Assembly: GCF_006475605.1 (NCBI RefSeq)
Contig: NZ_SSBC01000010.1
Coordinates: 248,001-312,000 of the forward strand
DNA: 64,000 nucleotides
Source of the DNA: Asticcacaulis tiandongensis
Lineage (GTDB): Bacteria > Pseudomonadota > Alphaproteobacteria > Caulobacterales > Caulobacteraceae
Direction: 5' to 3'
This document shows, in pieces, positions 1 to 64,000 of this stretch. Numbering within the stretch: position 1 is the stretch's first letter; the number at the start of each line of letters is the position of its first letter. A program made the position numbers and the translations under genes. A model generated the notes under the pieces. It saw only the letters and a list, made by a program, of their open reading frames with translations. It ran no database searches and had not been told where the DNA came from.

Positions 1-58
1 GGCCGATACGCGGGCGGGCAGCCGTATTGATGTTAAGCCGGAGTGGGTCGTTAGCCAT
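1..58 (-). CDS. N-terminal fragment of an unidentified protein, cut by the window edge
   Basis: An ATG at 58-56 on the minus strand opens a frame that runs without a stop to the window edge, giving the 19 residues MANDPLRLNINTAARPRIG. An AGGG-like ribosome site lies about ten bases upstream. It would be transcribed in the same direction as the DUF2842 gene upstream of it. The fragment is too short to assign to a family, and a chance open frame cannot be excluded. Confidence 0.35.
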   Translation of the reverse strand, partial: MANDPLRLNINTAARPRIG

Positions 59-148
59 GATCGCCCTGTTTAAGTACCAATGTAGGACAAAGGCTACCAG
101 TGTCGGGTGATGACCGCAAATGTAAAACAGGTTTTGCGCGTTTACCGC

Positions 149-394
149 TCAGGATTTAGGACGCTTTTTATAGTTTTCCGACCAGCTGATAATGGGTAAT
201 ACCGGTATGCCCCAAAGAATGCCGGCCAGCCCGTAAAACAGCATGCGGATGACCTGATTATCCGGCAGGGCCTGACCGATGTTTGAAATCAGCGCCACAT
301 AGAAAATCAGGAATACAACAATGCCTACGCACGCAATGACGCGACGGACGGGGAGGCTCAGGCCTTTGACAGGGGGGGGCGTGGGTTCGGTCAT
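149..394 (-). CDS. DUF2842 small membrane protein
   Basis: This 81-residue protein has two predicted membrane helices (about residues 19-40 and 49-68). A Pro-rich N-terminus and a basic C-terminus (YKKRPKS) flank them. The segment after the second helix (GLAGILWGIPVLPIISW) matches what I recall of DUF2842, a short inner-membrane family found in alphaproteobacteria and of unknown function. Its start codon overlaps the stop of the upstream 89-residue membrane gene by four bases, so the two are probably translated together. No role can be inferred from the sequence. Confidence 0.6.
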   Translation of the reverse strand: MTEPTPPPVKGLSLPVRRVIACVGIVVFLIFYVALISNIGQALPDNQVIRMLFYGLAGILWGIPVLPIISWSENYKKRPKS

Positions 395-660
395 AGGCGC
401 TTTTTTGTCTTTTCAAGCGCACGTGTCAAATGAAACAGCAGTAACAAGGCCGAACTGCCGATGGCTGAGGTTTGCAGGGTCAGAAAAAAGCGTTCCGGAT
501 AGATGGCGATTATGTGAATAAAATAATTCAGTAAAATGGCCCCAAAAATGCCAACAAACATATTGACGATAAAACTGTAGCGGCTTTTGGTCAGGGCGTT
601 GGCAATCCAGCCGATAATGAAACCGGTCATGGCGGCAAGAATCCAGTCCTGAACACCCAT
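391..660 (-). CDS. Small multi-helix membrane protein resembling the GlsB/YeaQ/YmgE group
   Basis: This 89-residue protein has about three hydrophobic helices and a Lys/Arg-rich tail (EKTKKRL). The N-terminal half, GFIIGWIANAL followed by NMFVGIFGAILLNYF, resembles the Gly-rich helices of YeaQ/YmgE ('transglycosylase-associated') proteins, which are small inner-membrane proteins often linked to stress. The likeness is weak in the C-terminal half. An AAGG ribosome site precedes the ATG. The four-base overlap with the DUF2842 gene suggests a two-gene unit. Confidence 0.5.
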   Translation of the reverse strand: MGVQDWILAAMTGFIIGWIANALTKSRYSFIVNMFVGIFGAILLNYFIHIIAIYPERFFLTLQTSAIGSSALLLLFHLTRALEKTKKRL

Positions 661-819
661 TTGTGGAACCTTTTCTGTTTAATCACCGTCCGAACTTGAA
701 AAGCGCGGCCCTCTGTGGGCAAATCGCGCCTGCCGGTTTAATTGCTTATAGAGCCAATCCGGTACAAATAGAACAGGCCGTGTAAAGGCGACGACAATAT
801 TTTGTGAGGCGTAATATCC

Positions 820-1869
820 GTGAGACTGCCCTTGAAATCCCCGATCGTAGCGTCATGGCTTTATGTGGTAGCGGCGCTCATTGTGCTGATTGTACTTGTG
901 GGCGGCGCGACGCGTCTGACCGGATCGGGTCTGTCGATCACCGAATGGAAGCCCATTCATGGCGTTATCCCGCCGATGGGGGTTGCGCAATGGACAGAAG
1001 AATTTGCCAAGTATCAGCAGATTCCTCAATATAATCAGATAAATGCCAATATGACTTTAGATGAGTTTAAGGGCATTTACTGGTGGGAATGGGCGCACCG
1101 GATATTAGGTCGTGTCATCGGTCTGGCGATCATTATTCCGTTTGCGGTCTTCCTGTTTGTAAAAGAAGTTCCGAAACGCCTGATCTGGCGTTGTGGGGCC
1201 ATTATGCTGCTGATTGGCCTTCAGGGTGCGGTTGGCTGGTGGATGGTCTATTCCGGCTTGTCGGCGCGTGTGGATGTGGCGCCTGAGCGTCTGATGACCC
1301 ATCTGGGGCTGGCGCTTGTGCTGCTGGTGTTGTGTATCTGGACGGCGCTTGAGGCGTGGGCGGGGCAGTCGCGTGGGCGCGGCGCGTCAGCGAAATGGCA
1401 GGTGCCCGCTTATGCGTTGCTAGGGCTGGTGTTTTTTCAGGCCCTGCTTGGCGCGTTAGTGGCCGGTAACGATGCGGGGCTTGTCTATAATGACTGGCCA
1501 CTGATGAATGGCCGGTTCGCGCCCTATGTCGATTATTCCAAGGGGCTTTGGCTGGTTCTGTTCCACGATCAGGGTATGGTGCAGTTCCTGCACCGCCTGA
1601 CGGCCTATGGGCTTCTGGTATTTGTGACCATTTTTGCCATTATGGTGGCGCGTAAAAGCCTTGATGGCCGTATCAAGGGGCTGGCGGCGGGACTGGCGGT
1701 TCTGTGCTGGGTGCAGGCGGCCCTTGGGGTCGCCGCCCTTGTGACCAATGTACATATCCATACCGGGTTGGCGCATCAGATGGGGGCGGTAATCGTCCTG
1801 ATCATCGCCACACTGCTGGCCTGGCACATTGCCCGTGCCGAGCGTGTGTTCAGGCAGAGATCGTTTTAA
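820..1869 (+). CDS. ctaA: Heme A synthase (COX15/CtaA)
   Basis: The product is predicted to oxidise the C8 methyl of heme O to the formyl group of heme A, the cofactor of aa3-type cytochrome oxidases. It is an inner-membrane protein of 349 residues with about eight helices, the usual size for the type-2 (COX15-like) form. Visible family features are the N-terminal GGATRLTGSGLSITEW segment, EWAHRILGRVIG with its heme-ligand histidine, the mid-protein MTHLGLAL histidine, VQFLHRLTAY, and the C-terminal HIHTGLAHQMGA. The start is GTG at 820 with a GTGAGG ribosome site. The gene stands alone on the plus strand and converges on topA. Confidence 0.93.
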   Translation: MRLPLKSPIVASWLYVVAALIVLIVLVGGATRLTGSGLSITEWKPIHGVIPPMGVAQWTEEFAKYQQIPQYNQINANMTLDEFKGIYWWEWAHRILGRVIGLAIIIPFAVFLFVKEVPKRLIWRCGAIMLLIGLQGAVGWWMVYSGLSARVDVAPERLMTHLGLALVLLVLCIWTALEAWAGQSRGRGASAKWQVPAYALLGLVFFQALLGALVAGNDAGLVYNDWPLMNGRFAPYVDYSKGLWLVLFHDQGMVQFLHRLTAYGLLVFVTIFAIMVARKSLDGRIKGLAAGLAVLCWVQAALGVAALVTNVHIHTGLAHQMGAVIVLIIATLLAWHIARAERVFRQRSF

Positions 1870-1914
1870 GGAGACTGTAAGATTATGGGGTTTGGGGCCA
1901 ATGGCCCCATAACC

Positions 1915-4530
1915 TTATTCTTCCGTCTTGGCCTTTTTAGCAGGTGCCTTCTTAGCGGGGGCCTTTTTAGCCGCTGGCTTCTTGGCGGTTGTCTTCTTCG
2001 CCGGAGCCTTTTTCGCAGCCGTTTTCTTCACGCCGCCCTTGGCTTCGATCAGGGCGAGGGCCTGTTCCAGCGTCACGTCCTCAGGTTTGGTGTCCTTGGG
2101 GATGGTGGCATTGACCTTGCCGCATTTGACATAGGGACCATAGCGTCCGGCCATGACCTGAATCTTGTCACCGCTTTCGGGGTGGTCGCCCAGTTCCTTT
2201 AGCGGGGCCACCGAGGTCGCCTTGCCTTTGGGGTTGGCGCGCTTTTCGGCCAGCAGAACCACGGCGCGGTTAATGCCGACTTCGAAGATATCCTCAAAGC
2301 TTTGCAGGTTGGCATAGGTGCCGTCATGGGCGATGAACGGCCCGAACCGTCCATTGGCCGCGGTGATCGGCTTACCGTCTTCGGGATGCAGGCCCACCTC
2401 ACGCGGCAGGGCCAGCAGTTTCAGGCCGCGTTCAAGATCGATAGAAGGTGCGGGCCATGCCTTGGGGAGTGAGGCGCGCTTGGGCTTATCGTCTTTAGAT
2501 TCGGCTTCGCCCAGTTGCACATAGGGGCCAAAGCGCCCGATTTTCAGAGCCACGACCTTACCGGTTTCAGGATCGGTGCCCAATTCGCGGTCGCCGGACG
2601 CGGCGGCATCATCTGAAGCGTTTTCGGGATTGCCCACGGGGCGCGTGAATTTGCATTCCGGATAGTTGGAGCAACCGACAAAGGCCCCGAAACGGCTGGT
2701 CTTGAGGCTCAGGAGGCCATTGGAACAGGATGGGCAGGCGCGCGGATTGGATCCGTCACCCTTGTCGGGGAAGATATGTGGCCCGAGAGCCTCGTTCAGT
2801 TTGTCGAGCACTTCGGAGACACGGAATTCGGCAATCTCACCGGTCTTGGCGTGGAACTCCTGCCAGAATTCACGCAGCAGGGCCTTCCAGTTGAGTTCCC
2901 CCGCTGATACCAGATCCAGCTTTTCTTCAAGGCTGGCCGTGAAATCATACTGAACGTAGCGATTGAAGAACTCATCGAGGAAGGCGGTTACCAGCCGTCC
3001 CTTGTCCTCAGGGATGAAGCGGTTCTTATCCATGCGCACATAGTCGCGGTCACGCAGAACCGTCAGGGTCGAGGCATAGGTCGAAGGTCGCCCGATACCC
3101 AGCTCTTCCATGCGCTTAACGAGTGAGGCTTCGGAATAACGCGGGGGGGGCTCTGTGAAATGCTGGACCGGTTTGATGTCATGGACATCGACCAGAGTCC
3201 CGTTGCGAAGCTGCGGCAGACGGCCGCCATCCTCGTCGGTTTCGTCGTCCTTGCCTTCTTCGTACAGCGCCAGATAACCGTCGAAGGTAATGACCTGACC
3301 GGTGGCCCGGAGGCCTGTCTGCTTGTCCTGATTCAGGAGTTCGATGACCGTGCGTTCAACGCGGGCGGCCTCCATCTGCGAGGCCATGGTGCGCTTCCAG
3401 ATCAACTCATAAAGCCGTGCCTGATCGCCCTCAAGCCTTAAGGTTTCCGGGCGACGATGCAGAGACGTCGGGCGGATGGCCTCGTGGGCTTCCTGCGCAT
3501 TCTTGGCCTTGATCTTGTAGAGACGTGGCTCGGACGGCACATAGGCAGCACCGAAGCGATCACCGATGACCTTACGCGTTTCATTGATCGCCGCAGGCTC
3601 GATATAGACGCCATCCGTACGCATATAGGTAATCAGGCCGGTCGTTTCACCGCCGATATCGACGCCTTCGTACAGTTTCTGGGCCGTCTGCATGGTGCGG
3701 GAGGCGTTGAAACCGAGCTTACGTGACGCTTCCTGTTGCAGGGTCGAGGTCGTAAAGGGCGGGGGCGGGGTGCGCTTGCCGGGTTTTTGCTCAACCGATT
3801 CAACGGCGAATTTCGACAGGGCAATGGCCTTGCGTGCGCCTTCGGCCAGGTCGGCGGTGTTCAGGTCGAACTTAGAGAGCTTTTTGCCGTTAAGAGTGAC
3901 CAGACGCGCCGTAAAGGGCGGGGAATTGGCCGATACCTCGGCGTCCACGGTCCAGTATTCTTCGGATTTGAACTTCTCGATCTCGATTTCGCGGTCAACG
4001 ATGATTTTCAGCGCCACCGACTGAACACGGCCTGCCGAACGCGCCCCGGGGAGCTTGCGCCACAGAACCGGCGACAGGGTAAAGCCCACCAGATAGTCAA
4101 GCGCCCGACGTGCCAGATAGGCCTCGACCAGTTCCATATCGATCTGGCGCGGGGCGGCCATGGCTTCCTGAACCGCTGATTGGGTAATGGCGTTAAAGGT
4201 AACGCGCTCAACCGACTTTTCTTTTAGAACCTTTTTTTTGTTAAGCACCTCAAGGACGTGCCAGGAAATCGCTTCCCCTTCGCGGTCGGGGTCGGTCGCC
4301 AGAATAATGCGGTCGGATTTCTTAGCCGCGTCGGCAATCTCATTGAGACGCTTGGTGGCCTTTGGGTCGGCCTCCCAGATCATGGCAAAGTCATCGTCAG
4401 GCTTTACGGACCCGTCCTTGGACGGCAGGTCACGTACGTGGCCGTAAGAGGCCAGAACCGTAAAGTCCTTACCCAGATATTTGTTGATGGTTTTGGCCTT
4501 GGCCGGGCTTTCGACGATGACGAGGTTCAT
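1915..4530 (-). CDS. topA: DNA topoisomerase I (type IA)
   Basis: This enzyme relaxes negative supercoils by passing strands through a transient single-strand break. The 871-residue protein begins with a Toprim domain (VIVESPAKAKTI at 4-15 and ATDPDREGEAISWH at 78-91). The type IA core follows, with the catalytic tyrosine Y302 in ITYMRTD. A C4 zinc motif (CPSCSNG...CSNYPEC) and repeated RFGPYVQ-type C-terminal modules come next. The last 40 residues are an AKKAPAKK-rich basic tail, common in alphaproteobacterial TopA and probably DNA-binding. In related genomes topA often follows dprA directly. Here a small opposite-strand gene and a palindromic element separate them. Confidence 0.97.
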   Translation of the reverse strand: MNLVIVESPAKAKTINKYLGKDFTVLASYGHVRDLPSKDGSVKPDDDFAMIWEADPKATKRLNEIADAAKKSDRIILATDPDREGEAISWHVLEVLNKKKVLKEKSVERVTFNAITQSAVQEAMAAPRQIDMELVEAYLARRALDYLVGFTLSPVLWRKLPGARSAGRVQSVALKIIVDREIEIEKFKSEEYWTVDAEVSANSPPFTARLVTLNGKKLSKFDLNTADLAEGARKAIALSKFAVESVEQKPGKRTPPPPFTTSTLQQEASRKLGFNASRTMQTAQKLYEGVDIGGETTGLITYMRTDGVYIEPAAINETRKVIGDRFGAAYVPSEPRLYKIKAKNAQEAHEAIRPTSLHRRPETLRLEGDQARLYELIWKRTMASQMEAARVERTVIELLNQDKQTGLRATGQVITFDGYLALYEEGKDDETDEDGGRLPQLRNGTLVDVHDIKPVQHFTEPPPRYSEASLVKRMEELGIGRPSTYASTLTVLRDRDYVRMDKNRFIPEDKGRLVTAFLDEFFNRYVQYDFTASLEEKLDLVSAGELNWKALLREFWQEFHAKTGEIAEFRVSEVLDKLNEALGPHIFPDKGDGSNPRACPSCSNGLLSLKTSRFGAFVGCSNYPECKFTRPVGNPENASDDAAASGDRELGTDPETGKVVALKIGRFGPYVQLGEAESKDDKPKRASLPKAWPAPSIDLERGLKLLALPREVGLHPEDGKPITAANGRFGPFIAHDGTYANLQSFEDIFEVGINRAVVLLAEKRANPKGKATSVAPLKELGDHPESGDKIQVMAGRYGPYVKCGKVNATIPKDTKPEDVTLEQALALIEAKGGVKKTAAKKAPAKKTTAKKPAAKKAPAKKAPAKKAKTEE

Positions 4531-4758
4531 GAAATCACTAATAGGGGCGAATAAAAGAAGTTCAATCGGTTTTAAGACATATCAGCGGTAAAATCGCCAG
4601 ACAGGCGCATGGCTATATGGGATCAGTCATGGCGCGGGCACTAAATTCTGTCAACTCGCCCACTGCAAGAGTTTTGCAATTTAAGATTGATTTATTTGTA
4701 ATTCGTCTTTAAGTTGATATCTGGTTTCTTTATTAAGGGTTGCACGCTGGAGGTGAGT

Positions 4759-4932
4759 ATGGCGACTAAGGATAATACGGCGGTGCCTTCTGAGCCGAAA
4801 CTGGTACATGATTATATATCCGACATGGCAACGCAACTGGCAGAACTGGCGGCGGTGGCTGGAAATCAGGACCTCTCTCAGCAATTAAAGCAGGCAGCCA
4901 AATTTGCCTCGCAGCCGCAGAGCGATAACTAG
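4759..4932 (+). CDS. Small conserved-looking helical protein, function unknown
   Basis: This is a 57-residue acidic-to-neutral protein with no membrane segment, predicted largely helical (DYISDMATQLAELAAVAG, then LSQQLKQAAKF). I chose the ATG at 4759 because GGAGGTGAG lies just before it. A start at 4714 is open but has no comparable site. The stop codon lies within the left arm of a terminator hairpin, which supports a real transcript. The gene lies between dprA and topA on the opposite strand to both. I do not recognise the family. Confidence 0.6.
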   Translation: MATKDNTAVPSEPKLVHDYISDMATQLAELAAVAGNQDLSQQLKQAAKFASQPQSDN

Positions 4933-4978
4933 AGTAAATTTCGATCCTATTGGATCGCTAATTTTGCTCTAGTTTTTT
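4929..4978 (+). terminator. Stem-loop terminator after the small gene
   Basis: CTAGAG...TCGATCC and GGATCG...CTCTAG pair around a TATT loop with a few internal mismatches. Six T residues follow at 4973-4978. This has the form of an intrinsic terminator for the plus-strand 57-residue gene, whose TAG stop (4930-4932) is part of the left arm. Confidence 0.7.
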
Positions 4979-4983
4979 AGTGG

Positions 4984-5029
4984 TCGCTCTTTCCATCAAG
5001 TGAGTCCACTTGATGGGAAAACGCTCTAG
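4984..5029. repeat. Palindrome abutting and overlapping the dprA stop
   Basis: CATCAAGTG and CACTTGATG form a nine-base stem around a four-base loop. It extends outward as TTTCC/GGGAAA and ends in ACGCTCTAG. The final CTA (5026-5028) is the complement of the dprA stop codon. Together with the neighbouring hairpin it fills the whole convergent gap. It may act as a terminator for dprA or be a remnant of a dispersed palindromic element. Only one copy is present in this window. Confidence 0.6.
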
Positions 5030-6189
5030 ACGCGTACATAGTGGCCGTTGCCGGTATGTGTAATGACACCGGCAATTTCCAGTTCCCCAAGGGCGGCAAA
5101 GCCTGCATGGGCCGGCGCCTGAGCCAGACGAAGAAGTTCGTCACGTGAGGTGGGGGTCAGGCTGATCAGGTGGAAAAGCCGGTCGCGCAGACTGTCGATA
5201 GTGGTTTCAAGCGTCTCATTGCTGGCATGATTCAGGGTGTCTGCCGCCCAGTTCTGTGACAGGCGATAATTGTGCAGTGGCTCATCAAAGCCACTCTGGG
5301 CCTCAAGCGTCTCAAGCACATCTGAGGCCGTTTCACACAGAGTGGCCCCTTCGCGCAACAGGCCATTGGTGCCGCGACAGCGCGGATCAAGCGGGGAGCC
5401 GGGGACGGCAAACACATTGCGCCCCTGTTCGCCGGCCAGACGGGCGGTAATCAGTGAACCGGAGCGTAGTTCCGCTTCGACGACAATGACGCCGAGTGAC
5501 AGGCCGCTGATCAGGCGATTACGGCGGGGAAAATCACCGGCACGTGCCCGATAGCCCATGGGACTTTCGGACACGAGGGCGCCATAGGCTCTGACCGAAT
5601 GATAAAGATCGGTGTTTTCCGGTGGGTAGATATCATCAATGCCACCGCCCAGAACGGCAACCGTGCCGGTTTTCAGACTGGCCTGATGAGCTTGTGTGTC
5701 TATGCCACGCGCAAGGCCTGAGACAATGAGATAACCGGCTTCGCCCAGTTGGGCCGCCAGTTGATGGGCGATTTTCTGACCGGCGGCAGAGGCATTACGT
5801 GCGCCGACAATGGCCACAGCCCGCGCAGGGAAAGCGGTGTGTTCGCCCAATATCCATAAGACCGGCGGGGCGGCGGAAATCTGCGCCAGAAGTTTCGGGT
5901 AGGCCGTATCGCCGAGAACCACAAGCCGTGCGCCTGAGGCTTCACCGCGGGCGATTTCGGCTTCGACCTGTTCGGGTTTGGCGGGTTGAATGGCACCGCC
6001 CGCGCGTCTGGCAATGGAGGGCAGGGCCTCAATGACCTTAAGGGCGCTACCGAAACGACGAATAAGCTGCTGGAAATGAACGGGGCCAATACGCGGTGTG
6101 CGCGACAATTGCAGGCGGGCAAAGCGTTCTGCGTCCGTTGTACAGGCGGGAAAGCCTGTCTGTGGGAAATCCTCATCAAACAGGCTCAT
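5026..6189 (-). CDS. dprA: DNA processing protein DprA (Smf)
   Basis: DprA binds incoming single-stranded DNA during transformation, protects it and loads RecA. The 387-residue protein has an N-terminal helical region and a central Rossmann-like DprA domain with VAIVGARNAS (125-134), VSGLARGIDTQAH (156-168) and VAVLGGGIDDIYPPEN. A C-terminal winged-helix-like region (about 325-387) contains TPTSRDELLRLAQ. It ends six bases before the plsY start in transcription order, so it is the last gene of the pyrB-pyrC-plsY-dprA cluster. Confidence 0.94.
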   Translation of the reverse strand: MSLFDEDFPQTGFPACTTDAERFARLQLSRTPRIGPVHFQQLIRRFGSALKVIEALPSIARRAGGAIQPAKPEQVEAEIARGEASGARLVVLGDTAYPKLLAQISAAPPVLWILGEHTAFPARAVAIVGARNASAAGQKIAHQLAAQLGEAGYLIVSGLARGIDTQAHQASLKTGTVAVLGGGIDDIYPPENTDLYHSVRAYGALVSESPMGYRARAGDFPRRNRLISGLSLGVIVVEAELRSGSLITARLAGEQGRNVFAVPGSPLDPRCRGTNGLLREGATLCETASDVLETLEAQSGFDEPLHNYRLSQNWAADTLNHASNETLETTIDSLRDRLFHLISLTPTSRDELLRLAQAPAHAGFAALGELEIAGVITHTGNGHYVRV

Positions 6190-6194
6190 GGGCG

Positions 6195-6833
6195 TCAGCT
6201 CTCTGCTTTTTTCTTTTGGCCGATCTTAGGTTCTTCGCCCTTAAGCAGTCGGCGGATATTTTCATTATGACGACGATAGATCAGTACCGACATGAATATG
6301 GCCATGACGAGAAACGGATAGGGCTGATCAAACAAAAGGCCCAGCGGCGCAATCAGGGCGGCAGCCACAAGCGCACTTAAGGAACTGATGCGGAAGATAA
6401 AGGCCGTCAAAAGCCATGTCACAGACGCAATCAGCCCCAGCGGCCAGGCCGCGGCAAACAGGGTGCCGATGAAGGTCGCAACCCCTTTGCCGCCTTTGAA
6501 TTTAAGCCAGACGGGGTACAGATGGCCGAGAAATGCTCCGCCACCGGCCAGCGCCATTCCTGCCTGACGTGTGGGCTGATCAAGACCTAGTAACAGGAAC
6601 CAGGCCAGACCGACAGCGGCGGCCCCCTTGCCTGTGTCACCTAAAAAGGTGATCAGCGCCAGATCCTTACGTCCGGTTCTTAAGACATTGGTCGCGCCAA
6701 TATTACCCGAACCGATGTCGCGGATATTGATGCCTGCCATGCGGGTGGTCAGGACACCAAACGGGATGGAGCCCAGAAAATAGCCACCAAATGCGGACAG
6801 GGCAAAGATCGACCATGCGGGCAGATCGGTCAT
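6195..6833 (-). CDS. plsY: Glycerol-3-phosphate acyltransferase PlsY
   Basis: PlsY transfers an acyl group from acyl-phosphate to the 1-position of glycerol 3-phosphate, the first step of phospholipid synthesis. The 212-residue protein has about five membrane helices. It carries the family loops GSIPFG (about 22-27), GSGNIGATNVLRT (about 42-54) and KFKGGKGVAT (about 111-120), which bind phosphate and glycerol 3-phosphate. Seventeen bases separate it from the upstream dihydroorotase-like gene and five from dprA, which fits a polycistronic transcript. Confidence 0.95.
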   Translation of the reverse strand: MTDLPAWSIFALSAFGGYFLGSIPFGVLTTRMAGINIRDIGSGNIGATNVLRTGRKDLALITFLGDTGKGAAAVGLAWFLLLGLDQPTRQAGMALAGGGAFLGHLYPVWLKFKGGKGVATFIGTLFAAAWPLGLIASVTWLLTAFIFRISSLSALVAAALIAPLGLLFDQPYPFLVMAIFMSVLIYRRHNENIRRLLKGEEPKIGQKKKAES

Positions 6834-6850
6834 AAAAGGCGTTCCTGATA

Positions 6851-8152
6851 TCAGTTATTTTGGTAGACGATTCGGCCATCCACCAGTGTCAGTTCCACCT
6901 TGCCTTGCAATGTGCGGTTTTCAAAGGGGGAGTTTTTCGATTTTGACAGGATGTCTTTTTCGCGCAACGAAAACGGCGCATCGATATCCACCAGCACCAG
7001 ATCAGCCGGTGCCCCGACGCTCAACCGTCCAGCCGCAAGGCCAATGAGATTCGCCGGATTGGACGTCACGGTGCGCAGCAGATCGATCAGCGGAATGTTC
7101 CGGTCATGGTGCAGGCCGATCAGCGCAGGCAGCAGGGTTTGCAGGCCGATGGCACCGGCGGTGGCTTCGGAGAACGGCAGGCGCTTGTCTTCGGCTGGGG
7201 CGGGCGAATGGTTGGACACCACGACATCTATTACGCCGTCAGCCAGAGCATCGGTAAGCGCCAGACGGTCATTTTCCGAACGCAGGGGCGGATCAAGACG
7301 GTAGAAGGTGCGATAATCCCCGATGTCATATTCATTGAACACCAGATGGTTGATTGAGGCCGAGGCAAAGACCTCAAGGCCACGGGCGCGAGCGCGTTTA
7401 ATGGCCGAAACGCTCTCATGCGTGGTGATCTGATCGACGAGCAATCTTGCGCCGGTTAGTTCCACCAGCGCCAGATCACGCTCAAGGGCGATACGTTCCG
7501 CCAGTGCTGAAACGCCGCTCAGTCCCATGCGTGAGGCCATTTCGCCCGAGGTCGCGACAGCGCCTTCGGACAACCATGGCTCCTTGGGGCGGTGAGCCAC
7601 AAGGGCGTTGAATCCGTTGGCGTAGGACAATACACGCTGCAAGGTCTTTGAATTGACGATGGGGTGTTCGACATCGGTAAAATAGACGGCACCGGCATCG
7701 TGCATCAGGCCGATCTCGGCCATTTTCTTACCGTTGTGGCCTTTGGTGGCAGCGCCTGCGGGATAGACGTGCACCAGTTCGATATCACGCGCGCGGCGCA
7801 GGATGAAATCAACCATCGCCGGTTCATCGATCACCGGATCGGTGTCGGGCTGCACGACCATTGAGGTCACACCACCGGCGGCGGCGGCAAGGCTGGCAGA
7901 TTTGAGGGTTTCCTTAGGTTCGGCACCGGGTTCGCCGGTCTTGACGCGCAGGTCGATCAGGCCGGGGGCCAGCACATGGCCGTCACAGTCAATGACCTTA
8001 AGGTCCGAGGAGCCTGACGGCAGGTGCGCGGAATGGATGACCTGAGTAATGACGCCATCCGCCACAATCAGGCTTCCGGGGCCGTCATAGTTGCTTTCGG
8101 GGTCGATCAGGCGGGCATTGACCAGCGCGATAGGTTGGGTTTGTTTGAGCAT
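6851..8152 (-). CDS. Dihydroorotase homologue lacking metal ligands (probable non-catalytic PyrC partner of PyrB)
   Basis: The 433-residue protein has the amidohydrolase fold of class I dihydroorotase, but key metal residues are changed. The HxH site after GLID reads R69-V-K71, followed by TGEPG. The late metal aspartate, normally in a (T/S)DHAPH motif, is N314 in VVSNHSPAPAEDK. It lies five bases downstream of pyrB. In several proteobacteria an inactive dihydroorotase is a structural partner needed to assemble aspartate carbamoyltransferase (shown for Pseudomonas). By analogy this protein probably scaffolds PyrB. A second homologue at 40166-41494 is the better enzyme candidate. Confidence 0.88.
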   Translation of the reverse strand: MLKQTQPIALVNARLIDPESNYDGPGSLIVADGVITQVIHSAHLPSGSSDLKVIDCDGHVLAPGLIDLRVKTGEPGAEPKETLKSASLAAAAGGVTSMVVQPDTDPVIDEPAMVDFILRRARDIELVHVYPAGAATKGHNGKKMAEIGLMHDAGAVYFTDVEHPIVNSKTLQRVLSYANGFNALVAHRPKEPWLSEGAVATSGEMASRMGLSGVSALAERIALERDLALVELTGARLLVDQITTHESVSAIKRARARGLEVFASASINHLVFNEYDIGDYRTFYRLDPPLRSENDRLALTDALADGVIDVVVSNHSPAPAEDKRLPFSEATAGAIGLQTLLPALIGLHHDRNIPLIDLLRTVTSNPANLIGLAAGRLSVGAPADLVLVDIDAPFSLREKDILSKSKNSPFENRTLQGKVELTLVDGRIVYQNN

Positions 8153-8157
8153 GATCT

Positions 8158-9147
8158 TCAGGCCTCCAGACGTGCAGCAAGGGATGCCAGAACGGCCATA
8201 CGGGCAGCGACGCCCATCTCGACCTGATCCTGAATGAGTGACACACTCAGATCGTCGGCGATTTCTGAATCAATTTCGACGCCACGATTCATCGGGCCGG
8301 GGTGCATAACCCGCACATTTGGCGAAGCCACACTTAGCTTTTCACGATCAAGCCCATAGAAGCGGAAATATTCGCGTGCCGAAGGGATAAAGGCCCCGTC
8401 CATGCGCTCAAGCTGAAGACGCAGCATCATCACCACATCGACACCGGCAATGCCTTCGCGCATGTCGTGATAGACCTCAACGCCCCACTGATCGGCATCT
8501 GACGGGATCAGTGTCGGCGGGCCGACTAGGCGCACATTGGCCCCCATGGCATTCAGCAATATGACGTTCGAGCGCGCAACACGACTATGGCCGACATCGC
8601 CGCAGATGGCCACCGTCAGGCTATCGACATGGCCAAAGGCGCGGCGGATCGACAGCATGTCCAGAAGCGCCTGAGTCGGGTGCTGGTGCTGACCGTCACC
8701 GGCATTGACCACGCTGCAGCCGACCTTCTGCGCCAGAAGTTCTGCGGCACCGGACGCTGAGTGACGTACCACCAGCAGGTCGGGCTTCATGGCATTCAGC
8801 GTTACCGCTGTGTCGATTAGGGTTTCGCCTTTGGCCACGGAGGATGTGCGCGGGTTCATATTGACCGTATCGGCCCCCAGACGCTTCCCCGCCAGTTCAA
8901 ACGACGACATGGTACGCGTCGAGTTCTCAAAGAACAGATTGACCTGTGTGCGCCCCTTGAGGATATCGAGTTTCTTGGTCGTCTGACGGTTCAGATCGAC
9001 AAAGGCGTCGGCCAGATCAAGCAGCGCCAGAATGTCAGGCGGATCAAGATCCTGAGAGGCGAGAAAATGACGTTTGGGAAAAGCGAACAGACGCGATTCA
9101 ATAAGGTCGCGTAAGGCTTGCGGGTCGGTGAGGGCGCGTGTGGTCAT
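8158..9147 (-). CDS. pyrB: Aspartate carbamoyltransferase catalytic subunit
   Basis: PyrB makes N-carbamoyl-aspartate from carbamoyl phosphate and aspartate, the committed step of pyrimidine synthesis. The 329-residue chain has the carbamoyl-phosphate loop [20 protein letters not shown], the [11 protein letters not shown] segment and the C-terminal [11 protein letters not shown] that closes over aspartate. It is the first gene of pyrB-pyrC'-plsY-dprA on the minus strand. No pyrI regulatory subunit is seen, which fits a complex with the neighbouring dihydroorotase-like protein. The upstream gap (9148-9226) holds no obvious leader peptide or attenuator. Confidence 0.96.
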
Positions 9148-9186
9148 AAAAGCTTGCTATAACCGACACATTAGCCAAAGGGAATA

Positions 9187-9211
9187 GGCCGCGATCCGAA
9201 AATCAGCGGCC
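9187..9211 (-). terminator. Possible hairpin between the alcohol dehydrogenase and pyrB
   Basis: GGCCGC (9187-9192) and GCGGCC (9206-9211) can pair around a 13-base loop in the gap after the alcohol dehydrogenase stop. There is no strong T-run, so this is only a weak candidate for separating the two transcripts. Confidence 0.3.
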
Positions 9212-9226
9212 CATAGCTTATGCGGC

Positions 9227-10279
9227 TCAGGCTTCGTTTTTCAGTGACGCCATATCAATCACGAACCGATAGCGGACGTCGGATTTGATGACCCGCTCAT
9301 AGGCTTCGTTGATGTCCTGAATATTGATCAGTTCAATATCCGAGACGATGTTGTGCTTACCGCAGAAATCGAGCATCTCCTGCGTTTCCTTGATCGAGCC
9401 GATATTGGAGCCGGCAAGGCTGCGACGGCCAAGGATCAGCGGGAAGGCATGCAGCGGCACAGGCGCGTCAGGAATCCCCACCAGAACCATGGTGCCGTCT
9501 ACTTTGAGGAGGCCCAGATAAGCGCCCCAATCGATAGGGGCGGCGACGGTGTTGATGATCAGGTCGAAAGTGCTGGCCAGAGTTTTGAAGGTTTGCGCGT
9601 CGGTGGTGTCGTGATAATGATCGGCCCCGAGACGTGAGGCATCCGCCTGTTTGGCTGTGCCGCGACTGAGCACGGTAACTTCAGCCCCTAGCGCATGGGC
9701 GATCTTGACGCCCATATGGCCCAAACCCCCAAGGCCGATAATGGCGACCTTTTTACCCGGTCCGGCTTGCCAATGCTTGAGCGGCGAATAGAGGGTGATC
9801 CCTGCGCAGAGAAGGGGGGCGGCGGCATCCAGAGGCAGGTTATCCGGCACCGAGAGGACATAGCCTTCCTTGACGACAATATGATCCGAATAGCCGCCCT
9901 GCGTTGGCTGACCATCGCGGTCAAGGCTGTTGTAGGTCAGAACAAGTTCCGGGAAATTATACTGTTCCTTGTCGACGTCGCGGGTCTGGCAATGGATGCA
10001 GGAATCGACGAAGCAGCCGACGCCAACGGTGTCTCCTTCCTTGAATTTCGTGACCTTGGCGCCGACCTTTGCGACGCGACCGACGATTTCATGTCCGGGG
10101 ACCATTGGGAAGATGGCTTCGCCCCATTCTTCGCGCGCCTGATGGATATCAGAGTGGCAGATGCCGCTAAACAGGATGTCGATGACGACATCATCGTCAT
10201 TAGGTTCACGACGTTCAAAGGTGAAGGGCTTAAGTGGTTCTTTGGGGGCGTGGGCGGCATAGGCTTTGGCGAGGGACAT
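9227..10279 (-). CDS. Zinc-type NAD(P)-dependent alcohol dehydrogenase (CAD/YahK-like), structural zinc site altered
   Basis: This medium-chain dehydrogenase has 350 residues. Catalytic zinc ligands C41 (GICHSDIH), H63-E64 (PGHEIVG) and C158 (PLLCAGIT) are present, as is the nucleotide-binding GLGGLGHMG (182-190). The structural zinc loop normally has four cysteines spaced x2, x2, x7. Here it reads C94-x2-C97-x2-R100-x7-N108, so two of four ligands are missing. I chose the ATG at 10279 because CGGAG precedes it and [12 protein letters not shown] matches family N-termini. The frame is open further upstream but only as antisense to the AEC gene. The natural substrate is unknown. Confidence 0.9.
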
Positions 10280-10332
10280 GGCTTGCTCCGTGAGGTGGTT
10301 CGCCCTTAATATGGGGTGATATAGCCTGCGCC

Positions 10333-11277
10333 CTAGGATACCAGATAAAATACCCACAGTAAAAGCGGCATGGTGACAGCCGAGGCGGTGGTGGTGATGG
10401 CGACGACGCCCGCCATAAAGGTGGCATCCCCGCCCATATGCCGCGCCAGAACATAGGCGGCTGCGGCGGACGGCGCGGCACCGATCATCATGGCAACGCC
10501 CTGCGCCAGTTGATCGCCTCCCAGCAGATAACAAAGCCCCCATGCGATCAAGGGCATGATCAGTATCTTATAGACCGATACGGCGCTGACCAGCCAGGGT
10601 CTTGCGGCGACATAGGCGAAGCTCAGGCCCGCGCCCGCCAGTATCAGGCCGGTAGGGATGGCCGCTTCGCCAAGGCTTTGCAGAAAGGCGTCAAAGACCG
10701 GAGTGGGCGGTACTTTCAGGAAATTGAGCGCCAGCCCCAGCATACAGGCGGCAAAGATCGGATTTCTGATCACCACCCATAAAAGGCTTATGAGGCTGCC
10801 GTCATGAGTTTTGCCCCCCACCGGCTCCCCCCATTTCGCCAGAACCACAATGGCGATGAAGTTAGTGGTTGGGATAAGAACGCTTAAGCCTACCGCCGCC
10901 ATGTTCATGACGCCTTCGCCAAAAAGCGTGGTAGCCACAGGGATGAAAACAAAGGTGTTGAAACGGATCAGGCCCTGAAACACGCTCGTATAGGTCGGGC
11001 CGGTGACCTTGAGGACGGGGCGCAGGCTGATGGCCAGAAGCGCTGAAATCAGCGCGGCCCCCAGAACCGACAGGCCGACCGCTCCGGCGGATGCCCCGCT
11101 CAGGTTGGCGTGCCAGATGGCGGGAACCAGAAAGCCCGGATAGAGGACATAGACGGCAAATTTCTCAATTGGCCCCCAGACATTGAGCGGCAGGAAGCCT
11201 GATTTTTTGAGGATATAGCCCAGCGCAATTAGCATGAAGACGGGGGCTATGCCGGTGAGCGTGCTCCAGAAGCCCAT
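10333..11277 (-). CDS. AEC family permease (auxin efflux carrier-like)
   Basis: The 314-residue integral membrane protein has about ten hydrophobic segments in two five-helix halves. The N-terminus ([19 protein letters not shown]) and the paired polar breaks typical of AEC carriers are visible ([34 protein letters not shown]). Family members export malonate or related small organic anions, but the substrate here cannot be told. Its ATG overlaps the ruvX stop by one base, so the two are probably cotranscribed, with ruvX first. Confidence 0.85.
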
Positions 11278-11747
11278 CAGTCGTAGCTGCGCATCCGATC
11301 CAGTGCGCCCTGTAAGATATAGGCCGCTGCCGAGCGGTCGATGACCTCGGCCCGTTTGGCGCGGGTCAGGTCGGCTTCTTCGATCAGAAAGCGGTTCATG
11401 ACGCTTGAGGACCAGCGTTCGTCCCAGAAGGCAATCGGCACATCGCGCAGGCGCAGAATGTTGCGGGCAAAGGCCCTTACCGACTGACAGCGCGGGCCTT
11501 CGGTGCCGTCCATATTGACCGGCAGACCGATCAGCAGGCCCGAGGCTTCGCGCTTCGCCATCAGGGCAAACAGGCGCTCGGCCTCATGGGTGAACTTGGT
11601 CTTTTTAATCAGTTCCAGCGGCGTGGCAATTATCAGGGAAATGTCGGACACGGCAACGCCGATGGTCTTTTCTCCCAGATCAAGCCCCAGCAAACCCGTG
11701 CGCGGGGTGAGGGCGGATTTCAGTTCGGTGATATCGACAACGGCCAT
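11277..11747 (-). CDS. ruvX: RuvX/YqgF family Holliday junction resolvase-like nuclease
   Basis: The protein has an RNase H-like fold and belongs to the family linked to 16S rRNA 5' maturation and proposed as a junction resolvase. The visible motifs are LLGLDLGEKTIGVAVSD with the first acidic residue, GLPVNMDGTEGPRCQSVRAFA, and FWDERWSSS followed by a C-terminal acidic helix (IDRSAAAYILQGALD). The frame is open to a TTG at 11807. I prefer the ATG at 11747 (MAVVDITELK), which gives 156 residues, close to the family size. It diverges from gatC with about 100 bases between. Confidence 0.9.
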   Translation of the reverse strand: MAVVDITELKSALTPRTGLLGLDLGEKTIGVAVSDISLIIATPLELIKKTKFTHEAERLFALMAKREASGLLIGLPVNMDGTEGPRCQSVRAFARNILRLRDVPIAFWDERWSSSVMNRFLIEEADLTRAKRAEVIDRSAAAYILQGALDRMRSYD

Positions 11748-11847
11748 GATACAGATCAAAAGAGAAAAGGGTTTTTGGGGCTTACCCCTTGTCAAAGCGG
11801 CTGTCAAAAGCTAACCGAGAACCATAGATTTTAAGGAGCCTTATCTC

Positions 11848-12135
11848 ATGGCCATTGATGTGGCGACGGTGAAGAAAGTAGCCAGCCTGTCGCGTCTGCG
11901 CGAAGCGGATGAGCGGCTGGAAAGCCTTGCGGGGGAACTGAACGGTATTCTCGGCTGGATTGAACAGCTCAATGAGGTCGATGTGTCCGACGCTCAGCCC
12001 ATGACCTCGGCAGTTGAGGTCGCGGCCCCTCTGCGTAATGACGTGGTTTCCGATGGCAATAAGGTCGCTGATGTCGTCTCCAATGCGCCCAAAACCGTAG
12101 ATGGCTTCTTTGTTGTGCCTAAGGTGGTTGAGTAA
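11848..12135 (+). CDS. gatC: Asp-tRNA(Asn)/Glu-tRNA(Gln) amidotransferase subunit C
   Basis: GatC is the small belt-like subunit that holds GatA and GatB together in the amidotransferase that makes Gln-tRNA(Gln) and/or Asn-tRNA(Asn). The 95-residue protein shows the family pattern: [18 protein letters not shown], then [22 protein letters not shown], then LRNDVVSDG and a C-terminal [15 protein letters not shown] precedes the ATG. The stop TAA shares its last base with the gatA ATG (12135), giving tight translational coupling. Confidence 0.95.
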
Positions 12136-13619
12136 TGTCCGATCTGACCAAACTGACGCTTAAGGCCGCTGTTGATGGCCTGAAAAGCAAGCAATTTTCC
12201 TCGGGCGAACTGACCGAAGCCTTTATTGGCGCGATCGAAGCGGGCAACCCCAAGATCAATGCCTATGTGCTGACGACCTTTGACAAGGCGCGTGAACAGG
12301 CGGCAGACTCTGATAAGCGTATCGCTTCGGGTGAGGCCCGCGCGCTTGAAGGCGCACCTTTGGGCATCAAGGATCTCTATGCCACCAAGGGTGTGCGCAC
12401 GACCGCCTGTTCCAAAATCCTCGGCAACTTCATCCCGCCTTACGAATCAACCGTCACGCAGAACCTGTGGGATCAGGGCGCAGTTATGTTGGGCAAGCTC
12501 AACATGGACGAGTTCGCCATGGGCTCATCGAACGAAACCTCTTACTGGGGGGCGGTGGTCAATCCGTGGAAGGCCAGTGGTTCGGATGCTGAACTGACCC
12601 CCGGTGGCTCTTCGGGCGGGTCTGCAGCAGCGGTAGCCGCTGATTTCTGTCTGGCGGCGACCGCTTCGGATACCGGTGGGTCAATCCGTCAACCGGCGGC
12701 CTTTACCGGCACGGTGGGCATCAAGCCAACCTACGGCCGTGCCTCACGCTTCGGCATGGTGGCGTTTGCGTCCTCGCTCGATCAGGCGGGGCCGATCACC
12801 AAGACGGTTGAGGATTCCGCGATCCTGCTGCAATCCATGTGCAGCCACGATCCTAAGGATTCCACCAGCCTGAACATTGAACTGCCGGACTTTGCCTCGT
12901 TTGTTGGTAAATCCGTCAAGGGCCTGCGCATTGGTATTCCTGACGAATATCGTCTGGATGGTATTCCGGCGGAAATCGATGCCCTGTGGGAGCAGGGGAT
13001 CAAATGGCTTCAGGATGCCGGTGCCGAGATCGTCAAAATCTCGCTGCCGCACACCAAATATGCCCTGCCGACCTATTATATTGTGGCCCCCGCTGAGGCC
13101 TCGTCGAACCTTGCCCGTTATGACGGCATGCGTTTCGGTCATCGTGCCGAAGACGTTACGGGCCTGACCGATACCTATGAGCTGTCGCGCTCGGAAGGCT
13201 TCGGCAAGGAAGTGAAGCGCCGCATCATGATCGGCACCTATGTGCTGTCGGCGGGTTTCTATGATGCCTATTACGTCAAGGCCCTTAAGGTGCGTCGCCG
13301 CATTGCCGAAGATTTCACCAATGCTTTCAACGCTTGCGATGTCATTCTGACGCCTGCGACACCGTCATCGGCCTTCGCACTGGGGGATACGGCCAAGGCG
13401 GCCGATCCGGTACAGATGTATCTGAACGATGTGTTCACGGTTACAACCAATCTGGCTGGATTGCCGGGCATGTCAGTACCTGCGGGGCTTGATTCCAAAG
13501 GTTTGCCGCTTGGCCTTCAGGTCATTGGTAAGGCGCTGGACGAAGGTACCGTCCTGTCCATCGCTTCTGTGCTGGAACAGGCGGCAGGTTTCACGCAAAA
13601 ACCGTCGAAGTGGTGGTAG
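12135..13619 (+). CDS. gatA: Asp-tRNA(Asn)/Glu-tRNA(Gln) amidotransferase subunit A
   Basis: GatA is the glutaminase subunit that releases ammonia for tRNA transamidation. The 494-residue protein carries the amidase signature triad: K79 in [13 protein letters not shown]159 in [13 protein letters not shown] and S183 in [11 protein letters not shown]. The 24-residue spacing between the serines matches known GatA enzymes. It overlaps gatC by one base. gatB is not in this window, so the operon is split from its third subunit. Confidence 0.97.
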
Positions 13620-13707
13620 GTTGTTTGTGATTTCTCCCTCGTGCTGTGCGGAAGGGGGGATGTGAGCAAGGTGACGAGAGGGTTTCTTAGGGGCAACCCA
13701 AAGAAAG

Positions 13708-13764
13708 TACCCCTCCGACGGCTTCGCCGCCACCTCCCCATCGTTACACGATAGGGAGGAGGGG
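13708..13764 (+). repeat. Double-hairpin intergenic repeat, copy A
   Basis: It starts TACCCCTCCG. Hairpin 1 is CGGC-TTCG-CCG. A CCACCTCCCC linker leads to hairpin 2, in which CCTCCC-ATCGT pairs with ACGAT-GGGAGG. The arrangement of a C-rich strand, a small hairpin and a longer C/G hairpin is shared with nine other sites in the window. It lies between gatA and the next plus-strand gene, with no ORF I would accept. Confidence 0.75.
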
Positions 13765-13859
13765 CTGTGATCACCTGAGCCATAATACCGCCTCAGGAGA
13801 ATGTCTTTAGTTTTCGGCGTGAAGTGCGTAAACTGAGGCTTCCTCTGGTAAGGTGACAT

Positions 13860-14219
13860 ATGCTGGTAAGTGTTCAGGACATGATCGGATGGGGGCTTCT
13901 GGTTCTGCCCCTGATTGTGCTTGCGTGGGCGGGTAGCGTCTATATCGAGACGACGCTTGAGCGCAGACGCCACGAACGCTACCAGCGGTTTTACCAGATC
14001 ATGCGTGACCTGAGCCGTGAAGACGCCAGTCAGGCCGATAAGATGGCGGCGGCCTATGAACTGCGTCACTATCGTGAATATCGCGATGTCATTGCGCGTA
14101 TTTTTGATGACGGCAAGCTTCGTCCCGAAGACGAAGGCCTGATTGCCGATCAGCTTAAGGACTCGGCCCGCGCCGTCGGTTTGCGGCCTGACAAAAAAGC
14201 TTCATCGCGCCATAAGTGA
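13860..14219 (+). CDS. Membrane-anchored small protein of unknown function
   Basis: The 119-residue protein has one N-terminal membrane helix (about 9-29, MIGWGLLVLPLIVLAWAGSV). A charged, probably helical cytoplasmic part follows (ETTLERRRHERYQRFY...). It ends in a basic tail (KKASSRHK). The GGTAAGGTG sequence before the ATG may serve as ribosome site. The gene lies on the plus strand, 42 bases before the MATE exporter gene, and could share its transcript. I do not recognise the family. Confidence 0.65.
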   Translation: MLVSVQDMIGWGLLVLPLIVLAWAGSVYIETTLERRRHERYQRFYQIMRDLSREDASQADKMAAAYELRHYREYRDVIARIFDDGKLRPEDEGLIADQLKDSARAVGLRPDKKASSRHK

Positions 14220-14261
14220 TCACAGATAGACCTTTGGGCCGGACTGAGGTACAGGGCGCAC

Positions 14262-15620
14262 ATGTCCGTATCTGTGCCCCTTGCCTCGACCTATGGTTCT
14301 GCCTTCCGTGCGCTGTTCACCCTAGCCTGGCCGGTGGTGATTGCGCGTTTTGGCATCATGCTGATGGGCCTGATGGATACGGTGATTGTCGGTCACTATA
14401 GCTCGGTTGAGCTTGGGTTTCATTCGATGGCCTGGGCACCGACCAGTGTATTTCTGGTGACGTCCATCGGGCTTCTGGTGGGACTTCAGGTCAAGACCTC
14501 ACACTATCTGGGGGCAGGGGAAACCCACCGTATCGGGGCGGTGTTCCGGCGCGGCATGGGCTATGCGCTGGGTTTGGGTGTTGGCTCAATGGTTCTGATG
14601 ATGTTGTTTGCGCCGCCGCTTTTCCGTGCCAGCGTCACCGAAACCCTTGCGGCGGGTGCGACCGTGCCGCTGATGATCTTTGCCCTGTCCATGCCCTTCT
14701 ATATGGTGTCTATAGGCTGCTCAGAGTTCCTTGAAGCCCTTGGGCGCACGCGTCAGAGCATGTTCATCATGATGGGGGCCAATGTCGTCAATGTCGCGCT
14801 GCTGTTTCTGCTGGTGCCGGGTCATATTGAACCGATACATGGCGCTGTGGGGGCGGCCATAGCCACCCTGATTGCGCGGGCCATGATGATGGTCGCCATG
14901 TTGATCTATGTCGCCCGCCTGCCTCAGGCGCGTGAATATGGTATTTTCAAAAAACATCCTGCCGATAAACCTGCGGCGGTCGATCAGCGCCGGATTGGTT
15001 ACGCGGCAGGGGCGTCTTATTTCATCGAGGTCGGGGCCTTTGCGGCCATGACCTTCTTTGCCGGTCGTCTGGGGGAGGTCGAGGTAGCGCAGTGGGCGAT
15101 TGTGCTCAATTTTGCCGGACTGGTGTTCATGGTGCCGATGGGCGTAGCCGTGGGCTGTTCGGTGCTGGTCGGACGGGCCTTTGGGGCGCGTGATCCTCAG
15201 GCTATCAGGATGATGGGACGCGTGAGCTTTATGACCGCAGCGGCCTTTATGATCATGGTGACCTTAGGGGTGGTGATCGGGGCAGGGGCACTGGCGCGGT
15301 TCTATACCGATGATGTGGCGCTCATTGCGGGGGTTCAGGCGGCGCTCTTGCTGTCGTGTCTGTTTTTCCTGCCGGATGGGCTTCAGGTTGTGGCGGCTCA
15401 GGCGCTTCGGGCGCGTAAGGATGTCGTCATGCCGACCGTCATCCATTACATTTCCTACGGCCTGATCATGATGCCGCTGGGGTGGCTGTTTGCCATAACC
15501 TTTAAGCACGGTGTGCCCGGCCTGATCTATGCGGTGATTGTCGCCAGCCTGATGTCTGGCACCTTCCTCGTCGGGCGGTTTTTCTGGCTTGATAAGCGTC
15601 CGATCAAGGCGGTCATATAA
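14262..15620 (+). CDS. MATE family multidrug/sodium antiporter
   Basis: The 452-residue inner-membrane protein has about twelve helices in two pseudo-symmetric halves. The first half has LAWPVVIARFGIMLMGLMDTVIVGHYSS, with the polar residues typical of MATE helix 1, and an elbow SIGLLVGLQVKTSHYLGAGE. The second half repeats the pattern (VPMGVAVGCSVLVGRAFGARD). MATE proteins use a sodium or proton gradient to export cationic drugs and metabolites. The substrate is unknown. Its 3' end overlaps the convergent ynfA-like gene by eight bases. Confidence 0.92.
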   Translation: MSVSVPLASTYGSAFRALFTLAWPVVIARFGIMLMGLMDTVIVGHYSSVELGFHSMAWAPTSVFLVTSIGLLVGLQVKTSHYLGAGETHRIGAVFRRGMGYALGLGVGSMVLMMLFAPPLFRASVTETLAAGATVPLMIFALSMPFYMVSIGCSEFLEALGRTRQSMFIMMGANVVNVALLFLLVPGHIEPIHGAVGAAIATLIARAMMMVAMLIYVARLPQAREYGIFKKHPADKPAAVDQRRIGYAAGASYFIEVGAFAAMTFFAGRLGEVEVAQWAIVLNFAGLVFMVPMGVAVGCSVLVGRAFGARDPQAIRMMGRVSFMTAAAFMIMVTLGVVIGAGALARFYTDDVALIAGVQAALLLSCLFFLPDGLQVVAAQALRARKDVVMPTVIHYISYGLIMMPLGWLFAITFKHGVPGLIYAVIVASLMSGTFLVGRFFWLDKRPIKAVI

Positions 15621-15942
15621 CGGCGCGGGGTGCCCACAGGATAACACCCGCGCCAATCAAGCACAGTAACAACCCACCCATATCCCAGGTATCGGGGCGC
15701 TGCTTTTCGACCAGCCACATCCATGTAATGGAGGCGGCAATATAGATGGCCCCATAGGCGGCATAGGTCCGGCCCGCCGTATCTGTATCGGTCAGCGTCA
15801 GCAAATAAGCGAACAGCATCAAAAAGATCGCCGCCGGTATCAGCCACAGCGGCGTCTTTTGCAGCCTGAGGATCATATAGACGCTATAGCAGCCCGCAAT
15901 TTCGCTTAAGGCCGCCAGCACATATATGATCAGGGTTTTCAT
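15613..15942 (-). CDS. YnfA family small membrane protein (UPF0060)
   Basis: The 109-residue protein has four predicted helices and the family hallmarks ALSEIAGCYSVYMILR near the N-terminus and GRTYAAYGAIYIAASITWMW in the third quarter. YnfA is an SMR-like small inner-membrane family tied to drug tolerance in some bacteria. The name is based on sequence pattern only. The stop overlaps the MATE gene and its start overlaps the stop of the upstream 301-residue gene by four bases. Confidence 0.9.
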   Translation of the reverse strand: MKTLIIYVLAALSEIAGCYSVYMILRLQKTPLWLIPAAIFLMLFAYLLTLTDTDTAGRTYAAYGAIYIAASITWMWLVEKQRPDTWDMGGLLLCLIGAGVILWAPRAVI

Positions 15943-16844
15943 AGACCGAGTATCCAGCCTTCTTCGGTCTGAACCGTATTCAGGTCGGCTTCTGACAGGG
16001 CTTTGGGGGCCGCAAACAGAGCCCCAAGCTCACCCTTGTCGTCGCGTTCGGCAAAGGCCGTGGCGGTCAGGCGTACCTGAGTGGCGTCCTTGACCTCAAG
16101 CGGTTCGGGCGTGCCTGAGAACATCGGCGGATGTACCTCGGCGATGACTGTATTGATGCCCTCAAGTGCGGCGTCATTCAATGCGCCAAAGCCGGTTTCA
16201 AATGGCCAGATTTTCGCCTTGTCGCCAAGTGTATCCTTGATAGCCTTAACGGCGGGAAGGCCTAAGAAGGTTTGTCCGCCCGCGACACCGGCCCCGTGCA
16301 TCTGCCACAGGCTCCTGGCCTGTGCCAGTTTGGGCAGGTGGTGGGTGGCTTCATCCGTCAGGCGCAGTTCGGGGAAGTTGCCGAAACTGTCGGGCTTAAG
16401 CGTCGAGAGCCATTTCTGGGCCTGTGACTTGGGCGCGCCCCAGAACGGCCAGGCCTCATCGGTCGTCAGGCGGTTGAATTTGGCCGCAACGGCAAAGCGG
16501 TTGTTGGTATTGTCCGCCTTATCGACAATATTTTTCAGCACGAAATCGCGCATGGCTTCCCAAGGGGTGCCTTCGAGTTTCAGGGCTGAGGCGGTGCCGC
16601 GCGGGAAGCCCAGCGCAAAGGTAAAGCCCAGGAAAATGCGGTCACCGCGCTTATGCAGGTCGGCAAGGATCGTTTTCAGAAGGGTGACGGCCTCGGCACG
16701 CGTGGCCGGATTATGCGCCTCATAGGTCAGGCGGAAACGAACATCGCGTTTGGCCACACCAATCCAAACGGAGGACTCGCCGGTTTTCTTACCTTCGGCG
16801 GCACTCCAGTCAACAATCACATAGGCTCCGAACAAGCGGGACAC
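15939..16844 (-). CDS. Conserved alphaproteobacterial protein, possibly RNase H-like fold, function unknown
   Basis: This soluble 301-residue protein begins AYVIVDWSAAEGKKTGESSVWIGVA, an acidic beta-strand pattern (VDWS) reminiscent of RNase H-like/DUF429-type proteins. It continues with FLGFTFALGFPRG and a distal IAEVHPPMF segment. Homologues in alphaproteobacteria are often labelled as cobalamin or molybdopterin synthesis proteins without good evidence, and I would not use those names. It overlaps the YnfA gene start by four bases, suggesting joint transcription. Confidence 0.7.
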   Translation of the reverse strand: MSRLFGAYVIVDWSAAEGKKTGESSVWIGVAKRDVRFRLTYEAHNPATRAEAVTLLKTILADLHKRGDRIFLGFTFALGFPRGTASALKLEGTPWEAMRDFVLKNIVDKADNTNNRFAVAAKFNRLTTDEAWPFWGAPKSQAQKWLSTLKPDSFGNFPELRLTDEATHHLPKLAQARSLWQMHGAGVAGGQTFLGLPAVKAIKDTLGDKAKIWPFETGFGALNDAALEGINTVIAEVHPPMFSGTPEPLEVKDATQVRLTATAFAERDDKGELGALFAAPKALSEADLNTVQTEEGWILGL

Positions 16845-17020
16845 AGCGCACAGGCTCCAGTCTGAGTTAGAATAATCCGGCGCGGTTGTATCCCGAAACC
16901 ATGCGCTGTTTAAAGCCCGTTTATGGATAAGCGCCGGTTTTTATCAATTTCTGTTTTAAAGTTTTTGGGAAAGCTGTGTAAAACGGCTCACGGTAATCAG
17001 ACCCGACTCATGAGGACGAT

Positions 17021-17965
17021 ATGACAAAGGTGTTGCGCGCAGGTGTTGCAGGCGCTGGGGTATTTGGCGGCTATCATGCCAACAAGTATAAACAGGCTGA
17101 CGCCATAACCTTCGTGGGCATCTATGATCTTGATACCGCCCGCGCCGAAACAGCGGCGGCAAATGTCGGCACGCAAGCCTTTTCCGGGGATCAGTGGGGC
17201 GAATTTGTTTCGCAGATCGATGTACTGACCGTAGCGGTTCCGGCCTTTGCACATGCCGGCGTGGTGCTTAAGGCGCTTGAGGCGGGCGTCCATGTCTATG
17301 TCGAGAAGCCGTTGGCCATAAGCCTTGAGGACGGTCAGGCCATGGTCGCTCTGGCGGCGGAAAAGGGACTCGTTCTGGCTTGTGGCCATCAGGAGCGGGC
17401 GGTGTTTGAAGCCATGGGCCTTTATGATGTGCCTGAGCGTCCGATCCGCCTTGAGGCGGTACGAAATGGCACGGCCTCGACGCGTAATCTCGATGTGTCG
17501 GTGGGGCTTGATCTGATGATCCATGATCTTGATCTGGGCCTTACACTGGCGGGCAGGCAGGCAGAGGCGGTGACCGCCACCGCGCGCTACCGTCAGGACG
17601 AAGGTTATAAGGCCGTGGGGGCGGATGAACTTAAGGCTGAGGTCGAATTTGGCGATGGTTTTAGTGCCAGCTTCTCAGCCTCACGCATGGCCGAAGCGCG
17701 CGAACGCACGATGAAGCTTATTTACCCGTCCGGTGAAGTGTTCATCGATATGCTCAACCGCAAATTCGAAAACCACACGCCGTTTGCGCTTAATCCGGAT
17801 TTTGCTGAGGCTGATATTGCCCGTGATCCGCTGGGTACCAGTGTCGGGCGTTTCCTGAGCGCTGTGCGGGGTGAGGGCGGGCGTCCGCTGGCCGGTGGCG
17901 ATGAGGCGCTTCTGGCGCTGGAGCTGGCGTTAATGGTGGATGCGGCGGTGGCGCCTCAGGGCTGA
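17021..17965 (+). CDS. Gfo/Idh/MocA family oxidoreductase
   Basis: The 314-residue protein has an N-terminal Rossmann domain (AGVAGAGVFGGYHANKY) and the family EKP motif in VHVYVEKPLAIS. A C-terminal alpha/beta domain carries the substrate-site helix LDLMIHDLDLGLTLAG. It probably oxidises or reduces a sugar or cyclitol with NAD(P), but the substrate cannot be told and no sugar genes adjoin it. The last ten bases overlap the convergent small membrane gene. Confidence 0.88.
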   Translation: MTKVLRAGVAGAGVFGGYHANKYKQADAITFVGIYDLDTARAETAAANVGTQAFSGDQWGEFVSQIDVLTVAVPAFAHAGVVLKALEAGVHVYVEKPLAISLEDGQAMVALAAEKGLVLACGHQERAVFEAMGLYDVPERPIRLEAVRNGTASTRNLDVSVGLDLMIHDLDLGLTLAGRQAEAVTATARYRQDEGYKAVGADELKAEVEFGDGFSASFSASRMAEARERTMKLIYPSGEVFIDMLNRKFENHTPFALNPDFAEADIARDPLGTSVGRFLSAVRGEGGRPLAGGDEALLALELALMVDAAVAPQG

Positions 17966-18165
17966 TCCCTGAGGATGAGGCTCAGGCTCAGGATTCCATA
18001 GCCCACACCCATCAGCGGATATTTGTAATGGGTCATGACATCGACCGCCGTCGCATCAAACAGGCGGAAGTGGCCGATCAGACTGGCCATAACCAGTGCT
18101 GCCGATATGAAAAACAGCAATAAGGTTTCAGCTGTCGGTTTCATGTGCCCCCAATGCCCGATCAC
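17956..18165 (-). CDS. Small two-helix membrane protein, function unknown
   Basis: The 69-residue frame encodes two hydrophobic segments (LLLFFISAALVMASLIG and YPLMGVGYGILSLSLIL) separated by a short polar loop. The start is uncertain. A GTG at 18165 has GGGAG upstream, while an ATG at 18144 (MKPTAETLL) has GGGGG. The gene converges on and overlaps the oxidoreductase by ten bases. I do not recognise a family. The membrane pattern argues for a real but unassigned gene. Confidence 0.5.
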   Translation of the reverse strand: MIGHWGHMKPTAETLLLFFISAALVMASLIGHFRLFDATAVDVMTHYKYPLMGVGYGILSLSLILRDQP

Positions 18166-18267
18166 ACCTGTCCGCTCCCGCCAGCGGTGGTCTGAATTAT
18201 TCAGACTGTGGGGATAATTTCAACGGTTACTTTCAGGCAAGCCTGTGCCTCAGGCAAAAAAATGCGC

Positions 18268-18954
18268 TTAAAGCGCCTGACGCAAGAACAGAAGTTCATG
18301 CAAGGTCACTAAAACGGCGAAAAGCGACGTCCCGACCAGCAGTCTGAGGAGCCCCAGTTCGAGAAATTCAAACCGCGTGCGGCCCTGTATTATGGCAACA
18401 AAGGGCAGGAAAGACGTGTGTTTCAGGATGGTGCGATAGTGATCGCCCAAACGGTCTTCGCGGCGCAGGTCGAGATTGTAGGACCCGAGATAGCTCAGAG
18501 CCAGAACGGTGCCGAAAAAGACCCATGACGCCAGATTGCCATTACAGATCATATGCATGAAAGCCAGCAGGCTCAGGCCCGCCAGAACCGGATGACGGGT
18601 CACACGGATAATGCCGCTGATGGGCTTGTCCGGCTGTACGGCATTGGCTTTCAGGCGCACGGGCGACGGGCTTAAGGTGCCGACCACAATAAGTTGTATG
18701 GCCAGGAAATTAACCAGCAGGGCGACGATCTTAAGCCAGTAGGGCGCGTGCCAAAGCTGGGCATTCAGCGGGTCACCCATGGCACCAAAATAGGCAAAAA
18801 ATATCCAGATCAGGCCAAACAATGAGGCCAGACCATAGAGCGCAAAATAGGCAGGGGCGCTTATGCGGGCGATGATCCGTGCCTTGACGGATGTACCGGC
18901 CACAAACAGATGCAGAAACAGAAAGAAAGCGCAGGCTAAAGCCAGTAAAAGCAT
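18268..18954 (-). CDS. NnrU family membrane protein
   Basis: The 228-residue protein has about six membrane helices. The N-terminal LALACAFFLFLHLFVAGTSVKAR and the conserved cytoplasmic stretch GIIRVTRHPVLAGLSLLAFMHM are typical of NnrU/NnuR and related methyltransferase-like membrane proteins. NnrU was named for a link with nitric oxide metabolism, but the biochemical role is unsettled and no denitrification genes are nearby. Seven bases separate it from the next minus-strand gene upstream, so they may share a transcript. Confidence 0.8.
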   Translation of the reverse strand: MLLLALACAFFLFLHLFVAGTSVKARIIARISAPAYFALYGLASLFGLIWIFFAYFGAMGDPLNAQLWHAPYWLKIVALLVNFLAIQLIVVGTLSPSPVRLKANAVQPDKPISGIIRVTRHPVLAGLSLLAFMHMICNGNLASWVFFGTVLALSYLGSYNLDLRREDRLGDHYRTILKHTSFLPFVAIIQGRTRFEFLELGLLRLLVGTSLFAVLVTLHELLFLRQAL

Positions 18955-18961
18955 GGGAAAC

Positions 18962-19645
18962 TTACAGATAAGGGATGATCGGGGCGTTTAATATATCGCC
19001 TTCGTCGGTCTTAGCAGGCTTTGCCGGTGAGGGCGAGGGGCTTTGCGTTATGGACGGGGCTGGGGCCGCCAGTACAACCGGTTGCGGTTCGATTTCCTTG
19101 ACGATTTCATCGAGGGGGCGGCGGATAATCGCCTCGACATGGTAAAACCAGCGTCGTGCCGTCTCCATAGCCCGCCGAGGCCCTTCGGCGCGGGCGGTGA
19201 GCGCATCCTGTGGGTCCCACAGGGGCAGCTCAAAATCCGGATGGGCCGGATCGCTGAAGACCAGCCGGATGGTGACGCGCGTCACCTGAGGGGCGATGTC
19301 GTCAAACATCTTGTGCGGGCCTGAGCGCAATATACGGGCGACAACCTTATCGTCGACAAAGACCTCAATGCCGATGAGGTCGCGTATCGGATAAACCCTG
19401 GTCGGGGTCTTTCCGAAATTGCGCACGATGACGATCTTGTTGCTGTAATAGCTTAAGGCCGCCGCAGCCGCGCGCACGGGTTCTATGGATTCGACATCAG
19501 GACGTCGCCCCTCAAGGGCATCGCTGATTTCATCTTCAAGCTTGCGCGGGGCCTCAACGCGGGAATCCCAGATGCGATAGATGATCAGCAAAATCGCCAG
19601 TCCTGCCGCCGTAAGTATGATCAATGTCGGCATGAACGGATCCAC
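18962..19645 (-). CDS. Membrane-anchored protein, paralogue of the next gene, function unknown
   Basis: The 227-residue protein has one N-terminal helix (about 7-25). A soluble domain follows (EVFVDDKVVARILR..., VTRVTIRLVFSDPAHPDFELPLW, a helix with ARRWFYHVEAIIRR), then a Pro/Ala/Ser-rich tail. The soluble domain aligns by eye with that of the 190-residue protein encoded just upstream (IDGAELIVDERVVAR; VLRLLFSD...FELHLY; RKWLSHIDAVIKR). This looks like a tandem duplication. I cannot name the domain. Confidence 0.65.
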   Translation of the reverse strand: MDPFMPTLIILTAAGLAILLIIYRIWDSRVEAPRKLEDEISDALEGRRPDVESIEPVRAAAAALSYYSNKIVIVRNFGKTPTRVYPIRDLIGIEVFVDDKVVARILRSGPHKMFDDIAPQVTRVTIRLVFSDPAHPDFELPLWDPQDALTARAEGPRRAMETARRWFYHVEAIIRRPLDEIVKEIEPQPVVLAAPAPSITQSPSPSPAKPAKTDEGDILNAPIIPYL

Positions 19646-19714
19646 CTGACAATTCCCCCCATCACAAGTGCAGCCTTATCTTAACCATAAATGCAGGAAA
19701 GAGTTAAGGGGAAT

Positions 19715-20287
19715 TCAGGCGGAAGCGTCTTCGGGGGCGTATTCGGGATCTGCGCGGCTGGCAGGCTGGCGTTTGATCACGGCATCAATGTGCGACAGCC
19801 ATTTACGCCCCAGTTGCACGGCTTCGGTCGCGGTTTTGGGCTGCACATTGCCGCTTGGCAGGTCGCCATAGAGGTGCAGTTCAAACTCAGGTGTGCGCAT
19901 GTCCGAAAACAGCAGGCGCAATACCACCTGCGAGGCATTGGGGTAGGTTTCCTCCAGTACCCGACGTGGTTCGCCTTTTTGCGCACGGGCGACTACACGC
20001 TCATCGACAATCAGTTCCGCTCCGTCGATCTCGTCAAAGGCGAAGACCAGACCGTTGCGGCCTGTGTTCCACAAAATCGCCAGATCGCCGTGGGTAAAAT
20101 CAAGCCCGGCGGCTTTTTGCGCATAGACATCATAAACGGTGGCGTCGGCGGGCTTACCCAGCGCACCGGTCAGGCCCCGCGTTAATCTGCGGATGTTTTC
20201 AAACCACCACAACAGCGTCGATGTCACCGCCAGCAAAACGACGCCAGCAAAGACAAACCATAATACGACGCGCGCCGCCTGTTCCAT
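19715..20287 (-). CDS. Membrane-anchored protein, tandem paralogue, function unknown
   Basis: The 190-residue protein has one N-terminal membrane helix (about 7-28) and a soluble domain shared with its downstream neighbour: a strand pair containing AELIVDERVVAR, then QVVLRLLFSDMRTPEFELHLYG, then a helix LGRKWLSHIDAVIKR. It lacks the long Pro-rich tail of the paralogue. A partial TTAA-N7-TTAC sequence lies about 30 bases upstream (20318-20332), but it is too degenerate to call a CtrA site. Confidence 0.65.
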   Translation of the reverse strand: MEQAARVVLWFVFAGVVLLAVTSTLLWWFENIRRLTRGLTGALGKPADATVYDVYAQKAAGLDFTHGDLAILWNTGRNGLVFAFDEIDGAELIVDERVVARAQKGEPRRVLEETYPNASQVVLRLLFSDMRTPEFELHLYGDLPSGNVQPKTATEAVQLGRKWLSHIDAVIKRQPASRADPEYAPEDASA

Positions 20288-20342
20288 CCGTACTCAAATG
20301 CCTTGAAAAAGATATGCTTAATCAAACCTTACGGCGCGGGTG

Positions 20343-21140
20343 TTAATTTTCGGTATGTAAATCGACCCCGATCGGCACATGGTCGGACGGCTTGGCGCTT
20401 TCGTGCTGAGAGCCACGTACATGTTTGTGGATTTCAACACCCCTTAGCCGGTCGGCCGCCTGTGGCGACAGGAGGTGATGGTCGATGCGGATGCCTTCGT
20501 TTTTTTGCCAGGCACCGGCCTGATAATCCCAGTAGGTATAACGATTGTCAGCGCAGGGCATGGCATCAAACGCATCGGTATAGCCGAGGTTTTTCAAGGT
20601 ACGGTAAGCGGCACGGATTTCCGGCTGATAGAGCGCGTCATCAAGCCAGACCGATTCCCGATAGCAATCCTCAGCCGCCGGAATAGTGTTGAAGTCCCCG
20701 CTGAGGACGGTCAGTTCCTCTAATGCCAAAAGCGCCTTCGCACGGTCTTGCAGGCGTTTATACCAGCGCTGTTTGTAGGCATATTTCTCGGTGCCCACCG
20801 GATTGCCGTTCGGCAGATAGACAGACGCCACCCGAACCGGCACAGGGGCTTCGACCAGCGCCTCTATGTAGCGGGCATGGTCGTCTTCGTCTTCGCCCGC
20901 AAGCCCTTTGGTCACTTCACTCAAGGGGTATTTCGACAGAAGTGCTACGCCGTTATAGGTTTTCTGGCCGTGTACAGCGACATTATACCCAAGCGATTCA
21001 AACGCTTCGTAAGGGAACTTCTCGTCGATGCACTTAAGTTCCTGCAGGGCGCAGACATCGGGTTCGGCTTCGCGGAACCAGTCAAGAATGACCGGCAAAC
21101 GGGCATTGACCGAATTGACGTTGAACGTAAAGATTTTCAT
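20343..21140 (-). CDS. xth: Exodeoxyribonuclease III family AP endonuclease
   Basis: The enzyme cuts DNA at abasic sites and trims 3' ends in base excision repair. The 265-residue protein has the endonuclease/exonuclease/phosphatase fold with FTFNVNSVNAR (first catalytic Asn), LQELKC (catalytic Glu), VASVYLPNGNP, LSGDFNTIP (Asp-Asn) and the closing SDHVPIGVDL with its catalytic His. It is nine bases downstream of the Fe-S carrier gene on the same strand, so the pair may be cotranscribed. Confidence 0.94.
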   Translation of the reverse strand: MKIFTFNVNSVNARLPVILDWFREAEPDVCALQELKCIDEKFPYEAFESLGYNVAVHGQKTYNGVALLSKYPLSEVTKGLAGEDEDDHARYIEALVEAPVPVRVASVYLPNGNPVGTEKYAYKQRWYKRLQDRAKALLALEELTVLSGDFNTIPAAEDCYRESVWLDDALYQPEIRAAYRTLKNLGYTDAFDAMPCADNRYTYWDYQAGAWQKNEGIRIDHHLLSPQAADRLRGVEIHKHVRGSQHESAKPSDHVPIGVDLHTEN

Positions 21141-21149
21141 GAAGCGGAC

Positions 21150-21476
21150 TTATATCGAAAAACTGACGCCACAGCCACAGGAGGTTTTGGCGTTAGGGTT
21201 CAGTATCTTGAACTGCGAACCGGCCAGTTCGTCGACATAGTCGATAATTGAACCGCTCAGGAAGGGCACGGAGACCTCATCCACAAGCGCCTTCGCGCCA
21301 TCCAGCTCGATGAGGGTGTCTTCAGGTTCTGAGACTTCGACCAGATCAAGAGTGTACTGAAAGCCGGAGCAGCCGCCACCGTCCACGGCAACGCGGAGCA
21401 TAATCGTGTGGCCAGCCTCATCACTCAGGTGATTGATCTGACGGGCGGCGGCGCGGGAGAGGCTGATATCGGTCAT
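21150..21476 (-). CDS. HesB/IscA family iron-sulfur carrier (ErpA-like)
   Basis: A-type carriers bind an Fe-S cluster or iron and pass it to apoproteins. The protein has the three conserved cysteines, in GGGCSGFQY and the C-terminal SCGCGVSF. I use the ATG at 21476 (MTDISLSRAAARQINHL), giving 108 residues. The frame is open six codons further. The family is clear, but whether it is ErpA, IscA or SufA cannot be decided here. ErpA seems likely as no isc/suf genes adjoin. Confidence 0.9.
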   Translation of the reverse strand: MTDISLSRAAARQINHLSDEAGHTIMLRVAVDGGGCSGFQYTLDLVEVSEPEDTLIELDGAKALVDEVSVPFLSGSIIDYVDELAGSQFKILNPNAKTSCGCGVSFSI

Positions 21477-21598
21477 GCAGGCAATATAATCCATGAGCGC
21501 GCAGGTTTTTAGAGGGGAATCGGCTTATTTTTAAATCAAATGCAAATATTGCGGTATAGCCGCCTTCAATACCCTGTCACCTGAGCCGTTTTCGATCC

Positions 21599-22759
21599 AT
21601 GACCCAGCTTCTGAACCCTTACGCTGAAAACGCTGCCGCCTCCCGGGGGCGCCTGCATGAGGAGCGCGAAAGCCATACGCGCACACCGTTTGCGCGGGAT
21701 CGTGACCGGATCATCCATTCGACCGCCTTTCGCCGCCTAAAGGGAAAGACACAGGTGTTTGTGGCTAATGAAGGCGACTATTTCCGTAATCGCCTGACCC
21801 ATTCGCTTGAGGTGGCGCAGGTCGCCCGTTCGCTGGCTCATAGCCTTAAGGTGGATGAAGACCTGACCGAAACCATTGCTCTGGCGCATGATATGGGCCA
21901 TCCGCCCTTTGGTCATGCCGGTGAGGACGAACTGCATGTGCTGATGAAGCCGTGGGGCGGGTTTGATCATAACGTACAGGCGTTTCGGGTCGTTACGCGC
22001 ATCGAGCACCGCTATCCAGCCTTTGAAGGGCTTAACCTGACGTGGGAAACCCTTGAGGGCATAGTCAAGCATAACGGGCCGGTGGCCAACCGGCTGGATA
22101 AGCCGTCATGGAAGGCGATTAGTGATTTCACCGCCGATTGGGATTTGCGGCCTGACACCTATGCCTCGCTTGAGGCGCAGATTGCTGCCATTGCCGACGA
22201 CATTGCCTATAACAACCATGATGTTGATGATGGTTTGCGGGCAGGCCTGTTTGATATCGAAGACCTGCTTGAGGTGCCACTGATCGGCCCCGCGCTTAAG
22301 GCGGTTAAGGCTGACTGGCCGCTGATGGACAAACGCATGTGGCGGCTTGAGGCGGTGCGGCGTGTCATTGGTGATATGATTGTCGATGTCTATGATGAAA
22401 CCCTGCGGCGCATTACCGAAGACGGCATTGAAACCGCCGAAGACGTCAGGCGCGCCAAACGCCAGATGGTGGCCTTTTCAGGTGAGACACAGCGCGGCCT
22501 GAAGCAGTTGCGACTGTTTTTGCATGCCCGGATGTACAAGCACTGGCAGGTCAATCGCTCACGTTCCCATGCACGGCGCATTCTCAATCAGTTGTTCGAG
22601 CTTTATCGTAGTGAGCCACAGGTGCTGCCGCCTAACTGGTATGGCCGGTTACAGGCCCGCGATAATGAAACCGGACGTGCGCGGGTGATCTGTGATTACA
22701 TTGCGGGCATGACGGATGCCTATGCCATCGAGCAGCACCGCAGCCTGTTTTCTATATAA
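21599..22759 (+). CDS. dgt: dGTPase-like HD-domain triphosphohydrolase
   Basis: Enzymes of this group remove triphosphate from deoxynucleoside triphosphates. The 386-residue size and the HD motifs fit the dGTPase-like type 2 subgroup: [16 protein letters not shown] (first His), then [15 protein letters not shown] (His-Asp pair), and the later [11 protein letters not shown] (second Asp). The N-terminal [20 protein letters not shown] is also typical. The substrate range is not predictable from sequence. It is divergent from erpA-like and converges on the GGDEF gene with no gap. Confidence 0.93.
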
Positions 22760-23407
22760 TCAGCGAGAAGATTTCTTCACGAGGAACATGGCGGCATCGG
22801 CTTCGGCCAGCCAGGCTTCGGCGCTGTGGTGGTTTTCATAGGCCCGCACACCGAACGATCCGCCGATCTTCAGGTAAAGCCCGCCATGCGCAAACGTGCC
22901 GATTTCAAGCTCGGCCTCAAGCTTACCCGCCTTGGCGCGGGCAATATCGGCATCGGCATGGCGCAGCAGCACGGCAAATTCATCGCCACCAATGCGCCCG
23001 ACACTGTCGCCTTCGCGGATATTGGACTTAAGGGTTTCCGCGACATAAATCAGGGCGGCGTCACCGGCGGCATGGCCATAGGTGTCGTTAACCGCCTTGA
23101 AGCCATCCATATCGAGAAAGATCAGCGACGCCTCCTCGCCATACCGTCTGCAATCGGCCATGGCGCGGGTCATTTCATGCACAAAGGCCCGCCGGTTAAG
23201 GGTCGGCGTCAGCACATCCTGTGAGGCCGTCTGCTCGGCCAGTTCGATACGTTCGTTAAGCTTTTTGATCTCAGTCCTGAGGTTGGCATTTTCACGCAAC
23301 AGGCTGTCGATCAGGGCGCGTGCCGCAAATGGCCAGGCGTCACCCGTCTGCGCCTCAGTATCTTTGGGCGTATCCATAAGTGTAAGGACGTGGCGACTGA
23401 GGTTCAT
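22760..23407 (-). CDS. Soluble GGDEF diguanylate cyclase
   Basis: The product is predicted to make the second messenger cyclic di-GMP. An N-terminal coiled-coil-like segment (SLLRENANLRTEIKKLNERIEL) leads into a GGDEF domain with DVLTPTLNRRAF, FLDMDGFKAVNDTYGH and the intact active site RIGGDEFAVLLRH. A feedback I-site RxxD (REGD) sits five residues before GGDEF. The start is uncertain. I use the ATG at 23407 (MNLSRHV); one at 23377 is possible, and the longer frame to 23566 would run into the purE promoter. It has no membrane helix. Confidence 0.85.
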   Translation of the reverse strand: MNLSRHVLTLMDTPKDTEAQTGDAWPFAARALIDSLLRENANLRTEIKKLNERIELAEQTASQDVLTPTLNRRAFVHEMTRAMADCRRYGEEASLIFLDMDGFKAVNDTYGHAAGDAALIYVAETLKSNIREGDSVGRIGGDEFAVLLRHADADIARAKAGKLEAELEIGTFAHGGLYLKIGGSFGVRAYENHHSAEAWLAEADAAMFLVKKSSR

Positions 23408-23581
23408 GAGGCGAGCCGGATTCCGCAAACACAGAGTGAATAAAGCCGTTCTGCGTGATTCATGAACTGATTCACTGCTGGCGTAACGGATTCTTTTGCA
23501 GACTGATTTAGGCTTGCCGTTAAGCCTATATGGCTTTACTACGCCGTCTTTTCGCTTTGTCCACATACAAGGGTGCGAATC

Positions 23582-24094
23582 ATGGGGTCTTTAGCCGCAA
23601 ATCCGGCCGCAAAACCGAAAGTCGCGATCATTATGGGATCGCGGTCGGACTGGCCGGTCATGAAAAAAGCCGCTGAAGCACTGGATAGTCTTCAGGTTGC
23701 CTATGAGGCCCGTGTCGTCTCGGCGCACCGTACCCCTGAGCGTATGGTCGAATTTGCCAAATCGGCAAAAGATAATGGCTTTGAGGTCATTATTGCCGGT
23801 GCGGGCGGTGCAGCGCATTTGCCGGGCATGACGGCATCCCTGACGCCTTTGCCGGTGCTGGGCGTGCCTGTGCCGGTACGTGATGGCCTGAAAGGCATCG
23901 ATTCCCTTTTGTCGATTGTCCAGATGCCGGGCGGTGTGCCGGTCGGTACGCTGGCGGTAGGTGAGGCGGGCGCGAAAAATGCCGGTCTACTGGCGGCGCA
24001 GATACTGGCGCTGAACGATCCCGAATTGATGTCGCGTGTCGAGGCCTTAAGGGCGGCGCAGACCGATGGTGTTCCCGATAGTGTTGAGGATTAG
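23582..24094 (+). CDS. purE: N5-carboxyaminoimidazole ribonucleotide mutase
   Basis: PurE converts N5-CAIR to CAIR in purine synthesis. The 170-residue chain has the class I signatures [24 protein letters not shown] with the active-site His, [14 protein letters not shown] and [12 protein letters not shown] 23582 is preferred over a GTG nine bases earlier because AAGGG sits at the usual distance. It is followed three bases after its stop by purK, as in many bacteria. Confidence 0.96.
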
Positions 24095-24097
24095 GTT

Positions 24098-25177
24098 TTG
24101 ACGGCTCCGCTTCCGTTAGGTTCGAAAATAGGCATTCTGGGTGATGGCCAGTTGGGCCGTATGTTGTCTCAGGCTGCGTCCCGTCTAGGGTTCAATGTCG
24201 TGGTCTATGGCCCTGACGCCATGTCACCGGCGGCCAATGTGTCGGCGGTGTCCAAGGTGGCCCGCTATACGGATCAGGAAGCGCTGAATCGTTTTGCCGC
24301 CGCCTGTGATGTAATTACCTTTGAATTCGAAAACGTCCCTGTATCTTCGCTGGAATATCTGGTGGGGAAGGGCGCACGGGTCGCCCCCAATGCGCGGGCG
24401 CTGGGGATCACTCAGGATCGCGTGCTCGAAAAAAGCTTTGCCCGTGAGGCAGGGATAGGCACGGTCGATTTCTATGAAATCAACAGCCTGTCCGATCTTG
24501 AGGCGGCGCTAGCTGAAAACGGTGTGCCCGCTTTGCTGAAAACCCGCCGTGAAGGCTATGACGGCAAGGGGCAGGTGTGGATCAGGGATGTGTCCGAGGC
24601 CGAAGCGGCTTTCAGCAGCCTGAACGGCCGCGCTGCTATTCTTGAGGCCAGGGCTGATTTCCAGCGTGAAATTTCAGTGATTGCTGCCCGGGGATATGAC
24701 GGCGAGGTACGCGTCTATCCGGTCGGTGAAAACCATCACATTAAGGGTATTCTGTCGACGACACTGGCACCGGCTGAGGTGTCAGAGACCCTGAAAGGCC
24801 GCGCCGAAGATATTGCCCGACGTGTGCTGGAAGGGCTTGATTATGTCGGCGTGCTGGGGGTCGAGCTGTTTGTGCTTGAGGGCGACCAGCTGATCCTCAA
24901 TGAAATTGCGCCACGCGTACACAATACCGGCCACTGGACGCAGGACGGGTGCCTGTGTGACCAGTTCGAACAGCATATTCGGGCGGTTGCTGGCTGGCCT
25001 TTGGGCGATACGATGGCCCGTTTTCAGGTTGAGATGACAAACCTTCTGGGGCCGGACATTCTGGCGTGGGAGGCCCTGTCTCAGGAGGCGGATTCACGTC
25101 TCTATATCTACGGTAAGGACGAGCCGCGCGAAGGCCGCAAGATGGGCCATATCAACCGTATCAAATCGACTTTGTAG
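24098..25177 (+). CDS. purK: N5-carboxyaminoimidazole ribonucleotide synthetase
   Basis: PurK is an ATP-grasp enzyme that carboxylates AIR with ATP and bicarbonate. The 359-residue protein has GILGDGQLGRML at the N-terminus, FEFENVP, the ATP-grasp lysine region LKTRREGYDGKGQ, and the metal site ELFVLEGDQLILNEIAPRVHNTGHWT. The start is an unusual TTG at 24098, three bases after the purE stop, with GAGG upstream inside purE. The gene ends at a strong terminator. Confidence 0.96.
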   Translation: MTAPLPLGSKIGILGDGQLGRMLSQAASRLGFNVVVYGPDAMSPAANVSAVSKVARYTDQEALNRFAAACDVITFEFENVPVSSLEYLVGKGARVAPNARALGITQDRVLEKSFAREAGIGTVDFYEINSLSDLEAALAENGVPALLKTRREGYDGKGQVWIRDVSEAEAAFSSLNGRAAILEARADFQREISVIAARGYDGEVRVYPVGENHHIKGILSTTLAPAEVSETLKGRAEDIARRVLEGLDYVGVLGVELFVLEGDQLILNEIAPRVHNTGHWTQDGCLCDQFEQHIRAVAGWPLGDTMARFQVEMTNLLGPDILAWEALSQEADSRLYIYGKDEPREGRKMGHINRIKSTL

Positions 25178-25185
25178 TATGTGCA

Positions 25186-25246
25186 GGCATACGCCCAATA
25201 AAAAACCCTCCGGCAGAACCGGAGGGTTTTTTATTGGGCGTATGCC
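25186..25246. terminator. Bidirectional terminator with a 28-bp perfect stem
   Basis: GGCATACGCCCAATAAAAAA-CCCTCCGG pairs perfectly over 28 bases (25186-25213 with 25219-25246) around the loop CAGAA. The central GC-rich stem CCCTCCGG is flanked by A6 and T6 tracts, so it can stop transcripts from purK (plus) and from atpF (minus, stop at 25249). The outer ten base pairs beyond the A/T tracts are longer than termination needs. Confidence 0.9.
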
Positions 25247-25248
25247 TG

Positions 25249-25734
25249 TCAGGCGAAGCGCTTGCCAATCTGGCTGATAGCGGCATCAACCTGAGTGTCG
25301 CCTTTCAGGCTGGCGGCACGCTTGGCTAGAACATCTTCGGCGATCTGGGTTGCCAGATCCGCCGCAGCGGCCTTAACGTCCGAAGCGGCGCGGGCTTCGG
25401 CCTGAGCAATCTTGGCCTCGGCCTGAGCCTGACGGCGTTTGATCGACTCCTCAAGATTAGCCTGAGCTTCGGTTGCCAGACGCTTGGCTTCGTCTTCAGC
25501 AAACGCCACCAGTTCCTTGGCCTTTTGTTCGGCCTCAAGGCGCTGGGCCTTGATGCTGTTCAGAAGACCTTGCGCTTCCTGACGGATGCGCACGGCTTCA
25601 TCAAGTTCGGCACGTACGGCATCGCCTGTAGCCCCGAGGGATTTCCACAGGTTTTGCGGAACCTTCAGAACAAACAGAAGTGCGAAGAACGAAAGGATAC
25701 CGATGCGTACCCAGGTTTCGGGATTTTCAAACAT
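25249..25734 (-). CDS. atpF: ATP synthase F0 subunit b
   Basis: Subunit b forms the peripheral stalk linking F0 to F1. The 161-residue protein has one N-terminal membrane helix (about 8-25, [18 protein letters not shown]). A long Ala/Glu/Lys-rich helix for dimerisation with b' follows ([18 protein letters not shown] onward). It is the last F0 gene, nine bases after atpG (b'), and ends at the bidirectional terminator. F1 genes are not in the window. Confidence 0.93.
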
Positions 25735-25743
25735 CGGTGTCTC

Positions 25744-26397
25744 CTACGCTTTTTTCACGGCTGCGGACAGGGCGGCCTTGGTCGGGGCCTTACCGGTCAG
25801 CTTTTCAACCAGAGCTGAAGCGGTGTCAGTCGCAATTTCTGCGACATGCGACAGAGCTTCGTCACGGGCCGTACGGATACGGGCTTCGGACTCGGCCAGA
25901 ACCGCGTTCAGACGGGCATCTTCGGCCGCCTGAGCGGCAGCCAGTTCAGCCGCAGCCTTTGACTTTGCGTCAGACGCCAGTTTGCGTGCAGCGGCCTGAG
26001 CCTGAGCGGTTTCAGCCGCCGCGGCCTTGGCCTGAGCCTCAGCCTCATCACGGATAGCGCGGGCATTGGCCAGATCTTCGGCAATGGTCGAGCCACGATT
26101 ATCAATGACCTTGCGCAGACGCGGGGCAAATACCTTGGCAATCAGCAGGAACAGAATACCGAACAGGATAACCAGCCAGATCATCTGACCGGCCCAGTGT
26201 TCCATCTGGAACTGTGGGAGGCCGCCCGATGCGTGTGCATCGCCGTGACCGTGGACTTCTTCGGTGTGGGCTGTCGCGGCGTGACTGTCCGCATGAGCCG
26301 CATCATGAGCCGCTTCAGCCGAAGCCGGTGCGGTAACAATTGGCTCAAGCGTAGCGACCGTGGTCACCGGTGCCTCAGAACTTGAGGTAACGCTCAT
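25744..26397 (-). CDS. atpG: ATP synthase F0 subunit b' with long His/Ala-rich N-terminus
   Basis: This second stalk subunit is typical of photosynthetic-type and alphaproteobacterial ATP synthases. The 217-residue chain begins with about 60 residues rich in Ala, His and Glu (AAHDAAHADSHAATAHTEEV) before the membrane helix (MIWLVILFGILFLLIAKVF), then a long Ala-rich coiled-coil. The extended low-complexity N-terminus is longer than the core family needs. I chose the ATG at 26397 with an AAGGA site. The frame extends eight codons further. Confidence 0.9.
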   Translation of the reverse strand: MSVTSSSEAPVTTVATLEPIVTAPASAEAAHDAAHADSHAATAHTEEVHGHGDAHASGGLPQFQMEHWAGQMIWLVILFGILFLLIAKVFAPRLRKVIDNRGSTIAEDLANARAIRDEAEAQAKAAAAETAQAQAAARKLASDAKSKAAAELAAAQAAEDARLNAVLAESEARIRTARDEALSHVAEIATDTASALVEKLTGKAPTKAALSAAVKKA

Positions 26398-26515
26398 GGA
26401 GTGATCCTTTATGATCCGCAAAACAGGATTTGCGAAGTCAGGGTCTGTAACAAACGGGCGGATCAGACTGATATTTCAAGCCTGACCCGCCGTTAAATTC
26501 AGGCAAAAGGCTGAA

Positions 26516-26740
26516 TTAGCCGTTCAGGATCATGATGGCGATAACGAACGCCAGAATGCCCAGAGCTTCGGTCAGCGCCATGCCGATGAAGAGGTTGGTT
26601 TGTTGCGACTTTGCAGCCGAAGGGTTGCGCATAGCACCCTGAAAGAAGTTGCCGAACAGGATGCCGAGACCGACGCCAGCGCCGATCATACCGAGCATAG
26701 CCAGACCAGCACCGATAAACTTGTAAGCCGTGAGATCCAT
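26516..26740 (-). CDS. atpE: ATP synthase F0 subunit c
   Basis: Subunit c forms the rotor ring. The 74-residue protein has two helices joined by the polar loop MRNPSAAKSQQT. The ion-binding carboxylate is E58 in MALTEALGIL. The first helix is Gly-rich (GAGLAMLGMIGAGVGLGILFG), as needed for tight ring packing. The residues around E58 lack an evident sodium-site pattern, so proton coupling is inferred. It lies between atpB and atpG in the F0 operon. Confidence 0.96.
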   Translation of the reverse strand: MDLTAYKFIGAGLAMLGMIGAGVGLGILFGNFFQGAMRNPSAAKSQQTNLFIGMALTEALGILAFVIAIMILNG

Positions 26741-26783
26741 TTTAAACTCCAGAAGTAGGGATCAGAAAGACAGTATTAGATAA

Positions 26784-27545
26784 TTAGTGGTCGTGAAGAT
26801 TGACCACGTCATTGAGGTAAACGCACGTCAGAACCGCGAACACGAAAGCTTGAAGGTAGGCGACAAGGAATTCGAGCGCGGTAAGGGCTACGACCGCAAA
26901 CAGAGACACGAAGCCGCCGAGATACCCCAGAAAGCCCAGAGACGCCAGAGACACGATGAAGCCTGCAAAGACTTTCATAACGATGTGACCGCCAACCATG
27001 TTCCCGAACAGACGCAGGGTAAGGGTGATCGGACGCATCAGGAACGAAATGATTTCAATCGGGATGAGGATCGGCAGGATTGGCAGAGGCACGCCCGATG
27101 GGCAGAACAGCTTAAAGAAGCCCAGACCGTTGCGCAGTACGCCAACCACGATCACTGTACCGATAGTCAGAAGTGCAAGGGTAAGGGTGACCGCCAGCTG
27201 TGACGTCGCCGTGAAATAGGTGGTCATCCCGATAAGGTTACAGCTCAGGACAAACAGAAACAGAGTGAAGACGAACGGAAAGAAGGCGCGACCGTCATGA
27301 CCAATAATGGACTCGGTCAGGTCGTCTACCAGTTTGAACAGGCCCTCGGCCATCACCTGTCCGCGACCGGGAATGATCCCAGCGCGGGCGGTGGAAAGCG
27401 AAAAGAAAACAATTACAGCGGCGACAGCGAACATCATCGCCAGAACCGAGTTGGTAATTGACAGGTCAACAGGGATACCCGCAACTTCAAACGCCGGAAG
27501 TTCCACGACTTTTTGAATCTGGAACTGGTGCAACGGATCGGCCAT
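26784..27545 (-). CDS. atpB: ATP synthase F0 subunit a
   Basis: Subunit a provides the proton half-channels facing the c ring. The 253-residue protein has five to six membrane helices. The conserved arginine region is RPITLTLRLFGNMVGGHI, and the last helix pair contains LEFLVAYLQAFVFAVLTCVYLND. Earlier FFPFVFTLFLFVLSCNLIGM is also characteristic. It follows atpI by about 50 bases and precedes atpE. Confidence 0.97.
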   Translation of the reverse strand: MADPLHQFQIQKVVELPAFEVAGIPVDLSITNSVLAMMFAVAAVIVFFSLSTARAGIIPGRGQVMAEGLFKLVDDLTESIIGHDGRAFFPFVFTLFLFVLSCNLIGMTTYFTATSQLAVTLTLALLTIGTVIVVGVLRNGLGFFKLFCPSGVPLPILPILIPIEIISFLMRPITLTLRLFGNMVGGHIVMKVFAGFIVSLASLGFLGYLGGFVSLFAVVALTALEFLVAYLQAFVFAVLTCVYLNDVVNLHDH

Positions 27546-27598
27546 AAGCCCTCAACCTCATCTATATTTAAGCACTAGAAACCGCACAAATAGCGGCC

Positions 27599-27925
27599 TT
27601 AATCTTTTTTCGAATCCTGACGACTATGGCCATTGGCGCTTTTGGCAACCAGATAGACCCCGATAATCATCCCGCCGATGGTTCCGACAATCACGCCGAA
27701 AGGGCCGGTGTTCAGATAGGTATCGCTTAGCCACCCAAGCCCCAGACCGACAAATATCCCCCCAAGAAGTTCGCCCAGAGCCTGATAGCCCTTACCGGCG
27801 CCCACTTCATTTTCAGCATGAGAAGATGTCTTCGCGGATTTACGGGCCTCAATGGCCTTAAGTTTCCGGTCGATATCCTCAAGCTTCTCCAGTTCGGAGT
27901 CTTGCTGATCGGGGTCATGTGTCAT
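27599..27925 (-). CDS. atpI: AtpI/AtpZ family ATP synthase assembly protein
   Basis: The 108-residue protein has a charged N-terminal part (DQQDSELEKLEDIDRKLKAI). Two membrane helices in the second half carry the Gly motif GGIFVGLGLGWLSDTYLNTGPFG. AtpI proteins help assemble or insert the c ring and may carry magnesium. It is the first gene of the F0 operon, which reads atpI-atpB-atpE-atpG-atpF. Confidence 0.9.
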   Translation of the reverse strand: MTHDPDQQDSELEKLEDIDRKLKAIEARKSAKTSSHAENEVGAGKGYQALGELLGGIFVGLGLGWLSDTYLNTGPFGVIVGTIGGMIIGVYLVAKSANGHSRQDSKKD

Positions 27926-27987
27926 GTTCAGAACTTTGCAGGCAGGTGAACGGTTTTGAGGCCGCTACCCTGTTTCGAACGGCGCGG

Positions 27988-28016
27988 AACCTAATCGTAG
28001 TGCGTTAAAAGGTCAA
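27988..28016 (-). promoter_or_regulatory. Candidate sigma70-type promoter of the F0 operon
   Basis: On the minus strand TTGACC (28016-28011) and TAGGTT (27993-27988) are separated by 17 bases, about 65 bases upstream of the atpI start. The -35 element is near consensus; the -10 element is a weak match. Confidence 0.45.
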
Positions 28017-28072
28017 GCAACGCAATGACAGAAAGTTGATCTATTTGAATTATAAAGTCTGTTCAGCGGTTT

Positions 28073-31000
28073 CTATTCACTGACCAACGCTTCGGCCTGA
28101 GATAAATCAACGCTGACCAGCTGTGATACGCCGCGTTCTGCCATGGTCACACCGAATAATCTGTCCATCCGCGCCATGGTTACAGGGTTGTGGGTGATGG
28201 CAATGAAGCGCGTCTGGGTGCGGGTACGCATTTCCGCCAGCAGTCGGCAATAGCGATCGACATTGGCATCATCGAGCGGTGCATCGACTTCATCGAGCAC
28301 GCAAACGGGTGCGGGATTGGCCAGAAATACCCCGAAAATCAGGGCCGTAGCCGTCAGGGCCTGTTCGCCACCGGACATCAGGCTCATGGTCGAAAGCCGC
28401 TTTCCGGGGGGGCAGGCATAGATTTCAAGGCCTGCCTCAAGCGGATCGTCTGATTCGACCAGCCGCAATTCCGCAGAGCCGCCGCCGAACAGGGCAACAA
28501 ACAGGGTCTTGAAATGGGCGTTGATGACCTCAAAGGCTGCCAGAAGCCGCTCACGCCCTTCGGCATTCAGTTCATCAATCCCGTCTCGTAGTTTGCCGAT
28601 GGCGGTCGTCAGGTCAATGCGCTCACGGCTTATGTTTTCAAGGCGCTCCTGATATTCGCTGGCCTCTTCCTCGGCCCTGAGGTTCACGGCCCCCAGTTGA
28701 TCGCGTTCGCGCTCAAGGCCTGAGAGCAGTGATTCGGCACCTGCCGCATCGGCAGGGGTCGCGATGGCCTCTTCCTTAAGCTTATGACCGAGCGTTTCAG
28801 GCGTATCGCCCGTCTGATCAGCAATGAGGCTGGTGATCTCGTCCTTTTTAGTGGTCGCGGCCTCAAGGCGGGCCAGAGCCGTAGCGCGATGCTCACGCGC
28901 CTGAGACGCCGCCTGTTCGGAGGCTTTCTCGGCCTGATCGGCGTCTCGTTTGGCCTGCTCGGCCTGACTTAGGGCTTCACGCGCGGCATTGAGGCGCGTT
29001 TCAGCCTGATGCAGCGAATCAACGAGTTGCAGACGTCGGGTTTCAAAGCTATCCGGTGCGGCTTCGGCTTTTTGCAGCAATGAAGCCGTCTGTTCCTGCT
29101 CAGCCAACAGCTTTGCCACCCGTGCCCCTGAGTCTGCGTGGCGGCGCGTCCAGTCGTTGAGGTCGCGGCTGAGGTTACGTTCGCGCCCTTCGCGGGCGGT
29201 ACGGTTGCGATTGTCTTCATCCAGTGCGGAGCGTGCTGACAGGACGGCCTGACGCTTTTCCTGCGCCTGCTGACGGGCGGTGATCAGGGTATCATTCAGT
29301 TCCGACAGGTTTTCCGGTGTCGATTGCGCGTCCGCCAGTTGTTCATAGGTGGTCTTGGCCTCACGCAATTCGTCCCCAAGCCGTTTAAGCGTCGCCTCAA
29401 GGCCTTCGAGGCGCACCTCATGCTGGGCCTTGGCGCGTTGTCTTTCTTCGGACTGGCTCACCTTAAGCCGCAGATCGCGCTCAAGTTCCGGCAGTTTCTG
29501 ACGGGCCTGACGCAGGCGGTCTTCATAGTCTTTCAGACGGTTGGTGGCCTCCGTCAACCGTGTCTGCGCGTCCGTCAGTTGCGGTTTCAGGCCATCAATC
29601 TCGTTTTCCAGCTCCTCAAAGCGCGTGCGTTGCGACAAGCGTATGGCGGCGGGCTTTGGGGCCCTGGCGCGGACAATCAGGCCGTCCCAGCGCCACAGAT
29701 CGCCTTCGATGGACACAAGGCGTGCGCCCGCAGGCAGGCGTGATTGCAGGTCATCGCCCTGTGCCTGATCGACAATGCCGATGGCTTTAAGGCGCAGGGC
29801 AAGGGCAGGGGGAGCGGTGACGACCTCCGCCAGCGGCCTGACGCCCAGATTTTTCAGGTCGGTCAGGGTGGCTTCGGAGGCAAAGTCCTCACTCCAGAAG
29901 GCAAGTGAGTCCTGTGCGCTGCGTTTCGACAGGCTGAGATTGAGATCATCCCCGAGCGCGGCGGCGAGCGCCAGCTCATAGCCCTTATCGGCGCGCACCG
30001 TATCGAGCACAGGCTTCGACGCCTTATGGGCATTGGTGTTGAGTATCTGGGCCAATCCGCGTGACTCAGCCGTCAGACGCCCCAGCCGGTCTTCGATATC
30101 ACGCACCGTCTTACGCGCCTGCGCCTCTGCATTGACGTGCGTTGGGCGTTCGCTTTCCAGCGTCTCGGCCTGTTCGCGGGCGGCATCGAGGGTGGTCTGA
30201 GCGGTAAGCGTGGCGTCCTGAAGCGTTCTAAGAGCGCTGTGGTCGAACAGGCCCAGGGCCTGCTTGTCGCGCTCGGCCTGATTGGACTGGGCCAGCAGAC
30301 GCTCAAAACGTGACTGAGCTTCTTTCAGGCGTGTACTTTCAAGGCGCTGACGCTCGGTCAGGGCCGCCAGTTCCGCCGCCAGTTCTTCGATGCGCTGATC
30401 GGCTTCGACGCGTTCGCCCTCGGCAATCAGCACGGCGGCCTTCAGTTCCGGTTCGCGCGATGGGGCGTCTTTGATGTCTTCACGCACACGCTCAAGCATA
30501 TCGGTCAGGCGGGCGATCTGGCTTTTGCCGTCTTCGGCCAGTTCAAGCTCGCGGGCATGGTCGGTTTGTTGCCGACGCAGATCGCTTTTCAGGCGTTCGA
30601 TCTCAATCTGTGCCTGTTGTGCCTCAAGGTCCAGGCGTTCTTTTTCAATGTTCAGGCGATGGGTGAGGGTGGCGGCAACCGCTTCTTCCTCACGCAAGGG
30701 GCCGATGGCTTCTGCGGCTTTTAGCGCTGTGACCTGTGCCTGAGCCACGGCACTGGCGGTTTGTTCAACCTGAAGGGATCGTGCCTGCATATCGGCATTG
30801 GCGGCCTGAAAAGCGGTAATGGCCTCAAGCCATTTGGCGTGCCAGATTGCCCTTTGCAAGGCACGGATTTCTGCCGATATTTTCTTGTATTTATCGGCCT
30901 GACGGGCTTCACGTTTCAGGCGCGACAGGGCCGAATCGAGTTCGCGGGATATGTCGTCCAGACGCGACATGTTGGTTTCCGCTGCCCTGAGGCGCAGTTC

Positions 31001-31540
31001 GGCTTCGTGGCGGCGGGTATGCAGGCCTGAGACGCCTGCGGCTTCTTCAAGCACGCGGCGGCGGTTTTGCGGTTTGGCGGCAATCAGTTCGGAAATCTGC
31101 CCCTGACGCACCAGAGCCGGAGAATTGGCGCCGGTCGAAGCGTCGGCAAACAGAAGCTGAACGTCGCGCGCCCTGACTTCCTTGCCATTAACGCGATAGG
31201 TTGACCCCTGACCGCGATCTATGCGCCGCGCAATGTCGAGCACAGGCTGATCAGTGAACGGCTGTGGGGCCAGACGGGAGCTGTTGTCAATCGTGAGGGT
31301 AACTTCGGCGTGGCTGCGCGGCGGACGTTTGTCCGATCCGGCGAAGATCACATCGTCCATGCCCGCGCCGCGCATAGCCTTGGCAGAGGTAGCGCCCATG
31401 ACCCAGCGCAGAGCCTCGAGGAGGTTCGATTTGCCGCAACCGTTCGGCCCGACAATGCCCGTCAGGCCGGGTTCAATGCGAAATTCCGTGGCCTCAACAA
31501 AGGATTTAAAGCCTGAAAGTTTCAGCCGTTGAAACTGCAA
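28073..31540 (-). CDS. smc: Chromosome segregation ATPase SMC
   Basis: SMC forms ring-shaped dimers that extrude DNA loops and help chromosome segregation. The 1155-residue protein has an N-terminal Walker A (GPNGCGKSNL, 31-40). Two long coiled-coil arms flank a hinge around 500-640 (KASKPVLDTVRADKGYELALAAALGDDL...). The C-terminal signature LMSGGEQALTATALIF is followed by Walker B CVLDEVDAPLDDANVDRY. It is downstream of the two DsbA-like genes on the same strand, an arrangement I associate with alphaproteobacteria. Confidence 0.97.
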   Translation of the reverse strand: MQFQRLKLSGFKSFVEATEFRIEPGLTGIVGPNGCGKSNLLEALRWVMGATSAKAMRGAGMDDVIFAGSDKRPPRSHAEVTLTIDNSSRLAPQPFTDQPVLDIARRIDRGQGSTYRVNGKEVRARDVQLLFADASTGANSPALVRQGQISELIAAKPQNRRRVLEEAAGVSGLHTRRHEAELRLRAAETNMSRLDDISRELDSALSRLKREARQADKYKKISAEIRALQRAIWHAKWLEAITAFQAANADMQARSLQVEQTASAVAQAQVTALKAAEAIGPLREEEAVAATLTHRLNIEKERLDLEAQQAQIEIERLKSDLRRQQTDHARELELAEDGKSQIARLTDMLERVREDIKDAPSREPELKAAVLIAEGERVEADQRIEELAAELAALTERQRLESTRLKEAQSRFERLLAQSNQAERDKQALGLFDHSALRTLQDATLTAQTTLDAAREQAETLESERPTHVNAEAQARKTVRDIEDRLGRLTAESRGLAQILNTNAHKASKPVLDTVRADKGYELALAAALGDDLNLSLSKRSAQDSLAFWSEDFASEATLTDLKNLGVRPLAEVVTAPPALALRLKAIGIVDQAQGDDLQSRLPAGARLVSIEGDLWRWDGLIVRARAPKPAAIRLSQRTRFEELENEIDGLKPQLTDAQTRLTEATNRLKDYEDRLRQARQKLPELERDLRLKVSQSEERQRAKAQHEVRLEGLEATLKRLGDELREAKTTYEQLADAQSTPENLSELNDTLITARQQAQEKRQAVLSARSALDEDNRNRTAREGRERNLSRDLNDWTRRHADSGARVAKLLAEQEQTASLLQKAEAAPDSFETRRLQLVDSLHQAETRLNAAREALSQAEQAKRDADQAEKASEQAASQAREHRATALARLEAATTKKDEITSLIADQTGDTPETLGHKLKEEAIATPADAAGAESLLSGLERERDQLGAVNLRAEEEASEYQERLENISRERIDLTTAIGKLRDGIDELNAEGRERLLAAFEVINAHFKTLFVALFGGGSAELRLVESDDPLEAGLEIYACPPGKRLSTMSLMSGGEQALTATALIFGVFLANPAPVCVLDEVDAPLDDANVDRYCRLLAEMRTRTQTRFIAITHNPVTMARMDRLFGVTMAERGVSQLVSVDLSQAEALVSE

Positions 31541-31554
31541 ACCGCACCTGACGT

Positions 31555-32220
31555 CTATTGCGCTTTTTGTGCGGTTTGTATGGCCGCTTCGACGTCCTTC
31601 AGGCCATGGCCGCTGACGCGTTTGCCATTGACGAAAAACGACGGTGTGCCTTTGACATCATCGGCTTCCATACGGTTTTGCATACGTGATGAAATGGCCT
31701 CAAGCAGGGCTTCATCCTTAAGGCAGGCATCGTATTCGGCCGTGGACAGGCCCGCCTTTTTGGCCAGAGATTTCAGCGTTGGCTGGGCGTCACCTGTCTC
31801 CATGACCTTGTCGTAATTGGCAAAAAAGCCGTCGATCACAGTGAAGTAGGCCTTTTGCCCGCCTGTGCCGAACAGGGTCTTTTTATTGGCCGCACAATGA
31901 CCGATCAGATAGACGCCAAAGGCAATCGGGGCCGGCGAGGTGGCTACTTCGCGGAAGACATATCTGACCTGACCGGTGCGGATATATTTTTTCTCAATGG
32001 TGGGCAGGCCCGTCTTATGCCAGTTGGCACAATGGCTACAGGTCACAGAGCCATATTCGATCAGGGTAACCGGTGCCTTATCCGAGCCTTTGGAAGGCGA
32101 AATCAGAACCGGCTTCGTGTCGGCAAAAACCTGAAAGGCCAGGGTCGCCGCGACACTGATGATGGCGCCAGCTATGACCAGCGCTCCGAGTTTGCGGCTA
32201 TGCCGGACCGAGAGGTTCAT
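31555..32220 (-). CDS. DsbA-like thioredoxin-fold protein, membrane-anchored or secreted (CSHC)
   Basis: The 221-residue protein has an N-terminal hydrophobic segment (about 11-32) serving as anchor or signal. A thioredoxin-fold domain carries the redox site C61-S-H-C64 in YGSVTCSHCANWH, a helical insertion, and the cis-Pro region KGTPSFFVNGKRV. It is probably a periplasmic thiol oxidoreductase of the Thioredoxin_4/DsbA group. The stop of the upstream paralogue lies two bases before its start, so the two act as a unit. No DsbB partner is in the window. Confidence 0.88.
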   Translation of the reverse strand: MNLSVRHSRKLGALVIAGAIISVAATLAFQVFADTKPVLISPSKGSDKAPVTLIEYGSVTCSHCANWHKTGLPTIEKKYIRTGQVRYVFREVATSPAPIAFGVYLIGHCAANKKTLFGTGGQKAYFTVIDGFFANYDKVMETGDAQPTLKSLAKKAGLSTAEYDACLKDEALLEAISSRMQNRMEADDVKGTPSFFVNGKRVSGHGLKDVEAAIQTAQKAQ

Positions 32221-32222
32221 GC

Positions 32223-32858
32223 TTATTTCGCCTCGGCCAGGGCGGCATCAAGCGCAGCCCCGAGCGCATTGGGATCAGTAATATCACCTTCGTATTTCTT
32301 ATCGTTGATGAAGAACGACGGCGTACCGGTAATGTTATAGGTTTTGACGTAGGTTTCCATATTGTCATTGATGCGCTTTACGCCTTCGGGGTCGTTTACG
32401 CATTGCGTGAACTGCTCTTCCGACAGGCCTGCCGATGAGGCAATGCGCATCAGAACGCCTTTGGAATCGCCCGAAGTGAAGATTTCGTTCTGAGAACGCA
32501 TCACCGCGTCAATTACCTGAAAATACTTATCTTTACCGGCGCAGCGGGCAACCAGTACACCCGCAGCGGAGACATCGGCCGGGCCAGTCAGAAATTCACG
32601 ATATACGTAGCGTACCTTGCCGGTATCAATGTATTTTTCCTTGATGGCCGGAAAGACCTTTTCATTGAAGGTCGCGCAATGCACGCAGGTGACCGAGGCA
32701 TATTCGATCAGGGTCACTTTGGCGTCTGCCGGACCCATGCTCATGTCATCGGCACCGATATTTGCGGCCTTGTTGCCACAGGCAGCGAGTCCAAGCCCCG
32801 CGAGCAGAAGGCCAGTCGCCAATGCGCTTTTGACAAGGGTTTTGCGAGTCAGGGTCAT
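32223..32858 (-). CDS. DsbA-like thioredoxin-fold lipoprotein (CVHC)
   Basis: The 211-residue product starts with a lipoprotein signal (KSALATGLLLAGLGLAAC, lipid cysteine about C27). The redox site C58-V-H-C61 (YASVTCVHCATF) and the cis-Pro loop ITGTPSFFINDKKY follow. It is about as long as its downstream neighbour and similar throughout, so a tandem duplication is likely. Here lipidation replaces the membrane helix. I chose the ATG at 32858 with an AAGAGG site; the upstream extension has no signal-like N-terminus. Confidence 0.88.
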   Translation of the reverse strand: MTLTRKTLVKSALATGLLLAGLGLAACGNKAANIGADDMSMGPADAKVTLIEYASVTCVHCATFNEKVFPAIKEKYIDTGKVRYVYREFLTGPADVSAAGVLVARCAGKDKYFQVIDAVMRSQNEIFTSGDSKGVLMRIASSAGLSEEQFTQCVNDPEGVKRINDNMETYVKTYNITGTPSFFINDKKYEGDITDPNALGAALDAALAEAK

Positions 32859-32955
32859 GAGGGGCCTCTTGTGTTTTGTGGCGGAATCCTTGGGTCTCAT
32901 TCCTAGAGCCATATCGGGGCGTTTGGCAAGTGATTACAGCCCGCGGTAAGGCGTT

Positions 32956-33492
32956 CTAGGATTTACCTTTTTGTAAAACCGCGCGTCCCAGTTTCAGAAG
33001 CTCGCGTTTCAGTTTCTCATCGCTTATATCGCTCAGACTTTGCTGAAGTTTCAGGTCTTCGGCGGCAGGAAGCGGTTTAAGGGGTTGTGGTGCGGTTGTG
33101 GTTTTGGCCTTGGTCACCGGCCCCTGAACGATACGCAGACGGCTGATGGTGCCTGCCCCCAGAAACAGGTTGACGCGGTCTATGATGGGCTGGCTCTGGT
33201 GCTGGATGGCAGCGGCATAGGCCCCTTCGACCTTAAGTTCCAGGGTGCCGGCCTTGCCCTTGATGATTTTGGCCGGTTCGCTCAGGCGGGCAACGGTTTC
33301 GCCGACGATCTCAGGCCAGCGGCTTTTGAGGCGGCCTGCGCCAGTGTCATAGGCTTCAAATCTCTCATTGAGCGATTTCAAAAGGGGCGCTATCTGTCGG
33401 TTAACCGGCGGTGGCGGTTTTGGCGCACGACGGGTACGCGTTGAGCGTAAGATGTGTACGGCTTCTTCAAGGGACGGCAGGTCGCGTTTCAT
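32956..33492 (-). CDS. DUF721/DciA-like protein
   Basis: The 178-residue protein has a basic Pro-rich N-terminus. The DUF721 core follows (LKSRWPEIVGETVARLSEPAKI, then GTLELKVEGAYAAAIQHQSQPIIDRVNLFLG). DciA-type proteins help load the replicative helicase DnaB in many bacteria lacking DnaC, and that role is likely but unproven here. The ATG overlaps the divergent mutY ATG by two bases. It is upstream of the dsbA-like pair and smc. Confidence 0.85.
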   Translation of the reverse strand: MKRDLPSLEEAVHILRSTRTRRAPKPPPPVNRQIAPLLKSLNERFEAYDTGAGRLKSRWPEIVGETVARLSEPAKIIKGKAGTLELKVEGAYAAAIQHQSQPIIDRVNLFLGAGTISRLRIVQGPVTKAKTTTAPQPLKPLPAAEDLKLQQSLSDISDEKLKRELLKLGRAVLQKGKS

Positions 33493-34579
33493 GGATATGA
33501 CTATAGCGGCTTCGGCGGATGATGTCTCGGTTTTCCGTCAGCGCCTTTTGGCGTGGTACGATGCGCATGCGCGGGTGCTGCCCTGGCGTGTTGGGCCTGA
33601 ATCTCAAGAAAAATCTGATGCTTATAAGGTCTGGCTGTCCGAAGTCATGCTTCAGCAGACAACGGTGCCCCATGCCGCGCCCTATTTTGAAAAGTTTACA
33701 CAGTTGTGGCCGACGGTCAGGGATTTAGCCGCCGCAGAAGATGCGCAGGTCATGGCGGAATGGGCCGGACTTGGTTATTACTCACGGGCCAGAAACCTGC
33801 TGAAATGTGCGCGGATAGTGGTTTCTGATTATGAAGGTGCTTTCCCAGAAGATGAAAGTAAGTTGCTGAAATTGCCGGGTTTTGGCCCCTATACAGCGGC
33901 GGCGGTGATGGCGTTTGCCTTTGGTGAAGCGGCCAATGTGGTCGATGGTAATGTTGAGCGCATCATGAGCCGGTTCTATGCGGTAAAAACCGCAGTACCT
34001 GAGGCGCGGCCGGAATTGCGGCGTCTGGCGGCGCTTTGGGTCAGGCCGGAACGGGCAAGGGACTGGCCGCAGGCTTTGATGGATATGGCCAGCCTGGTTT
34101 GCCGGCCAAAGTCACCTCTTTGTGAAAAATGTCCTTTAAATTCAGGGTGTCAGGCGTTTGTGGAAGGGCGACCGGAGGCCTATCCGGTCAAGGCGGTGAA
34201 GGTGCCGAAGCCTGTACGGCACGGGGTTGTCTTTGTGGTTTATTCGGAGGAAGGGGTGGTGGTCGAGCGTCGCCCCGACAAAGGATTGCTGGGGGGGATG
34301 CTTGGTTTGCCGCATCTGGAGTGGCGGGTGGAGCCGTGGGGGCGCATAGGGGAAAATGAGGGAATTTCGGCAAAAAACGGCGAAATTTGTGCCGGAAATT
34401 ACACCCATGTTTTTACCCACTTCACCCTTAGGCAGGAGGTGTTGGTGCGTTGTCTTTCCGTGACCGAAATGACCGAATATTTGCGACAGCACAATAAGTA
34501 TCAACTATTGACGTGGAGCGATAAAAAAGCCCTGCCGACGGTTTTCGGCAAGGCTTTGAAATTTATCGATATGGCCTAA
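33491..34579 (+). CDS. mutY: A/G-specific adenine DNA glycosylase
   Basis: MutY removes adenine paired with 8-oxoguanine. The 362-residue protein has the catalytic E51 (WLSEVMLQQTTV), the HhH motif LPGFGPYTAAAVMAFAFG, catalytic D152 (NVVDGNVER), and a 4Fe-4S site C204-x6-C211-x2-C214-x5-C220. A C-terminal NUDIX-like domain follows (GVVFVVYSEEGVVVERRPDKGLLGGM) that reads 8-oxoguanine. The start at 33491 is chosen because the reading frame further upstream is antisense to dciA. A second ATG at 33497 is possible. Confidence 0.95.
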   Translation: MDMTIAASADDVSVFRQRLLAWYDAHARVLPWRVGPESQEKSDAYKVWLSEVMLQQTTVPHAAPYFEKFTQLWPTVRDLAAAEDAQVMAEWAGLGYYSRARNLLKCARIVVSDYEGAFPEDESKLLKLPGFGPYTAAAVMAFAFGEAANVVDGNVERIMSRFYAVKTAVPEARPELRRLAALWVRPERARDWPQALMDMASLVCRPKSPLCEKCPLNSGCQAFVEGRPEAYPVKAVKVPKPVRHGVVFVVYSEEGVVVERRPDKGLLGGMLGLPHLEWRVEPWGRIGENEGISAKNGEICAGNYTHVFTHFTLRQEVLVRCLSVTEMTEYLRQHNKYQLLTWSDKKALPTVFGKALKFIDMA

Positions 34580-34583
34580 GCGC

Positions 34584-35558
34584 TCAGTTTCGCGTTGGGC
34601 TAAACTGGCAGCCACCGACATTGGCGGCTTTTTCGCAACCAAGAAGATCAAGGAACTGGCCGGTGCCAGAGGTGGCCAGAATAAACGCCGGAGCGTCGGC
34701 GCAGCCGATTTCGTAAAATTCGACCGTGGCATTCGCACCGATAAAGCGGCCATTATTGATCGTACAGGCCGGTAGTTTGTCGGCGAATACTGCACCGAAG
34801 GTCTTTGCCGCCTGTGTGGCATTGGTGTTCTGACATTTGGCCTCAGTGTCCAGAAGTTTAAGGCAGGAAATCAGGGTCACCTGAGAATCGGAGGTGTCGC
34901 GTCGGGAGGGGAAGGACAGGACGCCCCCCAGACCGTTGGCGCAATGGATTTCGATGATACTGGTGTCCTTGCCAAAACCACTGATCCATAAGGCGTCAAC
35001 CGGGCTGCAGTCTGGTAATTTGGCATTGGCCCGATCGCTGATCCAGTCAGGGGAATAGCGGTTGGCCAGAATACGGCAGGCGTAGGATTTGGGGTTCTGG
35101 CCACGCATTTCCCAGCTTATGTGGCAGGGGATGGCTTCGGATAGTTTTGAGCCTTTGATCAACAGAATGTAGCCGCGCGTGTTGTGGCAGGCGACTTCGT
35201 AAATTTGACCGGGCAGAGGTTTTCCGTCGCGGATGACGGTATCGTTTTTGTTTTGTGTTTCGCTAATGACTTCGCATGCCGCATCCGCCTGTGTCGCCCA
35301 TTTTTGTATAACTTTCAGATTGCCTGCCTTTAAGGCAGCGGGCGGGCGGTTGAAGGTCGTGCGACCAGAGGCGTCCGTTCTGGTGCGTGAATTGGGAGGG
35401 GGTAAGGGGCGTGTCGGTGGGGTGTAGGTTACGGGAGGGCGCGTCTGGGCCTGCGCTTTGGGTAAACTTACGCCTGCTATTGGGCTGAAGGACAGCAAAA
35501 GACCCAGAATGATAGCCATTGCGCCATTAGCGCGGTTGTCGAAAATGAAACCTGTCAT
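34584..35558 (-). CDS. Secreted protein with three four-cysteine repeats, function unknown
   Basis: The 324-residue protein has a hydrophobic N-terminal signal (about 12-36) and a Pro-rich linker. Three repeats of about 81-89 residues follow. Each has four cysteines, at 95/124/145/161, 184/206/232/242 and 265/286/308/317. The second cysteine sits in a Y/I-E-I/V-x-C-x(3)-G/A-x-I/V-L pattern (YEVACHNTRGYIL, FYEIGCADAPAFIL). The same repeat occurs five times in the protein encoded at 41623-43026. I recognise no named domain. The gene lies directly downstream of ccrM and has a hairpin over its ribosome site. Confidence 0.8.
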   Translation of the reverse strand: MTGFIFDNRANGAMAIILGLLLSFSPIAGVSLPKAQAQTRPPVTYTPPTRPLPPPNSRTRTDASGRTTFNRPPAALKAGNLKVIQKWATQADAACEVISETQNKNDTVIRDGKPLPGQIYEVACHNTRGYILLIKGSKLSEAIPCHISWEMRGQNPKSYACRILANRYSPDWISDRANAKLPDCSPVDALWISGFGKDTSIIEIHCANGLGGVLSFPSRRDTSDSQVTLISCLKLLDTEAKCQNTNATQAAKTFGAVFADKLPACTINNGRFIGANATVEFYEIGCADAPAFILATSGTGQFLDLLGCEKAANVGGCQFSPTRN

Positions 35559-35562
35559 GGAA

Positions 35563-35611
35563 TTTCCCCCTTAAGTATATGCCGTCTATGAGCATATATC
35601 TAAGGGGGAAA
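35563..35611 (-). promoter_or_regulatory. Hairpin that would sequester a ribosome binding site
   Basis: Arms 35563-35582 and 35592-35611 pair at 18 of 20 positions around a nine-base loop. On the minus strand the 3' arm contains AAGGGGG, seven bases before the ATG at 35558. Folding would therefore hide the ribosome site of the cysteine-repeat gene. There is no T-run after the 3' arm, so it does not look like a simple terminator of ccrM, which ends eight bases upstream. Confidence 0.65.
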
Positions 35612-35618
35612 TCAAGTC

Positions 35619-36894
<1,276 letters not shown>

Positions 36895-36920
36895 GTTTTG
36901 TTCTTTTGGCTAAGGAAGGA

Positions 36921-36980
36921 TACCCCTCCGCCTGGCCTCTGGCCAGCCACCTCCCCATGCTGACGCATAGGGAGGAGAGG
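36921..36980 (+). repeat. Double-hairpin intergenic repeat, copy B
   Basis: TACCCCTCCG is followed by hairpin 1, CTGGCC-TCT-GGCCAG, then CCACCTCCCC. Hairpin 2 pairs CCTCCCCATGC with GCATAGGGAGG. It is closest to copy A in flanks but has a different hairpin-1 stem. It lies between ccrM and rnhB. Confidence 0.75.
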
Positions 36981-37024
36981 TGAGCGGGAGATGTCAGAAG
37001 TCCCGCACCTCGGGTCTAACGGGT

Positions 37025-37043
37025 GCAGGGTCCGCGACCCTGC
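37025..37043. repeat. Short perfect hairpin between repeat copies B and C
   Basis: GCAGGGTC-CGC-GACCCTGC gives an eight-base perfect stem with a three-base loop immediately before repeat copy C. It may be part of a compound element or a terminator after rnhB, although no T-run follows on the minus strand. Confidence 0.5.
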
Positions 37044-37103
37044 TGCCCCTCTGTCACAGCTTCGCTGTGACATCTCCCCCATCTCTGATGGGGGAGTATG
37101 AAG
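37044..37103 (+). repeat. Double-hairpin intergenic repeat, copy C, overlapping the rnhB 3' end
   Basis: GCCCCTCT is followed by hairpin 1, GTCACAGC-TTC-GCTGTGAC, then ATCTCCCCC. Hairpin 2 pairs CTCCCCCATC with GATGGGGGAG, and the copy ends GTATGAAG. The minus-strand reading supplies the last residues of RNase HII (SYSPIRDGGDVTAKL) and its stop codon. Confidence 0.8.
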
Positions 37104-37695
37104 GGGCTAGGACGTTTTTAACCGTCGCCCATGACATGCGGTGGATGGGCGAGGGGCCGTGGAGGCGGATGGCTTCGATGTGCGCGGCCGCCTGATAACC
37201 CTTATGCTTTTTGAAACCATAGACCGGATAATGGATATCCATGTCGATCATGATGCGGTCGCGGGCGGTTTTCGCCAGAATAGACGCGGCGGCAATCGAC
37301 AGGGATTTGTCATCCCCCTTGACGATGGCATGGGCCGGTATCGACATGGGCGGGCATTTGTTGCCATCGATCAGGGCATGGGCGGCGTTAAGCGACAGGG
37401 TTTCCACCGCGCGTGACATGCCGGACATGGTGGCGGCAAAGATATTCATGCGGTCGATGTCGGCGGGGGATATTTCCACGACCGACCAGGCCAGAGCGCT
37501 TTGTTTGATCAGCGGTTCAAGGGCAAAGCGCTGTTTTTCCGTCAATTTTTTGGAATCGCCTATACCTTCGGGCAGGTTGTCGCGGTCGAGTATAACTGCG
37601 GCGACGCACAGGGGGCCGGCGCAGGGGCCGCGACCGGCCTCATCTACGCCGCATATAGGGCCGATCAAAGCGGATTCAATCGAAAAATCAGGCAT
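37054..37695 (-). CDS. rnhB: Ribonuclease HII
   Basis: RNase HII nicks DNA at misincorporated ribonucleotides. The 213-residue protein has GVDEAGRGPCAGPLCVAAVIL with the first Asp-Glu pair, then DSKKLTEKQR, ALIDGNKCP and VKGDDKSLSIAAASILAKTARDRIM. The last 14 residues or so, from SYSPIRDGGDVT, are encoded by repeat copy C rather than by ancestral coding sequence. An almost identical tail is found on MidA. It lies upstream of ccrM on the same strand, but the ~320-base gap holds repeats and the ccrM promoter. Confidence 0.96.
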   Translation of the reverse strand: MPDFSIESALIGPICGVDEAGRGPCAGPLCVAAVILDRDNLPEGIGDSKKLTEKQRFALEPLIKQSALAWSVVEISPADIDRMNIFAATMSGMSRAVETLSLNAAHALIDGNKCPPMSIPAHAIVKGDDKSLSIAAASILAKTARDRIMIDMDIHYPVYGFKKHKGYQAAAHIEAIRLHGPSPIHRMSWATVKNVLAPSYSPIRDGGDVTAKL

Positions 37696-37713
37696 GTATG
37701 TGTCTTAGCCGAT

Positions 37714-38316
37714 TCAGGCGGGGGCGTCAGCTTCGAAAGCAGGTGATGGAGGCGCTGCGGGCGCTTTTGGATCAGGGCCGTATTTGTTGGGGCCTTTTGT
37801 GCCTTCCAGAACCGTGAACACAAACACCACCAGACCGGCAATAACAGCTGGCAGCCAGATCAATAAAATGGCTTGTCCGATAATCGAAAAGAAAGCCTCC
37901 TGAGGCGGGTTTTCTGCACGGAATATTTCACCAATTGTGGCGGCATTGAGAATCAAAAACAAGGTAAAGCCCGCTATCAATACGCCCGTCGGCATGACTA
38001 ACCACCAGCCTGTGCGGTTGGTGTCGTGCAGGCGGCGCACACCGACGGCCAGATTTGGGATTAAAAATGCCAATGACGCCAGATTAGCCAGATTGCCAAT
38101 AAGCATTAATCCGGTCAGACCTGCAAAATCAGGAGGCGTATCCGATGTCATATCGATAGCGGCAAAGTTTGAAAATACGGACACCATCAGAATGGCCTGA
38201 ATGATTCCGAGCAGCATAAATTGAAACAGCATAAACAACCAGTACTCAGTCCTGCGGGCGCGACCGTGAAAATCCGCATACTTACGCAGCGGCTGGAACA
38301 TAAGTTGTAATGACAT
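37714..38316 (-). CDS. DUF805 membrane protein
   Basis: The 200-residue protein starts LMFQPLRKYADFHGRARRTEYWLF, the typical DUF805 entry. Four membrane helices follow, including the conserved AVGVRRLHDTNRTGWW loop. It ends in a Pro/Ala-rich tail (KYGPDPKAPAAPPSPAFEAD). DUF805 proteins are small inner-membrane proteins of unknown function. The ATG at 38316 has GGAGGGG upstream; the longer frame is antisense to nothing but lacks this site. A second DUF805 gene follows upstream, so this is a tandem pair. Confidence 0.9.
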   Translation of the reverse strand: MSLQLMFQPLRKYADFHGRARRTEYWLFMLFQFMLLGIIQAILMVSVFSNFAAIDMTSDTPPDFAGLTGLMLIGNLANLASLAFLIPNLAVGVRRLHDTNRTGWWLVMPTGVLIAGFTLFLILNAATIGEIFRAENPPQEAFFSIIGQAILLIWLPAVIAGLVVFVFTVLEGTKGPNKYGPDPKAPAAPPSPAFEADAPA

Positions 38317-38377
38317 GAATTTCCCCTCCCTGATGGTCAGACAGGGGTAAATGAGGCCGCTTTGGGACGCAAGGGGG

Positions 38378-38935
38378 CTAGAAAATATATTCGTTGCTGG
38401 TGACGCCGCGGCCTTTGGGGTCGTCACCGAATTTGTTGGGCTGAGGCTGCCCGTCCTGAACGTGGAACACAAAGGTCACAAGGCTGGCGATCCATGTCGG
38501 CAGCACGACCCAGAGAATTGCCTGAGGGCCGAGAATATTGAAAAAGGCTGTAAGGGCTTCGGGATCACCGGATTCCAGGGTGCTGGGGTCAAGGCCTGCC
38601 AGACCTTCGGCCAGATGCGGATGAGTGAAGGCGAAGGCAAACACACTGATGATATAGACAACCGGATAAAAGATAATCCACCAGCCGGTGCGGCCAGTGT
38701 CATGGAAGCGGCGCACGCCGACGGCCAGCGAAGGGATCAGAAGCCCGAGCGAGACAAGCATCCCTAAACCTGTAGCGATGCCTGCGGTGGCCCCGCCTGC
38801 GGCCTGAAACAGGTTGAAAACGACACTGATTGCGACCTGAAGAGCGAAGAACAGCCAGTATTCGGTGCGTCGTGCGCGGCCTTTGAAATCGAAATATTTT
38901 TTCAGCGGCTGAATGGCGAGACTCAGGTCGGTCAT
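38378..38935 (-). CDS. DUF805 membrane protein, tandem paralogue
   Basis: The 185-residue protein has the same layout as its downstream neighbour: QPLKKYFDFKGRARRTEYWLFF, four helices, AVGVRRFHDTGRTGWWII and a C-terminal PNKFGDDP. I use the ATG at 38935 preceded by TGAGG. The longer frame runs through an 18-base tandem repeat and would add a repetitive FNCPK stretch that is not part of the family. No function is known. Confidence 0.9.
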   Translation of the reverse strand: MTDLSLAIQPLKKYFDFKGRARRTEYWLFFALQVAISVVFNLFQAAGGATAGIATGLGMLVSLGLLIPSLAVGVRRFHDTGRTGWWIIFYPVVYIISVFAFAFTHPHLAEGLAGLDPSTLESGDPEALTAFFNILGPQAILWVVLPTWIASLVTFVFHVQDGQPQPNKFGDDPKGRGVTSNEYIF

Positions 38936-38984
38936 GGGAATCCTCAATGGTGTAACAGCCTGACCATATAGACAGGCCGCATCA

Positions 38985-39071
38985 TTGACAAATGAAACCC
39001 TTGGGACAATTGAAACCTTGGGACAATTGAAACCCTTGGGGCAATTGAAACGCTTGGGACAATTGAAACCC
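38985..39071. repeat. 18-base tandem repeat upstream of a DUF805 gene
   Basis: Four units of TTGGGACAATTGAAACCC (17, 18, 18 and 18 bases, differing at one or two positions) start at 39001. A degenerate unit precedes them at 38985-39000. Each unit contains the palindrome CAATTG and the short inverted pair TTG...CAA. The array ends about 50 bases from the ATG of the minus-strand DUF805 gene, in its probable promoter or leader. Confidence 0.85.
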
Positions 39072-39084
39072 TGAGAGGCTGCAA

Positions 39085-39150
39085 TGCCCCTTCCGTCTTT
39101 TTTGCTAACGCAAAAAATCCACATTCCCCGTAAACAAGGAAGGATTGGTG
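39085..39150 (+). repeat. Double-hairpin intergenic repeat, copy I (divergent)
   Basis: TGCCCCTTCCG is followed by hairpin 1, TTTTTTGC-TAAC-GCAAAAAA, then TCCACATTCCCCGTAAAC and AAGGAAGG. Layout matches the other copies but the second hairpin is weak (TTCC/GGAA). It shares the core TTCCCCGTAAAC with copy J. It lies between ygfZ and the DUF805 pair. Confidence 0.55.
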
Positions 39151-39153
39151 GGG

Positions 39154-39978
39154 TTAGCTTGTAACGACAGGTTTGAGCCAGTCGGGAAGGGACAGGGTGA
39201 CCGCGTGGCCTTCAGCGGTCAGGTCGCCGTCCATGCGGTCAAGGCGCATCAGGGCCAGTGAGCGGCCATTGGCGGAGGCGAGAATTTCACCGGCACGGCG
39301 ATCACCCAGCAGGACTTCAGCGCCGAAGGGGAGTGACGGGTGAGTGTGCGTCAGGGGCAGGAGGCGGTTTTTGATGGTGCCGCGTCGCTTCATGCGTGAC
39401 GTGGTTTCCTGCCCCACGAAACAGCCTTTTTTGAAGTCGATCGCCCCTAAGACATCAAGATTGATGTCGATCGGATAGAGATATTCTTTGGGGAAGTCGG
39501 CCAGCGGATCAGCCAGATTATAGGTCAGGCGGTAATCGATGTAGGTGTCAAGGGGCGTGTCGGCAGTAAAATCGCCATAGCCGCGATAGAGGTCGGTGCG
39601 GCCGATAGCTGTGGCACGCGGGTCGGGCAGCAGGCCGGAAGCGTCACCGATAGCGGCATAGGCGCGGGCGTCGGGTTTGGAGAGCTTGATCTTCGCCCGC
39701 AGCTTATAGAGGTTCAGGCGGTTATAAAGTTCGTCGCGCAAGGCTTCGGGGACTTCGATCCACGCCTCTTCGGCATTAAGCGGGTGCAGGAAAAAATCAC
39801 AGATCAGCTTGCCCTGAGGGGTTAGAATGCTGCCGTAATACAGGGGGGTGGCCGTATTATTTAACACGTCCTGCAGGATAGATTCGGTATTCAGGCTTGT
39901 CTGACCATTGAGGAATACGGCCCAGTCAGGGCCGGTAAAACCAATCAGGGCGCGATGGGGCAGGGCGATCAGGGTCAT
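39154..39978 (-). CDS. ygfZ: Folate-binding YgfZ/GcvT-like protein
   Basis: YgfZ-type proteins help maintain certain Fe-S enzymes and bind tetrahydrofolate. The 274-residue protein shows the N-terminal ALPHRALIGFTGPDWAVFLNGQ and the diagnostic loop KKGCFVGQETTSRMK with its conserved cysteine. I chose the ATG at 39978 (MTLIALPHR). The open frame continues upstream, but those codons are antisense to repeat copy D and give low-complexity sequence. It diverges from the second pyrC. Confidence 0.9.
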   Translation of the reverse strand: MTLIALPHRALIGFTGPDWAVFLNGQTSLNTESILQDVLNNTATPLYYGSILTPQGKLICDFFLHPLNAEEAWIEVPEALRDELYNRLNLYKLRAKIKLSKPDARAYAAIGDASGLLPDPRATAIGRTDLYRGYGDFTADTPLDTYIDYRLTYNLADPLADFPKEYLYPIDINLDVLGAIDFKKGCFVGQETTSRMKRRGTIKNRLLPLTHTHPSLPFGAEVLLGDRRAGEILASANGRSLALMRLDRMDGDLTAEGHAVTLSLPDWLKPVVTS

Positions 39979-40003
39979 GAGATGCTCAGTCAGAAAGGAA
40001 GAA

Positions 40004-40059
40004 GCCCCACCACCCCCGCTGCGCGGCGGTCCCCCCATCACAGATGGGGAGGCATGAGG
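40004..40059 (+). repeat. Double-hairpin intergenic repeat, copy D
   Basis: GCCCCACCACCCC is followed by hairpin 1, CCGC-TGC-GCGG, then CGGTCCCC. Hairpin 2 pairs CCCCATC with GATGGGG, and the copy ends AGGCATGAGG. Flanks match copy F. It lies between the divergent ygfZ and pyrC starts, so it may sit within their promoters. Confidence 0.7.
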
Positions 40060-40165
40060 TATAATATAAGATGAGGGTGTTTTTTCAGACGGCAAGTCGG
40101 ATTATCGTTTTTAAGACATTCATATGGGTATATGTAACAGGCATATGATTACTGAGAGATAAGAC

Positions 40166-41494
40166 ATGCCCGCGACCTATGATCTGATTATCAAAAATGC
40201 CGACATCATCAATCACGCCGGACGGGGGGCGGGCGACATTGGTATTCGTGACGGGAAGTTTGCTGCTTTCGGCGATCTGTCTCAGGCGTCGGCGGCGGAG
40301 GTGTTTGATGCTTCGGGGCTGCTGGCCATGCCGGGGGTCATCGATACGCAGGTGCATTTCCGTGAACCGGGCCTTGAGTGGAAGGAAGACCTCGAGACCG
40401 GATCGCAGGCGGCGGTATTAGGTGGCGTTGTGGCCGTGTTTGAAATGCCCAACACCAATCCGAACACCACAGATGTGGCGAATTTCGAGGACAAGATCAA
40501 ACGCGCCCGTCACCGGATGCATTGTGACCATGCCTTTTATGTCGGCGGGACGCATGAAAATGTGACGCAACTGGGCGAGCTTGAGCGTTTGCCCGGCTGT
40601 TGCGGCGTCAAGGTGTTTATGGGGGCCTCAACGGGGACGCTTCTGATCGCCGATGACGAGGGCGTGTTTAACGTTCTGAAGAACGTGCGGCGTCGGGCGA
40701 CCTTCCATTCGGAAGACGAATATCGTCTGGCGGAGCGTCGGGCTTTGGCGCGTGAAGGGGACTGGACGAGCCACGACTTTGTGCGCGATGCCCAGTCAGC
40801 CATTCAATCGACGCATCGTCTGGTCAAGCTGGCGCGTGAGGCCGGTAAGCGTATTCACGTCCTGCATGTGACGACGGCTGAGGAAATCGAATTTCTGGCG
40901 CAGAACAAGGATATTGCCACGGTGGAAATCACGCCGCAGCATCTGACGCTGGTGGCACCTGAGGCCTATCAGCGCCTGAAGGGCTATGCGCAGATGAACC
41001 CGCCTATCCGTGACCAGTATCATGTCGATGGTCTGTGGCACGGGATCAATGGCGGTATTGCGGATGTGCTGGGGTCTGACCATGCGCCGCATACGATTGA
41101 GGAAAAATCCAAACCCTATCCGGCGTCGCCTTCGGGGATGCCGGGGGTGCAGACCCTGTTGCCGGTGATGCTGACTCATGTGGCGGCGGGGCGCATGTCG
41201 CTGGAGCGGCTTGTGGATCTGACGTCCGCAGGGGCGCAGCGTGTATTTGGTGTGGCGGGCAAGGGGCGCATGGCCGAGGGCTATGATGCCGATATCACTC
41301 TGGTTGATCTGAAAGAAAAGCGGGTCATTACCCATGCGCAGCAGCGGTCGCGTTGTGGCTGGACGCCGTTTGATGGCTTTGAGGCTCACGGCTGGCCCAA
41401 GGCGACGATCGTGCGCGGCAAGGTGGTCATGCGTGACGATGAGATTGTACTGCCGTCACAGGGTGAGGCCTGTCGTTTTCAGGAAACGCTTTAG
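40166..41494 (+). CDS. pyrC: Dihydroorotase (probable catalytic copy, QxH variant)
   Basis: Dihydroorotase cyclises carbamoyl-aspartate to dihydroorotate. The 442-residue amidohydrolase keeps the likely carboxylated lysine K149 (GVKVFMGASTG), H181 (FHSEDEY), H234 (HVLHVTTAEE) and D305 (GSDHAPH). The first metal motif reads Q62-V-H64 in DTQVHFREPG instead of HxH. I recall the QVHFREPG form in other proteobacterial dihydroorotases, so it may be active with altered metal binding. It is unlinked to pyrB. AllB-like allantoinase or hydantoinase is a less likely alternative. Confidence 0.87.
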   Translation: MPATYDLIIKNADIINHAGRGAGDIGIRDGKFAAFGDLSQASAAEVFDASGLLAMPGVIDTQVHFREPGLEWKEDLETGSQAAVLGGVVAVFEMPNTNPNTTDVANFEDKIKRARHRMHCDHAFYVGGTHENVTQLGELERLPGCCGVKVFMGASTGTLLIADDEGVFNVLKNVRRRATFHSEDEYRLAERRALAREGDWTSHDFVRDAQSAIQSTHRLVKLAREAGKRIHVLHVTTAEEIEFLAQNKDIATVEITPQHLTLVAPEAYQRLKGYAQMNPPIRDQYHVDGLWHGINGGIADVLGSDHAPHTIEEKSKPYPASPSGMPGVQTLLPVMLTHVAAGRMSLERLVDLTSAGAQRVFGVAGKGRMAEGYDADITLVDLKEKRVITHAQQRSRCGWTPFDGFEAHGWPKATIVRGKVVMRDDEIVLPSQGEACRFQETL

Positions 41495-41498
41495 ACAC

Positions 41499-41563
41499 GT
41501 TCCTTCTTCCGACAGCGCAGCCTCAGGGCTGGCCTGCCACCTTCCCCGTAAACGGGGCCGGAT
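41499..41563 (+). repeat. Double-hairpin intergenic repeat, copy J (divergent)
   Basis: GTTCCTTCTTCCG is followed by a hairpin CAGCC-TCA-GGGCTG region. CCACCTTCCCCGTAAACGGGG follows, with CCCCGT-AA-ACGGGG as the second hairpin. It shares TTCCCCGTAAAC with copy I and the overall layout with the rest. It is directly after the pyrC stop. Confidence 0.5.
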
Positions 41564-41569
41564 TAAAAG

Positions 41570-41606
41570 AAAAAAGCCTGCGAGGTGATCCTCGCAGGCT
41601 TTTTTT
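41570..41606. terminator. Bidirectional terminator between pyrC and the cysteine-repeat gene
   Basis: AAAAAAGCCTGCGAGG and CCTCGCAGGCTTTTTT pair perfectly over 16 bases around TGAT. A and T tracts on both sides suit termination of pyrC (plus) and of the converging minus-strand gene. Confidence 0.9.
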
Positions 41607-41622
41607 CAGGTCTGGCTATAGA

Positions 41623-43026
41623 TCAGTCGTTGGCGCCGACGGTGGACACGTAGGTGCCGTTGCCGGGGATGGCGCAGGTTTCATAGCCACGGCTCTTGGC
41701 TATGTTACAGGAAACGATCGCACCGAAGCCTTTGCGGGATTTCAGCAGATCAGCGATGTAGCCACGCTTGTTGGTGCAGGCGATTTCGAGGATTACGGCG
41801 TCATCATCGGCAATACCGACGTAGCGGATTTCCTTGACGTCACAGTCTTTTTTCTCAGCCTTGGCCAGGGCGTCGATGTTTTTCATCAGAACGTCTTCGG
41901 TGACAAATTCACAGGCGCGGTTACGGCCCGCGGCCGTGTAGCAGTCGAAGATATCTGCCTGAGAGGTGCTGCCCGGATTAGGGATGAAAGCCATTACACC
42001 ATAGGTTTGTTCGGGGCACTGGAATTCGATCAGGTCGCGGTTAGTGCCGGTCTGGGTACCAAGAACCTTATAGTCGCTGACGGTGCAGGTACGGCCTGCG
42101 GCTTTCAGGGTATTGGCAAGCTTGGTATTGGCTGCCTGCTCGAGGGCGGCTGAGTCCGTGTACTGGCAAGGGCCGAGCGTACCGGCGCGGTCACAGCCGA
42201 CGGTGGTTTTGAAGGTGCCCTGAAGGTCCGTGGCGACAAGGAAGCCCGGCTCATTGGCACAGCCGATTTCATAATAGTCAGTGCTTTCTGCGGCAATGCG
42301 GCCGAGCCAGCGGGCATTATTGACCTGACAGCTTGCCGAGGCCTGTTTGGCCTGAGGGCTGAGGGTCTGGGCAATCTGGTCCGCGGTGCTCAGGGTACAG
42401 GCCGAACTGGTGCCAACGGTCAGAAGACACGGGGTCAGGGTCAGGGGATAGGTGGAACCGGCCTGAGGCACGTCAACAATCGCACCGGCCTTATCGGTGC
42501 AGCTATATTCGTAGCGGTCGAATTTCTGGTCAGGTACGCTGCCGAGCCAGCGGGCGTCAGCGACGGTACAGTCAGGGGTTTTGGTCTGGATCAGGGTGTT
42601 CAGCCAGGCATGGTGTGGCTGATTGCCCGGCAGGACGCATTTGATACGTGAAGGGTCAGCGGCGTTCTGGGCGTGGGCCTGTGTGCAGCTTAGGACGTCA
42701 ATGCTGTTGCTGCCTTCCGTCTGGCTCAGGATGTAGCCGCTGGTACCGGTGCAGGCGACTTCGTAGACCAGAGTCTTGGTGGTCTTGCCTTCGGCGTTTT
42801 TGCCCTTGGATTCGCCGACGAAAAAGGTGTCAGCGAGTGCGCAGGTGGCCCCCGTTGCGGCAATAAGCGCAGGCACATCTTTTTGAGCCCGTTCGCGGTT
42901 CTTGTCATTCGGCTGAGCCTGCTGGGCATTGGCGGTGGCCAGACCGGAGCCGGCAACCATAAGAAGCGTCAAGGCCAGAGGCTTCAGGCTGCGCGTGAAC
43001 CCGACTGGTAAACTAAGTTTGATCAT
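41623..43026 (-). CDS. Secreted protein with five four-cysteine repeats, function unknown
   Basis: The 467-residue protein has a signal peptide (PLALTLLMVAGSGLATANAQ, about 16-35) and then only repeats. Twenty cysteines fall in five sets: 62/92/114/130, 153/176/200/210, 233/256/278/287, 314/337/362/372 and 395/417/440/451. First cysteines recur every 80-81 residues after the first unit. A typical unit reads C-x-V-x(2)-A-R-W-L-G, then YEIGC...G-x-L-V, then two more cysteines. Related to the three-repeat protein at 34584-35558. Disulfide-bonded periplasmic or exported repeats are inferred. No known domain name comes to mind. Confidence 0.82.
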   Translation of the reverse strand: MIKLSLPVGFTRSLKPLALTLLMVAGSGLATANAQQAQPNDKNRERAQKDVPALIAATGATCALADTFFVGESKGKNAEGKTTKTLVYEVACTGTSGYILSQTEGSNSIDVLSCTQAHAQNAADPSRIKCVLPGNQPHHAWLNTLIQTKTPDCTVADARWLGSVPDQKFDRYEYSCTDKAGAIVDVPQAGSTYPLTLTPCLLTVGTSSACTLSTADQIAQTLSPQAKQASASCQVNNARWLGRIAAESTDYYEIGCANEPGFLVATDLQGTFKTTVGCDRAGTLGPCQYTDSAALEQAANTKLANTLKAAGRTCTVSDYKVLGTQTGTNRDLIEFQCPEQTYGVMAFIPNPGSTSQADIFDCYTAAGRNRACEFVTEDVLMKNIDALAKAEKKDCDVKEIRYVGIADDDAVILEIACTNKRGYIADLLKSRKGFGAIVSCNIAKSRGYETCAIPGNGTYVSTVGAND

Positions 43027-43236
43027 AGAAGGGGCTTCCCTGAAGTGCATACATGTCTAACTTGGACCGGCATTGAGGCCGGTATTGAACCTGTGCATGG
43101 TTTATCTGCAAGATGTGACCACGGCAAGGCAATGACTCACCCGAAGTAAGGAAAAAATAAGGTCTTGGGGGTGAAGCGAAAAAACTGTCTGAAACAGGGG
43201 CTAACTATATGACAAATAAAGGCTCAGGAGGTGTAA

Positions 43237-43986
43237 ATGTCTGACAATATTGCCGTGAATTTACAGAACGGGGTTCTGAGCTTGAGGCTTGATCGGCCGG
43301 CGAAAAAGAACGCTTTAAACGGGGCGGCCTATGGGGCCTTAAGCGACCAGTTGCTGCGGGCCGGTGAGGATAGGGAGGTGCGTGCCGTTCTGATCAGCGC
43401 AGAGGGGCCTGATTTCTGTGCAGGTAATGATATTATGGAATTTCCGGCCATGGCAGCGCATAAGGGCGCGCCCGAAGATATGCCTGTGTTCCGTTTCCTG
43501 AAAGCCCTGACTTTTTTTGCCAAGCCGCTGGTGGCGGCGGTGCAGGGACAGGCTGTGGGTATCGGCACAACGATGCTGCTGCATTGTGATCAGGTGTGGC
43601 TGGGGCCGGACGCACGCCTGAGCCTGCCGTTTGTGCGGCTGGGGCTGGTGCCGGAAGCGGGGTCATCTTTGTTGCTGAGGCAGCGTATCGGGCATGTGCG
43701 GGCCTTTGACTGGCTGACCTCGGGGCGGGTGATCGATGCCGAAACGGCGCTTGGCTGGGGGCTGGCCAATGGCATATGTGACGGGGAGACGCTTGGGGAC
43801 AAGGCGCAGGCGGCAGCAGACAGGCTGACGCAATTGTCGCCGCAGGCGGTGGTGCATACCAAGGCGCTGATGCGCAATCCCGATCAGGTCTGGCAGCACA
43901 TACTGCGTGAAGGGGCTATTTTCCGGCAGCAGCTGGCGTCGCCTGAGGCGCAGGCCGCCTTTGCTGCCTTTGCCAGCAGGGGATAG
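43237..43986 (+). CDS. Crotonase-fold protein, enoyl-CoA isomerase-like
   Basis: The 249-residue protein has the crotonase core: LRLDRPAKKNALN, the oxyanion segment LISAEGPDFCAGND, and VAAVQGQAVGIGTTMLLHCD. The two glutamates of classical enoyl-CoA hydratases are not seen at the expected sites (GIGTT instead of GGGCE, SLPFV instead of GQPE). The following segment VRLGLVPEAGSS is the form found in Delta3-Delta2-enoyl-CoA isomerases. Hence hydratase activity is doubtful and isomerase is the better guess. GGAGG precedes the ATG. Confidence 0.85.
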   Translation: MSDNIAVNLQNGVLSLRLDRPAKKNALNGAAYGALSDQLLRAGEDREVRAVLISAEGPDFCAGNDIMEFPAMAAHKGAPEDMPVFRFLKALTFFAKPLVAAVQGQAVGIGTTMLLHCDQVWLGPDARLSLPFVRLGLVPEAGSSLLLRQRIGHVRAFDWLTSGRVIDAETALGWGLANGICDGETLGDKAQAAADRLTQLSPQAVVHTKALMRNPDQVWQHILREGAIFRQQLASPEAQAAFAAFASRG

Positions 43987-44053
43987 GGTTTTCTTTGCCG
44001 ATTCTGTTGACCCGCTGAAGGTTTGAGCGTAATCGCGTTTTTTTGTTATCCGT

Positions 44054-44602
44054 GTGACCGCAGGTGTTTTCAGCTTGGATACCTTATCTTTTAAGCGTCT
44101 GATTGAACCTGAGGCCGAGGCCGATGCGCCCTTGATTGAGCAGGTGGTAGGGCGCGCCTTCGGGCCGGGACGCTTCGCCAAGACCGCGGAGCGGTTGCGC
44201 GAAAACAATGCGCCCTATGCGGATCTGAGTTTTGTGGCGCGTCAGTTGCCTGAGGACGGTGTGCCTCAGCTTGTCGCCTCTGTGCGTCTGTGGCCGGTTA
44301 CGGTTCATGATCCCGTAAAGGAAACCCGTACCGAAGTGGCGTTTTTAGGCCCCATCGCGGTTGATCCGGATTGTCAGTCAACGGGGATCGGGCGGTTGCT
44401 GGTCGAGGCGGCGCTGAAGGCGGCGTTTGCCAAAGGCCTTGGGGCGGTGGTGCTGGTGGGGACGCCGGCCTATTTTGAAAAATTCGGTTTTGAAGGGGCA
44501 GAGGACCTGAGCCTGCCCGGGCCGGTCGATTACCGGCGGGTGATGATCGCCTATAGTCCGGCCTTTCAGGGCAAGCCTTTGACGGGGCTGGTTCGGCGCT
44601 GA
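44054..44602 (+). CDS. GNAT family N-acetyltransferase
   Basis: The 182-residue protein has the GNAT acetyl-CoA motif A, LGPIAVDPDCQSTGIGRLLVEAAL, and the later GTPAYFEKFGFEGA seen in YhbS-like members. The substrate is unknown. The start is a GTG at 44054 without a clear ribosome site, so the true start could lie slightly downstream. Its TGA stop shares one base with the next gene's ATG, so the two are coupled. Confidence 0.88.
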   Translation: MTAGVFSLDTLSFKRLIEPEAEADAPLIEQVVGRAFGPGRFAKTAERLRENNAPYADLSFVARQLPEDGVPQLVASVRLWPVTVHDPVKETRTEVAFLGPIAVDPDCQSTGIGRLLVEAALKAAFAKGLGAVVLVGTPAYFEKFGFEGAEDLSLPGPVDYRRVMIAYSPAFQGKPLTGLVRR

Positions 44603-45138
44603 TGGACAGGGAACCCGACATATCGGCGCTTTGGGCCGAGGCAGAGCGGTTCCCTGATAAAACCTATCCGGTAGATAAGTGGAACCCGACCCTGTGTGGG
44701 GAAATGGATGTGCTGATCCAAAAGGATGGCACCTGGTTGCATGAAGGCCGTCCGATTGCACGTGCGGAGATCGTGCGGTTGTTTGCCAAGCTGTTGCGTT
44801 ACGAGGACCGGGGCTATTTCCTTGTGACGCCGGTTGAGAAGCTGCGGATCACCGTCGAGGATCTGCCGTTTCGTATTGTGGACAGGGACGGGCTGACCTT
44901 TGTCAGCGATCAGGGGGTGCGGCTGCCTCTGGGGGAGGCGCATCCGTTGATGATCGATGTACTCGGCGATGAATGGTTGCCGCGCCTGCGGGTCAGAGGC
45001 GATCTCTGGGCGCGGATGACGCGGGCGGAAACCTATCGGTTATTTGATGCCGTGCAGATTGAGACGGGCGAGGGCTGTGTGTGGCTGACGCTTGAGGGGC
45101 AAAGGTTTGAGGTGCCTTTGTGTGAGGGCGGTAAGTAA
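44602..45138 (+). CDS. DUF1285 protein
   Basis: The 178-residue soluble protein matches the DUF1285 pattern: WNPTLCGEMDVLIQKDGTWLHEGRPIAR, then LLRYEDRGYFLVTPVEKLRI and VEDLPF. The family is common in proteobacteria and has no established function. It overlaps the GNAT gene by one base and precedes the CCA-adding enzyme, from which repeat copy E separates it. Confidence 0.88.
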   Translation: MDREPDISALWAEAERFPDKTYPVDKWNPTLCGEMDVLIQKDGTWLHEGRPIARAEIVRLFAKLLRYEDRGYFLVTPVEKLRITVEDLPFRIVDRDGLTFVSDQGVRLPLGEAHPLMIDVLGDEWLPRLRVRGDLWARMTRAETYRLFDAVQIETGEGCVWLTLEGQRFEVPLCEGGK

Positions 45139-45140
45139 GA

Positions 45141-45200
45141 TACCCCCTCTGTCGCGGCTCCGCAGCGACATCTCCCCCTGCAAGCCGGGGGAGTATGAAG
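45141..45200 (+). repeat. Double-hairpin intergenic repeat, copy E
   Basis: TACCCCCTCT is followed by hairpin 1, GTCGCGG-CTC-CGCAGCGAC (one mismatch), then ATCTCCCCC. Hairpin 2 is CTCCCCC-TGCAAGCC-GGGGGAG, and the copy ends TATGAAG. Flanks match copies C, G and H, but the hairpin-1 stem differs with compensating bases. Confidence 0.8.
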
Positions 45201-45240
45201 AGAGTTGCCTAACAGGGGGAATGGGCTTTAACCTGTATGC

Positions 45241-46455
45241 GTGAAACAGATTGATTTACCCGAATCCATGACTGAGCCTGCCGTGAAGCGGGTGTTTGCT
45301 GCGCTGGAGGCTCAGGGCGGGGCGGGCTGTGTGCGCTTTGTCGGAGGCTGCGTGCGTGATGTTATAATGGGACGCGTGGCGGGCGATATTGATCTCTGTA
45401 CGCAGCTTTTGCCTGATGAGACCGAGGCGGCCTTGAGTGCTGCGGGTATCCGCCATGTGCCGACAGGCAAGGCACATGGCACCATAAGCGCCATTGTTGA
45501 GGGGGTGTCCTATGAGATCACTTCATTGCGCGAAGACGTTGAAACCGATGGCCGACGCGCGGTGGTCAGTTTTACCGATGACTGGGGCAAGGATGCGCTC
45601 AGGCGCGATTTTTATATCAATGCGCTTTATGCCGATATTCGCGGGCAGGTCTATGATCCGACCGGACAGGGCCTTAAGGATGCCGAAGCGGGACGGGTGC
45701 GCTTTATCGGAGATGCCGAGACAAGAATCCGCGAAGACTATCTGAGGATATTACGTTTTTTCAGATTTACGGCAGGCTATGGGCACGGGTTTGATGCGGC
45801 GTCACTTAAGGCCTGTGAGGCGCTGAAGGCGGGGATAGATCATCTGTCGGGGGAGCGGGTTGCGCAGGAGTTACTGCGGATTTTAGCCGTGCCTGATCCG
45901 GTGGCGGTGTGTGAACGCATGATCGCGGACGGCGTTATGGCGCAGGCCTTGGGCGGTGTCGCGGTCAGTGGGCGGTTGCTGAGGGCGGTGTGCGCCCTGA
46001 CGCCTTACGCTGAACTGCGACTGGCCGGATTGCTGTGGCCGGAAGGGGCGACGCCGGAGGCCATACAGGCGGTTGTCAGGCGTTTAAGGCTTTCAGGTAA
46101 GTTCAGTTCTAGACTTAAAAATGCACTTGAACATATTGATTATGAAGGTGATTACTACAAGGCGCTTTATGTACTTGGGCGTGCGGTGCTTCAGGATGTG
46201 TTGACGCTCAGGGCCGCACGAGATGGGTTGACGCCGGAGGTATGGGCTGAGGGACAGGCGAGGCTGGCGGATATGACTGTGCCGGTGTTTCCGCTGAAAG
46301 CTGCGGATCTGATGGCAGCAGGGATATCAGCAGGGCCGGAACTGGGGCGTGAGCTTAAACGCATTGAGACCGATTGGCTTAATAATGGTTTTTCGCAAAA
46401 TGTGATCACAAAGGCCGTTGACGATATAAGAAATCGGACAAACATAGGCGGGTAA
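45241..46455 (+). CDS. cca: CCA tRNA nucleotidyltransferase / poly(A) polymerase family
   Basis: The enzyme adds or repairs the 3' CCA of tRNAs. The 404-residue class II nucleotidyltransferase has GGCVRDVIMGRVAGDIDLCT with the catalytic D-x-D, then LRRDFYINALYAD, and the RNA-binding helix EDYLRILRFFRFTAGYG. The C-terminus is the larger alphaproteobacterial type. It starts with GTG at 45241. In this family poly(A) polymerase activity is a possible alternative. Confidence 0.92.
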   Translation: MKQIDLPESMTEPAVKRVFAALEAQGGAGCVRFVGGCVRDVIMGRVAGDIDLCTQLLPDETEAALSAAGIRHVPTGKAHGTISAIVEGVSYEITSLREDVETDGRRAVVSFTDDWGKDALRRDFYINALYADIRGQVYDPTGQGLKDAEAGRVRFIGDAETRIREDYLRILRFFRFTAGYGHGFDAASLKACEALKAGIDHLSGERVAQELLRILAVPDPVAVCERMIADGVMAQALGGVAVSGRLLRAVCALTPYAELRLAGLLWPEGATPEAIQAVVRRLRLSGKFSSRLKNALEHIDYEGDYYKALYVLGRAVLQDVLTLRAARDGLTPEVWAEGQARLADMTVPVFPLKAADLMAAGISAGPELGRELKRIETDWLNNGFSQNVITKAVDDIRNRTNIGG

Positions 46456-46488
46456 GTTAAATTGAGCGCGTAGCCCGAGAGTTTAATC

Positions 46489-47199
46489 ATGTCCTATATT
46501 GCCATTCTTGAAACCGGTGTGCCACCTAACGGGCTTGATGAGGCGCATGGCAGCTATGCGGATATGTTCATTGAGGGGCTGGCAGGGCCGGGGCGTCAAT
46601 TTCGTGTTTTTAAAACCCTTGAAGGGGAATTGCCGCCTGAGGGCGCACCGCTGGATGGGGTGGTGATTACCGGTTCTCCGGCAGGGGTCTATGAGGATGA
46701 TCCGTGGATTTCAGACCTGATTGAGTGGCTTAAGGCCCTTGATCCGTCTGTGCCAGTGGCCGGTATCTGCTTTGGTCATCAGATCATGGCACAGGCCTGG
46801 GGCGGGCATGTCGAGAAATCAGACAAGGGCTGGGGCGTGGGGCTGCATGACTATCAGGTTTGCGACCTTAATACCTGGCAAGCCCTGACGGGTAAGGATG
46901 AGGCGCAGATACGGGTTGCCGTGTCGCATCAGGATCAGGTGGTGAAAAAACCTGAAACGGCGGAGGTTCTGGCGACATCTGATTTTACGCCTAATGCGGC
47001 GTTGCGCTATACGGATCGCAAGGCGATTTCGTTTCAGTGCCATCCTGAGTTCTCGGCAGCCTATGCCCGTGATCTGTGGGAAGGACGCAGGCACAAGATT
47101 GGCGACAAGCTGATTGATCAGGCTGTGGAAAGCCTTGAGAAAGACTCAACGCGTGACAGCATGCTGACGGCTATTTCGCGGTTTCTGGAGGGTAAATAA
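46489..47199 (+). CDS. Class I glutamine amidotransferase-like protein
   Basis: The 236-residue protein has the nucleophile loop GICFGHQIMAQAWGG with its cysteine and the catalytic His-Glu in FQCHPEF. It stands alone without a synthetase domain, like YxeI/GuaA-N-type stand-alone amidotransferases. It could hydrolyse glutamine or a gamma-glutamyl amide. The acceptor is unknown. The upstream gap of 33 bases to the CCA enzyme suggests joint transcription. Confidence 0.88.
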   Translation: MSYIAILETGVPPNGLDEAHGSYADMFIEGLAGPGRQFRVFKTLEGELPPEGAPLDGVVITGSPAGVYEDDPWISDLIEWLKALDPSVPVAGICFGHQIMAQAWGGHVEKSDKGWGVGLHDYQVCDLNTWQALTGKDEAQIRVAVSHQDQVVKKPETAEVLATSDFTPNAALRYTDRKAISFQCHPEFSAAYARDLWEGRRHKIGDKLIDQAVESLEKDSTRDSMLTAISRFLEGK

Positions 47200-47200
47200 G

Positions 47201-47264
47201 AAACCCCACCACCCCTTTGCTTGCGCAAAGCGGTCCCCCTCCCCATCAGAGATGGGGAGGTATT
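47201..47264 (+). repeat. Double-hairpin intergenic repeat, copy F
   Basis: AACCCCACCACCCC is followed by hairpin 1, CTTTGC-TTGC-GCAAAG, then CGGTCCCC. Hairpin 2 pairs CCTCCCCATC with GATGGGGAGG. Flanks match copy D. It fills the gap between the converging amidotransferase and bestrophin genes. Confidence 0.8.
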
Positions 47265-47265
47265 G

Positions 47266-48174
47266 TTAAGTCAGTTGATAATCAACGGGTTGTGGTAAGG
47301 GCGGGAGGTTGGTCTCGCCCAGAGCTTCGCGTAAGTTTAGCTCTATGGTGGTGGCCAGGGCTGACAGGGGCAGGTCATTTTCTTCAAGGCCGAAGGGTTC
47401 TTCAAGTTCGTCACCCAAGGCATCGAGGCCGAAGAAGGTATAGGCGACCAGCATAACCGCCAGAGGTGTCAGCCAGCCGAGCGTATCGGCAAAGGCAAAC
47501 GGCATCAGAAAGCAGAACAGATAAGCCGTGCGGTGCAGCAGCAGGCTGTAGGCAAAGGGCACGGGGGTTGAGCGTATGCGTTCGCAGGCCGCCTGAACGA
47601 GCGCCATTTCAGAAACAGTTTTATCGAGCAATTGAAAGGGGATGTCATTTAGTTGACCGCTTTTGTGCATCTGGCTCAGGTCTGTGCCTAAGATGTGCAG
47701 GGCGGCGTTGGGTCGGTTGGGGCTGGCCTCAAGAAAAGCCATGTCTTCGGAGGTTACGAAGGGGCGCACAAGCGGGCGGGTATCGCTTTGGGGGCGGAGG
47801 TGTTGAACCAGCGCATGGGTAAAGGCGATGGTCAGGCGGATCAGGCGTTCGCGGTGGGCTTCGGGCAGGATCAGGGCCTGACGGGCGAGGTTACGGGTCA
47901 GGAAGATCAGTTCGCCCCACTGTTTGCGGCCTTCCCACCAGCGGTCGTAACAGGCCCCGTTGCGGAAGCTCATAAAGACGGAAAGGGCGATACCGAGCAG
48001 GGCGAAGGGGGCGCTGCTGAAGCCCGGCAGATAACGTGGCCACAGGTCATGGCTGATGACCACCAGAACCGAGAGCAAACCGACAACCAGAATCTGGGGC
48101 CAGATACGGATGAGGATCGAACCGCGCCGGACGATAAATAGGTGTAAAAGGGTCGGGCGCGGTCGGACGATCAT
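47266..48174 (-). CDS. Bestrophin-like chloride/anion channel protein
   Basis: The 302-residue membrane protein has the bestrophin hallmark SVFMSFRNGACYDRWWEGRKQWGEL after the first helices. The C-terminal block LDALGDELEEPFGLEENDLPL is also typical. Bacterial bestrophins form pentameric channels, often cation-selective (KpBest) or anion-conducting. Ion selectivity cannot be told here. Confidence 0.9.
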   Translation of the reverse strand: MIVRPRPTLLHLFIVRRGSILIRIWPQILVVGLLSVLVVISHDLWPRYLPGFSSAPFALLGIALSVFMSFRNGACYDRWWEGRKQWGELIFLTRNLARQALILPEAHRERLIRLTIAFTHALVQHLRPQSDTRPLVRPFVTSEDMAFLEASPNRPNAALHILGTDLSQMHKSGQLNDIPFQLLDKTVSEMALVQAACERIRSTPVPFAYSLLLHRTAYLFCFLMPFAFADTLGWLTPLAVMLVAYTFFGLDALGDELEEPFGLEENDLPLSALATTIELNLREALGETNLPPLPQPVDYQLT

Positions 48175-48208
48175 CAGGTGTTTCCGGAAGTGGCGACAAA
48201 AAGGAAGA

Positions 48209-48262
48209 TACCCCCTCTGTCACTTCGTGACATCTCCCCCCGCGTAGCTAGGGGAGTATGAA
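48209..48262 (+). repeat. Double-hairpin intergenic repeat, copy G
   Basis: TACCCCCTCT is followed by hairpin 1, GTCAC-TTC-GTGAC, then ATCTCCCCC. Hairpin 2 is CTCCCC...GGGGAG with a divergent loop (CGCGTAGCTA), and the copy ends TATGAATG. It lies between bestrophin and hemF and matches copy H closely at the 5' half. Confidence 0.8.
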
Positions 48263-48270
48263 TGTGAGGG

Positions 48271-49143
48271 TCAGGGCCATTTGACGAGGGGGGGCATGGA
48301 CGACAGGATAGAGTCGATATTGCCGCCGGTTTTCAGGCCAAACAAGGTGCCACGATCATAGAGCAGGTTAAATTCGACATAGCGTCCGCGTTGAATCAAC
48401 TGTTGATCGCGTTCGTCTTCGGTCCATGGATGGTGCATTTTTTCACGCACCAGACGGGGATAGATATCGAGGAAGGTCTCACCCACGGCTTTGGTGAAGT
48501 CAAAGTCCACCTGATGATCGCCAGAGGTCAGGTGATCGTAGAAGATACCGCCGATGCCGCGCGGTTCATTGCGATGGGGCAGGAAGAAGTATTCGTCGCA
48601 CCATTTTTTGAATTTATCGTAATAGGCGGGGTCAAAGCGGTCGCAGGTATCTTTGAAGGCTGCATGAAAGGCCTGTGCCTGAGGGGCGTCCTGAGAACGA
48701 TCCTGCGCCAGAAGCGGGGTCAGGTCGGCCCCGCCACCGAACCAACTCATGGTCGTGGTGATAAAGCGCGTGTTCATATGCACCGCAGGGACGTGCGGAT
48801 TGGTCATGTGCGCAATCAGGCTGATGCCGGTGGCGAAAAAACGCGGGTCTCCGGCAGCGCCCGGAATGGTTTGGGCAAATTCAGGGCTGAAGGTGCCGTG
48901 AACGGTCGAGATATGTACGCCTACCTTTTCAAACAGGCGGCCGGTCATCATCGACATTTCACCGCCGCCGCCGGCTTCGCGCGTCCAGGGGGTGCGCTCA
49001 AAGCGTCCGGCCTTATCGCCGTAAAGGGCAGGGGGGGCGTCATCTTCGAGGGCTTCAAAGGCGGCGCAGATCGAATCACGTAAGGATTTGAACCAAGTGG
49101 CGGCCTGTGCGCGGCGGGTCTCAAGATCAGAAATATCGGTCAT
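48271..49143 (-). CDS. hemF: Oxygen-dependent coproporphyrinogen III oxidase
   Basis: HemF decarboxylates coproporphyrinogen III to protoporphyrinogen IX using oxygen. The 290-residue protein has the family core [63 protein letters not shown] and the C-terminal [20 protein letters not shown]. Presence of HemF fits an aerobic life style. It precedes trmL in map order but is read on the minus strand after it with 17 bases between. Confidence 0.96.
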
Positions 49144-49160
49144 GGGTCGCCTATAGCCTC

Positions 49161-49631
49161 TCAGAGCGGGGCTGCAAAGCCGCCTGTTTGCCGCAGGCCT
49201 TCGCCCAAAGCCATGGCGGCGGTATTAATGACATTGATGGAGCGCGCACCCGCTTGCATGGGGACATAGAGCCGTGCGTCGGCATAGGCATGGACATTGT
49301 CAGGGACACCTGCACTTTCGCGGCCCATCAGCAGGATGTCCGAGGGGCGAAAGGCAAAGTCCGTATAGGGCTGTGCCGCTTTGGTCGTAAACAGGATGAC
49401 GCGCCCATCATCGGCGAGTTTTCGGCGAAAATCGCAAAAAGCGTCAAATGAGGCGTGCCGCGACACTTTGGCGCAGGTGGTGTAATCCATGGCCGCTCTT
49501 TTTATGGCTTTGTCGTCTAGCGGAAAGCCGCAAGGCTCAATTATGTCAAGAAACACCCCCAGACAGGCCGATAATCTGATAGCGCTGCCGAGATTTTGTG
49601 GAATATCCGGTTGAAAAAGAGCTAAACGCAT
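49161..49631 (-). CDS. trmL: tRNA (cytidine(34)-2'-O)-methyltransferase
   Basis: TrmL methylates the wobble ribose of certain leucine tRNAs. The 156-residue SPOUT protein begins [23 protein letters not shown]. It has the knot region [18 protein letters not shown] and [25 protein letters not shown]. It is upstream of hemF on the minus strand and could be cotranscribed with it. Confidence 0.94.
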
Positions 49632-49876
49632 TTTAAGGCCATGTTTTTTGCGAGCGGTGGTTTGTATCCGTCACGCAATTGTGGTTATAGACGACGAGGC
49701 TTGCTTCAAAGAGTCGCGCCTGCTTCATGGACTGTGTCCAACAGCCAACAGGGGCATAAACGGTTCTTTGGGAATTTCAAGGATACGGGCTTGGGGTAAT
49801 CCGCCGCAAGACGTGTCTGAAATATATGCCCCGAAATGTGGGCTGCGCATCTGCGCAAGACGAATGAGGTGTCAAG

Positions 49877-50416
49877 GTGAGCGAACCTGAAAAGGATCAT
49901 GGCGGCGAAGGTGACCCTAACCGCCGCGATTTTATCTATATAGCGGCGGGCGCGGCAGCGGTCGGTGCGGTCGGTGCGGTGGTTGTGCCTCTGGTGGCGC
50001 AAATGAATCCGGCAGCCGATACACTGGCTATGGCTTCGACCGAGTTTGATCTCAGCAAGGTCAGCGAAGGTATGCAGGTGGTGATCAAGTGGCGCGGTAA
50101 GCCTCTGTTCATCCGCTATCGCACGCCCAAGGAAATTGCTGCGGCGCAGGAGGTCAAGCTGTCTGACCTTAAGGACCCGCAGGCCGATTCCGATCGCGTG
50201 ACCGCCGGTAAGGAACAATATCTGATCCTCGTCGGTTCCTGTACGCATCTTGGTTGTGTGCCGACCTTCGGTGAAGGTCAGTTCGGTGGCTGGTTCTGCC
50301 CGTGCCACGGGTCGCACTATGACACGTCGGGCCGCATCCGCGTTGGCCCTGCGCCGACCAATCTGGAAGTGCCGACCTATGAATATCTGACCGACACCCG
50401 CGTAAAGATCGGTTAA
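49877..50416 (+). CDS. petA: Ubiquinol-cytochrome c reductase Rieske iron-sulfur subunit
   Basis: The Rieske protein carries electrons from ubiquinol to cytochrome c1. The 179-residue protein has a Tat-type anchor ([20 protein letters not shown]) and the 2Fe-2S ligands C122/H124 (SCTHLGC) and C141/H144 (CPCHGSHYD). C127 and C143 are positioned for the stabilising disulfide. The start is GTG at 49877. It opens the petABC operon. Confidence 0.97.
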
Positions 50417-50426
50417 CGAGGACATC

Positions 50427-51719
50427 ATGAGCGAACATCCTTCAACCTACGACCCCAAGACGGGTGTCGAGAAATGGCTCGACAAGCGTCTGCCGATCGT
50501 GCGGCTGGCCTATGACAGCTTCGTCGATTATCCCACGCCACGTAATCTGAACTACTGGTGGACCTTCGGCGGTATTCTGTCCGTCTGTCTCGTCATTCAG
50601 ATCGTCACCGGCATCATTCTGGCCATGCACTATGTGCCGCATATCGATCACGCCTTTGCGTCGGTCGAGCGTATCATGCGCGACGTCAACTATGGCTGGC
50701 TGATCCGTTATGTACACGCCAACGGCGCGTCCATGTTCTTCTTTGCCGTGTTCATTCACATGTTCCGCGGTCTTTATTACGGGTCCTACAAGGCCCCGCG
50801 CGAAGTTCTGTGGATCCTCGGCTGTATCATCTTCTTCCTGATGATCGCGACCGCCTTCATGGGCTATGTTCTGCCCTGGGGCCAGATGTCGTTCCACGGC
50901 GCGGTGGTTATCACCAACCTGATCGGTTCGATCCCCGTCATCGGTGGCCCGATCCTGACCTGGTTGCAGGGTGGTTTCGCCGTCGACCAGCCGACACTGA
51001 ACCGCTTCTTCTCGCTGCACTACCTGCTGCCGTTCGTTATTGCCGGTGTGGTTATCCTGCATATCTGGGCGCTGCACGTCACCGGCCAGAACAACCCGGC
51101 AGGCGTTGAGATCAAGTCGAAAGAAGACACGGTTCCGTTCACGCCCTATGCAACGGTCAAGGACGGTCTGGGGATCATTATCTTCCTGTTCCTGTTCGCC
51201 ATCTTCGTTTTCTTCCTGCCGAACTCACTGGGTCACGCGGATAACTATATCCCCGCTAACCCGCTGGTGACGCCTGCGCACATCGTGCCGGAATGGTATC
51301 TGCTGCCGTTCTACGCCATCCTGCGCGCTGTTCCGGACAAGTTCCTTGGGGTTGTGGCGATGTTCGCGGCTATTGCCGTGCTGTTCATCCTGCCATGGCT
51401 TGATACGTCGAAGGTGAAGTCCATGCGTTACCGTCCGGTAATGCGCTGGTTCTTCGTGATCTTTGTTGTGGTCTGTCTGGCGCTGGGCTGGTGTGGGGCG
51501 CAATTGCCTGACACGCCGGTTATCCCTGGCCTGCCAAGCTTCAACCTGATCGATGGGGCGTTTAACTCCTATCTGTGGCTGACGCGTTTCCTGACGCTCT
51601 ACTACTTCGCTTTCTTCCTTGTCATCATGCCGTGGATCGGTCTGAAGGAAGAACCTCTGCCGGTACCGGCGTCCATCAGCGAGGCTATTCTCGCCGAACA
51701 TGCCAAGAAGAAGGGCTAA
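50427..51719 (+). CDS. petB: Cytochrome b of the bc1 complex
   Basis: Cytochrome b holds hemes bL and bH and both quinone sites. The 430-residue protein has about eight helices, the Qo-site region [43 protein letters not shown], heme-ligand histidines in [21 protein letters not shown], and the [13 protein letters not shown] signature. It starts ten bases after petA and is followed five bases on by petC. Confidence 0.98.
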
Positions 51720-51724
51720 GTCAG

Positions 51725-52591
51725 ATGTCTGCTTTTATGACAAAAAGCCTCAAAAAGGTATTGGGAGCGGTGGCTGTTGCCGCTGCCCTCGCCGGGGCCT
51801 CGGGCGCCTATGCGGCCGGTGGGGCCGAACACCCCAAGCACGTTGACTTCACGTTCAAGGGGCCGTTTGGCACCTTTGATCAGGGACAGCTTCAGCGCGG
51901 CTATAAGGTCTATAAGGAAGTTTGTGCCAACTGCCACTCGGCGACACTTATGTCGTTCCGTAACCTGGGGCAGAAGGGCGGGCCTTTCTACGATCCGAAG
52001 TACAAGAACCCGAACGACAACCCTGTCGTGAAGGCGATTGCGGCGGAATTTGAAGTGCCCGATATCGACACCGACACCGGTGAAGACATCACCCGTCCGG
52101 CCACGCCTTCGGATAACTTCCCTGAGAAATATCCGAACACCTATGCCGCCGCTGCCGGTAACGGTGGGGCTATCCCGCCCGATCTGTCGGTTATCACCAA
52201 GGCCCGTCATGGTGGCGCGGAATATATCTATTCGCTGCTGACAGGTTATGTGACGCCGCCTAAGGGGCTGAATGTCGCTCCGGGCCAGTACTATAACCCT
52301 TATATGGCCGGTTCGCTGGCTACCCAATGGGATGGTGATCCACATCACGTGCCCGTCGGTGGGGTTCTGGCCATGGCGCCGCCGCTTAATCAGGGCGCGG
52401 TAACCTATGATGACGGTACGCCGGAAACAGTCGACAACTATGCCAAGGACGTTTCGGCGTTCCTTCAGTGGGCAGGCGACCCGCACACCACGCTTCGCAA
52501 GAAGACCGGTGTGGCGGTTCTGATCTACCTGTTCCTGTTCGGCGGACTGACCTATGCGGCCTACCGTCAGCTTTGGCACGGCAAGCACTAA
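51725..52591 (+). CDS. petC: Cytochrome c1 of the bc1 complex
   Basis: The 288-residue protein has a signal peptide (VLGAVAVAAALAGASGAYA), the heme c site C67-A-N-C70-H71 followed by SATLMSFRNL, and a C-terminal membrane anchor (GVAVLIYLFLFGGLTYAAY). The axial methionine is probably in GGVLAMAPPL. I chose the ATG at 51725, since the long upstream frame lies inside petB in another frame. Confidence 0.97.
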   Translation: MSAFMTKSLKKVLGAVAVAAALAGASGAYAAGGAEHPKHVDFTFKGPFGTFDQGQLQRGYKVYKEVCANCHSATLMSFRNLGQKGGPFYDPKYKNPNDNPVVKAIAAEFEVPDIDTDTGEDITRPATPSDNFPEKYPNTYAAAAGNGGAIPPDLSVITKARHGGAEYIYSLLTGYVTPPKGLNVAPGQYYNPYMAGSLATQWDGDPHHVPVGGVLAMAPPLNQGAVTYDDGTPETVDNYAKDVSAFLQWAGDPHTTLRKKTGVAVLIYLFLFGGLTYAAYRQLWHGKH

Positions 52592-52621
52592 GGTGCAGGC
52601 CTGAGGGTCTGATTGAGATGT

Positions 52622-52654
52622 AAAAACCCCCTGAGGCGACTCAGGGGGTTTTTT
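52622..52654 (+). terminator. Terminator after petC
   Basis: AAAAACCCCCTGAG and CTCAGGGGGTTTTT pair perfectly around GCGA, followed by T residues. It closes the petABC operon and separates it from apt. Confidence 0.93.
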
Positions 52655-52702
52655 GTTAGGGTGTCGCAATCCTGACGCTTTTAACGCCTATGGGGGCCGC
52701 AA

Positions 52703-53245
52703 GTGAAACCTTCCGTTACGGCAAATATGTTGAAAAACGCCATACGCACCATCCCCGACTATCCGAAGCCCGGTGTCATGTTCCGCGACATCACCACGCT
52801 TTTGGGGGACAAGCACGCCTTTGCGCAGGCGGTGGATGAACTGACGGGCCATTTCAGCGGTCTGCATATCGACAAGGTTGCCGGTATTGAGGCGCGGGGC
52901 TTTATTATGGGGGGCGCACTGGCGCATCAGCTGGGGGCGGGTATGGTGCCGTTGCGCAAGCCCGGAAAGCTGCCCGGGGAGCGCCTGAGCACGAGCTATG
53001 AACTGGAATATGGTCATGACCGCATAGAAATGCACGCCGATGCCATTGAGGCCGGTGAGCGGGTTCTGCTGATGGATGATCTGATTGCCACGGGCGGGAC
53101 CGCACTGGCGGCAGTGGAGCTTCTGACGCAGGCGGGGGCTGAGATCGTGGCCTGCGCCTTTGTGATTGATCTGCCCGAGCTGGGTGGGGCGGCGCGGTTA
53201 AGAGCGGCAGGACATGAGGTTGTGACGCTGGTAAGTTTTGATTAA
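52703..53245 (+). CDS. apt: Adenine phosphoribosyltransferase
   Basis: Apt makes AMP from adenine and PRPP. The 180-residue protein has AIRTIPDYPKPGVMFRDITTLLGD at the N-terminus, GIEARGFIMGGALA, and the PRPP-binding loop VLLMDDLIATGGTALAA. The frame opens with a GTG at 52703; an ATG at 52727 (MLKNAIRTIP) is an equally plausible start. The prs gene further along the window provides its PRPP. Confidence 0.95.
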   Translation: MKPSVTANMLKNAIRTIPDYPKPGVMFRDITTLLGDKHAFAQAVDELTGHFSGLHIDKVAGIEARGFIMGGALAHQLGAGMVPLRKPGKLPGERLSTSYELEYGHDRIEMHADAIEAGERVLLMDDLIATGGTALAAVELLTQAGAEIVACAFVIDLPELGGAARLRAAGHEVVTLVSFD

Positions 53246-53317
53246 GTCTGGCTTGTCTATCGAAAAATTATAAAGGCCTGATAGTATTGGCCTGTTGGCT
53301 ATGACGCCCGATTCACA

Positions 53318-55339
53318 TTGATCAGGCAGGTGCGTGTGAAAATTACTCACTTCTTCGGCAGCTTGTTAAAGGGCAGACGTGCCCGTACACTGGCGGTTGG
53401 GTCTTTCATTATTGCCTTCCTGCCGGTTGTCGCCACCTCGGTAGTGGCGGTGTGGTGGGCGGGTAAGGCCTATCAGGATGCCGCAGGGGCGCAGCTTTCG
53501 GAAACCGCACGGTCGCTATCGCAGAGTATCGGTAGCGAATTGTCGATCAATGCCGTTATATTTCGTAGCAGGGCTAATGCGTTGCTCATCGATGGCGAGG
53601 GCACCGCTTCGGATATACACAGCTACGCCGATACTGAAGCCCTGCGCAATCCGGTTATATTCGCCGCCGGTACGGATCGGGTCGAAGAATTAAAGGCTCA
53701 GGGCCTTTCGCAGGCAATTGCCGCACAGATAGCTTTTCCCAACAAAATGGCTCTGTCGGAAGTGTTTGTGCCGGACGCCGGATCTGCGTGGCCAGACAAA
53801 CCCAGCATTGCCATGTCCGTGCCTCAGGGACGCGGGAGAGGCCATTCGGGCATTGCGGTTCAGATTATACCGGCAGAGCGGCTTCTGAGGGGGATTCAGC
53901 GTGATCAGCAGAGCGGCAGGGGGCTTCTGATTACGGTAACGGATGCCAATGGCCGTGTTATTGCGCGCTCAGAAAAGGCTGCCGAGAGTATCGGCAGGCA
54001 GACGAAATACTGGAGCAAACTTCAGCATCTTCCGGACGACGGGGACCGCTTTCAGGGCTATACCCTGTTTGGGGAACCGGTCACCTATGCCGCCCGAAAC
54101 ATTGTCGGCGGTACAGGGTGGATGGTGACGGTGGGTGAGGCGTCCGGCTCTCATACAGCCAGGTGGGCGCCGCCTCTGGTGGTGCTGATAGTTGTTCTGA
54201 CCTTTGCCCTGTTGCTGGGGGTTTTTCTGGCGCTGTGGACGACGCGCAAGCTGTTGCTGCCGGTCAGGGCTTTGGCAGAACGAGCGCAATATATTGCTGA
54301 AAACGAGGGCGCGGATCACGACATTCCGCCCCATGTACCGGAAAGCTTTGTCCGGGAGTTTGATCAGTTGCGTGAGAGCCTGCAAAGGGCCGAAGACGTG
54401 CTCAGGCAAAAGGTTGAGGCTGAGCAGCAGGCGAAGGCGGCTCTGGCCTTAAGTGAGCGCCGCTACCGGACGCTGGCTGAGGCGGGGGCGCTGGTGTTCT
54501 GGATACGTGAAGAAACCGGTGAGGTGCGCACGGTGACCGGCTGGAAAGAGCTTACAGGGCAGACGGAAACGGACGCGCTGGGGGACGGCTGGATGGGGAA
54601 AATCCATGCCGATGATCGTAGCGGCGTGGCGGTTGAATGGAAAAAAGCTCTGGACGGCAAGGGGCACATTGATGTCGAATTTCGTGTCTGCACCGCTCAG
54701 GGTGGTTGGGTATGGGTGCGGGCACGCGGTGCACGCTTCAGAACAGGTGAGGGAAGTGGGACGCAGTGGATCGGTGTCCTCGAGGACGTCAACGAGCGCA
54801 GGCAGGCCGAGAGCCGCATTGCCTATCTGGCGCATCATGATGCTCTGACGGGGCTGTGTAACCGTGTGGTGCTGAGGGAGAGGCTGGGGGAGGCCATTGA
54901 GACATCAGGTGAGGGGCGGTTGCATGCCATGCACTATATTGATCTGGATCGCTTCAAGGCCGTCAATGACACCATGGGCCATGCGGTGGGCGATGCGCTG
55001 CTGGTGGCGGTAACGGCGCGTATCAGGGCTTTGGTGCGTGAAAGCGATACGGTGGCACGTCTTGGGGGCGATGAGTTTGCCATTATCCAGACGGATATAC
55101 AGTCTGAAGACGATGCCGAAGGGCTGGCGCGGCGTCTGGTGAAGAAGCTGAGTGCGCCCTATAGGATCGAGGGGCATGCGGTGAGCATCGGGGCCAGTGT
55201 CGGTATCAGTCTTATCCGCAGTAATGATAGCGCTGACCAGATACTCAAGCAGGCCGATGGTGCGCTGTATAAGGCCAAGCGCGGCGGGCGCGGCGGGCAC
55301 AGGGTGCATGAGGTGCCGCCGGATCAGTTGATTCATTAG
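53318..55339 (+). CDS. Membrane sensor diguanylate cyclase (sensor-HAMP-PAS-GGDEF)
   Basis: This protein of about 673 residues is predicted to make cyclic di-GMP in response to an external signal. A first membrane helix (about 27-48) precedes a periplasmic sensor region. A second helix (about 290-312, VVLIVVLTFALLLGVFLALW), a HAMP-like linker and a PAS domain (AEAGALVFWIREETGEVRTVTGW...GVLEDVNERRQAE) follow. The GGDEF domain has intact RLGGDEFAII and an I-site RESD five residues before it. No EAL domain is present. The TTG at 53318 or GTGs at 53330 and 53336 could start it; the GTG at 53336 has AGGCAGG upstream. Confidence 0.9.
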   Translation: MIRQVRVKITHFFGSLLKGRRARTLAVGSFIIAFLPVVATSVVAVWWAGKAYQDAAGAQLSETARSLSQSIGSELSINAVIFRSRANALLIDGEGTASDIHSYADTEALRNPVIFAAGTDRVEELKAQGLSQAIAAQIAFPNKMALSEVFVPDAGSAWPDKPSIAMSVPQGRGRGHSGIAVQIIPAERLLRGIQRDQQSGRGLLITVTDANGRVIARSEKAAESIGRQTKYWSKLQHLPDDGDRFQGYTLFGEPVTYAARNIVGGTGWMVTVGEASGSHTARWAPPLVVLIVVLTFALLLGVFLALWTTRKLLLPVRALAERAQYIAENEGADHDIPPHVPESFVREFDQLRESLQRAEDVLRQKVEAEQQAKAALALSERRYRTLAEAGALVFWIREETGEVRTVTGWKELTGQTETDALGDGWMGKIHADDRSGVAVEWKKALDGKGHIDVEFRVCTAQGGWVWVRARGARFRTGEGSGTQWIGVLEDVNERRQAESRIAYLAHHDALTGLCNRVVLRERLGEAIETSGEGRLHAMHYIDLDRFKAVNDTMGHAVGDALLVAVTARIRALVRESDTVARLGGDEFAIIQTDIQSEDDAEGLARRLVKKLSAPYRIEGHAVSIGASVGISLIRSNDSADQILKQADGALYKAKRGGRGGHRVHEVPPDQLIH

Positions 55340-55387
55340 GTAGGGTAGCTTCGTTATATTCGCTCAGCATCGCAGGAAGGGGGGCGG

Positions 55388-56014
55388 TCATTTCGAATGG
55401 TCTTTTACCCATTTTAGGTAGGATGCTTCGATTTTTCTTAAATCGTCCTTTGAACAAAGAAGGTGACTAAAGGTTATATCCAGCCCTTGATCCTGACGAT
55501 CGCGCAGATAAAATTCTGTCAGCTTTTTTCTCAGCCTGCTTTCTGGAAAAGATACTGTAGTGCTTTCAACATGCGCATGAGTTAGCCGTTTGAAGGGCCG
55601 GGAAAATATATTGAACATCATAACGTGCGATAAATATTTTAGTTCCTTGTCGGTGAACTGAGATAACCAGTCGGTATGGTTTTTCAGGCGAAACCGTAAG
55701 AAGCGGACATGCGACAAAGAAATCTCAGACGCGTTATTCAGGCTATCCCAGCGTATCCATTTTAAGGGACCATTGCCATAGCTTATCCCCACACCATAAT
55801 CGGCTATGTAGAGAGACGTCCTAAATCGGCTGAACATCTCTCTAGAGCTATATATAAGCCAGAAAATGCCAAAGAATGGGCCAGCTATACGCATATAAAC
55901 CGGAGCATCGGTCCACCATGCGGAACTGATAATCAATAGAGAAACCAGTATATTTCCGCCTGCTAAAACAGTTAGGAGAGCAATGCGTTTACGACATCGT
56001 GTGATTTCCGGCAT
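55388..56014 (-). CDS. AT-rich orphan membrane protein with two helices
   Basis: The 208-residue protein has two N-terminal helices (about 11-30 and 43-57). A cytoplasmic part follows with a possible small beta-domain pattern (SLYIADYGVGISYGNGPLKWIRWDSL), reminiscent of PH-like or STM3941-type domains. The coding sequence is visibly richer in A/T and uses rarer codons than its neighbours, suggesting recent acquisition. It sits between the cyclase and ychF. Function unknown. Confidence 0.65.
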   Translation of the reverse strand: MPEITRCRKRIALLTVLAGGNILVSLLIISSAWWTDAPVYMRIAGPFFGIFWLIYSSREMFSRFRTSLYIADYGVGISYGNGPLKWIRWDSLNNASEISLSHVRFLRFRLKNHTDWLSQFTDKELKYLSHVMMFNIFSRPFKRLTHAHVESTTVSFPESRLRKKLTEFYLRDRQDQGLDITFSHLLCSKDDLRKIEASYLKWVKDHSK

Positions 56015-56028
56015 TGAGCTTCAAATAA

Positions 56029-57141
56029 CTAGACATTAAAGCGGAAGTTCAGGACATCGCCGTCCTTGACGACATATTCCTTGCCTTCCTGACGGAATTT
56101 TCCGGCTTCCTTGCAGCCCGCTTCGCCGTTAAACTTGACGAAGTCGTCATAGGCCATGGTTTCAGCGCGGATGAAGCCCTTTTCAAAATCCGAATGGATG
56201 ACACCGGCGGCCTGAGGGGCGGTGGCTCCGACGGGAATGGTCCAGGCGCGGGCTTCCTTGGGGCCTACGGTGAAGTAGGATTGCAGGCCCAGAAGGCTGT
56301 AGGCTTCGCGGATCAGGCGGTTGAGGCCAGGTTCCTCAAGGCCGAGGGTTTCAAGAAATTCATTACGCTCTTCAGAATCAAGCAGGGCGATTTCCGATTC
56401 GATCTGGGCCGAGATGACCACGGAATTGGCATGGTCTGCCTTGGCGCGGACGGCGACGGAGTCGGACAGGTCGTTGCCCTTGTCGGCGGAGCCTTCATCG
56501 ACGTTGCAGACATAAAGCGCAGGCTTTGAGGTCAGAAGCTGGAGCATCTCCCACGCCTTGCGGTCTTCTTTGGATATTTTGCCCTTTTCGTCGGCGATGC
56601 GCGCCGGACGGCCTTCGCGCAGTTCGGCCAGAGCGGCATTGATTAGAGACACGGTAAGCGCTGCTTCCTTGTCACCGCCGGTCTTGGCGCGCTTTTCCAG
56701 TTGCGGCAAGCGCTTTTCGAGCGATTCGAGATCGGCGAGCATCAACTCGGTTTCAATGATCTCAAGGTCGCTTAAGGGGTCAATGCGGCCTTCGACATGG
56801 GTGATGTCGGTATCGACGAAGCAACGGGCGACAAAGGCGATGGCGTCACAGTCGCGGATATTGGCGAGAAACTGGTTGCCCAGACCTTCGCCCTTTGACG
56901 CGCCGCGCACCAGACCGGCAATATCAACGAAGTTGATGCGGGCCGGGATGATTTCCTTTGAGCCGACGATCTTTGCCAGCACCTCAAGGCGCGGTTCCGG
57001 CACGGCCACGTCACCGGTATTCGGTTCGATGGTGCAGAACGGATAGTTGGCAGCCTGTGCTGAAGCGGTTTGCGTCAGGGCGTTGAACAGGGTGGACTTG
57101 CCGACATTGGGCAGACCGACGATAGCGACTTTCAGGGCCAT
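56029..57141 (-). CDS. ychF: Redox-regulated ATPase YchF
   Basis: YchF is an Obg-family P-loop ATPase bound to ribosomes and oxidative stress response. The 370-residue protein has GLPNVGKSTLFNALT (G1), NYPFCTIEPNTGDVAVP, FVDIAGLVRGASKGEGLGNQFL (G3 and switch), YVCNVDEGS in place of the usual NKxD, and a C-terminal TGS-like domain (TVGPKEARAWTIPVGATAPQAAGVIH). It lies downstream of pth on the same strand, an often conserved pairing. Confidence 0.96.
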   Translation of the reverse strand: MALKVAIVGLPNVGKSTLFNALTQTASAQAANYPFCTIEPNTGDVAVPEPRLEVLAKIVGSKEIIPARINFVDIAGLVRGASKGEGLGNQFLANIRDCDAIAFVARCFVDTDITHVEGRIDPLSDLEIIETELMLADLESLEKRLPQLEKRAKTGGDKEAALTVSLINAALAELREGRPARIADEKGKISKEDRKAWEMLQLLTSKPALYVCNVDEGSADKGNDLSDSVAVRAKADHANSVVISAQIESEIALLDSEERNEFLETLGLEEPGLNRLIREAYSLLGLQSYFTVGPKEARAWTIPVGATAPQAAGVIHSDFEKGFIRAETMAYDDFVKFNGEAGCKEAGKFRQEGKEYVVKDGDVLNFRFNV

Positions 57142-57211
57142 GATAATCCGGTGGTGTCTGTAAAAAGGAATTGGCGCGTGGCTAACATGCCAGACGGGTT
57201 TTGACCAGAGA

Positions 57212-57826
57212 CTATGGTTGAGGGTTGGCCTGTTTCGGGTCGAGTTTGGGAGCGGGGGCCAGACGCATCACCTCGGTCTGGTATTTTTCCGTTTCACCGG
57301 CCAGTAGCAGCGGCAGGGCGGATACGGCGGCGTCATTCAGGCGTTCAACCCATGTGTCAGCCTTATAGAAGTCTGACAGCACCCAGCTATGTACCAGTTC
57401 TTTCTGGCCGGGGTGGCCGATGCCCATACGCGCACGGACGAAGTTGGGGCCTAGGTGGCTCATGATCGAGCGCAGGCCATTGTGACCGGCATGCCCGCCA
57501 CCGAGTTTCATACGCAGGCGACCGGGGGCGAGATCAAGCTCGTCATGATAGACGATGATGTGGTCGGGATCGATCTTGTAGAAGGCAGCGGCTTCCTTCA
57601 CGGCATTGCCGGACAGGTTCATATAGGTCTGGGGCTTGAGGGCGAGAGCCTTTACGGGGCCTTTGGCGGTTTGCACCGTGCCTTCGGACATGACCGACTG
57701 GAACTTGTTACGCTCAGGGCCGAAGCCTGAGGAACGGATCAACTCGTCGATGAACATGAAGCCGATATTGTGCCTGTTTTTGGCATATTGCCCACCGGGA
57801 TTACCCAGGCCCACGATCAGATACAT
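57212..57826 (-). CDS. pth: Peptidyl-tRNA hydrolase
   Basis: Pth releases peptides from prematurely dropped peptidyl-tRNAs. The 204-residue protein has VGLGNPGGQYAKNRHNIGF with the catalytic His about position 19, then LKPQTYMNLSGNAV, IVYHDELDLAPGRLRMKLGGGHAGHNGLRS and RARMGIGHPG. rplY is upstream with a terminator between, and ychF is downstream. Confidence 0.96.
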   Translation of the reverse strand: MYLIVGLGNPGGQYAKNRHNIGFMFIDELIRSSGFGPERNKFQSVMSEGTVQTAKGPVKALALKPQTYMNLSGNAVKEAAAFYKIDPDHIIVYHDELDLAPGRLRMKLGGGHAGHNGLRSIMSHLGPNFVRARMGIGHPGQKELVHSWVLSDFYKADTWVERLNDAAVSALPLLLAGETEKYQTEVMRLAPAPKLDPKQANPQP

Positions 57827-57843
57827 ATCGAACCCTCAGATAC

Positions 57844-57882
57844 AAAAAGACCCTGTCCCTTTGGCAGGAACAGGGTCTTTTT
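57844..57882 (-). terminator. Hairpin terminator between rplY and pth
   Basis: AAAAAGACCCTGT and ACAGGGTCTTTTT pair over 13 bases with a CC/GG extension and a TTTGGCA loop. It would end the rplY transcript on the minus strand and is nearly symmetric. Confidence 0.85.
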
Positions 57883-57900
57883 GCAATGTTTTTGAAAGCC

Positions 57901-58497
57901 TTAGGCTTCAGCTTCGCCTTCGGCAGGCTCCTCAGCAGCAGCAACGCCGGTGATCGAAGCCACAACCACGTCACCTGCCTGAGTGGCGGCGGCGTCTGAA
58001 GGCAGCTTCAGGTCGCTGATGTGAACGCTCTGGCCGATTTCGAGACCGGTCAGGTCAACCACGATATCCTCAGGGATGTGGCCAGCCGGAACCTGAACTT
58101 CAACTTCGTGCAGAGCAATGTTCAGGGCGCCGCCCTTTTTCAGGCCGGGAGAGGCTTCGTTGTTCTTGAAGTGCACCGGCACATTGATCTTGATCGACTG
58201 GTTTTCTTCGACGCGGTACAGGTCGAAGTGCAGGGGCACGTCGGTGACCGGATGGAAGTCAATCGCCTTGGCGATGGCTTTCTCGGTTCCCTTGGTGTGC
58301 TTAACGGTCACGAGGTGACCGTTAAGGCGACCGGTAAAGAGGGCCTTTTTGAACTCATTGAGCTTGACCGCAATGGCCACAGGCTCCTTGTTGCCACCGT
58401 ACAGTACGCCGGGGACCTTACCTGCATTGCGGGTCTCACGGGCGCCACCGGTACCGGTACGCTCACGAACTTCTACGTCTAAAACGATATCGGCCAT
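57901..58497 (-). CDS. rplY: Ribosomal protein bL25, long Ctc-type
   Basis: bL25 binds 5S rRNA. The 198-residue protein is the two-domain Ctc form, with N-terminal RERTGTGGARETRNAGKVPGVLYG and C-terminal TL5 domain (GLKKGGALNIALHEVEVQVPAGHIPEDIVVDLTGLEIG). The ATG at 58497 has AGGA upstream. The acidic tail (AAEEPAEGEAEA) is typical. It is read before pth. Confidence 0.94.
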   Translation of the reverse strand: MADIVLDVEVRERTGTGGARETRNAGKVPGVLYGGNKEPVAIAVKLNEFKKALFTGRLNGHLVTVKHTKGTEKAIAKAIDFHPVTDVPLHFDLYRVEENQSIKINVPVHFKNNEASPGLKKGGALNIALHEVEVQVPAGHIPEDIVVDLTGLEIGQSVHISDLKLPSDAAATQAGDVVVASITGVAAAEEPAEGEAEA

Positions 58498-58672
58498 CAG
58501 CCATTTCCTCAAACAAAACGCGCCGCCGTCGTCATGACATAACGCCCGACAACCGCAGCGTGGGAATATCCCGTAAATCTCAAGAGGCGCGTAGATACAC
58601 ATAATATGCGTAGAACGCAACCATTTGCGGCGCTTAAAACCTGTCTTTATGCCTTTGTCCAGAGGCAATGAT

Positions 58673-58701
58673 AAAAAAAGCGGCCCGTCAGGGCCGCTTT
58701 T
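58673..58701 (-). terminator. Hairpin terminator after the lipoprotein gene
   Basis: AAAAAAAGCGGCCC and GGGCCGCTTTT pair around GTCA; on the minus strand seven T residues follow the stem, seven bases after the lipoprotein stop codon. Confidence 0.85.
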
Positions 58702-58707
58702 GGCAGG

Positions 58708-59943
58708 TTATTTCTTCTTTTTGGCCGCTGTCTTTCTGGCCGCCGGTTTTGCCGGTTGTATATAGGGCTTGGCGTTGGCGTATTTCATCGCCTCGGTGCC
58801 ATCGGCATTCAGGGCCACCTGACGCTTGGGGGAGAGGTCCAGCGCATTGGAAGACAGTTCGCCGATACAGTTGCCCGTATCCATCAGAATGTGCTGTCCG
58901 ACACAGAAGACATCATCAAAATGGAAGCGCGAGGCCGCCAGACACTGGTTGAGGTTCAGCTTTGATTCGTTAAGGCAGCGCGAGGAATGGCCGTCATTCA
59001 GCATGGCCTGAATGGCTTCTTCGTTAGCGCCTGTGCCTTCACCGAGAATGGAGAGGGCGGCAATGGCCAGTGAGCGGTTTACACCGGCCGTATAGGGCGT
59101 GGTAAACAGGTCTTCGCGGGCAAAGGCACCGGGGGTGGCTGCCGTGGTAACCAGTTGATCTGCGACAGGTGCCGGAGTGGTGGCGGTGCCTGCGTCATAG
59201 GCCGAGGCTTCGGCGCTTAAGGCACCAGTTGAGGCGTAGGTTTTCAGGCCCTGACCCGACAGGGCCGAAGCCATAAGGTGGGCACTTTCGTCTGCAAAGA
59301 CGCTTTGTTTGGTTGATGAGGCTAGTTTGGTGGCTGCCAGACGCTCGGCAGGGCCAGTGACAACGCCCTTGGCCCATTTTTCTTTCTGGATGGAATAGGC
59401 CGCCTGTTTGAACTCGGCACCTTTCTTGTAGATGGCTTCGCCGTCAGACGACAGGGCCAGAATGACGCGGCGGGCGGCGATATTGGCACCGGGGATCGAG
59501 GCCGCGTAAGACGGGTCGCGGATCAGGCGATCAACCATCTCACGACGGGTGGCTTCATCGGAGGCGTAGCCGCGCAGCTGTGAGCGGAAAGCCGGTTCCT
59601 GCATGGCGACAATGGCCCCATAGGCCACCGCACCTGTGGCCATCTGGGTGGGTTCGTAGCTGGCCCCTTCCTGAAGACGGGTGGCTACCGCCTGACCATC
59701 GGCAAGGCCCGAACCCATATTGCGGGCCAGATTGACATAGGTGACATAGATCGAAGCCGCATCAGACACATGCGGCGACAGGGACACCGGTGGGCCAGCA
59801 GGCGCTGGAGGCGGCGGTGGCGGGGGAGGTGGCTCAACGGTTTTACAGGCCGCAACCATGGCCAGTGTCACAACACCGGCGCTTAAGCGTAACCAGAAGC
59901 GTTTCTTTGAGACGGGTTGCGATGCCCCGATAGCGAAATTCAT
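58708..59943 (-). CDS. Lipoprotein with poly-proline linker and lysine-rich tail, function unknown
   Basis: The 411-residue protein has a lipoprotein signal (TLAMVAACK, lipid Cys about C33). A proline run (nine in a row, about 38-46) and a long mostly helical Ala/Ser-rich region follow (VARNM, ATRLQEGASYEP... and SLAIAALSILGEG). A short four-cysteine part (SSRCLNESKLNLNQCLAASRFHFDDVFCVGQ...GNC) and a basic tail ending AARKTAAKKKK close the chain. The tail could bind peptidoglycan or acidic polymers, which is speculative. A perfect CtrA consensus box lies about 290 bases upstream. I do not recognise the family. Confidence 0.75.
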   Translation of the reverse strand: MNFAIGASQPVSKKRFWLRLSAGVVTLAMVAACKTVEPPPPPPPPPAPAGPPVSLSPHVSDAASIYVTYVNLARNMGSGLADGQAVATRLQEGASYEPTQMATGAVAYGAIVAMQEPAFRSQLRGYASDEATRREMVDRLIRDPSYAASIPGANIAARRVILALSSDGEAIYKKGAEFKQAAYSIQKEKWAKGVVTGPAERLAATKLASSTKQSVFADESAHLMASALSGQGLKTYASTGALSAEASAYDAGTATTPAPVADQLVTTAATPGAFAREDLFTTPYTAGVNRSLAIAALSILGEGTGANEEAIQAMLNDGHSSRCLNESKLNLNQCLAASRFHFDDVFCVGQHILMDTGNCIGELSSNALDLSPKRQVALNADGTEAMKYANAKPYIQPAKPAARKTAAKKKK

Positions 59944-60232
59944 AACCTATTACTCCCCTGTGGCCCTGGGCAGGTAAAACGATTTATTGACACTCTGTCA
60001 TCGGCACTCTGCCTTTGGGCAATCCCTGCGGGTAATTCAGCATATGCTGCGCCGAAAGGAATGAATTACAACCGCTGACAGAATACGATTCCCCAAATGA
60101 GAAAGAACCCAGACAAAAGCGCCAAAAGTATGACGTGGTGTCTGAGGGACTCAGGGGAGGAAAACGGAAATGCACACCCGAACCGCCTCATTTAACGGCG
60201 CGAATGTTACGGCCTTATGACGCGGTTTCAGG

Positions 60233-60248
60233 GTTAATATGACGTTAA
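60233..60248 (-). promoter_or_regulatory. Consensus CtrA box upstream of the lipoprotein gene
   Basis: On the minus strand the site reads TTAA-CGTCATA-TTAAC, an exact match to TTAA-N7-TTAAC. It lies in the 350-base gap 59944-60293 between prs and the lipoprotein gene. That gap also has GATTC and GACTC (GANTC) sites and no convincing gene. A promoter for the lipoprotein gene under cell cycle control is inferred. Confidence 0.6.
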
Positions 60249-60293
60249 GCAGATGTAAAAAGCCTGTAAGGATCAGGACCTGCTGCCACTCTT

Positions 60294-61229
60294 TTAGTCA
60301 AACAGCTTTGAGACCGACTCTTCGTTGGCGATACGGCGGATGGCCTCACCGATCAGCGGGGCAACGCTGACGATGCGGATCTTCGGGTGATTGCGGATTT
60401 TTTCCGGTACCTCGATGGAGTCGGTGATGACCAGTTCCTTGAGGACGGAGCTGTCGACGCGGTTGAGGGCTTCGCCCGACAGGACGCCGTGGCTGATATA
60501 GGCCGAAACGGATTTTGCACCACGATCGATCAACGCCTTGGCGGCATTGACCAGCGTGCCGCCGGAATCGACGATATCGTCGAACAGGATGCAGTCGCGG
60601 CCATCGACCTCACCGATGATGTTCATCACTTCGGATTCACCGGCCTTGGGGCGGCGCTTGTCGACAATGGCCAGATCGCCGCCGAGGCGGTCCGCCAGGG
60701 CGCGGGCGCGCACCACACCGCCGACATCGGGGGAAACGACCATGATGTCGCTTGATTTTTCGTAATTGTCCTTGATGTCACGCGCCATGAACGGGATGGC
60801 CACGAGATTATCGGTCGGAATATCGAAGAAGCCCTGAATCTGACCGGCGTGCAGGTCCATGGTCAGGACGCGGTGCGCACCGGCACGCGTGATCAGGTTG
60901 GCAACCAGCTTGGCCGAGATAGGGGTGCGACCACCGGTCTTGCGATCCTGACGGGCGTAGCCGAAATAGGGGATGACGGCGGTGATGCGTTTGGCCGAGG
61001 CGCGGGTCAGGGCGTCAATACAGATCAGCAGTTCCATCAGGTTGTCGTTGGCCGGATAGCTGGTCGACTGAATGACAAAGATGTCTTCGCCGCGCACGTT
61101 TTCGTCGATGGTGACGAAGATTTCATTATCGGCAAAGCGCTGAACGCGGGCCTTGGTCAGGGGGACATCGAGATATTTGCCAATGGCCTGAGACAAAGAG
61201 CGGTTGGAGTTTGCCGACAGAAGTTTCAT
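60294..61229 (-). CDS. prs: Ribose-phosphate pyrophosphokinase
   Basis: Prs makes PRPP from ribose 5-phosphate and ATP. The 311-residue protein has [25 protein letters not shown] (ATP and activation loop region), [18 protein letters not shown], the lysine loop [10 protein letters not shown], and the PRPP loop [16 protein letters not shown]. It feeds purine, pyrimidine, and tRNA-salvage reactions, including apt in this window. About 120 bases separate it from pgeF upstream. Confidence 0.97.
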
Positions 61230-61351
61230 GATATCAATTCCGGTGCGGAGCAGGTTTGGATTATTTCGGGGCTTTTAACAGGTGCGTCGACAGGGGCAAG
61301 GGCTTTGTCTCAAAAGTGTTAAAATATCCGTCGGGTGTGGTTTTGGTGAGT

Positions 61352-62134
61352 TTAACGCAAGGCGATCGCACTGATCAGGCGGCCATAGTCCGCTTCGCCC
61401 TGTTTGAAGGTGCGGCGGTTTGAGAAAAAGAGGTCGGCCTGCGCGCAGGTGTCGTGGCCGGTGGCGGCGATTTGCGTCAGACCGAGACGTTTCAGGCGCA
61501 TCAGGCAAAAGCCCGGCAGGTCGAACCAGCGTTTGTCAGGCGTGTCTCCCATCAGGAAAAACGCGCCGCTATCGGCGTCATTTTCAAGGAAGGTGGTCTC
61601 ATAGTCGGCTGAGACTTCGTAGGAGGCTTGTGCGATGCAGGGGCCAATGACCGCTCTGAGGTGGTCGTGCTGTGCGCCCTGAGCGATCAGGGCGTCGTAT
61701 TCGGCTTCGATCATGCCGTGAAGCGCCCCCTTCCAGCCTGCGTGACAGGCCCCGACGACGCCATTAACCGGATCTGCCCATAATATCGGCGCGCAATCGG
61801 CGGACAGTGCTCCGAGCACCAGACCGGAGGTGCGGGTCACCAGACCATCGGCTTCAGGTCGGGCATCGGTTACCCATGGGCCATCTACGGTCACGACACG
61901 GCTTGAATGTACCTGATAACAGGTCAGGAGGCGTTCAGGGGGCTGATCAAAGGCAGAGGCGATGCGGCGACGGTTTTCGGCGACGGCTTCGGGGGCGTCT
62001 TTGGAACCGGCTCCGGCATTGAGGCTGAGGTAGGGCGCTTCGGAGACGCCGCCCAGACGCGTGAAGAAACCGTGGGTGATTTCCGGCAGGTCAAGGAGCG
62101 GGTGCAGGATGCGCGGGGGCAGGGGGGCTGTCAT
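61352..62134 (-). CDS. pgeF: YfiH/PgeF family protein (purine nucleoside phosphorylase-like)
   Basis: The 260-residue protein has the conserved metal ligands of the multicopper-oxidase-like YfiH family: TCYQVHSSRV, GACHAGWKGALHGMIE and GPCIAQASYEV. PgeF edits wrong amino acids in the peptidoglycan stem or acts as purine nucleoside phosphorylase in others. The original 'polyphenol oxidase' name is probably wrong. It is downstream of midA, with repeat copy H in the gap. Confidence 0.9.
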   Translation of the reverse strand: MTAPLPPRILHPLLDLPEITHGFFTRLGGVSEAPYLSLNAGAGSKDAPEAVAENRRRIASAFDQPPERLLTCYQVHSSRVVTVDGPWVTDARPEADGLVTRTSGLVLGALSADCAPILWADPVNGVVGACHAGWKGALHGMIEAEYDALIAQGAQHDHLRAVIGPCIAQASYEVSADYETTFLENDADSGAFFLMGDTPDKRWFDLPGFCLMRLKRLGLTQIAATGHDTCAQADLFFSNRRTFKQGEADYGRLISAIALR

Positions 62135-62163
62135 GGGGCATTATGCCTTTTTAGTAAGTAAGA

Positions 62164-62219
62164 TTCCCCCTCTGTCACTTCGTGACATCTCCCCCATCAG
62201 AGATAGGGGAGTATGAAGA
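62164..62219 (+). repeat. Double-hairpin intergenic repeat, copy H, overlapping the midA 3' end
   Basis: ATTCCCCCTCT is followed by hairpin 1, GTCAC-TTC-GTGAC, then ATCTCCCCC. Hairpin 2 pairs CCCATC with GATaGGG, and the copy ends TATGAAGA. On the minus strand it encodes the last residues of MidA, SSYSPISDGGDVTK, and its stop. Flanks match copies C, E and G. Confidence 0.8.
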
Positions 62220-63284
62220 CGGATCCAGAGCGGGTAAGGGCTTGGGCGGGTAGCTGAGGCCCATGACCTTGAAGAGGGTGCCCATTTCATCTTCGGCGGT
62301 CAGGCGCTCAAACTGATGGAACAGTTTTTCGGCCTGATCAGGGTTTTGCGAGGCCAGCGCCTCAAAGCGGGCCTCAATGCCAAGGCGTTGCAGGAACAGA
62401 CCCTGAGGCGTCAGGGGGGCGACATGCAGGCCGGAACGGGCGGCGGTGGCCATGAGCGAGGGAAAATCCGCCCACTGGGTCAGGTCATGTTCGCCGGGGG
62501 CTTCGAGCGGGTCGCGCTTTTCGTGGCGGTAAAGGGCCTGAAGCGTGTCGCCGGCTTCGGGGGTGTCGCGGCCATAGTCGATGAACAGGGCGGCCCCGCT
62601 GGCGGATTTGACGATGCCGGAAATGGCTTCGATAAACTGGTTTTGCGCCGGAGAGATTTCGGCCACCTGTGGCGATACGGCGTCAAACGGGGCGGTAAAG
62701 CCCTCGGGGGCAGGGATCAGGCCGATACAAAGTTCGCCGGTTTCAGTCAGGCCGACGCGGCGTTCAAACCAGCCATCAGGGGCCAGTTGGAACTGACGGG
62801 CGGGCAGGCAGTCAAGGATTTCATTGCCGATAACAATCACCGGCGCGTCGGTCGGGATATGGTGCAGGCTGTCGAGGTGTTTGATATGCGGCAGACGCTC
62901 AAGCTGACGGGCTTTGAGAGGGGCGGAGGCCTCAAGCATATAGATAGTGGCGGCGGTCTGAAACGCGGGCATCAGTGCAAAGGCGCGGTGCATATCGGCC
63001 ATCAGGGTGCCATCACCGGGGCCGGTTTCGACAAGATTTATACGCTCTGGCGCGCCCATATCCTGCCAGACCTGCAACACCCACAGGCCCAACAGTTCGC
63101 CAAATACCTGAGAAACCAGCGGGGCGGTGATGAAGTCACCCTCTGCCCCCAGAGCCGGACGGGTGGCGTAATAGCCGCCATATGGGTCATGCAGACAGGC
63201 CCACATATAGTCGGCAATGGTCATCGGGCCATCGAGGCGGATTTGCTCGGTCAGGCGGACTTTGAGGGGGGGCAGGTCAGCCAT
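62175..63284 (-). CDS. Class I SAM-dependent methyltransferase, MidA/NDUFAF7 family
   Basis: MidA homologues help assemble respiratory complex I (NDUFAF7 methylates an arginine of NDUFS2 in mitochondria). The 369-residue protein has GGYYATRPALGAEGDFITAPLVSQVFGELLGLW and the SAM motif NLVETGPGDGTLMADMHRA, then NEILDCLPARQF. The bacterial role may be the same with the NuoD subunit. The final SYSPISDGGDVTK tail is supplied by repeat copy H, as in RnhB. Its ATG overlaps the lgt stop by one base. Confidence 0.9.
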   Translation of the reverse strand: MADLPPLKVRLTEQIRLDGPMTIADYMWACLHDPYGGYYATRPALGAEGDFITAPLVSQVFGELLGLWVLQVWQDMGAPERINLVETGPGDGTLMADMHRAFALMPAFQTAATIYMLEASAPLKARQLERLPHIKHLDSLHHIPTDAPVIVIGNEILDCLPARQFQLAPDGWFERRVGLTETGELCIGLIPAPEGFTAPFDAVSPQVAEISPAQNQFIEAISGIVKSASGAALFIDYGRDTPEAGDTLQALYRHEKRDPLEAPGEHDLTQWADFPSLMATAARSGLHVAPLTPQGLFLQRLGIEARFEALASQNPDQAEKLFHQFERLTAEDEMGTLFKVMGLSYPPKPLPALDPSSYSPISDGGDVTK

Positions 63285-64000
63285 CAGTCAGGCTTTCCCT
63301 GCGTCTTTCCTTTCAGAGCCAGTGCGATGATCACCAGGCCCGCCAGCACCATCGGCGTCGACAGGATCATGCCCATGGTGATGACCTGAAAATTGGTCAT
63401 GTGCTCATCGGGGTTGCGAACCGTTTCCACCAGAATGCGGCTGAGGCCATAACCGGCGATGAAAATGCCCATCAGCAGGCCCGGCTGGCGCAGTTTTTTA
63501 TAGACATGGGTGAGGACGAACAGAATGACAAACAACAGAAGGCCTTCGAGGGCGGCTTCGTAGAGCTGGCTCGGGTGGCGGGGGGCAAGACCGGCAATGC
63601 ACGCGCCCTGTGCGTTAATTGGCGTATAGCTGTTGCAGAAGACAATCCCCCACGGTGCATCAGTCGGGCGGCCCCAAAGCTCGCCATTGACGAAGTTGGC
63701 CATACGCCCAAGGAACAGGCCGATAGGAGCGGCACAGGCCAGCAAATCCCCCAGAGACCATGGATTGATCTTTTGGGCACGGGCATAAAGGAGCGCGGCT
63801 ATAACCACGCCCATAAAACCGCCATGGAAGGCCATGCCGCCTTCCCAGACGCGGAAGGCGCGCAGCGGATCAGCCATGACAGCGGCCAGATCATAGAACA
63901 GAATGTAACCGATGCGCCCGCCGACAATAATACCCAGCGCCAGCCACAGAACCATGTCTTCAAGGCGGGTATTATCAAGCGGCGCGCCCTTGGGGCCCCA
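63284..64000 (-). CDS. lgt: Prolipoprotein diacylglyceryl transferase, N-terminus cut by the window edge
   Basis: Lgt adds diacylglycerol to the cysteine of prolipoproteins in the inner membrane. The frame continues to the window end in phase (WGPKGAPLDNTRLEDMVLWL), so the Met at 63955 is not the true start. Visible family parts are GGRIGYILFYD, FHGGFMGVVIAALLYARAQ, and the signature FLGRMANFVNGELWGRPTDAPWG. At least five to six helices are seen. It overlaps midA by one base. Confidence 0.94.
   Translation of the reverse strand, partial: WGPKGAPLDNTRLEDMVLWLALGIIVGGRIGYILFYDLAAVMADPLRAFRVWEGGMAFHGGFMGVVIAALLYARAQKINPWSLGDLLACAAPIGLFLGRMANFVNGELWGRPTDAPWGIVFCNSYTPINAQGACIAGLAPRHPSQLYEAALEGLLLFVILFVLTHVYKKLRQPGLLMGIFIAGYGLSRILVETVRNPDEHMTNFQVITMGMILSTPMVLAGLVIIALALKGKTQGKPD

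Follow-up and report, generated by a model that had tools for sequence, protein, structure and literature searches.

The question raised by this locus is what kind of element the C-rich and G-rich palindromic repeats between the genes of Asticcacaulis tiandongensis represent, and why all of them run in the same direction within the stretch of 64,000 nucleotides analyzed here (the window). Ten window sites share one common layout and every one of them reads on the plus strand. Six sites (13708, 36921, 37044, 45141, 48209 and 62164) match the pattern CCCCTCYG-N4-34-CAYCTCCCC, which has six matches on the plus strand of the window, none on the minus strand and none in 100 dinucleotide shuffles. 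A covariance model (R1), built from 17 genome copies that include four window sites (37044, 45141, 48209 and 62164), recovers all ten sites, each on the plus strand; the shared layout and direction claimed for them in an earlier, sequence-only reading are thus confirmed. Among the sites outside the training set, 13708 and 36921 score 31.9 and 30.6 bits, respectively, and the other four (39085, 40004, 41499 and 47201) 15.5-19.0 bits (E 0.005-0.034). The model also gives four weaker minus-strand matches in the window (11.1-22.7 bits), all overlapping strong plus copies; these are the same palindromes in reverse reading. Rfam has no match in the window.

The four sub-types proposed previously correspond to types A, B and D and a degenerate pair, and a further type C is frequent elsewhere in the genome. 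The type A elements, all with the exact pattern and all training copies, are found at 37036..37100 (58.0 bits), extending into the 3' end of the RNase HII gene; at 45134..45197 (64.3 bits), between the DUF1285 and polyA-polymerase genes; at 48202..48260 (63.0 bits); and at 62157..62215 (66.9 bits), extending into the 3' end of the Methyltransf_28 gene. The type B elements, also with the exact pattern, are located at 13700..13762, between the amidase gene and a small ORF, and at 36913..36978, 5' of the CcrM-like methylase gene and in tandem with the type A copy at 37036..37100. Type D, a sister type (CCCCACCACC..GGTCCCCC) of which the genome has 44 exact copies, is represented by 39995..40056 (18.6 bits) and 47202..47263 (15.5 bits), which contain the type D exact pattern at contig positions 288005-288035 and 295204-295239. 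The remaining two elements, 39078..39145 (19.0 bits, E 0.005) and 41494..41563 (16.0 bits, E 0.026), are degenerate and carry a TTCC variant; the assignment of these sites (39085 and 41499) depends on weak R1 scores.

The repeat unit of about 60-80 nt consists of a 5' tract that ends in AAGATA in types A, B and D, a C-rich arm, hairpin 1 and another C-rich arm, which supplies the 5' strand of hairpin 2; the unit closes with a G-rich end, TATGAAG in types A and D. Hairpin 1 is hypervariable in sequence yet mostly paired, and the hairpin pairing is supported by covariation, with two of five measures not unusual compared with shuffles. Among loose-pattern matches, the two C-rich arms are mirror images of each other (CCCCTCC/CCTCCCC in 24 and CCCCCTCC/CCTCCCCC in 28, with few mixed). 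Such symmetry would fit a third strand (triplex) on hairpin 2; by eye, it fails at adjacent positions in some copies of types B and D, and it may reflect two ancestries.

The genome contains 154 copies in total, consistent with the earlier view of a dispersed, palindromic, REP-like family; these two-hairpin repeats appear to be non-autonomous. The orientation of the copies by GC skew is well shown. The C-rich strand is the positive-skew strand in 139 of 153 copies, and in 132 of 139 where |skew|>0.03; positive skew is taken here as the leading strand, an assignment that comes from skew and not from a mapped origin. In strong-skew samples, exact copies are oriented with the skew 53:1 and 30:0, and the orientation is regular in 49 of 50 copies at >=50 bits vs 15 of 18 at <30 bits. 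Both directions exist, arranged in long runs (17 changes across 148 neighboring intervals) and not at random. In the window, GC skew is above zero in all 16 of the 4-kb steps, and all copies are plus. The single direction regardless of the neighboring genes that had been noted for the window therefore holds there but not for the genome, where the orientation follows the sign of the local skew; a fixed plus orientation is rejected. The direction of the copies probably tracks replication polarity: most of them are oriented as the DNA is copied, an arrangement suggestive of spread at the replication fork.

Transcription can be rejected as the cause of the orientation because both relevant counts are near balance: genes are distributed 496:463 between the leading and lagging strands and, of the copies located between co-directional genes, 26 are on the same strand and 21 on the opposite one. 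In 19 stretches of IMG/VR contigs, 61 of 66 copies match the contig skew where |skew|>0.05; most of these contigs have all their genes running one way, making replication and transcription inseparable, so this set is not used as evidence.

A different possibility is that insertion is unbiased and that a copy is lost or counterselected when its G-rich strand lies on the lagging-strand template, through a stalling hairpin, G4 or triplex. This appears unlikely, even though in all ten window copies the more stable fold (RNA energies) is that of the G-rich strand and this genome has few of the inverted pairs that are common in three relatives, as if strong structures had been purged. Outside the elements, runs of C5+ show the opposite bias (384 leading vs 1324 lagging), as do G4-type motifs (22:76), indicating that the lagging-strand template of this genome often carries G-rich sequence; a general avoidance of such sequence there is accordingly disfavored. 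In addition, the best-conserved copies, which are presumably young, show no excess of wrong-way orientation (1 of 50 vs 3 of 18, small numbers).

The organization of the repeat is different in relatives. In the three examined, inverted pairs number 25 in G018, 17 in G017 and 10 in G020; G001 carries inverted dimers of type D whose spacer is nearly constant at 45 nt. The single copies are unbiased in G017 (13 of 23 with the skew) and G018 (13 of 28), and in G020 (25 of 32) they have a bias weaker than that in the genome of A. tiandongensis; G021, for which 59 of 96 copies are listed, was left out of this analysis of pairs and orientation. A long plus run in G036, a genome of another family with 83 copies, was dropped: locus L225 contains a minus copy beyond those listed and L229 has both orientations.

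The inverted dimers of the relatives would be compatible with monomers being leftovers of such dimers, one half having been deleted depending on the fork direction. Of the 13 relatives with the same order of the DUF1285 and polyA-polymerase genes, the two closest at this gap have weak, opposed R1 matches inside it (16.3 and 12.6 bits in G001, 17.4 and 13.6 bits in G013); the other 11 have no match there (E up to 1). This origin seems improbable. In a reading of the copies, types A, B and D lose their upstream conservation at roughly one position and no half partner is visible, and close neighbors among the 154 copies are mostly tandem (8 tandem, 3 inverted), which is not a product of dimer-half deletion.

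The near-complete orientation over the genome could also be held by selection on functional, replichore-oriented sites, for which we take KOPS-like signals to be the parallel; such sites should presumably be dense across the terminus. No copies were found at about 351-626 kb of contig C10, spanning the presumed terminus at about 540 kb, or at 347-485 kb of contig C15, around the presumed origin, and G017 and G018 lack the orientation. This explanation is the most improbable of those considered.

A RAYT-type transposase, which had been suggested as a partner to look for, did not turn up: the search for the Y1/RAYT family (PF01797) gave no candidates in this genome, and the same search matched 5 of 14 control genomes. 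Among the genomes of the genus, 4 of 25 have matches, without evident relation to copy number. Of 19 window proteins encoded near the copies, Pfam identifies none as a transposase and leaves two without any match, in agreement with the claim that none of the window copies carries such a gene. By eye, no transposase was recognized between close copies in eight places elsewhere in this genome or in two places of G018, and the eight places contain no gene with ends matching the repeat.

These results also bear on the possibility that the repeat is a MITE of a DDE or other transposase, with insertion oriented by the sliding clamp. Clamp contact orients insertion in several IS families, according to the available part of PMC5371812. 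However, in a non-systematic reading of the copies, neither terminal inverted repeats beyond the short GATAC..GTATG nor a target duplication are evident, and a gene with matching ends is absent from the regions read, so that a clamp-oriented MITE is quite improbable.

The interpretation we consider the most plausible, with modest confidence, is that the repeat is mobile, REP-like and non-autonomous, with monomers that enter forks on the lagging-strand template with the help of a putative enzyme provided in trans. Mobility, the single-strand route, the lagging-strand target and the action in trans are all inferred. In this genome, the moving unit would be the monomer, which might be taken up as a single strand at the replication fork and enter the lagging-strand template; such entry would leave the C-rich strand on the side of the leading strand. 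The putative enzyme, acting in trans, would not be a recognizable Y1/RAYT protein. A precedent for the proposed fork route is provided by the IS200/IS605 elements, which, as described in the part of PMC5371812 that was accessible, insert into the lagging-strand template so that their orientation recapitulates replication. The interpretation is further supported by the 5' tract common to types A, B and D, the mostly tandem close neighbors, the greater regularity of high-scoring copies and the lack of an R1 match in the DUF1285-polyA-polymerase gap of 11 of 13 relatives. Against it stand the absence from this genome of a match to Y1, the best-known class of enzyme for such a route, the unbiased single copies of G017 and G018, and the weak opposed matches in the gap of G001 and G013.

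Several known systems resemble the repeat. Like the CGTC REPs (Di Nocera et al. 2013, PMC3733652, here and below as far as its accessible text goes), it is intergenic, lies near 3' ends and belongs to the alphaproteobacteria, where most CGTC REPs are found; Caulobacter crescentus is named there as CGTC-positive. The CGTC REPs are mostly head-to-head dimers, like the repeats of G017 and G018, and have no associated transposase; here, none was recognized by the Y1 search and in the eight places read. CGTC, for which TGTC or CCTC can stand in CGTC REPs, precedes hairpin 1 in 28 of 69 exact copies of this genome and 71 of 90 in relatives, TGTC in 9 of 69 and 1 of 90, and CCA follows hairpin 1 in 35 of 69 and 49 of 90; type D lacks the CGTC tag. 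In contrast to the single 8-9 bp hairpin of CGTC REPs (PMC3733652, same text), there are two hairpins with long C-rich arms, and a stem beginning with AT, a near-invariable trait of CGTC REPs, is seen in 1 of 69 own copies and 7 of 90 in relatives. The replication-oriented monomers are a further difference from the accessible description of CGTC REPs. Part of the family may already be cataloged among them.

With the REPINs and BIMEs mobilized by RAYT, as portrayed in the available parts of PMC3116915, PMC6006769 and PMC8266576, the family shares high copy number, inverted dimers in relatives and insertion of an IS110-family element at a fixed point (here, at one point in two copies). Unlike them, it has a strand-biased monomer, no RAYT match and no GTAG tag: GTAG is absent from the conserved tracts, occurring in one of ten window copies (48209, in the hairpin 2 loop), and CTAC in none. 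The inverted dimer is not the main unit in this genome (3 inverted vs 8 tandem close pairs). One-strand hairpins and an orientation that follows replication are shared with IS200/IS605 and their non-autonomous derivatives (PMC5371812, accessible part), the latter being seen in 132 of 139 copies at |skew|>0.03 if positive skew is the leading strand; here, there is no Y1 transposase match and no demonstrated cleavage sites or guide sequences. The CIR repeats of Caulobacter (Chen and Shapiro 2003, as described in the part of PMC2229807 available) are likewise two-armed and intergenic, and occur in Caulobacter and other alphaproteobacteria; they measure about 110 bp and contain a GANTC site. A GANTC site in the repeat arm, as in CIRs, is not found in the window copies; one of ten (62164) has GANTC, in the tract before the first arm and outside the arms. 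In the open-access literature searched, nothing was found that describes this family or such an orientation bias for a REP.

Altogether, well over 100 oriented copies next to congeners with unoriented dimers offer a direct handle on how REP families lacking RAYT spread, given that the orientation bias points to a fork-coupled, single-strand step. It is conceivable, if still tentative, that the family is mobilized at forks without Y1/RAYT, so that REPs would spread here as single-stranded monomers on the lagging template and in the sister species as dimers. If true, the copies would be fossil compasses of replication direction, pointing to old inversions at 733-809 kb of C10 (skew -0.005 to -0.046), where six of six copies oppose the arm, at 1096-1114 kb of C10 (skew -0.020 and -0.052), where two copies do so, and at 14-49 kb of C15, where five of five copies are plus and the skew is within 0.007 of zero. 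Comparison of monomer-type and dimer-type genomes could reveal the enzyme, and the copies may record the past direction of replication.

All ten element sites in the window share a common layout: a C-rich 5' arm is followed by a small hairpin, and a second C-rich arm forms the start of a longer hairpin, with G-rich sequence at the end. The covariance model of the element (R1), built from 17 copies of the same genome, recovers all ten on the plus strand, in agreement with the sequence-only reading; four of them belong to its training set, and another four score weakly (15.5-19.0 bits). The exact two-arm pattern is present at six of these sites, always on the plus strand, with no matches in shuffled sequence. 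The weak sites 40004 and 47201 are members of an abundant second type, D, and those at 39085 and 41499 are degenerate copies. In the copy alignments, types A, B and D share the 5' tract AAGATA, and types A and D the 3' end TATGAA(G); in type C the arm is preceded by TGC and followed by GGATG, and type B copies finish with GGAGAGA. Judging by Pfam-type content, the proteins encoded around the window copies are ordinary. Two tandem copies lie between the genes for a CcrM-like methylase (N6_N4_Mtase + RAMA) and RNase HII (35619-37695), one of them extending into the 3' end of the latter. A second recurrent motif, similar to CACCTCGGG..CGGGTGCAGGG, is found at 37004-37031 and downstream of a number of further copies, adjacent to them and similarly oriented. 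A tandem array of about five 17-18-nt units resembling CAATTGAAACCCTTGGGA (38989-39076) is located immediately 5' of the degenerate copy 39085, within a DUF805 ORF, and a terminator-like 30-bp perfect inverted repeat with a 5-nt loop is found between two ORFs at 25184-25248.

The family extends far beyond the window, which occupies C10:248001-312000. In the 3.22 Mb draft genome (22 contigs), the arm pattern yields 75 copies (none for the reversed control) and R1 at least 103 with an E-value of 0.1 or below, among the 150 of 1545 first-look candidates that were scored; merged, these amount to at least 110 copies. With the 44 copies of the type D exact pattern, there are at least 154 distinct copies, some low-scoring ones of which may be false. 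The 78 copies with readable neighbours are found between co-directional (47), convergent (20) or divergent (11) genes, and the copy centre falls inside an ORF, as defined by a simple ORF caller, in 13 of these.

Pairing of the predicted hairpins is supported by two alignments. In the first (A4), which was aligned by sequence, with copies and structure picked by the analyst, 88.7% of the cells pair vs 45-56% for slid partners, and 26 cells are changed on both sides vs a shuffled mean of 6.6. In the second, comprising 84 matches from the relatives G017, G018 and G020 (34 loci given) and biased toward the model to which it was fitted, the respective values are 91.6% vs 45-64% and 142 vs 46.6. The number of pairs in which both sides are changed is not unusual (47 and 117 of 500 shuffles as high for A4 and the 84 matches, respectively), nor is that of further pair types (492 and 431 of 500).

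The single orientation noted from the sequence holds for the window (10 of 10), but genome-wide both directions occur, in long one-direction runs along the contigs (17 changes in 148 neighbouring intervals; binomial p ~5e-23) that track GC skew. With each copy assigned to the nearest of 60 samples of 20 kb or four pieces of the window (up to ~21 kb distant for 109 copies; a single copy lacked a sample), the C-rich side coincides with the positive-skew strand, presumed to be the leading one, in 139 of 153 copies, and in 132 of 139 at |skew|>0.03, a limit set after the data were seen. Type D alone follows the skew in 41 of 44 copies, and in 40 of 40 above this limit; for the other types under strong skew, the counts by score are 49/50 (>=50 bits), 22/25 (30-50), 15/18 (<30) and 6/6 (pattern-only). 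The copies against the skew are mostly weak, or belong to inverted pairs, or lie in segments where the skew is weak; a 66-bit copy (C17:211190) has a local skew of 0.032. Close pairs include 3 inverted and 8 tandem ones. The skew turns negative once in contig C10 (at ~540 kb) and turns positive in C15 (at ~430 kb) and C16 (80-120 kb), as would be expected of a terminus and two origins; this reading, like that of positive skew as the mark of the leading strand, applies established knowledge to the skew rather than to a mapped origin. In three segments of weak or intermediate skew (C10 733-809 kb, C10 1096-1114 kb and C15 14-49 kb), the copies agree with one another and, in C10, oppose the arm; these segments are perhaps old inversions or acquired DNA.

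Transcription is rejected as the cause of the orientation: genes of at least 150 codons in the same stretches are split 496 leading to 463 lagging, and copies between co-directional genes lie 26 with and 21 against them. General composition is rejected as well. In the strong-skew samples, exact copies have the C-rich strand leading by 53:1 and 30:0, whereas outside the copies C5+ runs number 384:1324 and G4-type motifs 22:76 (leading:lagging); the elements therefore oppose the composition of their own strand. The same counts weaken the main rival explanation, under which copies inserted the wrong way were subsequently lost. The element would instead enter the lagging-strand template as a single strand, a route suggested by the skew orientation, the monomer with a shared 5' tract, the tandem neighbours and the greatest regularity of the best-conserved copies.

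The first pattern and type D are each present in 24 of the 25 genus genomes, own genome included. Orientation among the relatives was assessed in G017, G018 and G020, with looser limits than in the own genome (|skew|>0.02, and sampling distances of up to 150 kb). The complete genome G018 has 91 copies. Of its inverted pairs, 17 have facing 5' ends and 8 have facing 3' ends; one pair is tandem, and 39 copies are single, 28 of them testable and 13 of those following the skew. G017 has 17 inverted pairs, and 13 of 23 singles follow the skew; in G020, with 10 inverted pairs, 25 of 32 do (p = 0.002). Some of these singles belong to dimers whose other half is diverged or of type D, so that any orientation bias among them is diluted. 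In G017, which has no overall bias, an 18-kb stretch of strong negative skew (C1:885251-903658; -0.134) carries seven copies of the exact pattern, all pointing the same way. An even class-wide sample of 133 genomes gives matches in 8, own genome included, three with a single match that may be due to chance. A type D copy is partially matched by 10 plasmid records of Sphingobium and Sphingomonas, none of which reaches 80% coverage of it. IMG/VR contigs whose hosts are not known carry as many as 11 copies in 14 kb, which mostly share a direction and agree with the skew; the genes of these contigs also run mostly one way. In G036, from another family, C1:300001-306000 has 28% GC, against 64-68% in the other stretches of this genome that were read.

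A type A monomer occupies the gap between the DUF1285 and polyA-polymerase genes in the own genome. A DUF1285 match lies upstream in 13 of 24 relatives (the remaining 11, which lack one, are uninformative for the gap), and for 11 of the 13 R1 matches nothing in the gap with an E-value of 1 or less. The gaps of G001 and G013 each contain a pair of weak matches in opposed orientation (12.6-17.4 bits, E 0.02-0.28), perhaps a diverged dimer at the same site or another palindrome; they slightly favour the possibility that monomers are dimers with one half lost. As polymerase identity to the relatives is 53-62%, the exact element ends cannot be read from them. Two type D copies (C15:184169 and C15:303122) are interrupted at the identical point, after GGTCCCCC, by a ~1.1-kb IS that encodes a transposase of the IS110 family (PF01548, PF02371); they are a naturally occurring pair of target sites for a bridge-RNA recombinase. 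Insertion of IS elements at REPs has been reported before (PMC1525189).

A RAYT-type transposase, which the sequence-only reading had suggested looking for, was not recovered: the Y1 profile PF01797 has no candidates in the own genome (5 of 14 control genomes were positive), and four of the 25 genomes of the genus have a match (G010, G012, G020 and G022), G008, the richest in first-pattern copies, not being among them. A Y1 protein may be too divergent for this profile, or may have been lost after use. The element is not classed as a RAYT-REP, REPIN or CGTC REP because defining features of these, when tested, were not found in it. Compared by description rather than by published consensus, the CGTC REPs of alphaproteobacteria (Di Nocera et al., PMC3733652) are the closest known system; they have partly in common with it the CGTC tag, the tail, the dimers (seen in related genomes) and the lack of a recognised transposase. 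The proposed entry route is the same as that of IS200/IS605, for which a published account describes single-strand entry into the lagging-strand template (PMC5371812), and the element behaves like a REP/IS200-type element.
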